Shown: piece after piece, positions 1 to 34,684 of the stretch | Layout of the letters: every line of letters begins with the position of its first letter | Numbering within the stretch: the stretch's first letter is position 1 | Assembly: GCA_949285915.1 (NCBI GenBank) | Contig: CASDZW010000018.1 | Span: forward strand, 1-34,684 | Length of the DNA: 34,684 nucleotides | Origin: an uncultured Collinsella sp. | GTDB taxonomy: Bacteria > Actinomycetota > Coriobacteriia > Coriobacteriales > Coriobacteriaceae | Direction: 5' to 3' | Made by a program: the position numbers and the translations under genes | The notes under the pieces: generated by a model | Told to the model about the DNA's origin: nothing | The model's database searches: none | The model's input: the letters and a program-made list of their open reading frames with translations, nothing else

Positions 1-404
1 CCTGCGTTCCGCATTGGAGGTGGTGATCTCGCTGTCGCTCAGATGCAGGCTCCCCGAATAGGAAAGCTGCGTAAATACGGTATCCAGCACCGTATCGTCG
101 CTCAGATGCGGTATGGTGACGCGGATCGTATAGTCGTTCTCTTTCACGACGGAGGCGTTCACGAAGCCCATCTGTTCGTAACGGTACGAAAGCGCCGCAT
201 ATGCCTTGTCAAACTCGCTTGAAAATTCTTCGGTCACCTGCTGCGTGTCCGCATCATAGATCTCGTTAGAGAGATAGATGCCCTTGTACTGTGTGTAATC
301 CGCCTGCGTCTCATCGTCTTCGATCGCATAGTCGCTTGCGGACATCACGCCTTCCGGATAGTAGACCGTCGTATAACCGCCGCCGAGGTCGGTACCGAGG
401 TCCC
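1..404 (-). CDS. SecD-like protein translocase fragment (open at window edge)
   Basis: The reading frame that begins as seryl-tRNA synthetase at 837 continues without a stop to base 1, but from about 396 downwards the protein no longer resembles SerRS. It starts with GTDLGGG, like the LGLDLQGG motif after the first SecD membrane helix. It ends with a stretch like the SecD P1 base: ALSYRYEQMGF, then YTIRVTIPHLSDD, then SYSGSLHLSD, matching 'N..R...LGV', 'IRVQLPGV.D' and 'A.L.F.D'. SecD helps drive Sec-dependent export at the membrane. Codons here (TAT, GAA, CCG, TCC) are less GC-biased than in the rest of the window, so this piece looks foreign. The boundary is uncertain because GACCTCGG is repeated across the join. 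Family assignment is by motif reading only. Confidence 0.55.
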
Positions 405-837
405 AGTGCGCCTTGGCCTCGAATCCCTCGGCCGCAAAATCACGCGGGGTACCCCAGCGGCGACGCTCGGGGTTCTCGGACTCGTCCACACCCACGGGCG
501 TAGCGTCGCAGGGGATGTTGGGCAGATGGGCCATGAAGTCGTTAAGCTCAGCCTCAAGAGCGGTGCGGCGCTCGGCAAGCCCCTCGATCTTCTCGTTCAC
601 CTCGCGGACGGCCTCCTTGGCGGCCTCCGCCTCGTCGCGCTTGCCCTCGCGCATGAGGGCGCCGATCTTCTTCGACTCGGCATTGCGCGTGGCCTGCAGC
701 TCCTCGACCTCGGTAATAACGGAGCGGCGCTCATCGTCGAGGGCAAAGAAGCGCTCGCGATCCCACGAGGTCTGTCGATCGGCCATGGCCTTGTCGACGG
801 CATCGGGCGTCTCGCGGACAAATTTGATATCGAGCAT
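385..837 (-). CDS. serS: Seryl-tRNA synthetase, N-terminal part only
   Basis: SerRS charges tRNA-Ser with serine in the cytoplasm. The ATG at 837 follows a GGAGG-like site (rc of 841-848). The first ~150 residues read as a typical SerRS N-terminus: MLDIKFVRETPDAV, a long charged coiled-coil arm (about residues 30-110), then LPNIPCDATPVGVDESEN and finally HWDLGT, the start of the catalytic domain. A normal SerRS is about 420-430 residues. Here the similarity stops at about residue 149 and the frame continues as SecD-like sequence, so the catalytic motifs are missing. Codon use in this part matches the rest of the window. SerRS is essential, so an intact copy should exist in the organism; the truncation is probably an assembly join rather than biology. 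Confidence 0.85.
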
Positions 838-965
838 GGTTCCTCCCGGTCGTATGCTCCTGTTTCTCAATCACTACTTGCACGGCCCTTGCGTCCGTGG
901 CACTTTGGCAAGTATATACTTATTGCATCCAGACCCCTAGGGAGAAGGCGAGAAGCAAACAAGTC
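838..965. promoter_or_regulatory. Divergent promoter region, serS / small membrane protein
   Basis: This gap separates two genes read away from each other. It contains a perfect 12-bp palindrome, AAGTATATACTT, near 910-921, which gives a TATACT -10-like hexamer on both strands. No convincing -35 box and no T-box-like leader were seen. Confidence 0.35.
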
Positions 966-1136
966 ATGGACGGTATTTTTACCTTTCTTTTCAACACCCG
1001 CGCCGGTTTGGCGGTGCTGTTCTTTGGCGGCATCGCTGTTATCGGCATCATTGCATTTGTAACCGAGAAGCGTACGCACAAGATGTACGTGGACCGTGGA
1101 CCGGCGAGCGAAGACGAGGACGGTTGGATCCTCTAG
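966..1136 (+). CDS. Small single-pass membrane protein, 56 aa
   Basis: I do not recognise the family. The chosen ATG at 966 gives a 56-residue protein: a short start (MDGIFTFLFNTR), one hydrophobic helix at about residues 13-33 (GLAVLFFGGIAVIGIIAFV), then a basic stretch (TEKRTHK) and an acidic tail ending DEDGWIL. The charge pattern predicts the tail in the cytoplasm. A longer in-frame ATG at 897 exists, but the added residues look non-coding. A GGGAGAAGG stretch lies about 15 bases upstream, somewhat far for a ribosome site. The gene lies divergent from serS and just before the next unrecognised membrane protein on the same strand. Support is the TM/charge pattern and codon use. Confidence 0.6.
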   Translation: MDGIFTFLFNTRAGLAVLFFGGIAVIGIIAFVTEKRTHKMYVDRGPASEDEDGWIL

Positions 1137-1195
1137 CGCCAATCATCAGGTGCGCCCGCGCATAAGGAGCCTCAGGCATTCGGGAAGGTGATCAC

Positions 1196-2320
1196 ATGGC
1201 TTGGAAGCCGCGTACACCAGAACGCGAACCGAACATCGACCCCTTTAACGCCCCTGATCCCATTATGCCGGGTGGCGAGCCCGATTTTGAGCCGCCGCGC
1301 GAACGCCCCGATGCCGACGACGGCATCGGCAGGATGGTTCGGCGCAACGAGCGCAAAGAACCCGGTCACGGCAAGCATCGTCCGCAGCGCACTTGGCGCT
1401 CCTCGGACAGCGCGCAGAGCCCTGCCGAAAGCGGCCCTGTCTCCCCCATTCAGGAAGATGAGGACGGGGCGCGCCGCGCGCAAAGCAAACAGCGAGACCC
1501 AGAGAGCAGTTCAAACGTCTGGTGGGCACGCAAGGCCGCTAAGCGTCGTTCTGGCGATGGCTCCGGCTGGAAGAAGCGCTCCTCCCGCCTCGGCTGCCTT
1601 ATCGCCTTCATCTTTATGCTGGCCTTTTCCGGCATAGTGAGCACGCTTTTTGAGAGCTGCTCCAGCTGCGTGGACTCCGTCTTTTTTGACGATACCTACG
1701 AAGACGACTACGACGATACGTATTACGACTACGGCTCTGACGCCTATTGGCTTGCGCAAGACGACCTGAAGGCAGCAACCGAAGAGGTAACTGTCTCTGC
1801 GCTTGAAGCGGCACGCGAGGGTGACGTCACCTACCGCGAGATTGTCGCGTCGGCATTCGCCGATGCGTTCACAAAAGCCTCGGGCGTTGAGCCAGAGAGC
1901 ATCGGCCTCGATACGCTCGAAATCTCAGAGCTCATACTCTCCAACATCACCTATGACATTGACTCGATATACGCCTTTGGAGATGCGACCGAGGACGGCT
2001 TCATCTTTAGCTGCTCGTCGTATTTTGACTTCACCATCCCCTCCGCTCGGGACCTCGGCTATCAAGTGGGTGGATTTGCCTTAGGGCTCGTGCCCGACGC
2101 GTCGGCCAGCCCATCGCTTTCGGTCGATGATCAGCTTGCCGTCAAGGCCTACGTTGAGCAGGAGCTCGAGCACGCAGAGGTTTTTGAAAACTACAGCTCC
2201 ATGGAGTTCGCCGCCACGGCAGATGCCGAGGGTGCGATCCTCGAGGGCCCCGTCCTCGACTCGGAAGACTGGCTCGACAACTTTGCGGGCATGGTGGGCG
2301 CCTACGACTACCTCGACTGA
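1196..2320 (+). CDS. Unrecognised membrane-anchored protein with disordered N-terminus, 374 aa
   Basis: No family recognised. Residues 1-130 are polar, proline-rich and charged, so probably disordered and cytoplasmic, ending in a basic run (KKRSSR). One hydrophobic helix follows at about 132-152. Next comes a Cys-containing motif (ESCSSC, ~153-158), then a very acidic Tyr/Asp-rich linker (about 165-185), and a ~180-residue domain outside the membrane by the positive-inside rule. The two nearby Cys residues could form a disulphide or a metal site; this is speculation. The ATG has a clear GGAAGGTG site 6 bases upstream. The last 13 bases overlap the end of bioY on the opposite strand, so the two genes converge. 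Confidence 0.75.
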   Translation: MAWKPRTPEREPNIDPFNAPDPIMPGGEPDFEPPRERPDADDGIGRMVRRNERKEPGHGKHRPQRTWRSSDSAQSPAESGPVSPIQEDEDGARRAQSKQRDPESSSNVWWARKAAKRRSGDGSGWKKRSSRLGCLIAFIFMLAFSGIVSTLFESCSSCVDSVFFDDTYEDDYDDTYYDYGSDAYWLAQDDLKAATEEVTVSALEAAREGDVTYREIVASAFADAFTKASGVEPESIGLDTLEISELILSNITYDIDSIYAFGDATEDGFIFSCSSYFDFTIPSARDLGYQVGGFALGLVPDASASPSLSVDDQLAVKAYVEQELEHAEVFENYSSMEFAATADAEGAILEGPVLDSEDWLDNFAGMVGAYDYLD

Positions 2321-2844
2321 GCAGGGGCGGGAAGCGCCCGAGCGACCGCACGCGCAAGGACGGTGCCGACGGACATCTTGACGATATCGGGCACAATAAA
2401 CGGCAACACTGCTGCGGCGAGGGCTGCGGGCAACGCCATGCTGCCAACGATCATGAGCTGAGCGGTGCCAAACGTGTAGGAGATAGCCAGAAGTGCCGCG
2501 CGCGAGAGCACCTCGCGCACAGGCTCGGGCAGGCCCTTGATGCGGCTAACGGCACCTGCGGCAACCATACCGACAAGAAAGCCCCAAAGAAACCCTCCCG
2601 TGGGCCCGACGATGACGCCGAGGCCGCCCATCATGTTGGAGAAGACGGGCAGGCCCGCAATGCCAAGCACCAAGTAGACGGCAACGGTCATGACCGCGTC
2701 GCGCGGAGCGAGGACGCCCGGCAACATGGCAAGCACCATCGTCTGCAGCGTGAAGGGAACGGGCCCTAAGGGAATGCTCACCCAAGCGCTCACGGCAAGG
2801 AGCGCGCAGCAAAGCCCGCACCGGGCGATTCGCTGAGATGACAC
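2308..2844 (-). CDS. bioY: BioY biotin transporter substrate-binding subunit
   Basis: BioY is the membrane S-component that binds biotin, alone or with the ECF energising module (EcfA/EcfA'/EcfT). At 178 residues it has the family size. It has about six hydrophobic segments and BioY features: IPLGPVPFTLQT near the N-terminus (the conserved 'PVPiTlQtl' motif), VYLVLGIAGLPVF, and GPTGGFLWGF. It starts with GTG at 2844, only 6 bases after the stop of the upstream SPFH gene, so the two are probably co-transcribed. No ecf genes are in the window, so it would use a shared ECF module encoded elsewhere or act alone. No biotin operator was recognised. Confidence 0.9.
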   Translation of the reverse strand: MSSQRIARCGLCCALLAVSAWVSIPLGPVPFTLQTMVLAMLPGVLAPRDAVMTVAVYLVLGIAGLPVFSNMMGGLGVIVGPTGGFLWGFLVGMVAAGAVSRIKGLPEPVREVLSRAALLAISYTFGTAQLMIVGSMALPAALAAAVLPFIVPDIVKMSVGTVLARAVARALPAPAQSR

Positions 2845-2850
2845 AGGCGC

Positions 2851-3804
2851 TTACGCCTCCGGGGCCGCAGGCGGGACTTTGCCCTGCTCGTCGGCCTCGC
2901 CCGCCGTGAGCATCTGCTCGAACATAGAGGCAGAGGTCTTGAAGTCGGCAGGAAGCACCACGGTGGAGCTCTTACCGGTCCGCGCGAACTCGGTCATCAT
3001 CTCGCTCCACTGCGTGAACATGAAGAGCTGGTTGGCCTCGTCGTTGGAGACGCCGGTCTCCTGGATGGTCTCGAGCGAGTCCTTGATGCCGACGGCGATG
3101 GCCTTGCGCTGGTTGGCGATACCCTCGCCCGCCTTCTCCATGGCCTCGGCCTCGGCACGTGCCTCGGTGACGCGACGGATACGGTCCGCCTCGGCGAGGT
3201 CCTGGGCCGCCGCTTTGGTACGCTGGGCGGCGTTGATCTGGTTCATGGAGTCCTCGACCTCGGCGGGCAGCGCGATGCGCGTAATGAGCGTCGACACGAG
3301 CGTGAAGCCGTAGGCGGCCATCTGCTCGGAAACAGTGGCGTTAACGTCCTTGGCGATGTCGTCCTTCTTGGCAAAGACCTCGTCAAGCGTGTAAACCGGG
3401 ATGGAGGAGCGCAGCGCGTCGGTAATGAAGTCGCGCATCTGGGCGACCGGCTGCTGCAGCATGTAGTAGCTCTTGTAGACACCGGAGTCCGCCGGGCCCG
3501 CACCCATGTCGTAGGAGACGTGGTACTGAGCGGAAACCTCGAGGCCGATGGTGACGTTGTCCTCGGTCTTGGCGTCGATATCGAAGCCGTTTTTCATCGT
3601 GCGGAGGGAGACGGTTGCGGCCTTGCGGTCGATAACGGGGATCTTTGCATGGAAGCCCGCGCCCACAATGCGATTGAACTTACCCAGCCGCTCGATAATG
3701 ACGGCATGCTGCTGCTTTACCACAAACAGCGTGTTGGCGAGAATGGCGATCACGATCGCCACGATGATGATGAGCCAGACCAGCCCGCCGATGATGCCAC
3801 TCAT
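2851..3804 (-). CDS. SPFH/Band 7 family membrane scaffold protein (stomatin-like)
   Basis: SPFH proteins form oligomeric membrane scaffolds linked to proteostasis and microdomains; the role of this one is unknown. The 317-residue protein has an N-terminal helix at about residues 5-26 (GLVWLIIIVAIVIAILAN). The Band 7 domain follows (QQHAVIIERLGKFNRIVGAGFHAKIPVIDR, then the IGLEVSAQYHV region). A coiled Ala/Glu-rich segment (QRTKAAAQDLAEADRIRRVTEARAEAEAMEKAGEG) precedes a variable tail. The ATG at 3804 has a strong AAGGAGG site. It precedes bioY with a 6-base gap. There is no NfeD partner beside it. Confidence 0.88.
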   Translation of the reverse strand: MSGIIGGLVWLIIIVAIVIAILANTLFVVKQQHAVIIERLGKFNRIVGAGFHAKIPVIDRKAATVSLRTMKNGFDIDAKTEDNVTIGLEVSAQYHVSYDMGAGPADSGVYKSYYMLQQPVAQMRDFITDALRSSIPVYTLDEVFAKKDDIAKDVNATVSEQMAAYGFTLVSTLITRIALPAEVEDSMNQINAAQRTKAAAQDLAEADRIRRVTEARAEAEAMEKAGEGIANQRKAIAVGIKDSLETIQETGVSNDEANQLFMFTQWSEMMTEFARTGKSSTVVLPADFKTSASMFEQMLTAGEADEQGKVPPAAPEA

Positions 3805-3969
3805 ACGAGACCTCCTTTAGGTCCGGAACAGATGGTCCAAGGATAGCAGGTTTGGGTCAAGGTTGCGTCATGGGCGGATGAGCGGCGCTGCATGCGGCGC
3901 ACGAACCCAGCAGACCGCCGCATCCTCGAGCCGTTGACCTTGGGATTTCGACCGTTTGCCGCCCGCCTC

Positions 3970-3998
3970 TTTTCAGAAGCGAAACGAATCGGCATAAT
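3970..3998 (+). promoter_or_regulatory. Probable ptsG promoter
   Basis: A CATAAT -10-like hexamer at 3993-3998 is preceded, 17 bases upstream, by TTTTCA at 3970-3975. It lies about 20 bases before the RAT element, the right place to transcribe the whole leader. Assigned by pattern only; the -35 match is weak. Confidence 0.45.
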
Positions 3999-4018
3999 GC
4001 ACTGCAATCGCATATGCA

Positions 4019-4048
4019 GGGTGTGTAACTGGTAGGCAGGCACTAACC
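4019..4048 (+). promoter_or_regulatory. RAT ribonucleic antiterminator target
   Basis: The 30-base stretch begins GGGTGTGTAACTG and ends GCAGGCACTAACC. This follows the RAT pattern bound by LicT/GlcT/SacY-type proteins (GG.T.GT.ACTG...GCAGGCA.AACC). Its 3' half overlaps the 5' arm of the terminator at 4040-4103, so protein binding to the RAT hairpin would prevent the terminator from forming. The likely binding protein is encoded just downstream of ptsG at 6488-7327. Confidence 0.85.
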
Positions 4049-4103
4049 TTCGGCTTTGGGGCGGCACGCACGTCGCTCGGCTGTCGTGGGTCGGTGCTTT
4101 TTT
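4040..4103 (+). terminator. Conditional leader terminator of ptsG
   Basis: The 5' arm GCACTAACC (4040-4048) pairs with GGTCGGTGC (4089-4097) with one wobble and one mismatch, followed by T6 (4098-4103). The overlap with the RAT element is the arrangement known for bgl/lic/ptsG antitermination. Without bound antiterminator, transcription should stop here, about 130 bases before the gene. Confidence 0.8.
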
Positions 4104-4232
4104 CATGCCGGCAGATTGCATCGTCCTGCACGCCATACAGCGCGCCCCTCCCCGAAAGCCTGCGACGTACCGCCCGGGAACCCCCGGGGAATACCTGCAC
4201 CCGCACGGGTGCTCGGACGCTAGGAGGCGTAT

Positions 4233-6392
4233 ATGAAGGACAAGATCTTTGGGATCCTTCAGCGCGTGGGGCGCTCGTTCATGCTCCCCATCGCGGTGCT
4301 GCCGGTAGCGGGCCTGCTCATGGGCCTCGGCAGCTCGTTTACCAACGAGACCACCCTTGCCACGTACAACCTGCTAGGCATCATGGGACCCGGCACCATC
4401 GCCTGGGACGTCTTCACGGTGCTCTCCGCGTGCGGCGGCGTCATCTTTGACAACCTGCCGCTCATCTTTGCCATCGGCGTGGCGATCGGCATGGCGCGCG
4501 CCGAGAAGGAGGTCGCGGCTCTCTCCGCGGGCGTGGCGTTTCTCGTTATGCATTCCGCCATCTCGGCCATGATCGACCTCACCGGCGGCGTGGAGCAGTT
4601 CATGGACGGCGCGACGGCGAGCGTCCTTGGCATCACGTCGCTCCAGATGGGCGCCTTTGGCGGCATCATCGTGGGCCTCGGCACCTCGGCGCTGCATAAC
4701 AGGTTCTACAAGATCCAGCTGCCGCAAGCGCTCTCGTTCTTCGGTGGGTCGCGCTTTGTACCCATCATCTCCACCGTGGTGTTCACCTTCGTGGGCATCG
4801 CCATGTTCTTCGTATGGCAGCCGGTCCAGACGGGCATCAACGCGCTCGGCTACGCGGTGGCAAGCGCCGGACCCGTCGGCGTGTTCCTGTTTGGCATGAT
4901 CAAGCGCCTGCTCATCCCCTTCGGTCTGCATCACGTCTTCTACCTGCCCTTCTGGCAGACCGCCGTCGGCGGCTCCATGGAGGTTGCCGGCCAGATGGTC
5001 TACGGCGCCCAGAACATCTTCTTCGCACAGCTGGCCGATCCCACCGTCACCCATTTCTCCACAGCCGGCACCTGGTGCTTCACCGGCGAGTTCGTGCTCT
5101 ACATCTTTGCGTTCCCGGGCGCGGCGCTCGCCATGTACCAGGCGGCCAGGCCCGAGCGCAAGAAAGTCGTCGGCGGCCTGCTGCTTTCCGCGGCACTGAC
5201 TTCCATGCTCACCGGTATCACCGAGCCGCTTGAGTTCTCCTTCCTGTTCGTCGCGCCGGTGCTCTTTGGCATCTCCACCGTGTTTGCGGGTCTCGCTTAC
5301 ATGCTGTGCTACCTGCTCAACATCACGGTCGGTCTCACCTTCTCGGGCGGCTTCCTCGATCTGTTCATGTTCGGCATCCTGCAGGGCAACGACAAGACGA
5401 GCTGGCTGCTCATCATCCCGCTGGGCATCGCGTTCTTTGCCGTGTACTACCTGCTGTTCACGTTCCTGATCAAGAAGTTCAACTTCGCAACGCCCGGCCG
5501 CGAAGAGGGCGGCGCCGAGACCAAGCTCTACACCAAGGCCGACTACAACGCCCGCAAGGAGGGCGAGAAGACGAGCGCCACAGCCGACGCCCCCACGAGC
5601 GACGAGCGCTCCGCGCAGATCACGGCCGGCCTTGGAGGCGCCGCCAACATTCGCGACGTGGACTGCTGCGCCACCCGCCTGCGCGTGACGGTGCACGACG
5701 GCGACAAGGTGAACGAGGCCGAGCTCAAGGCCACGGGAGCCGCCGGCGTCATCCGCCGCGGCGAGGGCGTACAGGTGGTCTACGGGCCCCAGGTGAACGT
5801 CATCAAGACGAACCTCGAGGCGTACCTGGCAGCGCTGCCCGCAGCCGACGGCGCCGCCGAACCCGAGGCAGCGACCAAAGCCGACTCCGAGCAGCCCGCC
5901 GAGGCGCAGGGGCCGCGCAAACCGGTGGCGACCGTCACGCTCGGCAGCCCGCTCACCGGCGAGGCGCTCTCCATCACCGCGTGCCCCGATGCGGTCTTTG
6001 CCCAGAAGATGATGGGCGACGGCGCCTGCGTGGTGCCCGCGACCGGCGAGCTCGTGGCGCCGTGCGACGCCAAGGTCGCCTTCGTGTTCGACACCAAACA
6101 CGCCGTGGGCCTCGAGCTGCCCGACGGCACGGGCATCCTCTGCCACGTGGGCATCGACACCGTCAAGCTGGGCGGCAAGGGCTTTACCGCATGCGTTGCC
6201 CAGGGCGATGAGGTCAAGCGCGGTGATACACTGTTGACGTTCGACCTCGACTACATCCGCGAGAACGCCCCGAGCATCTCCACCCCGGTTCTGGTGACCA
6301 CCACCGACGGCAAGCACGAGGTGCGCCAGCTGGCGTTTGGCCGAGTGAATCAGAGCGACGATCTGCTCGCCGTCGATATCTACGAGGCGTAA
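4233..6392 (+). CDS. ptsG: PTS glucose-type EIICBA permease
   Basis: This membrane permease imports and phosphorylates a hexose, most likely glucose, using phosphate from HPr. The 719 residues contain all three domains. EIIC covers about 1-420, with many helices and the GITEPLEFSF motif at ~328-337. EIIB covers about 458-535, with CATRLR and phospho-Cys479. EIIA covers about 565-715, with LCHVGIDTV and active His638, supported by His623. Linkers between domains are Ala/Glu-rich. The ATG has an AGGAGG site (rc not needed; TAGGAGGCG upstream). A RAT/terminator leader precedes it and a GlcT-like antiterminator follows. GamP/NagE-type substrates (GlcN, GlcNAc) cannot be excluded. Its EIIA domain could also serve the PTS permeases at 18.4-19.9 kb that lack one. 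Confidence 0.9.
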   Translation: MKDKIFGILQRVGRSFMLPIAVLPVAGLLMGLGSSFTNETTLATYNLLGIMGPGTIAWDVFTVLSACGGVIFDNLPLIFAIGVAIGMARAEKEVAALSAGVAFLVMHSAISAMIDLTGGVEQFMDGATASVLGITSLQMGAFGGIIVGLGTSALHNRFYKIQLPQALSFFGGSRFVPIISTVVFTFVGIAMFFVWQPVQTGINALGYAVASAGPVGVFLFGMIKRLLIPFGLHHVFYLPFWQTAVGGSMEVAGQMVYGAQNIFFAQLADPTVTHFSTAGTWCFTGEFVLYIFAFPGAALAMYQAARPERKKVVGGLLLSAALTSMLTGITEPLEFSFLFVAPVLFGISTVFAGLAYMLCYLLNITVGLTFSGGFLDLFMFGILQGNDKTSWLLIIPLGIAFFAVYYLLFTFLIKKFNFATPGREEGGAETKLYTKADYNARKEGEKTSATADAPTSDERSAQITAGLGGAANIRDVDCCATRLRVTVHDGDKVNEAELKATGAAGVIRRGEGVQVVYGPQVNVIKTNLEAYLAALPAADGAAEPEAATKADSEQPAEAQGPRKPVATVTLGSPLTGEALSITACPDAVFAQKMMGDGACVVPATGELVAPCDAKVAFVFDTKHAVGLELPDGTGILCHVGIDTVKLGGKGFTACVAQGDEVKRGDTLLTFDLDYIRENAPSISTPVLVTTTDGKHEVRQLAFGRVNQSDDLLAVDIYEA

Positions 6393-6487
6393 GGCAGATT
6401 CTGCTCGTTTTGCACTGTCGGTGGCCCCGCCCCGTCCGCTGCGGGGCCACCGCGCGCCCTTGCTTGCGCCCGTCCGAAAGGCTGCAC

Positions 6488-7327
6488 ATGTATCGCATCA
6501 CCAAACCGCTGAACCACAACGCCGTGCTCGCGTTCAACACCGACGATGAGCGGGAATACCTGGTGGTCGGGAAGGGCGTTGGCTTTGCGCGGAAGCCGGG
6601 CGAGCGCGTGGACAACTTGGGTGAGGCGGGGTCCGTCCAGCTGTATCTGCTCTCACAGCAAAACGGCAGCCGTGGGACGGCGCGCGACCTTGTTGAGCGC
6701 ATCGACCCCGTGGTGCTCGATGTCACGGAGGATATCTACGAGGACGCCTGCGCGACCTTTGGGCACGTGGACCAGAACATGCTGCTGCCGCTCGCGGACC
6801 ATCTTGCGTTTGCCGTGGAGCGTGTGCGTGGCGGCGGCGCGTTGAGTAACCCCTTAACCGAGGACATCCGGGCGCTCTTTCCCCGGGAGTTTGAGGTCGC
6901 CGACCGCGGCGTGCGCGACCTGGAAAACCGGTGCGGCATCGTCCTCGGCGACGACGAGACGGGACTTATCGCCCTGCACGTGCACTCCGCCCTCGATGCG
7001 AGCCATGTGGAGCAGGCGATGCAGGTCGCCCAGCTCACGCGCGCCTGCATCGATGCGGTGGAGCGGATCACCGGGGCCGAAATCGATGTGTCGTCTATGG
7101 ACTACAACCGGCTTATGACGCACGTGAAGTACATGGTGACGCGCATCCTGAACGAAGAGCGCCTCGCGATCGACGTGAATGCCGCCATCCAGTCAGGCGC
7201 GCCGGAGAGCTATCGCGCCGCGGCAGCCGTGTGCGCCGAGATGGAACGGATGCTGGGCACTGCGGTAAGCGAGCTCGAAGTCGGCTACCTTGCCATGCAC
7301 ATAGCGCGCGTCACCGGGGCCCGGTAA
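6488..7327 (+). CDS. LicT/GlcT-family transcriptional antiterminator
   Basis: This RNA-binding protein stabilises the RAT hairpin and lets transcription pass the leader terminator when PTS substrate is present. The 279 residues hold an N-terminal CAT RNA-binding domain (about 1-60, starting MYRITKPLNHNAVLAF, with VVGKGVGFARKPGE typical of the family). Two PRD domains follow: PRD1 with His in LADHLAF (H105) and LHVHSALD (H164/H166), and PRD2 with THVKYM (H212) and LAMHIARV (H271). PTS phosphorylation of these His residues usually sets activity. ATG 6488 has GAAAGG upstream; an earlier in-frame ATG at 6410 adds implausible residues. The position 95 bases after ptsG fits autogenous pathway control. 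GlcT is the likely orthologue. Confidence 0.9.
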   Translation: MYRITKPLNHNAVLAFNTDDEREYLVVGKGVGFARKPGERVDNLGEAGSVQLYLLSQQNGSRGTARDLVERIDPVVLDVTEDIYEDACATFGHVDQNMLLPLADHLAFAVERVRGGGALSNPLTEDIRALFPREFEVADRGVRDLENRCGIVLGDDETGLIALHVHSALDASHVEQAMQVAQLTRACIDAVERITGAEIDVSSMDYNRLMTHVKYMVTRILNEERLAIDVNAAIQSGAPESYRAAAAVCAEMERMLGTAVSELEVGYLAMHIARVTGAR

Positions 7328-7359
7328 GCCGGCGCCTCAAGGACCCTGGCGGCGCTGGC

Positions 7360-7419
7360 GAGGTCCCTCCGGATGCCATCCTCGGCGCTTCGCGCCTGCG
7401 AGGCGCCCGGAGGGACCTC
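7360..7419. terminator. Long hairpin between converging genes
   Basis: Perfect 13-bp arms, GAGGTCCCTCCGG (7360-7372) and CCGGAGGGACCTC (7407-7419), enclose a 34-base loop with its own partial pairing. It lies between the converging antiterminator and proC genes, so it is probably a bidirectional terminator. No long T-run follows on either strand. Confidence 0.55.
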
Positions 7420-7465
7420 CCCCGCCCCGAAGTGGCTTCCCTTTAACGCGCCTATTCGAAAAACG

Positions 7466-8257
7466 TTACCCCTCGATAGCATCGATCGCTTGAATGAACG
7501 CCGAACGCAATCCGGCCTGCTCGAGCGCGGCGACGCCTTTGATGGTGGTGCCGCCGGGCGAGCAGACGGCGTCTTTCATCACGCCGGGGTGCGCTCCGGT
7601 CTCGAGCTGGAGCTTGGCGGTGCCCGCCACCATCTGGCTCACCATGCGGTAGGCGTCCGCGCGCGGGATGCCGTGCTTTACCGCCGCGTCGCCCAAGGCC
7701 TCGATCACCATCGCAATGAACGCCGGTCCGCAGCCGCCAACGGTACCGGCGACCGAGAGCAGGCGGCTCTCGACCTCGACCACGCTGCCAAATGCATCGA
7801 GCAACGCGCGAACAGACGCATAGTCGTCATCGCGCAGCGTATGGGTCCGCTCGCAGGCAATGACGCCCTCGCAAATGGAAACGGGCGTGTTGGGAACGGT
7901 CGAGATGTGGCGGGTCCCAGGCAGAAGCGCCTCGTAGCGCGCGCAGTCCCACCCCGCCGCGACCGAGAGGATGGGCTTGGCAGCCAGGCGCTCCGCAAGC
8001 GGTGAGAGCACCTCGTCAACGAGATGGGGCTTGATGGCGATAACCACCACATCGACGGCGTCCACCAGCTCCTCCGCGCTTTGGCAGGCATTCATGCCGC
8101 GCGCGCCCGTGCGCTCGAGAAGCGCCTCGTAACGGTTGGCGCACGCATAGAGATTTGCGGGAGGCACCGTACCCGCCGCAATCCAACCGTCTGCCATGGC
8201 GCTCGCCATGTTGCCAAAGCCAATGAAGCCGATCTTACAATCGTCTGCGTTCGACAT
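7466..8257 (-). CDS. proC: Pyrroline-5-carboxylate reductase
   Basis: ProC reduces 1-pyrroline-5-carboxylate to proline with NAD(P)H, the last step of proline synthesis, in the cytoplasm. The 263 residues show the Rossmann motif IGFIGFGNMASAMA (about 9-22), the middle VVIAIKPHLVDEVL and VPNTPVSICEG segments, and the C-terminal signature MKDAVCSPGGTTIKGVAALE (about 226-245). The length is normal. The start has a GGGGGAGAGG site. It lies 26 bases after glyA on the same strand, so the two are probably one transcript. Confidence 0.95.
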   Translation of the reverse strand: MSNADDCKIGFIGFGNMASAMADGWIAAGTVPPANLYACANRYEALLERTGARGMNACQSAEELVDAVDVVVIAIKPHLVDEVLSPLAERLAAKPILSVAAGWDCARYEALLPGTRHISTVPNTPVSICEGVIACERTHTLRDDDYASVRALLDAFGSVVEVESRLLSVAGTVGGCGPAFIAMVIEALGDAAVKHGIPRADAYRMVSQMVAGTAKLQLETGAHPGVMKDAVCSPGGTTIKGVAALEQAGLRSAFIQAIDAIEG

Positions 8258-8283
8258 TTCCCTCTCCCCCCGCGCGGAAGCGT

Positions 8284-9534
8284 CTACATTTCTGGATAGA
8301 GCGGATGGGCCGCCAGAAGCTCGTCAACCCGCGCGCGGACGGCCACCTGCACGCGCTTATCGCCCGCACCAAAGACCGCTCGCGCGATAAGCTCGCCGAT
8401 CTCGCGGAACTCGTCCTCGCTGAACCCACGCGTGGTCCCCGCGGCGGAGCCCACACGGATGCCGCTCGTCTTGGTGGGCGGCAACGGATCGCCCGGGATG
8501 GCGTTCTTGTTGACCGTAAGCCCGCAGGCGTCGAGCAGAAGCTCGGCGTCGTGCCCGTTCACGCCCGAAGCGCTAAGATCCACAAGGCAGAGATGGTTGT
8601 CCGTCCCGCCGGACACAAGACGCAGCCCACCTGCGACCAGCCCCTCGCCAAGCGCAGCGGCGTTTTTGACCACATGCGCGATATAGTTCGCGAACGCCGG
8701 CGTGGCGGCCTCGGCAAAGCACGCGGCCTTACCCGCGATAACGTGCATGAGCGGGCCTCCCTGCGTGCCCGGGAACACCGCCTTGTCGATGGCGCGCGCA
8801 AGCTCGGCATCGTTGGTGAGGATGAGACCGCCGCGCGGGCCGCGCAGCGTTTTGTGCGTAGTCGTGGTCACCACGTCGGCATGCGGGAAGGGCGAGGGGT
8901 GCGCGCCCGTCGCCACCAGGCCGGCGATGTGGGCCATGTCCACCATGAGGCGCGCGCCGACGCCGTGGGCGATGGCGGCGAGACGCTCGAAATCAATCGT
9001 GCGCGGGTAGGCGGAAGCGCCGCCGACGATGAGCTTGGGACGCTCGGCCGCGGCCAGGGCCTCGAGGCCGTCGTAATCGATGGTCTCTGTCGCCGGGTCA
9101 AGCCCGTAGGAGATAAAGCGATAGAGCTTACCGGAAAAGTTGACCGGCGAGCCGTGCGTCAGGTGCCCGCCCTGGTCAAGGCGCATGCCGATCACGGTAT
9201 CGCCCGGCTCCAGCAGCGCGGTGTAGGCAGCGAGGTTGGCGTTGGCGCCCGAATGGGGCTGCACGTTGGCGTAGTTGCACCCAAACAGCGCGCACGCACG
9301 GCTGCGCGCGAGGTCCTCGACCACGTCCACGCGCTCGCACCCGCCATAATACCGATGCCCCGGATACCCTTCAGCATATTTGTTGGTGAGGACGCTTCCC
9401 ACTGCCTCGAGCACCGAGGGGGACACGAAATTCTCCGACGCGATGAGCTCGATGGTCGCGCGCTGCCGCGAAAGCTCGGCATCAAGCGCTGCGGCGAGCG
9501 CAGGATCGGTCTGGGTGAGATGTTCGAGTGCCAT
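8284..9534 (-). CDS. glyA: Serine hydroxymethyltransferase
   Basis: GlyA interconverts serine and glycine with tetrahydrofolate and supplies one-carbon units; it uses PLP and is cytoplasmic. The 416 residues have the family length. Seen in order: [11 protein letters not shown] (about 29-39), [13 protein letters not shown] (about 55-67), [10 protein letters not shown] (91-100), the active-site motif [16 protein letters not shown] with PLP-binding Lys228, and NKNAIPGDP near the C-terminus. The ATG has an AAAGGGGG site. It is followed by proC and preceded, 23 bases upstream, by a small membrane protein gene, a likely three-gene unit. Confidence 0.97.
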
Positions 9535-9557
9535 GAGAACCCCCTTTAACGAAGGCG

Positions 9558-9764
9558 TCAGTCGTCGAGCCAGCGGCTGCGGCTGCCGTCACTACGCGTG
9601 ATGTTGATGCGGATCTTGCCAAGCAACACGAGAACGAGCAGGACGATAAAGACGATGGGCAGCAGGCGAAGCGCCCCTACCACGAGGATGCCCAGAAACG
9701 AGAGGACAAGCGAGATGACCGCTGCGATGGCGAGGACTGCGATGATAAGGGGGAGATACGACAT
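9558..9764 (-). CDS. Small two-helix membrane protein, 68 aa
   Basis: Family not recognised. The chosen ATG at 9764 has an AAAGGA site 7 bases upstream; a second ATG at 9770 would add only two residues, and the longer frame to 9845 is less likely. The protein is almost wholly hydrophobic over residues 4-50, readable as two helices ([22 protein letters not shown] and [18 protein letters not shown]). A short basic/polar tail, [16 protein letters not shown], follows, probably cytoplasmic. Placed just upstream of glyA on the same strand; a functional link is not evident. Confidence 0.65.
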
Positions 9765-9850
9765 GCGCATCCTTTCTGTTGAAAGCGCACGGGGCGAAGG
9801 GGCGCATAATCTGCGCGGGCCCCGTGGATAGAGTTTAACCAGCATACCAA

Positions 9851-9880
9851 AAGCGCCTTCGCCGCGAAGCGAAGGCGCTT
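9851..9880 (-). terminator. Terminator after the Ntn amidase gene
   Basis: Perfect 11-bp arms AAGCGCCTTCG (9851-9861) and CGAAGGCGCTT (9870-9880) with an 8-base loop lie just past the stop of the gene ending at 9924. On the minus strand the stem runs into TTTT. Confidence 0.7.
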
Positions 9881-9923
9881 GCTAGAAACGTTTGGCTGAA
9901 ACGGCACCGGCGGGGCCGCGAGC

Positions 9924-11057
9924 TTACGAGGCGAGGCTCACCTCGTAAGCAGGCTCGTCATACTTGCCACCCATGATAATCGATGCGGTAAGGTCGTCGA
10001 GGTTGTAGACGACCGACCACTGGGTCTGGAAGACGCTGCCGTCGTCGCGAATCTGCACCTCGCGCGAGACGCTCTGGAGCAGGTCCATGGCCTCGTCCTC
10101 AGACAGCACGCCGTCTGCGGCCGTTAGGGTCTCCATAAGAACCTGGTAGCGGTCCTGGCCGCCGCCAAAGTCGTACTCACCGGGCGTGAGCAGGAAGTTC
10201 GTTGCCGCCTGGTAGGTTACGCCCGCCTCGCCGGAGAGCGCGCCCATGGTCGTTGCGTCGCCGGGCTCGAGGATGCTCATCTCGTCGCTGATGTACTCGA
10301 CAATCACCGAGGCGCCCGAGGCGTCCGCAATCTGGAAGTGATAGCAGCTGTTGGCGCTCGAATGCATGTCGTACTGGCCAAGCAGCGCAACCGCCTCGTC
10401 CACCGTCGCGCAGCTGTCGAGCATCATGCGGATGGCAGTCGTGGTGGTGATATCGACCTTGTCGGTCTGTTGGTTGGTGGGCTCGGTGTCGATGAGCAGC
10501 ACGCCCACGGCAAGGCCAGCCTCGTTGACGCCGTCGAGCGGCGCGTAGGGCGCGGCGAGCGCCGTCAGGCTCGAGATGAGGTCCTCGGGCATCTTGTCCT
10601 CCCCGTAGCCAAGAAAGCCAAGGTTCACCATGGACACACTGGCGTAGCCGTCTGCCGGGTCCGTTCGCACGAGCATGCCGGGCGAGTACTCGAGGTCAAA
10701 GTTGCGCCCAAAGATCGCGTCGCCCTCGGCCGTGGTGGCGTTAAAGGTCGAGCACGCAAGATCGGGCAGGTCGATGGTGATCGGCAGGCCCTTCATGATG
10801 CGGTTCACCACAAACTGGATGAGCTCGGCGTCGTTAGAGGCGCCGCCCTGCTCGATAAACGCATCGATACCGTAATCCCCGTCATAGGTCATGGTGTAGA
10901 GCGGATAGTCGTCGACCTTCTCGATCGAATTCAACGTAGCAAGCTCGTGGCCAAAGAGTGCAAACACCGCAACAACGGCCGCAACGGCAAGCGCGACCAC
11001 GGCGATCACAACACCCAGAACAATCTTTTTTGCCCTGCTCATAGGCTTTTTCTCCAT
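9924..11057 (-). CDS. Membrane-anchored Ntn hydrolase, choloylglycine hydrolase / C45 type
   Basis: Enzymes of this group cleave linear amide bonds (for example conjugated bile salts, penicillins, N-acyl amino acids); the substrate here is unknown. The 377 residues start with a basic segment (KKPMSRAKK) and one helix at about 11-36, an uncleaved-anchor pattern placing the catalytic domain outside the membrane. The likely nucleophile is Cys102 in DLACSTFNA, followed by FGRNFDLEYS (Arg118-Asn119-Phe-Asp121), the family's 'GRN.D' motif. NEAGLAVGVL lies further on and NSCYHFQIAD matches the family's mid-domain. The Cys lies ~100 residues in, so maturation would need removal of the front part or a non-N-terminal mechanism. 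The start has AGGAGGGG. Transcription is divergent from the M32 gene. Confidence 0.75.
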   Translation of the reverse strand: MEKKPMSRAKKIVLGVVIAVVALAVAAVVAVFALFGHELATLNSIEKVDDYPLYTMTYDGDYGIDAFIEQGGASNDAELIQFVVNRIMKGLPITIDLPDLACSTFNATTAEGDAIFGRNFDLEYSPGMLVRTDPADGYASVSMVNLGFLGYGEDKMPEDLISSLTALAAPYAPLDGVNEAGLAVGVLLIDTEPTNQQTDKVDITTTTAIRMMLDSCATVDEAVALLGQYDMHSSANSCYHFQIADASGASVIVEYISDEMSILEPGDATTMGALSGEAGVTYQAATNFLLTPGEYDFGGGQDRYQVLMETLTAADGVLSEDEAMDLLQSVSREVQIRDDGSVFQTQWSVVYNLDDLTASIIMGGKYDEPAYEVSLAS

Positions 11058-11114
11058 GAATCCCCTCCTGTCTTTGATAGAGCGCGCCCCATGCTACCAG
11101 ACCTCTTGCATGGT

Positions 11115-11139
11115 TTGACGTTTTTTATAATTTCGTCAA
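11115..11139. promoter_or_regulatory. Divergent promoter/operator, amidase and M32 peptidase
   Basis: Inverted TTGACG (11115-11120) and CGTCAA (11134-11139) flank a T-rich core containing TATAAT (11126-11131). The palindrome sits between two genes read away from each other and could be an operator or overlapping promoters; TTGACG on each strand has a poor -10 partner. Confidence 0.35.
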
Positions 11140-11255
11140 CTAATAGGAGGCAACGGCAGAGTCCGGTCGCCCTCCCCCAGGCGTGCAAAGCGGGGTATGC
11201 TATCCAACGAAACAATTGAGGCGCTCCGCGCAACACAAGAGAAGGGAATGCATCC

Positions 11256-12770
11256 ATGGACAGCATCACCGGCAAGAACATTGCCTCGCTCAAAGACCTG
11301 CAGCGCCAGATCCGCACAAAGCGCTACCTCATGAGCGTGCTCGAGTTCGACGGCGAAACCGTCGCCCCCGCGAACGGCGCCGCCGCACGCGCCGAGGCGA
11401 TGGGTGCGCTCGCGGGCGAGATGCACGAGCTTTTGACGAGCGAGGCGTCAGTCGAGCTCGTCTCTGCCCTGCAGGAGGGTTCAGCGGCCGAGCCCCTCGA
11501 CCCCCAGACCGCTGCGGAGCTCCGCGTCTTTGCGCGCGACCAGCGCGAGGCACGCGCCATCCCCACCGACGAGGAGATTGCCTGGAGCCGCCTCACGAGC
11601 GAGGCGAATGCCGTCTGGCACGATGCAAAGCAGGCGGACGATTGGGCATCCTTCGAGCCGTACGTCGAGCGCATCGTCGAGACGCTCCGCCGTCGCGCCG
11701 CGCAGCTCGACCCCAGCCGTGACGCCTACGACGTCCTGCTCGACCAATACGAGCGCGGCATGGATACCGCTGCCTACGACGCGTTTTTTGCGCAGGTGAA
11801 AGAAAGCGTCGTCCCGCTCGTGCACGAGATTGCCGCTATGCCAGCGCCCAATCTCCCCTTCCGCACGGCGCATGTCGCCCGCCCTGTCCAGCTCGCTTTG
11901 TCGCGCGACCTGCTTGTGCTCGAGGGCCTCGACATGGCGGGCTGCGCGCTGGCCGAGGTCGAGCATCCGTTCTCGGACGGATTCGCCCCCGGCGACGTCC
12001 GCGTGACAACGCACATATACGAAAACGATGCGCTCTCCAATGTCTTCTCCATCCTGCATGAGGGCGGCCACGCCATCTACGAGCAGAACGTCGATCCTGC
12101 CTACGCGTGGACCTGCCTTGACGAGGGCACCTCGATGGGCATCCACGAGAGCCAGAGCCGCCTCTTTGAAAACATCATCGGCCGCTCGCGTGCCTTTGCC
12201 GGTCCGCTCCTTGGCGTGCTGCGCGCGCACGCACCCGAGGTCTACGGCGAGGTGACCGAGGACGACCTTTACCGTGCGGCCAACCTCGCCCACCCGCAGC
12301 TCATCCGCATGGAGGCCGACGAGCTCACCTATCCGCTCCATATCATGGTGCGCTACGACATCGAGCGGGCGCTTTTTGCCGGAGAGGCCCGCGTGGCAGA
12401 CATCCCCACGCTCTGGCGCGACCTCATGAAGAGCTATCTGGGCGTGGACGTGCCCAACGACACCCTCGGCTGCTTGCAGGACACGCACTGGTCGGGCGGC
12501 AGCTTTGGCTATTTCCCAAGCTATGCCCTCGGCAGCGCCTACGGCGCCCAGTACGTCGACGCCATGGCCCGCGCAGGTATTGACGTGGACGCGGCCTGCG
12601 CAGCGGGCGACTTGGCGCCGGTGCGCAGCTGGCTTTGCGAGAACATCTGGCGCTGGGGCCGCTCCAAGGACGCGCCCGAGCTCATCCGCGACTCGTGCGG
12701 AGCGCCTTTTGACGCCACGCATTACTGCAATTACCTCGTGAAGAAGTTCACTGAGCTGTACGGTCTCTAG
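11256..12770 (+). CDS. M32 family metallocarboxypeptidase
   Basis: M32 carboxypeptidases remove C-terminal residues from peptides with a broad specificity, using one metal ion, usually in the cytoplasm. The 504 residues are all-helical in appearance and have the family length. The metal site is HEGGHAIYEQ (His268, Glu269, His272), with the third ligand in GIHESQSRLFEN (about Glu298), the family's 'HESQSR' motif. The C-terminal region ending YLVKKFTELYGL is also typical. The ATG has AGAAGGGA upstream. No close operon partner: the next gene, xfp, converges from the other strand. Confidence 0.93.
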   Translation: MDSITGKNIASLKDLQRQIRTKRYLMSVLEFDGETVAPANGAAARAEAMGALAGEMHELLTSEASVELVSALQEGSAAEPLDPQTAAELRVFARDQREARAIPTDEEIAWSRLTSEANAVWHDAKQADDWASFEPYVERIVETLRRRAAQLDPSRDAYDVLLDQYERGMDTAAYDAFFAQVKESVVPLVHEIAAMPAPNLPFRTAHVARPVQLALSRDLLVLEGLDMAGCALAEVEHPFSDGFAPGDVRVTTHIYENDALSNVFSILHEGGHAIYEQNVDPAYAWTCLDEGTSMGIHESQSRLFENIIGRSRAFAGPLLGVLRAHAPEVYGEVTEDDLYRAANLAHPQLIRMEADELTYPLHIMVRYDIERALFAGEARVADIPTLWRDLMKSYLGVDVPNDTLGCLQDTHWSGGSFGYFPSYALGSAYGAQYVDAMARAGIDVDAACAAGDLAPVRSWLCENIWRWGRSKDAPELIRDSCGAPFDATHYCNYLVKKFTELYGL

Positions 12771-12772
12771 AA

Positions 12773-12921
12773 ACTTGCGGCCACAACAGACTTAGTCACG
12801 GTTTTTGGGCCACCTCTCAAGTAGCCAAGGCGTATCGGATGCTCGCCGCAAGTCACCTACCTGCGCAAACGAGAATGGGGCAAGCGAGGCCTACTCACAA
12901 GGGACGCGTTTTGCCGTGACT
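12773..12921. other. Interleaved inverted repeats, possible structured RNA
   Basis: Two inverted pairs interleave: ACTTGCGGC (12773-12781) with GCCGCAAGT (12845-12853), and AGTCACGG (12794-12801) with CCGTGACT (12914-12921). No coding frame was found here. The order A-B-A'-B' would give a pseudoknot-like fold. I recognise no known RNA family. Confidence 0.2.
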
Positions 12922-12952
12922 ATGTCCTCTCATGCCCCCATTTCAACCCAAA

Positions 12953-12989
12953 GCGCCGCCCGCTGCATCCTCTTGACAGCGGGCGGCGC
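12953..12989. terminator. Bidirectional terminator, M32 peptidase / xfp
   Basis: Perfect 13-bp GC-rich arms GCGCCGCCCGCTG (12953-12965) and CAGCGGGCGGCGC (12977-12989) with an 11-base loop. On the plus strand CCTTCATTTTTT follows. It lies between two converging genes. Confidence 0.85.
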
Positions 12990-13011
12990 CCTTCATTTTT
13001 TACCGGCTCGT

Positions 13012-15564
13012 CTACTCGTTGTCGCCCGCGGTCATCTGCGTGGCCGAGAGACCGGAGGCGGCGTCCGCCTCGGTTGCAGCGCGCGCATCGGGCCACACCC
13101 AGTCGGTAAAGGCGGGGTGATCGTAGCCCTCCTCCACGGCAAAGCGGAAGGCCTCCTCACGGAAGGCGTCCCACGCCTCGGCCTGTGCGGTGTGCGCAGA
13201 GGTGCTGGCAGCGACATCCACCAGGCGCAGGGCCTCGGCCGCGAGCGCCCAGCGGTCCATGTCATTCAGGCGCAGCATGTCAAAGGGCGTGGTCGTGGAG
13301 CCCTTCTCCTCGTAGCCGTGCACGCACCACGCGTCGTGGCCGGGGCGCGCCCAGACAAGACGGCGGATGGTGCCCGCGTAGGCATGGAAGCAGAAGAGCA
13401 CGGGGCGGGAGCCGTCGCCAAAGAACTCGACGAAGCGCTCGTCAGAGATGGCGCGGTCGTTCTCGCAGGCGTTCTGGATCTTAAGGAGATCGGCCACGTT
13501 CACGAACCAGACCTTGATGCCCTGCTCGCGCAGCAGGTCTACCGCGGCAAGCGCCTCGAGCGTGGGCACGTCGCCACAGGTGGCGATCACGAGGTCCGCC
13601 TCATCGAGCGAAGACGCGGTGGATGCCCACTCCCAAACGGCAAGGCCCTCTTCAAGCTCGGCCTTTGCATCATCGACCGTGATAAACGTTGGCGCGGGCT
13701 GCTTGCCACAGAAGATGGCGTTCACACAGTCGGTCGAGGCGTAGGCACGCTCGGCAACCGCGAGCGCCATGTTGGCGTCGCAGGGATAGTAGGCGTTGAC
13801 GATATGCGTGTCGTTGGCCTTGTTGAGCAGAAGATCGATGAAGCCCGGGTCCTGATGGCTGAAACCGTTGTGGTCCTGACGCCAGACGTGGCTGGACAGC
13901 AGGATGTTGAGGCCGGCGATGGGCGCGCGCCACGGAATCTCGCGCTTGGTGGCCTCGAGCCACTTGCAGTGCTGGTTCACCATGGAGTCGACCACGTGCA
14001 CGAAGCTCTCGTAGCTCGACCAGACGCCGTGGCGACCGGTGAGCACATAGCCTTCGAGGAAGCCCTCGCACTGGTGCTCGGAGAGCTGCTCGATCACCTT
14101 GCCCTGGGGCGCCAGCAGCTCGTCGTTGGCCTCGTCGGCATAAGCGTCGCCCGCCTCCCACTGCTTCTTGGTGACCTGATAGGCGTCCTGCAGGCGGTTC
14201 GAGGCGGTCTCGTCGGGGCCGAAGATGCGGAAGTTCTCGGGGTTTGCGGCGAGCACGTCTGCCGTATAGGCGCCAAAGACGCGGGCCGCCTCGGTCTGAC
14301 CGTAGCCGTGGCCGCGCTCGGCCACCGGCACCTCGTGGGCGTGGATGTCGGGGAGGTTGAGGTCCTCACGCACACGACCGCCGTTGGCGTTGGGGTTGGC
14401 ACCGATGCGCAAGTCGCCTGCGGGCATCCAGTCGGTTACCTCAGGGCGAATCTGACCCTCGGGGGTAAAGAGCTCCTCGGGGCCGTAGGAGCGCAGCCAG
14501 TCACGCAGCACGCGGAAGTGCTCGTGGGTGTCCTTGGCGCTTGCCAGCGGCACCTGGTGCGCGCGCCAGGAGTCCTCGGTCTTCTTGCCGTCGATGGTCT
14601 TGGGGCAGGTCCAGCCCTTGGGCGTGCGGAACACGATCATGGGGTAGACCGGGCGCGTGACCTCCTCGCCCGCAGCGACCTGGGCGGCGGCGTGCTCCTT
14701 GATGGTGCAGATCTTGGCAAAGACCTCCTCGAGCAGCGCCGCAAAACGCACGTGGATGGACTCGTGGCTCTCGTCATCAAAACCGGCGACAAAGATGTGC
14801 GGCTCGTAGCCCATGCCCTCGAAGAACTTGGTGAGCTCCTCGTCGCTGATGCGCGCGAGGATGGTGGGGTTGGCGATTTTGTAACCGTTCAGATGCAGGA
14901 TCGGCAGCACGATGCCGTCGGTCGCGGGGTTCACGAGCTTGTTGGACTGCCAGCTTGTGGCGAGAGGGCCCGTCTCGGCCTCGCCGTCGCCCACCACGGC
15001 CACCGCGAGCAGGCTGGGGTTGTCGAGCACCGCGCCGTAAGCATGGGAGAGCGTGTAGCCGAGCTCACCGCCCTCGTGGATGGAGCCGGGGGTCTCCGGC
15101 GCAAAGTGGCTGGGAATGCCACCGGGATAAGAGAACTGGCGGAAGAACTTCTCGAGGCCGGCCTCGTCATTGGTGATGTCGGGGCGAATCTCGCGGTAGG
15201 TGCCGTCGAGCAGGCTCTGCGCGGTGCCGGCCGGGCCGCCGTGACCGGGGCCCATGAGAAACACCGTGCTCTGGCCGTGGTCGGCGATAAGGCGGTTCAC
15301 GTGGGCAAACAGGAAGTTGATGCCCGGCGTGGTGCCCCAATGGCCCACGAGGCGATGCTTGACGTCGGCGCGGCAAAAGTCGCGCGGCTCGCCGGTTTTG
15401 GCGTCCGGGTAGTCGGCGCGCATGAGCGGGTTGGAGCGCAGGTAGATCTGGCCGACGGACAGGTAGTTGGACGCGCGCCAGTAGCGCTCGACGCCGGCGA
15501 GCTCCTGCGCGGAGACATTGCCGCTCCCGCGGTTCCAAGGCGTCCCGATTACCGGATGAGACAT
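13012..15564 (-). CDS. xfp: Xylulose-5-phosphate/fructose-6-phosphate phosphoketolase
   Basis: Phosphoketolase uses TPP to split xylulose-5-P (or fructose-6-P) with phosphate into acetyl-P and glyceraldehyde-3-P (or erythrose-4-P), in the cytoplasm. The 850 residues are slightly longer than the usual ~790-830. Visible family motifs: [31 protein letters not shown], the signature [20 protein letters not shown] motif [13 protein letters not shown] with [10 protein letters not shown], and [19 protein letters not shown]. The ATG has AGGAG upstream. Its promoter carries tandem LacI-type operators and its neighbour upstream on the same strand is a LacI gene. That ties this central pathway to the carbohydrate locus. 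Acetate kinase or phosphotransacetylase genes are not adjacent. Confidence 0.97.
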
Positions 15565-15633
15565 AAGGCACTCCTATCTGCATTTAAGGTCGAGCGCGGC
15601 CACGAGCCGCTCGGTTTGCTGAAAGCAGTATAG

Positions 15634-15662
15634 ATGATAAAACGTTTTAGCATTGTTAACAA
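15634..15662 (-). promoter_or_regulatory. Probable xfp promoter
   Basis: On the minus strand, TTGTTA (15662-15657) and TATCAT (15639-15634) are separated by 17 bases. A second possible -10, TATACT, lies a few bases downstream. Both operators overlap this promoter. Confidence 0.5.
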
Positions 15663-15670
15663 AACGTTTT
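15639..15670. promoter_or_regulatory. Tandem LacI-type operators upstream of xfp
   Basis: Two identical perfect palindromes, AAAACGTTTT, at 15639-15648 and 15661-15670, have centres 22 bp apart, about two helical turns, so two dimers would bind on the same face. The central CG with A/T-rich arms is the usual LacI-family operator form. The probable binder is the LacI protein encoded immediately upstream. Confidence 0.7.
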
Positions 15671-15703
15671 TGTTTCAGATTTAGTAAATGCTGCGCAATT
15701 AAG

Positions 15704-15737
15704 CCGGTGAACGGTAGGAAAACGCGTATGAACGGTG
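15704..15737. promoter_or_regulatory. TGAACG direct repeat, 21-bp period (xfp copy)
   Basis: TGAACG occurs at 15708-15713 and 15729-15734 in the same orientation. The leading CCGGTGAACGGT and following GGAA are shared with the region upstream of the PTS gene (19995-20025), with the same 21-bp period. This is probably a shared activator site. Confidence 0.5.
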
Positions 15738-15782
15738 TTTGCTTAGATTGTGACAGGAGTAGGGCGAACTTCCTGTGCACTG

Positions 15783-16802
15783 CTACCGCTGCTGCACCGA
15801 ATCGCGCTCAACCAGACGGGGCTCGAGCAGGCGCGTCTCCGCCTCGACATCCTCGGGCGCGGCGGCATCTAGGCGACGCACGATAAGGGCGAGCGCCTCC
15901 TCCGCAAGAACCGCAACGTCCTGGTCGATAGCGGTGAGCGCCGGCTCAAAGAGCGAGTCGGCCGCCGAGTTGTCGTAGCTTACCACCGAGTAATCGCGCG
16001 GAACACGGCGCCCCTCCTCATACAGGCGCTTGAGCAGGCCGAGCGCGATGTTGTCGGAACTCGCAAAGACCGCCGTGGCGTCGGTTGCGGTAATACCAGC
16101 CGCGGCCTCGTAGGCATCGGGGATGTAGTAGTCGCTGTCAAAGACCAGACTCTCGTCAAACGGCACGTCGAACTCATCGAGCGCCCTGCGGTACCCCTCG
16201 AGACGATGGCGGCCCGTGTTGGACCGGGAAGCATTCACGATGCAGGCGATGCGGCGGTGGCCGTGCTCGAGCAGGTGGCGGGTCGCCATGTACCCACCGA
16301 GCTCGTTGTCGAATAGCACCTTGTCGCAGGCGGCGTCATCGAGCACGCGGTCGATCATCACGTAGGGAACGGGAAGGGCCGCTATGCGCTCAGGAAGGTC
16401 CTCGCCGCCCTCGGTCTGGTTGCCCAAAACGATAAAGAGCCCCTCTACCCCGCGGTTGACGAGCGTGGAGAGCAGCTCGATGTCGTTGACGGCAAGGTCG
16501 TCAGACGTGGTGATAAACAGGGCAAAACCGCGCTCGCGGCAGCGCTGCTCGAGGTTTTTCGCCAGACGTGAGAAGAAGCGGCTCTCGATGTTCGGAACGA
16601 TAAGGCCCAGGGTGTTCGAGCGCTGCGTCACGAGGCTTCGGGCGATCTGGTTGGGCACGTAGTGTTTGGCGGCGGCGATGGCCTTGATGCGGCGGCGGTT
16701 CTCCTCCGTAATGCGGCACGGCCGGTTATTAAGCACCAGAGACACCGTCGAGACGGAAAGCCCCGCCTCGCGTGCAATCTCTTTAAGCGTTACCTTGGGC
16801 AC
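15783..16802 (-). CDS. LacI-family transcriptional regulator 1
   Basis: A sugar-responsive repressor. A GTG start at 16802 is chosen because GGGGAGG lies 6 bases upstream; the frame extends to an ATG at 16832 but without a good site. The 339 residues start VPKVTLKEIA. The HTH is LSVSTVSLVLNNRP (about 15-28), the hinge helix is YVPNQIARSLVT (about 48-59), and the periplasmic-binding-protein-like ligand domain starts at NTLGLIVPNIESRFFSRLA. Its likely targets are the AAAACGTTTT operators just downstream of it in the xfp promoter, and possibly its own gene. The ligand is unknown; genes around it suggest a plant-derived sugar. Terminator and GH gene lie upstream. Confidence 0.92.
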   Translation of the reverse strand: MPKVTLKEIAREAGLSVSTVSLVLNNRPCRITEENRRRIKAIAAAKHYVPNQIARSLVTQRSNTLGLIVPNIESRFFSRLAKNLEQRCRERGFALFITTSDDLAVNDIELLSTLVNRGVEGLFIVLGNQTEGGEDLPERIAALPVPYVMIDRVLDDAACDKVLFDNELGGYMATRHLLEHGHRRIACIVNASRSNTGRHRLEGYRRALDEFDVPFDESLVFDSDYYIPDAYEAAAGITATDATAVFASSDNIALGLLKRLYEEGRRVPRDYSVVSYDNSAADSLFEPALTAIDQDVAVLAEEALALIVRRLDAAAPEDVEAETRLLEPRLVERDSVQQR

Positions 16803-16900
16803 CGCCGACCTCCCCTGTCGCTTTGACCTCACTCCACGGTACCACGAAAGGTGTGTCTGCGGTTATAGAATGCAACCGCGTCGGCCAGCGTCAACAAAGA

Positions 16901-16931
16901 GGAGCCGCCGGGGATGCTTCCCGACGGCTCC
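16901..16931 (-). terminator. Terminator after the GH140-like gene
   Basis: GGAGCCGCCGGG (from 16901) pairs with CCCGACGGCTCC (16920-16931) with one mismatch. It lies between the GH140-like stop (16983) and the LacI start (16802). On the minus strand TCTTTGTT follows, a modest T-run. Confidence 0.6.
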
Positions 16932-16982
16932 TTCAAGCAGGATTTCTATTGCCGCCCATAGGACAGGCTTGACTGGCATACG

Positions 16983-18281
16983 CTATGCAACCGGCTCCAG
17001 CACAATGAGCGCATCCGCGCAGAAGGGGTGCTGCGCCACACGGGTTGCGCCGTCCGCGATCGTCACCGGCAGATGCGCGATGCGCTTCTGGGCGAGGTCG
17101 ATGGCGCGGGCCGCGTAGCCCTCGAGCGCCACACCGAGCTTGAGCGCCGTCGCGCGGGGCAGATAGGCCAAATACGTCGGGCGCTCCGCCTCGTTATGCG
17201 CGACGCGAATCTGCTCGCGGTCGTCTGCAAGCTCATCCTGCGCCGGCACAAGCGTGCGGCAGCCAAGCGCATCGAGCAGAGGCTCAATCATGCCAAAGTC
17301 CCACACACCTGGCAGCTGCAGGGCCTCCTGCCAGCGGAAAGGTGCGTCAAAGCCCTCGCCGAGGACCGATCCTTGACTCTGCGACGTCTGCCAGTTCCAG
17401 ATACCGTGGGCGCCGTAGGTCACGCCCGCGGTCGCGCCGGCGAGGATGCCCGCCCAAGCGGAGGCGCGGCAGTTCTCGTCGTTGAAGCGCACGTAGACGT
17501 GGCGGCTCGCGCCCATCATCTCGTAGCAGGGCTCGGAGTTGATAAGCGGCTTTTTGGGGTAGTTCGCGCGGAAGTCCTCCGGGAGCTTCCACGCCTCGTC
17601 CTGCGCGAGCGCATTGTGGCCGGGCTGGTACATGTAGAAGTCCAGGCGATCGACAAACTGCTCGGGGATGGTGCGGTTCGCACGGTTGATATGCATGGTG
17701 CGCAGGCGCGTGGGCGCAAGCTCGCACACAGTCGCGAGGGCCGCCTCATAGTAGGCAAGGCACTCGTCGGCCTTCCAATCCGTATCGCCCGTCACCACGT
17801 ACACGGGGTCAAACTCGTCGAGGTACTCGACCACGCGGCGCACATGGCGCTCCACCTCATCGAGCGGCATCGTCGAGGCGCCGGTACGCTCGGCAATCGC
17901 GGCGCCCCACGTACCGGGCACGTAGTTGCACCACATAAGCACGAGCGCCGGACGGATGCCGTGCTCGACCGCCATGCGGCACATCTCGCGAGCGCGCTCC
18001 CAGTATGCGAGGTTGGGCTGGCTCCAATCAAAAACGGTGCCGTCCTCGCTGGCGTACGGGTAGATGCCAAGATCCGGGCGGCAGCGGTCCCACTGCGGCA
18101 AGGTGTTGATCTGCAGTGTGTTGATGCCCTGCTCGGCGCGGCGGGCGAGGTAGTAATCCCAGTCCTCGAGCGTGATGCTCGTGAACGCGCTCCAGCAGGT
18201 GTCTGCCAGCCAGAACCAAGGCTTACCGTCGCAAAGGAACCCGTCGCCCTTTTCGTTTACCGTGAGCGTCCCCAAAGCCAT
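16983..18281 (-). CDS. GH140/DUF4038-like glycoside hydrolase (putative apiosidase-like)
   Basis: The GH140 family founder is an apiosidase acting on rhamnogalacturonan-II; DUF4038 proteins are its broad relatives. The 432 residues begin with the family motif KPWFWLADTCWSAFTSITLEDWDYYLARRAEQGIN (the 'fFwlgDT.W' start of the TIM barrel). They contain VVTGDTDWKAD with Asp166/Asp168, INSEPCYEMMG with Glu250/Glu254 as likely catalytic acids, and GVTYGAHGIWNWQ. The C-terminal ~80 residues look like the usual small beta domain. No signal peptide, so cytoplasmic, unlike many relatives. The ATG has an AGAGGAC site. It follows the PTS EIIBC gene by 127 bases with a hairpin between. The substrate is inferred from family only; other pentosides are possible. 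Confidence 0.8.
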   Translation of the reverse strand: MALGTLTVNEKGDGFLCDGKPWFWLADTCWSAFTSITLEDWDYYLARRAEQGINTLQINTLPQWDRCRPDLGIYPYASEDGTVFDWSQPNLAYWERAREMCRMAVEHGIRPALVLMWCNYVPGTWGAAIAERTGASTMPLDEVERHVRRVVEYLDEFDPVYVVTGDTDWKADECLAYYEAALATVCELAPTRLRTMHINRANRTIPEQFVDRLDFYMYQPGHNALAQDEAWKLPEDFRANYPKKPLINSEPCYEMMGASRHVYVRFNDENCRASAWAGILAGATAGVTYGAHGIWNWQTSQSQGSVLGEGFDAPFRWQEALQLPGVWDFGMIEPLLDALGCRTLVPAQDELADDREQIRVAHNEAERPTYLAYLPRATALKLGVALEGYAARAIDLAQKRIAHLPVTIADGATRVAQHPFCADALIVLEPVA

Positions 18282-18329
18282 GACGTCTGTCCTCTCTTGT
18301 CCTGAAGCACCGCGCTCGATACGAGCAAA

Positions 18330-18363
18330 CCGGGTGCACGGTCAGGACGACCCGCGCACCCGG
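18330..18363 (-). terminator. Hairpin between PTS EIIBC and GH140-like genes
   Basis: Perfect 8-bp arms CCGGGTGC (18330-18337) and GCACCCGG (18356-18363). On the minus strand it is followed by TTTG, so at most a partial terminator that could lower expression of the downstream hydrolase. Confidence 0.4.
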
Positions 18364-18408
18364 CAACTAACCTACAAGGGATATACCCGTGTGGAGTGTG
18401 GTGGTCGC

Positions 18409-19863
18409 TTACGCGCCGATGAGCTCGGCCTCGTCCTCGTCCTCCATCTCGGCCAGCTCCTCCTTGGTGAAGCCGGTGAGGAAGACCACGACGGCGGCGA
18501 TCACGAAGGACACGGCCATACCGATGACGGCAGCGATGACGTTCCACTGGCCGCCCTGCAGGTAGTTCAAGATGACCATGAAGTTGGAGGAACCGCCAGC
18601 CATGTAGTAGGTGACGCCGAGGATGCCGGAGAGCACTGCGCCGATGGCGCCGCCGATGAACATGCCGAGCATGGTGCGGCGGAAGCGCATAAGGATACCG
18701 AAGAGGGCGGGCTCGGTCACGCCACCGGCGATGGCGGAGATGACATAGCCGAGAGCGAGGCCCTTCTCGTCCTTATTCTTCATGCGCAGGAACGCACCGA
18801 AGGCGCAGCCCCACACCGCGGTCATGGCGCAGTTGGTGGAGACGAAGACGAACGGGTCGTAGCCGGCAGCGATAATCTGCACCTGGGCGATCATGATGAC
18901 GGGCATGTGCATACCGGCGACCACGAAGAGCTGCCAGAAGGCACCGAGGACGGCCATGACCAGGAAGATACCAATGCCACCGAGGTCAGCAAGGCCAAAG
19001 AGCGCGTTAGCAACGAGGTTACCGAGCTCGCCACCGATGGGGGCGAGGATGATGAGCGCGATAGGCACAACCACGATCATGGTGCAGAACGGGGTGAAGA
19101 CCGTGGAGAGCGTGTCAGGCATGATCTTCTTGAAGAACTTCTCCACGAAGTAGAGCACCGGGATGGTGAGGATGATCGGCAGCACCGTCTGGCTGTAGTT
19201 GGCCGCGGTAATCTGGATGCCGTAGACGCTCACGATGCCCGTCGGGTCGGCGGAAGCCGCGGAGACGATGCTCGGGGCGATCATAAGGCCGCCGGTGAGC
19301 ATGCCGAGGACCGGGCTTGCACCGATCTTCTTAGCGGCAGCGTAGCCGAGGTAGATGGGCAGGAAGTAGAACGTTGCCTCGTAGAGGGTGGTGTAGAAGA
19401 ACGTGTAGGTCGGATCGGTCTCCGAGATGACGTTCAGCAGCTGCGGGCCTAGGATGACCGCGAAGGTGCGGAACAGACCGCCGGCCATGAGCAGCGGGAT
19501 GAGCTGGGTCATGGAGCCGGACAGGTAGTCGAGGATGATGCCCGGAATCTGCTTGAGGGTGATCTTCTCCTTGGGCGCGTCGAGATTCTCGTCAACCGCG
19601 GCGCCACGCGTGACACCGGAGATGGCGACGAACTCGTCGAGCACCTTCGGCACGTTCTGACCGATGATGACCTGAAGCTGGGTGCCGGCAAACTGTGCAC
19701 CGAGCACGCCCCTGACCTTCTTGATCTTCTCGATGTCAGCGAGGTTGTTGTCCTTGAGCGTGAGACGCAGGCGCGTCATGCAGTTGGTTGCGGTCGTGAC
19801 GTTGGCCGCACCTCCTACGAGCTCAAGGACGTTTTCGGCGATTTGTCTGTTGTCAATTGCCAT
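18409..19863 (-). CDS. PTS EIIBC permease, beta-glucoside/sucrose family, no EIIA
   Basis: A membrane permease that phosphorylates its sugar on entry. The ATG at 19863 (MAIDNRQIAENVLEL) has GGGAGGGG upstream and is preferred to an upstream frame start. EIIB covers about 1-85, with TNCMTRLR and phospho-Cys28. EIIC covers about 105-465, with about ten helices, HMPVIMIAQVQ and AGGVTEPALFG. The end is a short acidic tail. No EIIA domain is present; the partner could be the EIIA of PtsG at 4.2-6.4 kb or one elsewhere. The upstream region has a GTTTAC palindrome and the TGAACG repeat. The GH140-like gene follows. Substrate unknown; the family takes sucrose, trehalose, beta-glucosides and similar small sugars. 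Confidence 0.9.
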   Translation of the reverse strand: MAIDNRQIAENVLELVGGAANVTTATNCMTRLRLTLKDNNLADIEKIKKVRGVLGAQFAGTQLQVIIGQNVPKVLDEFVAISGVTRGAAVDENLDAPKEKITLKQIPGIILDYLSGSMTQLIPLLMAGGLFRTFAVILGPQLLNVISETDPTYTFFYTTLYEATFYFLPIYLGYAAAKKIGASPVLGMLTGGLMIAPSIVSAASADPTGIVSVYGIQITAANYSQTVLPIILTIPVLYFVEKFFKKIMPDTLSTVFTPFCTMIVVVPIALIILAPIGGELGNLVANALFGLADLGGIGIFLVMAVLGAFWQLFVVAGMHMPVIMIAQVQIIAAGYDPFVFVSTNCAMTAVWGCAFGAFLRMKNKDEKGLALGYVISAIAGGVTEPALFGILMRFRRTMLGMFIGGAIGAVLSGILGVTYYMAGGSSNFMVILNYLQGGQWNVIAAVIGMAVSFVIAAVVVFLTGFTKEELAEMEDEDEAELIGA

Positions 19864-19922
19864 GGGGTCCCCTCCCATTGCCGTGACCAAGTTGCCGTCC
19901 TGTACATCTTGGTCGTTCCTAC

Positions 19923-19941
19923 CAGTAAACTGTGTTTACTG
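19923..19941. promoter_or_regulatory. Palindromic operator upstream of PTS EIIBC
   Basis: CAGTAAACTGTGTTTACTG is a palindrome with perfect 8-bp arms and a 3-bp centre. It lies about 60 bp upstream of the EIIBC start, between the probable promoter and the gene, a repressor-type position. Confidence 0.6.
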
Positions 19942-19994
19942 AATGTTTATGTCATGTATAGTACGTGTCCCGCCCGCTTCCATAGGCTAGATGT

Positions 19995-20025
19995 CCGGTG
20001 AACGGTCGGAATTATCAGGTGAACG
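19995..20025. promoter_or_regulatory. TGAACG direct repeat, 21-bp period (PTS copy)
   Basis: TGAACG at 19999-20004 and 20020-20025, same orientation, 21 bp apart. CCGGTGAACGGT and GGAA are shared with the xfp copy at 15704-15737. It lies just upstream of the probable PTS promoter, as expected for an activator site. Confidence 0.5.
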
Positions 20026-20207
20026 TCAAGCAAGCGTAACGAAATGTCGCCTCGTAAAACATAAACAGCCGGTTTTGCACACCTTTGTGTTTACAACAGA
20101 CGGGCACTGTCCTTACCTAAGCTTTTCTTCACAATTCTTTACCGTTTAACAGGTAAAACAGCACGCTTACCGTTCTCTCGTTGGGTATATCGTCTAGATT
20201 TATATAC

Positions 20208-20219
20208 TAAACATGTTTA
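20208..20219. promoter_or_regulatory. Palindromic operator at the esterase promoter
   Basis: TAAACATGTTTA is a perfect 12-bp palindrome directly after a TATACT -10 box and 25 bp before the esterase start codon. It shares GTTTA arms with the operator on the PTS side. Confidence 0.55.
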
Positions 20220-20243
20220 TACACTGTCTATGGAAGGATAGTC

Positions 20244-21596
20244 ATGGCAGAAACCGACCTCGCAACACTCACCTACAAAACGGTGACCAAGCTCGGCGAC
20301 TTTGGCCCCTGGATCTCAAAGCTCGTGCTCGAGCTGCCCGACGAGGTTGGAGTGAACGACGTCAGCCCTGCAACGTTTAACGTCTTCTGCGCCCGCCATG
20401 AGCGTACGGGAGCGGTCCTCATGCGCCGCGAGCGTGGCGCGGACCACGCTGCCCCCTCCATTGGCTACGTCCCGGTGCTGGCAGCCTATCCGTCAACCGA
20501 GGCGGGCGAGCGCCAGACCCGCGGATCGCACGTCGCGCTCGAGCTGCCCGAGACGCGCCTCACCAAGCACGTCGAAGGCGGTGTCATGGGCTCGCGCCTT
20601 ATTGAGAACCGCTTCCGCGTAACGCAAACGGTCGCCATCCCCGGCAGCACCGACCCCATCACGGGCATGGTCTTTAACTCCTGCGCGGGCGATATCTGCC
20701 TCGAACTCGATGGCTGGCATACTGCCGAGATGGCAGAGGCCGTCGAGGGCATCAAGATGGCATACGGCTACTTCGAGCCCGATTTCTCGCCGGCGTCGGC
20801 GGGCCCCTTTGCCCCCGCACGCGAGAAGCCCGAAAAGGCGGCGCTCATCATTTACCTGCACGGCGCGGGCGAGGGCAAGGGCGAGGGTCTTGAGGCCCAA
20901 GGCGGGCCTCTTACGCCCGAAGGCCCCGAGCGAGCCTACATCGGCAACCGTGTGACGGCGCTTTCCGGCAAAAAGATCCAGGGGTACTTCGACGGAGCCG
21001 CTTGGGTGCTTGTTCCCCAAAGTCCCACGTTCTGGATGGATAACGGCGTCGAGCAGCTCGGCCATAGCAACCAGAGCATCTACGTTCGCGCGCTCAAGGC
21101 GCTCATTGACGAGTTCATCGCGTGCCACGCCGACCGCATCGATACGTCGCGCATTATTGTTGGCGGCCTCTCCAACGGCGGCTTTATGACGCTGCGCATG
21201 TGCCGCGATTACCCCAGCTTCTTTGCGGCGGGACTCCCCTGCTGCGCGCCGTGGTACAACGCGACCGCTGAGGACGTCGAGCTTCTGGCCAAAACGCCCC
21301 TGTGGTTCACACACAGCAAGGGCGACGAGCTCGTCGACCCCACAGAGACGGTCCTTCCGCTCTACCGTGCGCTCGAGGACGCCGGCGCGACCGCGCATGT
21401 CACGTACTTCGACCATGTCGAGGACCTTACCGGTGTGTATCACGAGGCCGATGGCTCGCCCAAGAAGACGTTCAACCACGGCGTGTGGATCCACGTGTTC
21501 AACGACTTCTGCCGGACCGACATCGACGGCACGAACGTCATGATCGATCGCGAGCCCGTGGGCATGTGGGAGTGGGCGGCGCGCCAGCGGGCGTAA
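20244..21596 (+). CDS. Alpha/beta hydrolase, prolyl-oligopeptidase/CE1-like esterase
   Basis: Probably a carbohydrate or phenolic-ester esterase. The first ~180 residues form a beta-rich accessory domain, seen in some secreted peptidase/esterase relatives, and the rest is an alpha/beta hydrolase. Motifs: LIIYLHGAGEG (about 201-211, oxyanion region), nucleophile Ser310 in VGGLSNGGFMT, acid candidate Asp361 in THSKGDELVD, and His412 or His417 in FNHGVWIHVF. No signal peptide, so cytoplasmic. The ATG has GGAAGG upstream. The 450-residue protein is divergent from the PTS gene and followed by the Sde_0182-like gene on the same strand, with a strong hairpin between them. It could remove acetyl, feruloyl or similar groups from an imported glycoside; the exact ester is unknown. 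Confidence 0.75.
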   Translation: MAETDLATLTYKTVTKLGDFGPWISKLVLELPDEVGVNDVSPATFNVFCARHERTGAVLMRRERGADHAAPSIGYVPVLAAYPSTEAGERQTRGSHVALELPETRLTKHVEGGVMGSRLIENRFRVTQTVAIPGSTDPITGMVFNSCAGDICLELDGWHTAEMAEAVEGIKMAYGYFEPDFSPASAGPFAPAREKPEKAALIIYLHGAGEGKGEGLEAQGGPLTPEGPERAYIGNRVTALSGKKIQGYFDGAAWVLVPQSPTFWMDNGVEQLGHSNQSIYVRALKALIDEFIACHADRIDTSRIIVGGLSNGGFMTLRMCRDYPSFFAAGLPCCAPWYNATAEDVELLAKTPLWFTHSKGDELVDPTETVLPLYRALEDAGATAHVTYFDHVEDLTGVYHEADGSPKKTFNHGVWIHVFNDFCRTDIDGTNVMIDREPVGMWEWAARQRA

Positions 21597-21607
21597 CTTC
21601 CCATGAT

Positions 21608-21685
21608 GGGGGCGAGGCATATCCCCGAGCGCGTGGTCCTCGGCTTTGCCTGCGGGAAACGCGCTCGGGGATATGCCCCGCCCCC
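21608..21685 (+). terminator. Very long hairpin between esterase and hydrolase genes
   Basis: Arms of 26 bases (21608-21633 and 21660-21685) are complementary with a single mismatch and enclose 26 bases. The stem includes GCATATCCCCGAGCGCG and its complement. It follows the esterase stop by 12 bases; no T-run follows. It may terminate, protect the 3' end, or be a REP-like unit. Confidence 0.55.
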
Positions 21686-21739
21686 TACATGCACGTAACA
21701 CCCCTCCATGCACACAGACAAGAAGGAAGGATGCCGGTT

Positions 21740-23254
21740 ATGGCCAACGACGAGTTACCGCGGGTGATCATCACCACCGATCTTGAGGTGGACGATATGA
21801 ACTCGCTCATCCACTTGGCGCTGTATCTCAACCTGTTGGATGTGGAGGCCATTGTCACCACTGCCTCGCAGTACCACTTCCTGGGCGATGGCGAGCACAT
21901 GCTCGGCGAGGTCACGCCGCATTGGCGCACCAAGGGCATGCGCTCCTGCACGTGGAAGGTCGTTCCCCACGAGCCCGACCCCGAGGCAGGCTCGCTCACA
22001 AGCTACCGCCCCTTCCCGCGCACATGGGTCCAGGACCTTTGGACGCACGAGTACGCCCAAGCCTGGCCCTACCTCAGCGAGAACGCCGCGGCGGCGGGCG
22101 AGCCACCCTTCCCCACCCCCGAGCAGATGCTCGCGCGCACCTATGAGGGAAACATCGCCTTCGAGGGCGACATTCGCGCCGACACCGTCGGCTCCAACGT
22201 CATCAAGCAGGCCATACTCGACAACGACCCACGCACGCTCTGGCTTCTCTCTTGGGGCGGCATGAACACCATCGTGCGCGCCCTTATGTCGATCGCCGAG
22301 GATTACCAGGCAACCGACGCCTGGGACGACCTTCGCGAACGCATCTATGCGAAGGTCCGCGTACTGGGCGTCACCAACGGCATTGGACAGGACAACTCCT
22401 GGCTCGACCACGGGCGGGCGCTCTTTCCCGACCTTGTCTTTCTGCGCGTGCCCTTCATGTACGGCGGCTACGTGGACGCCGTGGCGGCGCAGCCCGACAG
22501 CATCGACCTCTTCCGCGCGCCCTGGCCGGAGGAACACCTCACGCAAAACAACGGCCCGCTCATGGCGCGCTACATGCTCTATGGCGACGGCAAGGTGTAC
22601 GAGAACGAGCCCGAGCGCTTCCAATTTGGTCGCCATGCGACGCTCGACTGGGGACTCGACGGCATGCAGCCCATCCACTTCACGCCCGGCGACTTCATGG
22701 CCGAGGGCGATTCGATGACCTACATTCCGCTCATCCCCTTTGGCCTGCGGGGCGCCACGGACCCAGGCTTCTCGACCGTACTGGGTCCGCTCTTTTGCGA
22801 TTGCGTCGAGGGCACTGGCGACGGTATGAGCTTTGCCGATCTCGGGCGCGCTCCAGAAGACAACCCCAACCCGTATCTGCGTGCCTACCAGGAGGACTTC
22901 GCCGCACGCGCCCAGTGGTGCGCGCATGAGCCCGCCGCATGCAACCATGCCCCCGTAATCGAGGGCGTCACGTCTGACATGGTCGCCGCGCCCGGCGAGA
23001 CCGTTGAGGTCGGCGCTTGGGTATCAGACCCCGACGGGGATATGCTCACCTGCCGCTGGGCGGTCGACACGCTTTCGAGCACCTATAGCGGGATGCACAA
23101 CCTGGCCTCGTGGCGCGCCGAGGGCGCAAACGCCCATTTCACGGTGCCCGCCGATGCCGCCCCGGGTGACCGCATCCCCCTCACCTTGCGTGTCCAAGAT
23201 GCCGCCAAGCGGCCCTGCACGCGCTACGCGCAGATTGCCGTAACCGTAGAATAA
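21740..23254 (+). CDS. Sde_0182-type nucleoside-hydrolase-like protein (DUF1593)
   Basis: Members of this family (DUF1593) have a nucleoside-hydrolase fold and are found in plant-polysaccharide loci; the reaction is not settled. Start taken at ATG 21740, 9 bases after AAGGAAGG; ATG 21731 in the same frame is possible. The 504 residues open with RVIITTDLEVDDMNSLIHLALY, where the Asp cluster parallels the DTDxxxDD Ca2+ motif of nucleoside hydrolases. LLSWGGMNTIVRALM lies further on. The C-terminal ~90 residues form an Ig-like domain (HAPVIEGVTSDMVAAPGETVEVGAWVSDPDGD), as in the family. No signal peptide. It probably cleaves an N- or O-glycosidic bond of the imported compound; this is inference. 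Confidence 0.82.
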   Translation: MANDELPRVIITTDLEVDDMNSLIHLALYLNLLDVEAIVTTASQYHFLGDGEHMLGEVTPHWRTKGMRSCTWKVVPHEPDPEAGSLTSYRPFPRTWVQDLWTHEYAQAWPYLSENAAAAGEPPFPTPEQMLARTYEGNIAFEGDIRADTVGSNVIKQAILDNDPRTLWLLSWGGMNTIVRALMSIAEDYQATDAWDDLRERIYAKVRVLGVTNGIGQDNSWLDHGRALFPDLVFLRVPFMYGGYVDAVAAQPDSIDLFRAPWPEEHLTQNNGPLMARYMLYGDGKVYENEPERFQFGRHATLDWGLDGMQPIHFTPGDFMAEGDSMTYIPLIPFGLRGATDPGFSTVLGPLFCDCVEGTGDGMSFADLGRAPEDNPNPYLRAYQEDFAARAQWCAHEPAACNHAPVIEGVTSDMVAAPGETVEVGAWVSDPDGDMLTCRWAVDTLSSTYSGMHNLASWRAEGANAHFTVPADAAPGDRIPLTLRVQDAAKRPCTRYAQIAVTVE

Positions 23255-23276
23255 GCGGGAGCAGACCAACAAACAA

Positions 23277-23314
23277 GGCGGTGCGGGGCGCTTTACGTGG
23301 CGCCCCGCACCGCC
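23277..23314. terminator. Bidirectional terminator
   Basis: Perfect 15-bp arms (23277-23291 and 23300-23314; GGCGGTGCGGGGCGC and complement) with an 8-base loop lie between converging genes. No T-run, but stem strength and position support termination. Confidence 0.7.
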
Positions 23315-23356
23315 TACTTGTACCGGTTTGACACTCCCCCAAAGGAGAGCGCGGCC

Positions 23357-24268
23357 TTACGCCTCTGCCAAGCGCTTGGCCTCCAGCACGGCGCCGTAGA
23401 TGTTGGCGTCGTTGCCGAGTTCCGCGCGCTTGATAACCGGGCGCGGGAAGCCGGGGAGCATGTGCTCGAGAGCCTTGTCCATCATGCGCTCGAACGCGTC
23501 GAAGAGCTCCGGATGGCAGCTGATGCCACCCGCGATGGCAAAGACCTCGGGGTCGAGCACGGCCTGCAGGTTGATGAGCCAGTTGTCAAAGGCGAGCGCG
23601 TACCGGTCGAGGCCGCGGATGGCCGCCTCGTCGCCTGCCTCGATCCACTTGAAGAAGATGCGGCCGTCGACCGATTTGTCCACCGGCTCGCCCTTTTCCT
23701 CAAAAATGCGCTCGCGCAGCGCCATCCAGCCCGCGGTCTGCGCGAACCACGTGCCCGGCGTCACAGGGTCGGCGGTGTTGTTGTTAAGGAAGCTGAACTC
23801 GCCCGCAAAGCAATGCGCGCCGCGCAGAGCCTTGCCGTCGATGACGATGCCGCCGGCGATACCGGTGCCGATGCCAATGGTCACGCCAAAGCGCGTGCCC
23901 TTGAGGGCGCCCGCGGCGTACTCGCCAAGACCGGCGCACTTACCGTCGTTGTTAACGGCCACGGGCATGCCAAAGCGCTCGCGCATGAGCTTGGCGAGCG
24001 GGCACTGGTCCATGTAGGTGAGGGCGCCGCCGCGGTGGATGGTGCCATCCGGATCGTCTTCCATGACAGAGCCGGGGACGCTCATGCCAATAGCCGCGAC
24101 CTGGTCGCGATACGGCTCAACGAGCGAAGCGAACGCCTCGACTGCCTCCTCGGCAGAGGAGAAGTCCGTCTTGATGGAGCCGCGGTCGCCGACGAAGTTG
24201 AAGTCCTCGTCCATGATGGCCCACTTGACCTCGGTGCCGCCTACGTCAATGCCAAAGTACTGCTTCAT
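23357..24268 (-). CDS. ROK-family sugar kinase
   Basis: ROK kinases phosphorylate hexoses with ATP in the cytoplasm. The 303 residues show the phosphate motif FGIDVGGTEVKWAIMD (Asp8, GGT 10-12), catalytic Asp108 in VAVNNDGKCAGLGEYAAGA, and GVTIGIGTGIAGGIVIDG. The typical ROK zinc motif (CxCGxxGCxE) is absent; the corresponding region reads GAHCFAGEFSFLNN, so it belongs to the zinc-free ROK group. The ATG has GAGGAG. It lies 211 bases after the rhamnosidase on the same strand. It could phosphorylate glucose or another hexose released inside the cell by the neighbouring glycosidases; specificity cannot be read from sequence. Confidence 0.88.
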   Translation of the reverse strand: MKQYFGIDVGGTEVKWAIMDEDFNFVGDRGSIKTDFSSAEEAVEAFASLVEPYRDQVAAIGMSVPGSVMEDDPDGTIHRGGALTYMDQCPLAKLMRERFGMPVAVNNDGKCAGLGEYAAGALKGTRFGVTIGIGTGIAGGIVIDGKALRGAHCFAGEFSFLNNNTADPVTPGTWFAQTAGWMALRERIFEEKGEPVDKSVDGRIFFKWIEAGDEAAIRGLDRYALAFDNWLINLQAVLDPEVFAIAGGISCHPELFDAFERMMDKALEHMLPGFPRPVIKRAELGNDANIYGAVLEAKRLAEA

Positions 24269-24396
24269 TGTTCGCTCCTCAAGAATCGCAGATCAGATGG
24301 TGTTGTGCGGCAGGGGCGCCGCACGCTTCTATTCAGCTTACGTCAGCCCGCCCTATCTTCAGCCCGTAAAAAGAGAAACGGGCCGGTTAATCGGGG

Positions 24397-24433
24397 AACG
24401 GCGTTAACAAACGAACTGCTTGCTAACGCCGTT
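24397..24433 (-). terminator. Inverted repeat after the rhamnosidase gene
   Basis: Perfect 10-bp arms AACGGCGTTA (24397-24406) and TAACGCCGTT (24424-24433) with a 17-base loop lie about 50 bases after the rhamnosidase stop, before the ROK kinase gene. There is no T-run, so terminator or operator cannot be decided. Confidence 0.4.
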
Positions 24434-24479
24434 TGAACAACAGGCGAGCACGTCGTGCCGCGCGGGCGCCGAGCTTCTT

Positions 24480-26741
24480 CTACGCAGCGCAACCGAAGCG
24501 ATGGGTGCCGCCGGAAACCGCGCACACCGTGCCATCGGGGAGCTCCACGTCGGCAGAGACGCCCTCGGGCACCGTGCACTCGAGGTCAAAGCGGCCGTTC
24601 TCGCAGCGCCAGAAGACCTCGATGCGCCCCTGCACCGACTCGAAGGCGCAGCGGGCCCACGTGATGCCCTCGCCCGGCTTGGGCGCGATACGCACGCGCG
24701 CATATCCCGGCGCCGCCGGCGAGATGCCGCCGATAACCTGGTAGATCCAGTCGCACACCGCACCAAGTGCATAGTGGTTGAAGCTCGTCATGTCGCCCGG
24801 GTTGATGGAGCCGTCCGGCAGCATCGAATCCCAGCGCTCCCACGTAGTGGTTGCACCCATGCGCACCGGGTAGAGCCAGCTGGGGCACTCGTCCTCCAAA
24901 AGCAGGCGGTACGCCTCCTCGGCGTGCCCGTTCTCAGAAAGCGCCCAGGTCACATACGGCGTGCCAGCAAAGCCGGTCGCAACCTTGTAGTTGCCCTCGC
25001 GCACAAGCTCGGCCAAGCGGTCGGCCGCAGGCGCCATCTCGTTACCCTCAAGCAGGCCAAAGTGAAGGGCCAGCGCATAAGCCGCAACGGCATCGGAGGT
25101 CAAGCGACCACCCTCGAGCACATACGTGCGACGGAACGCCGCGCGCGAGCGCTCTGCGAGCTCCTCCCAGTGCGCGCGGTCCTCGGCAAGGCCCAGAATC
25201 TCGGCCGTGTCAGCCGCGATGCGGGCACTGCGGCAGAGGCACGCCTGCGCAATGAAGTACTTGTCGGTCTTTCCGTCCATGGGAGCCTCGGGCGGAGCCG
25301 CCGGATCGAGCCAATCGCCGAGCTGCAGGCCAGTATTCCACAGGCCCGTATCAGAGAGGCGCTCTTCCACGGCGCGCAGATGCATCCCCATGGCGGGATA
25401 CTGCGCGACAAGCGCGTCCTTGTCGCCATAGACCTGCCAGAGCGTCCAGGGCACCCAGCAGCACGCATCGCCCCAAAGCGCCAGCTCACCCACCGTCTTC
25501 CAGAAGTGGTCGCTGTACTTGACCACATCGGGCGCCACCACGGGTACGCAGGAGAGCGCGTTGCGCGCGGTCTCGGCCATGAGGGTTTCGAGCCAGTCGC
25601 CCAAAAACGCCGAGCAGTCGTACTGGAAGGCTGCCGTGGGCGCAAAGACCGCGATGTCACCCGTCCAGCCCATGCGCTCGTCGCGCTGCGGACAGTCGGT
25701 GGGGATGCTCACAAAGTTGTCGCTCTGGCTCCAAAGCGTGTTCGAGACAAGCTTGTTCACGTCGTCGTTCGAGCACGAGAACCAGCCTGTGCGCGGCAGG
25801 TCGGAGCTGATGGCCACGGCCTCGATATCGTCCGCGCTAAGCTCGCCCGGCCAACCCGTGACCTCGGCATAGCGGAATCCGTGGAAGGTCAGCGTGGGCT
25901 CAAAGACGTCCTCACCGCCCGAGAGAATAAAGGTGTCGGTCGCCTTGGCAGCGCGCAAGGGACGCGTACCCAGCTCCTCATGCTCAAGCACCTCGGCATG
26001 GCGCACAACGACCTCGGTGCCGCGCGGGCCCGAGATACGCACGCGCACCCAACCCACGATGTTCTGGCCAAAGTCCACAAGCGTCTTGCCCGCGGGGCTC
26101 TGCCAGATGCGCACCGGACGAAGCGTCTCGGTCCGGCGCACGGGCGGCATCGTTTGGGCATAGAGCGTCGCGTGGTCAAAGGCGACCTCGCGCACCTCAA
26201 GCGGATGCTCGGCGGGGTCGATGCGCGCGTCGATGGTCTCGCCGTTGTAGAGGGAGTTCTCGGTAATCGGCGTCGCGCAAGCGTGAGCCGTGCCATCGGC
26301 GGCGGTCACCGCAACCTGGCGCGAGCCGTCGGCGTAGACAATCTCCAGCGCACCGATAAAGCCGAGCTCCTCGCCGTAATCAATCTTCATAAGGTCGAAG
26401 CCGAGCTCGCCGCGCCACCAGCCATTACCAAGCAAAACCTCGATCTTTGCCGCGCGACCACCCGCGCGCACAAGGTCGGTGACGTCTGCCTCCTGCACAG
26501 CAAGGCGCCACTCGTATGCCGTCCAACCGGGGTTCAGCACCGCGTCGTCCACCGAGACGCCGTTCACGCGCGCCTCGTAGATGCCGTGCGCCGTCGCCAC
26601 TAGGCGCGCCGATGTCACCGCGCTGACCGGTCCCTCAAGCTCAACATCGCAGGTCAACGCTATTGCCTGGCCACGCGTGGCCTCCGCCCCAATCATGTGC
26701 GCACCGGCCAGGAGCTCTACCGCAGAAATTGTGTCCGTCAT
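24480..26741 (-). CDS. GH78 alpha-L-rhamnosidase
   Basis: It releases terminal L-rhamnose from glycosides by inversion. ATG 26741 (MTDTISAVELLAG) has GGGGAGGG upstream; the longer frame to 26807 lacks support. The 753 residues follow the family plan: N-terminal beta domains with ATAHGIYEARVNGVSV and LLGNGWWRGELG, DFGQNIVGWVRVR, FEPTLTFHGFRYAEVTGWP, then the (alpha/alpha)6 barrel with the catalytic-region motif TDCPQRDERMGWTGD (about 348-362). The end has WERWDSMLPDGSINPGDMTSFNHYALGAV and a C-terminal beta domain. No signal peptide, so cytoplasmic. Likely substrates are rhamnosylated plant glycosides (flavonoids, saponins) or pectin-derived oligosaccharides. No rhamnose-catabolic genes (rhaA/B/D) are in the window. 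Confidence 0.93.
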   Translation of the reverse strand: MTDTISAVELLAGAHMIGAEATRGQAIALTCDVELEGPVSAVTSARLVATAHGIYEARVNGVSVDDAVLNPGWTAYEWRLAVQEADVTDLVRAGGRAAKIEVLLGNGWWRGELGFDLMKIDYGEELGFIGALEIVYADGSRQVAVTAADGTAHACATPITENSLYNGETIDARIDPAEHPLEVREVAFDHATLYAQTMPPVRRTETLRPVRIWQSPAGKTLVDFGQNIVGWVRVRISGPRGTEVVVRHAEVLEHEELGTRPLRAAKATDTFILSGGEDVFEPTLTFHGFRYAEVTGWPGELSADDIEAVAISSDLPRTGWFSCSNDDVNKLVSNTLWSQSDNFVSIPTDCPQRDERMGWTGDIAVFAPTAAFQYDCSAFLGDWLETLMAETARNALSCVPVVAPDVVKYSDHFWKTVGELALWGDACCWVPWTLWQVYGDKDALVAQYPAMGMHLRAVEERLSDTGLWNTGLQLGDWLDPAAPPEAPMDGKTDKYFIAQACLCRSARIAADTAEILGLAEDRAHWEELAERSRAAFRRTYVLEGGRLTSDAVAAYALALHFGLLEGNEMAPAADRLAELVREGNYKVATGFAGTPYVTWALSENGHAEEAYRLLLEDECPSWLYPVRMGATTTWERWDSMLPDGSINPGDMTSFNHYALGAVCDWIYQVIGGISPAAPGYARVRIAPKPGEGITWARCAFESVQGRIEVFWRCENGRFDLECTVPEGVSADVELPDGTVCAVSGGTHRFGCAA

Positions 26742-26839
26742 GATCCCTCCCCTGCTTCGGCGGTATCGCGCCGCTTGATTGCGCCTCAAATCCATGCATA
26801 CCCGCACACGTTGGGCGCCTTTCTCTGGGCTGCGAACTT

Positions 26840-26980
26840 GTTTTTTCAGTTATTCAACAATCTGAGAGAGCCCCGGCGTGTAGAGACGCTTTTCCTGTTC
26901 ATAAAACCGCAGGTCAGTGCCTCCCTGACAAAAAGGCTACTCAGCCCTTCTCGGCAAGACTGTTGAATACTTGAAAAAAC
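26840..26980. repeat. 141-bp element with 20-bp terminal inverted repeats
   Basis: GTTTTTTCAGTTATTCAACA (26840-26859) and TGTTGAATACTTGAAAAAAC (26961-26980) are inverted copies matching at 18 of 20 positions. The enclosed 101 bases have no gene but smaller hairpins (GCGT/ACGC, GTCAG/CTGAC). The ends are AT-rich in a GC-rich locus. It may be a MITE; no clear target duplication was seen. It lies between the DUF5060 glycosidase and the rhamnosidase and nothing else fills this 286-base gap. Confidence 0.5.
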
Positions 26981-27027
26981 GACGAAGGGGCGGCCGTCTC
27001 GCGCCGACCACCCCTCCAAAAGCTGCC

Positions 27028-28566
27028 TTATGCAGTCTTGTCGACCGCCTTGATATGCAGCAGCATGTACTGGCGGCTCGGCAGATCCACGCGCACCTGA
27101 CCCTCGTAGGTGCCCGGCAGGGTCTCAACCGTCATGTTCCACGTGTCCACCACGTCGATCGTGTAGGTCTTGCCCTCGGGCAGGGTGAGGTCGCGGTACG
27201 CCGGGCGGAAGAAGCCAAAGTACATGACCACGTCGTCGGTGCCCTCGCTCCAGTCGTTGGCCATGCAGGCAATATCCCAGTTCATGGTACCCAGACAGAA
27301 CCCGCGGCCGTACGGAACGAGGTCCATGTCCTCCGGCAGGCTCTCCATGAACTGACGGCAAAACGCGATGCGCTCCAGGCTCTCACCGTAGAGCTTGCCG
27401 CCGTGCGCCCACCAGATCTTGGGACCGCGGTCCACATAGGTCTCGCCGTGGGTGACGTATCCGCCGCGGAGACACCCCTCCCAGAAACGGCGCGTCTCCT
27501 CCTGGGCGGTCAGGTTGCCCCAGCCCCAGGTGACGTTGCCCTCGTAGCCAACCTCGTCCACCAGCACCGGCTTGCCGTAGGCGGCGCGCAGCTCCGTCAC
27601 GCACTCGGCGGTGCGCTGCAGGTCGCAGCGCTGCCAGCTCACATGCGTGATCCACGGGTGGCTGTGGTCAAAGAGCGTACGGCAGTTGTGGATGCTCCGC
27701 AAATGGCCGTACGGGTCGTTTGCCATAACGATGCGCGCGTACTGGTCCAAATCCTCGACCGGCTTCCACGGCATGAGGTCAAACTCGTTCGCGAGGCTCC
27801 ACCAGATGTTCTTGTAGGCGCTGTAGCGGCGCGCAACGTACGACAGATAGAAGGCATCCTCGTCGCGGGTCATCTTGGAGAAGCCCCACTCGGGCTTGTC
27901 GTAGGGGTGGAGCAGGATGATATCTGCCTGGATGCCGAGCTCATCCAGCTGAGCGATGCGGTGGTCGAGGTTCTCCCAGAACGGCTCATAGAAGCGCGTG
28001 TGGTCAAAGCCCTCCTCGATCGAGCCCTCGTATGCATACATCGCGGGGTTCTCGAGGTTGTAATCGTAGAACTTGGGGAAGATGCACATGCGAATCTTGT
28101 TAAAGGGCGCGTGGGCGAGCGTCTCGAGCGTCTGCTCCTGGCACTCCGGCTCCTGGTTGGTCCAAGCGTAGGCGGTGGTGCCAAAGGGCATAAAGCGCGT
28201 GCCGTCCTCGTAGGAGAACGTGTGGTCGCCGTGGGTGTCAAAGGGCGTGCCGCCGTGCTTGACGTCGCGGGTCAGAAGGACGCGGCCGTGGTTGCCCTCG
28301 CTTGCGGGCGTGACCTCGACCTCGCCGGTGATGCCGGCAAGCGCAGGGTCGCTCGACGCGGTGCGGTAAGTCCACGTGCCGGCGGAGCGCGGCATAAAGC
28401 GGATGCCGTAGCGCCCCTTCCCACGGTAGAAACCGCGGACCTCGACGGCGTCGGTGCCGTCGGCGCGCTCAAACGTCGCCGTCAGCGTAATGTCCACGTA
28501 GGGATTCCCCTCCGCCGTGCCCTCGAGCACGAGGTCGAGCACGCGATACTGCTCAACGGTCTGCAT
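27028..28566 (-). CDS. DUF5060/DUF5605 glycoside hydrolase, clan GH-A-like
   Basis: A putative exo-acting glycosidase of unknown specificity. The 512 residues start with a DUF5060 beta domain (about 5-90: DLVLEGTAEGNPYVDITLTATFER, FYRGKGRYGIRFMPRSAGTWTYRTAS). A TIM-barrel follows (TRFMPFGTTAYAWTNQ, then IRMCIFPKFYDYN). The likely acid/base is Glu261 in WWSLANEFDLM and the nucleophile Glu338 in PVLVDEVGYEGN, the spacing and strand ends of clan GH-A. The C-terminal beta domain with YRDLTLPEGKTYTIDVVDTWN fits DUF5605. No signal peptide. ATG has AGAGGAG. Downstream of PTS EIIC with a small frame and hairpins between. Related to the protein at 30245-31870 in layout but clearly different in sequence. 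Confidence 0.82.
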   Translation of the reverse strand: MQTVEQYRVLDLVLEGTAEGNPYVDITLTATFERADGTDAVEVRGFYRGKGRYGIRFMPRSAGTWTYRTASSDPALAGITGEVEVTPASEGNHGRVLLTRDVKHGGTPFDTHGDHTFSYEDGTRFMPFGTTAYAWTNQEPECQEQTLETLAHAPFNKIRMCIFPKFYDYNLENPAMYAYEGSIEEGFDHTRFYEPFWENLDHRIAQLDELGIQADIILLHPYDKPEWGFSKMTRDEDAFYLSYVARRYSAYKNIWWSLANEFDLMPWKPVEDLDQYARIVMANDPYGHLRSIHNCRTLFDHSHPWITHVSWQRCDLQRTAECVTELRAAYGKPVLVDEVGYEGNVTWGWGNLTAQEETRRFWEGCLRGGYVTHGETYVDRGPKIWWAHGGKLYGESLERIAFCRQFMESLPEDMDLVPYGRGFCLGTMNWDIACMANDWSEGTDDVVMYFGFFRPAYRDLTLPEGKTYTIDVVDTWNMTVETLPGTYEGQVRVDLPSRQYMLLHIKAVDKTA

Positions 28567-28649
28567 AGTTGAGCTCCTCTCTCAAACGGTCCGGGCACTG
28601 CCCGGAAAACCGCCGCGAGCACGCGCCCGCGGCGGCGGGCCGAACGAAA

Positions 28650-28760
28650 TTACTTGACCTTCTTCACCATCATAATGAAGACGACGCCGGCGAGAACGAG
28701 CGCGATCGCGACCGGGAAGGTCAGGAAAGAAGTAGAGTCGACCCAGAAGATCGACTCTAC
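28650..28760 (-). pseudogene. Small membrane-protein frame lacking a start codon
   Basis: On the minus strand the frame reads VESIFWVDSTSFLTFPVAIA, then LVLAGVVFIMMVKKVK and stop (TAA 28652-28650). One hydrophobic helix with a Lys-rich end, a good C-terminal membrane-anchor pattern, and C/G-rich third positions. No ATG, GTG or TTG stands at its front: a TAG lies 5 codons before GTA 28760. A GTA that was GTG would give a 36-residue protein. It could be a damaged gene or start at an unusual codon. Family unknown. It sits right after PTS EIIC and before the DUF5060 enzyme, both on the same strand. Confidence 0.4.
28732..28760 (-). repeat. 10-bp perfect hairpin at the small ORF start
   Basis: GTAGAGTCGA (28732-28741) and TCGACTCTAC (28751-28760) with a 9-base loop. 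It covers the front of the start-less small frame. Confidence 0.55.
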
Positions 28761-28763
28761 AAA

Positions 28764-28825
28764 GCTACGCTATTGCGGTCCCTGGCATGCGTAGCCCGCA
28801 CATAGGGGGACACGCGGGCTACGCA
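28764..28825 (-). promoter_or_regulatory. Mutually exclusive hairpins after PTS EIIC
   Basis: TGCGTAGCCCGC (28788-28799) pairs perfectly with GCGGGCTACGCA (28814-28825). The same GCGTAGC core (28789-28795) can instead pair with GCTACGC at 28764-28770. The two folds cannot coexist, as in attenuator or processing structures. It lies between the EIIC gene and the downstream glycosidase gene. Confidence 0.45.
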
Positions 28826-28875
28826 AATGCCGGAGGGGAGATGGGCGGACAAACCGCCATGAGCGGAAGAAACTT

Positions 28876-30156
28876 TTACGCCTCGGCAGCCTTCGCAGCG
28901 CGCGCCTCTGCCTCATCCTTCAGCGCCTTCTTGTCTGCAATGCGGACGAAGGGGATGAACAGCAGGGCGATAGCGAGAATGGAGGCGACTACGATAAGCA
29001 CCAGACCGATGCCACCTGTGAAGAAGTTGCTGATGGGCAGGGGCACCACGAAAGGCATGGAGATGGTGGGGTTAAAGGCATTGCCAAGGCCCAGATAGAA
29101 GCCAACGAAGGCGCACAGCCACGCCACCGGCTTGAGCAGGATGTAGGGGATGAACATATAGGGGTTCATCGCGATCGGGGTACCGAACATGATGGGCTCG
29201 GAGATGTTAAAGATAGCGGGCACGAGCGCGATGCGGGAGAGGGCCTTGAGGCTCTCGGACTTTCCGGTAAGCAGCGCCAGCTCCATACCAAGGGCGTCGG
29301 ACGAACCGATAGCCATCAGGATAGAGAACTGCAGGTACGGCATCGGATCACCAGCGAGGAACGCCTCGGTGTTGGCAAGGCCGCAGGCGGCCATCACGGG
29401 CATGTAGACGCTCATAAGGACGCTGGGGTGGATACCGAAGAAGAACAGCGCGTTGCACAGGGTGAAGTAGATGAGCACTGCCGCAGGCGAAGAACCAAGG
29501 CCCATGACAGGCGTGGAGATAATGGCGTTGACCGCAGTGTAGATATCGCCCCATGCAGTGAACGTCATACCCCACTTAAGCAGCGTGAAGCTCGTGAAGA
29601 TAACAATGGCGCACAGCATCGGCGACAGCGAGTTGGACACGAACGGCGGCACGCTATCGGGCAGCGGCACGGCAATGTGCTTCATGAGGAAGTGGAGCAG
29701 CGCGGGGACTACGAGCGCAACCACGAGGGCAACGAACAGGCCGTTGCTGCCCATATAGGTCGTGGGGATGAAGGTCATACCGTCCTCGGTGCGGCCAAGC
29801 GGAATGAGCAGAAGAGCGACACCGATGGAAGCCACCACGGAAGCCATGCCCTTGTTACCGAGCACCTCGCCGAACGAATGAGAAACCGAAGCGCACATGT
29901 AGAGCGCGCCCAAGTTCATGGTCACCACAAGCACATCGTTGATGACAGAGGCAAGCCCCGTGCTGTTTAGGAAATCCTGCAGCGGCGGGATGGGCAGGCC
30001 GACCAAAATGGAGAGCAGCGCCACGCCCAGGGTCACGGGCATGGTGGACATCATGCCCGCCATGAGGCCTTGAACTACCTTAAACGAAGAGAATTTCTGG
30101 GCAACAGGGCCGACGTACTTTTCTAGAAAGCCCTGTATGGTGTTGAGGATGCCCAC
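28876..30156 (-). CDS. PTS EIIC, lactose/cellobiose family, stand-alone
   Basis: The membrane channel subunit of a PTS permease. GTG at 30156 (VGILNTIQGFLEKYVGPVAQKF) is taken as start, with AAAGGA 11 bases upstream; the longer frame to 30456 overlaps the neighbouring gene and is implausible. The 426 residues contain about eight to ten helices and the family signature ISEPIMFGTPIAMNP in the C-terminal half (NxxEPIxFGxPxxxNP). FFFGIHPSVLMSVYMPV is also typical. The tail is Ala/Glu-rich. Neither the separate EIIB nor EIIA (or a phospho-glycosidase of GH1/GH4) normally found with this type is nearby; subunits would have to come from elsewhere. Its neighbours suggest a plant oligosaccharide. Confidence 0.88.
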   Translation of the reverse strand: MGILNTIQGFLEKYVGPVAQKFSSFKVVQGLMAGMMSTMPVTLGVALLSILVGLPIPPLQDFLNSTGLASVINDVLVVTMNLGALYMCASVSHSFGEVLGNKGMASVVASIGVALLLIPLGRTEDGMTFIPTTYMGSNGLFVALVVALVVPALLHFLMKHIAVPLPDSVPPFVSNSLSPMLCAIVIFTSFTLLKWGMTFTAWGDIYTAVNAIISTPVMGLGSSPAAVLIYFTLCNALFFFGIHPSVLMSVYMPVMAACGLANTEAFLAGDPMPYLQFSILMAIGSSDALGMELALLTGKSESLKALSRIALVPAIFNISEPIMFGTPIAMNPYMFIPYILLKPVAWLCAFVGFYLGLGNAFNPTISMPFVVPLPISNFFTGGIGLVLIVVASILAIALLFIPFVRIADKKALKDEAEARAAKAAEA

Positions 30157-30244
30157 GATTTCACCAATCCTTTCATGTTCTTTTCGAACCTTCCAACCAT
30201 TCACGTAAGCGGATATGCCGAGGTACGCAAATCCGTTCCGGGCG

Positions 30245-31870
30245 CTACACGCGCTCGAGCACCACGAGCCAATCCCCCAAATTCGGCTTCGCGGGAAGCG
30301 TGAGGGTGCCCTCTTGGGCGCGAACCTCCTCTCCTTCTGCGTAGGTGCCCTCGCGCGGATCAAACCACCGCGCCCGGTAGACAGCGGCATCGTCGATGCC
30401 GTCGATCTTGAGTGAGCGCCGCGCCGTGTCGCCGTAGTAGGCAACGATGCGCGCACGGTCGGCCGTCGCCGTAGCGAGCGGCGCCTTGTTGGCGAAGAGA
30501 TTGCCCCCGTCGCCCACGGTCACAGGTGCGAGCTCCCAGAAGTGCACGTCCTCGTAGAAGCGACGCATGTATCCCATCTGCGTGGCGCCGGGTGCATCTA
30601 CGGCCTCGACCCACGTGACGTTGAAGCGGTTGAAGATGGCAAAGAAGGGGTTCATCTCCTTTACCTTCTCCCACACGTTGTCCCAAATGCCTTGGGCACC
30701 GTAGGTGAAACCGGCGCCACCAAGCTGGATGGACATATACGCCACACGGCGCAGCAAATCCGCCGTGCACAGACGCGTGCCCATCTCCTCGAGCGTGGAG
30801 CACAGCTCGTACATAGCCTCGCCCTCGACGAAGGGCTTGCCCGGGTGCTTTGCGAAGAAGTCCGCATAGTCCTCTGCCGTGATTAGATAGTCACCGTGCC
30901 CTGCCTGGTTTAAGGTGAAGTCAAACCAGGACTCGTTTTGGTAGTAGTCCGGGAAGGGGCGCTCGTTGGTGTAGTGCGCCGTCTGAAGCGTGCCGTAGCC
31001 ATCTCGACGCTCAATCTCGAGCGCCACCTCACGCCAACGATCAACATGACGCTGGTGAACCTCGGGCGTCAGGTCGTACCCGGCCGTCTCGCCCGCGAGC
31101 GTCCAGACCATGGGCAGCGCGCCATAGCGCGCCAGGATATAACGAGCAAGATGCTTCTGATGCTCGATGCCACCCTCTCGATTGATAGCAAAGCACCACG
31201 CCTGCCCCAGCGCGTTTACCAAGCCGGCATCCGCGATATAGGCCATGCGGCGGTCCAGCTCGTTCTGGTAAAACGCAACATTGGGAAGATCGCGCTCGCC
31301 GTTCTCACCGGGATGCTCGCCTTCCACCCAGAAGTGGTTCACCCCCGGCCCCATGTCGGAGCGCAAGTTGGTTTGGTAGACGGTATAACCCTGCGCCACG
31401 CGCTTATCGACCATGCCACGGAACTGGCTCTGCATGCCGGGGTGATTGGATTCATCCCAGCGCTCGCCCCACGAAGCCTCCCAGTGCGTATCTCCCAACC
31501 AGAAAAACGGCGTACCGTCCGCATGCTCGAAATACCGACCGTCGGCGGACACTTTAAGAAAACCATGCTGGTAGATGGCGAGTTCTCCTTCGTAAGGTAC
31601 TGCCTCAAGCACGCCGGTACAGCCGTCGAGCCCCGTCGCCTCGGGCGCCTCAAGCGCGTATGTCCACACACCGGTCTCGGTGGGGGCAAACGACACACGC
31701 CACACATTGCCGCCGTCCCAATAGGCTTCGCGACGAATGACACGTCCCGAGGGCGCCGTGAATGCAGCCCAGATCTCCACATCCAAAAACGGATTGTCAT
31801 ACGTGCCCGCCGCCTCAAACGTGAGGATGCCAGCGCGCCATAACTCAAAGGCAGGCGTTGCTTCGCTCAT
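30245..31870 (-). CDS. DUF5060-DUF4038 glycoside hydrolase (GH140-like)
   Basis: Putative intracellular glycosidase related to the apiosidase family. The 541 residues have an N-terminal DUF5060 domain (about 5-95: ELWRAGILTFEAAGTYDNPFLDVEIWAAFT, VWRVSFAPTETGVWTYALEA). The DUF4038 barrel starts at GTPFFWLGDTHWEASWGERW (about 119-138). Likely catalytic acids are Glu261 in MVWTLAGETAGYD and Glu349/Glu351 in KPFVEGEAMYELC. AGFTYGAQGIWDN parallels GVTYGAHGIWNW in the protein at 16983-18281, so the two share the barrel but only this one has the DUF5060 domain. No signal peptide. ATG has AAAGGAG. It lies 30 bases after the alpha/beta hydrolase gene and 88 before PTS EIIC, a probable operon. Confidence 0.85.
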   Translation of the reverse strand: MSEATPAFELWRAGILTFEAAGTYDNPFLDVEIWAAFTAPSGRVIRREAYWDGGNVWRVSFAPTETGVWTYALEAPEATGLDGCTGVLEAVPYEGELAIYQHGFLKVSADGRYFEHADGTPFFWLGDTHWEASWGERWDESNHPGMQSQFRGMVDKRVAQGYTVYQTNLRSDMGPGVNHFWVEGEHPGENGERDLPNVAFYQNELDRRMAYIADAGLVNALGQAWCFAINREGGIEHQKHLARYILARYGALPMVWTLAGETAGYDLTPEVHQRHVDRWREVALEIERRDGYGTLQTAHYTNERPFPDYYQNESWFDFTLNQAGHGDYLITAEDYADFFAKHPGKPFVEGEAMYELCSTLEEMGTRLCTADLLRRVAYMSIQLGGAGFTYGAQGIWDNVWEKVKEMNPFFAIFNRFNVTWVEAVDAPGATQMGYMRRFYEDVHFWELAPVTVGDGGNLFANKAPLATATADRARIVAYYGDTARRSLKIDGIDDAAVYRARWFDPREGTYAEGEEVRAQEGTLTLPAKPNLGDWLVVLERV

Positions 31871-31900
31871 GGAATACTCCTTTCTAGGGCAAAAGGCCCT

Positions 31901-33373
31901 CTATTCAAGCCCCGCGCGGCGTGCATGGGCAACCGCAAGGTCAACGAGCAGGGGTGCGTCTTCTTGGCAAAGGAAGCCTTGGCTCACCAGCTGCGCGGTG
32001 TCGTCCTCGCACAGCTCGCGGTAATGGGCGAGCGTGCCGTACAACTCGGAGAGCATCGCAGCGGAGAAGGTCTCCTGGTGCCCAAAAAGCCCATCCGTAT
32101 CGGCGGTTTTGTCCACCGTGCCCGACCCAGGCACCACGCGACTCGTGTTGGAATAACGCGCTACGGGGTGCTCGAGCAGACACGTGCGGAGACCCCCCTT
32201 GGAATTGCCGAACGCGTCCTTCACGTTCTCGCCGTGACAGTCCACCGGAATCCGCGAACAGGACGCAGGCGCCGCACCGGTGCGCACCCAGCGGAAGAGG
32301 TTGCGAAACGCTGCATGGAACAGCAGCTGCGAGGGGTAGTCGTTGGGCTCGTCGTGAAGCCCGGTGTAAACAGGCAGGTGATTGATGCGCTTAAGGTCGG
32401 GGTCGTTTTGGTAGTAGTCCAAATAACTCCACTTGGTGTCGTGGCTCGCACCGGTCACCTCGTAGAGCCGATACTTGAAATCAGACCGATCGCTGTCGGG
32501 CAGCATGCAGCGCCACGATTCGAAGCGCCCGTTCTCGCTCTCCGTTTGCACCGCGATGAACGGTTCGCCGCAGCGCTCGACGCGGCGGAGCTCCGGTGCA
32601 TAGGCGCGGGCACTCTCATACTGATTCACGGGAATCACCATAGAATGAATGCCGCCGCCCGAGAGGTAGCCGTCAAACACCCGCGACCCACGCGCCACGT
32701 CCTCGCGGTAGGCAAAGCTGTTGAGATAGCGGAAGAGATAGGCGCCGGACTGCGACCATCCCGTGAGGCACAGGCAGTCGCGACGATAGGTGACAAGCGG
32801 ATTATCTGCGTCATCGGAGCGCAGCTTCCAGGCAAGATCGGTGAGCATGTCCCAAAAGAGACCGGGCTCGTAGGTGATGTCGATGTCGGGCAGAGCGCCT
32901 CCGCGCACGAGCTCAGCAGGGTCGAACAGAAACGGCGTTTCCGGCGTGGGGTTCGCCCACGAGAGCGCCGCATACCGGCGCGTATCAAACTCGACAAGCT
33001 TTGGAATGGTGTTGGGCTTGCTGGTGATTCCAACGTAGATATCGCCCGAACGCAGGAACTCCCCATGACCCAAGATCCACATGCGCTCGATTTCCATAAA
33101 CGAAGTGGGATTGATGATCTCCACCACCACGTTGCCGCTTGCCTGCTCAGGATCGATGGGAGCGCGCACGACGATACGATTCACATACGGCGCCTCTGGA
33201 GTGAGCACCTCGACCGCACCGGCATCGTTGATGGAACGATACACGTTCGCCGTTCCGCGCACATAGTACTCGCGCTCCACGTATCCGCGAGCGGAAAGAT
33301 GACAGTAACGCTCCGCACTGGAAAACGGATACGAATTCGATGTGACGGGAATCTCGTTGATGGCACTGATCAT
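31901..33373 (-). CDS. Alpha/beta hydrolase, ABhydrolase_10-type esterase
   Basis: Probably an esterase. ATG 33373 (MISAINEIPVTSNSYPF) is preferred because CGGAG lies 5 bases upstream; two in-frame upstream ATGs (33388, 33457) are weaker. The 490 residues have an N-terminal beta-rich part (VNRIVVRAPIDPEQASGNVVVEIINPTS), the nucleophile Ser207 in CLTGWSQSGAYLFRY, a GGGIHSMV segment and VTGASHDTKW that may hold the His. No signal peptide. It heads the minus-strand run of GH140-like enzyme and PTS EIIC genes and is divergent from LacI regulator 2, with a palindrome between. It would be a second esterase in the locus, unrelated in sequence to the one at 20244-21596. Substrate not readable. Confidence 0.75.
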   Translation of the reverse strand: MISAINEIPVTSNSYPFSSAERYCHLSARGYVEREYYVRGTANVYRSINDAGAVEVLTPEAPYVNRIVVRAPIDPEQASGNVVVEIINPTSFMEIERMWILGHGEFLRSGDIYVGITSKPNTIPKLVEFDTRRYAALSWANPTPETPFLFDPAELVRGGALPDIDITYEPGLFWDMLTDLAWKLRSDDADNPLVTYRRDCLCLTGWSQSGAYLFRYLNSFAYREDVARGSRVFDGYLSGGGIHSMVIPVNQYESARAYAPELRRVERCGEPFIAVQTESENGRFESWRCMLPDSDRSDFKYRLYEVTGASHDTKWSYLDYYQNDPDLKRINHLPVYTGLHDEPNDYPSQLLFHAAFRNLFRWVRTGAAPASCSRIPVDCHGENVKDAFGNSKGGLRTCLLEHPVARYSNTSRVVPGSGTVDKTADTDGLFGHQETFSAAMLSELYGTLAHYRELCEDDTAQLVSQGFLCQEDAPLLVDLAVAHARRAGLE

Positions 33374-33448
33374 ATGAACTCCGTCCATGGACGTTTGCTG
33401 AGCTTGGTTGTTGATTTTTCTTTTGTGGGCACTTAATTGGAACGAAAT

Positions 33449-33460
33449 GTTTAGCAAAAC
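33449..33460. promoter_or_regulatory. Possible LacI-type operator, esterase/lacI-2 intergenic
   Basis: GTTTAGCAAAAC is a palindrome with one central mismatched pair. It lies about 75 bp upstream of the alpha/beta hydrolase start and between it and the divergent LacI gene, whose product is the likely binder. A TACAAT (33528-33533) -10-like box reads towards the LacI gene. Confidence 0.4.
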
Positions 33461-33577
33461 GACTTAAGCGGTAGCAGACACCCCGCGAGTGGTTGCCGCG
33501 CGTCTTTATCGAACCAGCTCCACTCGGTACAATGTCCTCGAAAACAAGAAACACGCGGCGAAGGAGTCCGTCATCGC

Positions 33578-34567
33578 ATGGCAGTGACCGCAAAAGAAAT
33601 CGCACGTCAGCTGGGACTTTCCGCCGCCTCAGTGTCCTTCGCCCTCAACGGACGACCCGGCGTTTCTGCCGAAACGCGTGCCCGGGTTCTGAAAGCGGCA
33701 CGCGCCCTGGGATATGAGTTTCCCGATACACGGGAAGCGGAGTCCGGCACCATCGTTTTCGTGTACTACAACCGTCACAAGATTTTCGACACCGCGTTTT
33801 TCTCGCAAATGGCGCGCGGCGCTAAGGAAGCTACAGAAGAGGCAGGCTACCGCTTCATTACCACCGAGATCGCATCGTTTCGAGACATCGCAGTTCAAAT
33901 TCAACATCTCGTAGAGCTACAGCCCGCTGGCGTGCTCTTACTCGCCACGGAAATGGGCATGAATGACCTCATGCCGTTTGCAGCCCTCGACCTGCCCATC
34001 ACGCTTCTTGATACGTGCCATTCCTGTGGGCTCGACCGCGTACAGATCAACAATCACGAGGGCGCTCATATTGCCGTGGAATATCTTTTTAGCCGCTATG
34101 GAGAAATGCCCGGACTCCTTAAATGCAGCAATCGCATCAGCAACTTCCAGGACCGGGAAGATGGCTACTTTCTCGCCGTACAGCGCAACGGTGCCTCAGC
34201 ACGTCGCGCGATCGTCCACGAGCTCGCCGCCGACGTTGCCGGAGCCAAGCAAGACATGCTCGCTATCATCGATGCGGGAGAACCGGTTGCACGCTCGTAT
34301 TTCTGCGACTTCGACACCATCGCACAAGGTGCCATGCAGGCATTTCTTGAGCGTGGCTACCGCATTCCGGAAGACGTCGCCTTCATAGGGTTCGACAATG
34401 CGCCGGAAGCCGCACGCTCCACGCCGCCGCTCACTACCATCAATGTACCCGCCGCCTACATGTGGTCCATCGGCGCAAGGCGCCTTATCGAGACCCTTCA
34501 CGAGGGAGAGCACCACCCACTCACCATCGAGGTGGGCGTATCGCTCATTCCCCGCGCTTCATCGTAA
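33578..34567 (+). CDS. LacI-family transcriptional regulator 2, hinge-deficient
   Basis: A sugar-responsive regulator. The 329 residues begin MAVTAKEIARQLGLSAASVSFALNGRPGVSAETRARVLKAARALGYEF, a standard LacI HTH (about 4-25). The hinge helix that normally follows (YxPNxxARxL) is replaced by PDTREAESGTI, so minor-groove contacts may be lost. The ligand domain runs to the end (FVYYNRHKIFDTAFFSQMARGAKEA, IPEDVAFIGFDNAPEA). ATG has AAGGAG 11 bases upstream. It is divergent from the esterase gene; the stop overlaps a probable converging gene at the right edge. It likely controls the 28-33 kb hydrolase/PTS run. Effector unknown. Confidence 0.9.
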   Translation: MAVTAKEIARQLGLSAASVSFALNGRPGVSAETRARVLKAARALGYEFPDTREAESGTIVFVYYNRHKIFDTAFFSQMARGAKEATEEAGYRFITTEIASFRDIAVQIQHLVELQPAGVLLLATEMGMNDLMPFAALDLPITLLDTCHSCGLDRVQINNHEGAHIAVEYLFSRYGEMPGLLKCSNRISNFQDREDGYFLAVQRNGASARRAIVHELAADVAGAKQDMLAIIDAGEPVARSYFCDFDTIAQGAMQAFLERGYRIPEDVAFIGFDNAPEAARSTPPLTTINVPAAYMWSIGARRLIETLHEGEHHPLTIEVGVSLIPRASS

Positions 34568-34684
34568 GAGCATGAGCATGCGTCCCCGCGGGCGCTGGAA
34601 ACACGTCGAGCCAAAGACCGCTTTCCCGCATTGGAACGGCATTCAACCAGAAGGGCCCCGGGGTGTCCCGCGGCGAACATTCCG
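34545..34684 (-). CDS. C-terminal end of an unidentified protein (partial)
   Basis: An open minus-strand frame enters from the right edge and ends at TGA 34547-34545, giving about 45 residues with strongly C/G-biased third positions, including GPFWLNAVPMRESGLWLDVF and HALTMKRGE at the end. Hydrophobic/aromatic content looks protein-like. It overlaps the LacI-2 stop by 23 bases in converging orientation. Family not recognised from so short a piece. Confidence 0.4.
   Translation of the reverse strand, partial: ECSPRDTPGPFWLNAVPMRESGLWLDVFPAPAGTHAHALTMKRGE

Follow-up and report, generated by a model that had tools for sequence, protein, structure and literature searches.

Bacterial catabolism of D-apiose has been described for gene clusters which encode a transketolase (aptA/aptB), a kinase (aplK) and an isomerase (apsI) (Carter 2018, as cited in PMC13001218), and E. 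coli carriers of this cluster type were reported to grow on D-apiose (PMC13001218). Clusters of Rahnella and Sodalis possess the same four gene types side by side, and their aptA shares 78-79% identity with its E. coli SE15 counterpart. According to PMC13001218, Carter 2018 also showed that gut Bacteroides and Clostridia use apiose, and part of the Clostridia set considered below may therefore already be described.

The locus analyzed here (the island) is located in a window of 34,684 nucleotides, representing the whole of contig CASDZW010000018.1 of a Collinsella-like MAG (G000; assembly 82% complete). In relatives, the island genes adjoin genes for an isomerase, a split transketolase (TKN and TKC) and an FGGY kinase, i.e., the neighbours seen in the enterobacterial D-apiose clusters, where the isomerase belongs to the L-fucose/L-arabinose family (Rahnella, Sodalis). 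The enzymes of these relatives are 25-46% identical to those of the D-apiose clusters, which adjoin a ribose-type ABC transporter and contain no apiosidase in the stretches read, whereas the island system combines PTS genes with glycosidases.

Polysaccharide utilisation loci of the Bacteroidetes type comprise a SusC/SusD pair and secreted enzymes, neither of which was found in the island as judged from the scanned proteins and their hydrophobicity. The GH140 enzyme BT_1012 of Bacteroides thetaiotaomicron has a role in RG-II. Its PF13204 domain and both catalytic carboxylates (PDB 3kzs/5msy, 8t9w) are common to the island proteins Api1 and Api3, which, unlike BT_1012, are devoid of a signal peptide and are accompanied by PTS genes rather than SusCD, while Api3 has an additional N-terminal DUF5060 domain. 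The EIIBC type of the island is shared with aryl-beta-glucoside systems of the bgl/asc type (PTS plus GH1 6-phospho-beta-glucosidase), and some Clostridia loci likewise contain a PRD-type antiterminator-like gene, EIIA and GH1; unlike those systems, the island adds apiosidases and esterases, and no GH1 is present in the window. A Lactobacillus jensenii ‘glycan utilisation’ cluster unites alpha-rhamnosidase, DUF4038, DUF5060, fucose-isomerase-like, alpha/beta hydrolase and GH1 genes, yet its description names MFS transporters and no PTS, unlike the island, and likens the DUF4038 protein to amylases, not apiosidases (PMC10711310). In Listeria monocytogenes, an operon read as lmo1030-1036 (mapped by gene order) encodes LacI, isomerase, split transketolase, kinase, a beta-glucoside PTS IIBCA and a DUF4038 protein; the isomerase is 64% identical to that of Olsenella and the DUF4038 protein 42% identical to Api1. 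This operon differs from the island in being compact (isomerase-TK-TK-kinase-PTS IIBCA-DUF4038), in its fused EIIA and in having been named a glycerol or fucose operon in print. The set was not seen among the neighbours of a DUF4038 gene of L. fermentum in an incomplete gene table. The titles and abstract openings of the open-licence literature searched described no PTS-fed apioside system, nor was a paper found there on PTS-linked uptake plus intracellular cleavage of apiosides in gut Actinobacteria or Firmicutes.

All members of the gene set named in a preliminary description of this DNA were found where it had placed them or close by, including domain matches for two LacI regulators, a ROK kinase, a GH78 enzyme, a Sde0182-type protein and two esterase candidates. 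Its ‘three GH140/DUF5060-class enzymes’ all carry PF13204, and account for every PF13204 match of the assembled genome, but represent three different subtypes; GH140 membership is here judged by the PF13204 profile and catalytic residues, not by CAZy assignment. Api1 (16983-18281, minus strand; PF13204 1.9e-73, 248 bits against a cut-off of 26.5) is a candidate cytoplasmic GH140-like apiosidase, whose top PDB sequence match is 8t9w, deposited as ‘Apiosidase’, and whose Asp166/Glu250 are invariant in 35 of 35 aligned sequences. Api3 (30245-31870, minus strand; PF13204 1e-64, 220 bits, same cut-off) consists of DUF5060, the apiosidase domain and a C-terminal domain; 8t9w is again the best PDB match (1e-27), and Glu261/Glu351 are invariant in all 76 aligned sequences. 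The carboxylates equivalent to BT_1012 Asp187/Glu284 are thus Asp/Glu in Api1 and Glu/Glu in Api3, the first site being Glu in 17% of PF13204 proteins (PMC4032388). The third protein (27028-28566, minus strand; PF18310, PF16586) is a DUF5060-TIM barrel-DUF5605 glycosidase candidate with a weak PF13204 match (7.5e-16, 59 bits, cut-off 26.5). It is nearer to PDB 4n0r (E 3.5e-106) and, by its sequence, is not a close GH140; its Glu261/Glu338, placed by motif and not by alignment to BT_1012, occur in 8 of 8 aligned sequences. The absence of signal peptides was borne out in that the island enzymes lack an N-terminal hydrophobic stretch, the maximum 14-residue Kyte-Doolittle mean (a simple proxy rather than dedicated signal-peptide prediction) being at most 1.69 compared to 3.34 for a membrane-anchored control from the same window. 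Neither ABC sugar transporter nor SusCD domains, likewise reported as absent, were detected among the window proteins scanned (a subset of ORFs), and Rfam and tRNA scans returned nothing.

The ‘two PTS permeases’ of the preliminary description are indeed two PTS genes, but only one encodes an EIIBC, the other being EIIC only, and neither includes EIIA. The EIIBC (18409-19863, minus strand; PF00367 and PF02378) is nearest to the beta-glucoside type, with TIGR01995 as top NCBIfam match below its curated cut-off, and this PTS gene adjoins Api1 in 19 of 19 family loci. The EIIC (28876-30156, minus strand; PF02378), with no adjacent EIIB or EIIA, is nearest to the lactose/cellobiose type (TIGR00359/TIGR00410 as top matches, below cut-off). 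The lack of EIIA in both, and of EIIB in the second, counts against the apioside reading. At three C. aerofaciens loci and in G006, an EIIC-EIIB-EIIA set sits between Api3 and the isomerase gene; the window itself contains a complete EIICBA at 4233-6392, and seven EIIB-family matches, six of them above cut-off, were obtained elsewhere in its genome. Several loci of Clostridia and Erysipelotrichaceae have a GH1 gene next to Api1 or Api3 (GH1 is present in 10 of 52 loci), and a 75% identical GH1 homologue is encoded elsewhere in the window's own genome.

The two esterase candidates are an EstA-like protein with Ig-like and alpha/beta hydrolase domains (20244-21596, plus strand; PF18435, PF02230) and Abh10, a PF20091 alpha/beta-hydrolase (31901-33373, minus strand) with a GWSQS-type motif whose G, W, S, Q and S are invariant in 34 aligned sequences, and for which a PDB sequence search gave no match up to E 1. 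A furanoside-binding or -cleaving role of the Sde0182-type nucleoside-hydrolase-like protein (21740-23254, plus strand; PF07632 1.6e-34, PF21027) is speculative. The GH78 alpha-L-rhamnosidase (24480-26741, minus strand; PF17389 4.4e-115 plus three partner domains), the DUF5605 protein and the ROK sugar kinase (23357-24268, minus strand; PF00480) form an accessory block that is patchy across relatives. Of five genomes searched for RhaA, G056 has it, and no RhaA was detected in G000 (82% complete), in G051 and G006 (99%) or in G054 (89%). Of the proposed rhamnose/apiose-type glycoside, the apiose part gains support, while rhamnose as the consumed sugar was rejected on account of the patchy GH78 and the single RhaA-bearing genome among the five, of which G000 and G054 are incomplete; rhamnose looks accessory to the island. 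The retention of GH78 without RhaA counts against the apioside reading.

Co-occurrence in other genomes, whose absence had been set beforehand as a refutation, was found: among 65 family genomes, 18 possess both PF13204 and the isomerase, one PF13204 only, one the isomerase only and 45 neither (Fisher 7e-14, relatedness ignored). In 18 of 20 isomerase loci, the isomerase-TKN-TKC-kinase genes form a contiguous run; contig ends cut the remaining two. In relatives, these catabolic genes lie just past the point where the window contig ends, 117 bp beyond LacI regulator 2 (33578-34567, plus strand), and in G054/CASELS the end of the FGGY kinase gene is ~70 bp past the matching point. The window's own assembly (82% complete) yielded no isomerase match, and its best kinase match (40%) has GlpK pocket residues, which counts against the apioside reading. 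Both G051 and G054, which are close relatives, have the catabolic genes, and the window's species would presumably also possess them. The near relatives' version of the island includes an MFS transporter gene that is absent from the window, while G051 lacks the LacI2-Abh10-Api3-EIIC block, its other island proteins being 95-100% identical. Among 52 loci with an Api3 of at least 50% identity, 32 show no gene of apiose catabolism in the retrieved DNA and 28 no PTS gene; among 27 less similar Api3 loci, the isomerase occurs in four and a PTS gene in none. Such loci count against the apioside reading.

Identity to the enterobacterial enzymes is modest, at 25-28% for the isomerase, 33-46% for the transketolases and 34-43% for the kinases, with values against E. 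coli SE15 of 42-46% for AptA, 33-39% for AptB and 35-41% for AplK, and counts against the apioside reading. The isomerase resembles sulfoquinovose isomerase weakly (108 bits, cut-off 700) and had no PDB match up to E 1. In the transketolase tree, AptA groups with the island TKN as opposed to the organisms' own second split transketolase (96/92, with long branches), although Rhizobium transketolases, at 47-49% identity, are as close to AptA as the island ones or closer. NCBIfam and PDB matches of the kinase are to glycerol kinase. At positions 247/271 (E. coli GlpK numbering), however, all 29 island rows (28 distinct) have Ser/Ser as in AplK and not Gln/Phe as in GlpK, and Ser/Ser is also seen in the Listeria, Monoglobus and Clostridium zeae kinases. 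From these pocket positions we lean towards rejecting an ordinary glycerol kinase, which is a lean and not proof because the kinase tree unites island kinases and GlpK in a clade that excludes E. coli AplK, and because position 136 (Tyr or Phe; Leu in AplK) sides with GlpK.

The phosphoketolase to which the island had been linked is a xylulose-5-P/fructose-6-P enzyme (13012-15564, minus strand; PF09364/PF03894/PF09363), and this connection gained support from its gene also being near Api1 in relatives (G051, G050, G049, G004, L065 of Olsenella, and L067). LacI regulator 1 (15783-16832, minus strand; PF00356, PF13377) is encoded between the phosphoketolase and Api1 genes. The phosphoketolase promoter contains a perfect palindrome, TAAAACGTTTTA (15638-15649), a LacI-type operator candidate, and similar AAACGTTT sites precede the isomerase gene in genus relatives. 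A further operator candidate, TAAACATGTTTA (20208-20219), separates the PTS gene from the divergently oriented EstA gene; the genome as assembled has one exact copy of it, and its position is kept in family relatives. All 11 family genomes mapped carry this 12-bp palindrome at the apiosidase/PTS/esterase promoter, and it was found in 7/7 cluster-positive but 0/3 cluster-negative genomes, with a second copy before the isomerase operon of G056. Five Olsenella/Atopobiaceae-like loci in which the PTS gene is present lack it, which counts against the apioside reading. A CGTTCA-N15-CGTTCA direct repeat of 21-bp period, located upstream of the phosphoketolase gene (15708-15734, minus strand) and of the PTS gene (19999-20025, minus strand), was rejected as an island-specific operator, being a genome-wide motif present in 10 of 10 genomes including three cluster-negative ones.

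We consider it probable that the island is an inducible system for small plant apiosides, which would be imported by PTS and broken down inside the cell. The apiose reading is supported because the relatives' isomerase, split transketolase and FGGY kinase constitute the enterobacterial D-apiose gene set, and the relatives' gene sets together with the gene content favour the intracellular, PTS-linked handling of an esterified apiose glycoside suggested earlier. All substrates and reactions of the following scheme are ones that we infer from sequence. An apiosyl glycoside would enter through one or both PTS permeases, which would phosphorylate its hexose, acyl groups would be taken off by cytoplasmic esterases, Api1 and/or Api3 would release apiose, and GH1 enzymes encoded elsewhere would split the remaining phospho-glucoside. 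Apiose would be isomerised to apulose and then phosphorylated, upon which the split transketolase would convert phosphorylated apulose and G3P to Xu5P and DHAP, and the neighbouring phosphoketolase would cleave Xu5P to acetyl-P and give back G3P.

Intracellular finishing of RG-II/RG-I pectin oligosaccharides freed by other gut bacteria, with trimming of apiose and rhamnose, is an unlikely alternative to this scheme given that the usual cargo of PTS permeases is monosaccharides and small oligosaccharides, that no uronic-acid enzyme was detected among the scanned window proteins, and that a beta-glucoside-like EIIBC together with GH1 of the 6-phospho-beta-glucosidase subfamily points to glucosides. 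Some loci do hold GH78 and a GH106-like protein, as a pectin substrate would suggest, and the BT_1012 gene co-localises with that of an alpha-rhamnosidase (PMC4032388). The modest identity to the enterobacterial enzymes, the similarity to sulfoquinovose isomerase, the Glu of Api3 where BT_1012 has its catalytic Asp, and the kinase tree would all suit a different furanose or branched ketose, with PF13204 enzymes that have drifted to another glycoside; we regard this, too, as improbable, by a shade more than the pectin reading, as apiose is indicated alike by the homology to apiosidases, by the set of isomerase, transketolase and kinase, and by two of the three kinase pocket positions that differ. 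That unrelated sugar genes came together by chance in a variable region of a gut bacterium might be read from the blocks gained and lost (LacI2-Abh10-Api3-EIIC; GH78-DUF5605-ROK), but is contradicted by co-occurrence, contiguity and the common palindrome, and we deem it very improbable.

With respect to the proposed novelty of the apioside system, the enzymes and D-apiose catabolism are of known kinds, and it is PTS feeding with cytoplasmic apiosidases, also seen in Clostridia, Erysipelotrichaceae and Listeria, that looks like an undescribed variant. More tentatively, and at a likelihood somewhat short of even, the apiosidases may form a new class acting inside the cell on 6-phospho apiosyl-glucosides and coupled to a closed apiose shunt, in which the transketolase would use the G3P that the phosphoketolase returns and apiose would end up as DHAP and acetyl-P, with the Listeria system being the same. 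Plant foods and herbal medicines contain apiosides, among them apiin, liquiritin apioside and platycosides. If true, the scheme would provide functions for PF20091, DUF5060/DUF5605 and GlpK-like genes whose present names rest on weak similarity, as well as a substrate hypothesis for the Listeria operon, for which a mutant is published.

The source metagenome-assembled genome comprises 1.88 Mb in 43 contigs and is 82% complete, the window being contig C18 (34,684 bases), while its nearest named relative among the matches listed is CASELS010000001.1, a contig of an uncultured Collinsella (identity of 97.5% across 6.0 kb and of 93.2% across 6.2 kb). The genes named in the preliminary description were recovered in Pfam and NCBIfam searches, with likely starts at 19863 for the PTS gene EIIBC, 21740 for Sde0182, 26741 for GH78, 30156 for the second PTS gene, EIIC, and 33373 for the PF20091 esterase. 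The assembled genome (82% complete) encodes three PF13204 proteins, i.e., the GH140-like Api1, the DUF5060-containing Api3 and the DUF5605 enzyme, all within this island, whose enzymes were indeed found to be devoid of an N-terminal hydrophobic stretch, as expected if signal peptides are absent. Also in the window, a choloylglycine hydrolase-like protein (9924-11057) carries an N-terminal hydrophobic anchor, and a long, terminator-like inverted repeat, gaggcatatccccgagcgcg...cgcgctcggggatatgcc, was seen by eye between the EstA and Sde0182 genes (21612-21690). A contig labelled uncultured Slackia (L022) encodes proteins with ~100% identity to those of the window, with Api3 and the PF20091 esterase at 100% (rounded); this label is probably wrong.

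The gene set was observed to recur in other genomes of the family. PF13204 was detected in 19 of the 65 genomes searched and the sugar isomerase also in 19, both being present together in 18 (Fisher's exact test, 7e-14, with the related genomes not being independent); the window's own genome possesses PF13204 alone and G016 the isomerase alone. In 14 of these 18 genomes, Api1 and the isomerase are located on the same contig, at most ~33 kb apart, and in four (G015, G037, G049 and G054) on separate contigs, while a PTS gene adjoins Api1 in all 19 family loci. Among eleven mapped family regions (the window and ten genomes, with some stretches cut by contig ends), EstA is present in ten and Sde0182 in eight. 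G051 is a close genus relative in which the island proteins in common with the window show 95-100% identity; here, the kinase, split transketolase (TKC, TKN) and isomerase genes follow the DUF5605 gene. The block LacI2-PF20091-Api3-EIIC is a separable module, since it was not found in G051. In G054, the CASELS genome, TKC and the kinase gene lie directly past LacI2, and judged from this genome the window's contig stops ~70 bp before the kinase stop codon. Relatives have, between EIIC and the DUF5605 gene, a segment of ~2.3 kb (L135 8932-11206) with genes for an MFS transporter and for a TetR regulator; the window lacks it, at position 28726/28727.

A scan of genome contigs for Api3, covering the best 80 of 104 relatives, yielded 79 loci, onto which the island proteins were mapped. 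The recurring order is LacI, PF20091 esterase, Api3, PTS, isomerase, transketolase N, transketolase C and FGGY kinase, followed in some loci by Api1 and GH1. The four-gene order from isomerase to kinase is complete in 18 of 20 loci with an isomerase of at least 60% identity, and the two others both run off a contig end. Among the 52 loci of this best-80 set in which Api3 reaches at least 50% identity, the esterase is found in 39, a PTS gene in 24, Api1 in 17 and the isomerase in 16; at least one catabolic gene occurs in 20, of which 16 also hold a PTS gene. The 27 less similar loci include four with the isomerase and none with a PTS gene. No catabolic gene was found in 32 of the 52 loci within the DNA fetched, some stretches being short, and ABC-transporter-like genes are present in some of these 32; therefore, such loci may rely on a different means of import or act on a different sugar.

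The top PDB match of both Api1 and Api3 is chain 8t9w, deposited as an apiosidase, followed by BT_1012, for which Asp187 and Glu284 are the proposed catalytic pair (excerpt of PMC4032388). At the corresponding positions, Api1 has Asp and Glu (35 of 35 sequences) and Api3 has Glu at both (76 of 76). The DUF5605 enzyme belongs to a different subtype, near PDB 4n0r (‘putative glycoside hydrolase’), and the GWSQS motif of the PF20091 esterase is kept in 34 aligned relatives. GH78, DUF5605 and ROK are all present in the six genus-level genomes mapped; G056 holds DUF5605 and ROK, with GH78 not found, L045 has ROK at 55%, and none of the three was found in the mapped stretches of G004, G006, G007 and G029. 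Released rhamnose probably does not enter the usual pathway, because RhaA was not found in G000 (the window's genome), G051, G054 or G006; it was found in G056. Of the proposed rhamnose/apiose glycoside, the apiose part gains support from the relatives' catabolic genes; rhamnose use is the weaker part, with RhaA in one of five genomes.

The D-apiose cluster of E. coli consists of aplK, aptA and aptB and, in its authors' words, lacks the isomerase gene apsI; growth on D-apiose is documented for four strains with this cluster, three of E. coli and one of E. fergusonii (excerpts of PMC13001218). Against proteins of the E. coli SE15 cluster, the reference for these genes in that excerpt, the kinases and transketolases of the island, Listeria and Monoglobus exhibit 33-46% identity. 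In Rahnella and Sodalis, plasmid-borne clusters whose aptA is 78-79% identical to that of SE15 carry a kinase and an L-fucose/L-arabinose-family isomerase beside aptA and aptB. We infer this isomerase to be ApsI; that of the island belongs to the same broad family (25-28% identity). At kinase positions 247 and 271 (glycerol-site numbering of E. coli GlpK), all 29 island rows (28 distinct) have Ser/Ser, as do AplK and the kinases of Listeria, Monoglobus and Clostridium zeae, unlike GlpK and the genome's other kinase, which have Gln/Phe. Position 136, however, departs from this pattern: AplK has Leu there and GlpK has Tyr, and the island rows show Tyr in 26 cases and Phe in 3. The trees give a less clear picture: in that of the transketolases, the island TKN groups with AptA, apart from the second split transketolase of the genome itself (96/92, long branches), while in the kinase tree AplK falls outside a clade of island kinases and GlpK. 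Similarity to AptA at this level is not unique to apiose genes, since Rhizobium transketolases reach 47-49% identity to AptA.

A 12-bp palindrome, TAAACATGTTTA, is a candidate operator that the assembled genome contains once, in the PTS-EstA intergenic region. It was found in 7/7 cluster-positive and 0/3 cluster-negative genomes; the reversed pattern was absent, and base composition predicts ~0.01 copies per 2.2 Mb. The site lies at the PTS/EstA promoter in all eleven family genomes mapped (in L135 the stretch covers the EstA side only, and G056 is without EstA), whereas five Olsenella/Atopobiaceae-like loci with the PTS gene (L043, L048, L050, L065 and L067) yielded no match to it. G056 has a second copy ~90 bp upstream of the isomerase gene, which ties both operons to one site type in that genome, and in genus relatives AAACGTTT-type sites, like that before the phosphoketolase gene, precede the isomerase gene. 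A direct repeat, CGTTYA-N15-CGTTYA (21-bp period; window 15708-15734 and 19999-20025), is present two to eight times per genome in ten family genomes, the reversed control giving one match in the ten; it may mark where some global regulator binds.

We propose that the PTS would import an apiosyl glucoside and phosphorylate its glucose, after which deacylation and then apiose release would follow; that phosphorylation precedes hydrolysis we infer only. The remainder would be hydrolysed by one of the genome's approximately eleven GH1 enzymes (14 matches), one of which shares 75% identity with a GH1 encoded in an Api3 locus. Apiose would pass through isomerase, kinase and transketolase, the last step being, by established chemistry, apulose-4-P + G3P -> DHAP + Xu5P, and phosphoketolase would return G3P and yield acetyl-P. 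The link to phosphoketolase made in the preliminary description is supported: the gene lies beside LacI1, and it is near Api1 also in G051, G050, G049, G004, L065 and L067. In the window's species, EIIA would have to act in trans; L032 encodes a free EIIA (PF00358), as do four loci with related proteins, and in C. aerofaciens an EIIC-EIIB-EIIA run separates Api3 from the isomerase. A separate, complete PTS EIICBA with a BglG-type antiterminator (window 4233-7327) is a possible EIIA donor.

A compact Listeria monocytogenes operon (L198 4004-13086) encodes, in one run, LacI, isomerase, two transketolases, a ‘glycerol kinase’, a beta-glucoside PTS IIBCA and a DUF4038 protein; from its gene order we take it to be lmo1030-1036. 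Gene descriptions in parts of PMC2996996 and PMC8079631 match this order, and an excerpt of PMC3091722 assigns the operon to glycerol metabolism, and lmo1031 possibly to fucose, with deletion modestly affecting intracellular replication. The gene set of the run suggests an apioside operon. A Lactobacillus jensenii cluster is a similar mixture without a PTS (excerpt of PMC10711310). No description of a PTS-fed cytoplasmic apioside arrangement was found among the literature matches listed. The parts of the island are of known kinds, as are its enzymes and D-apiose catabolism, and it is the PTS-fed cytoplasmic arrangement that is the apparently new element.
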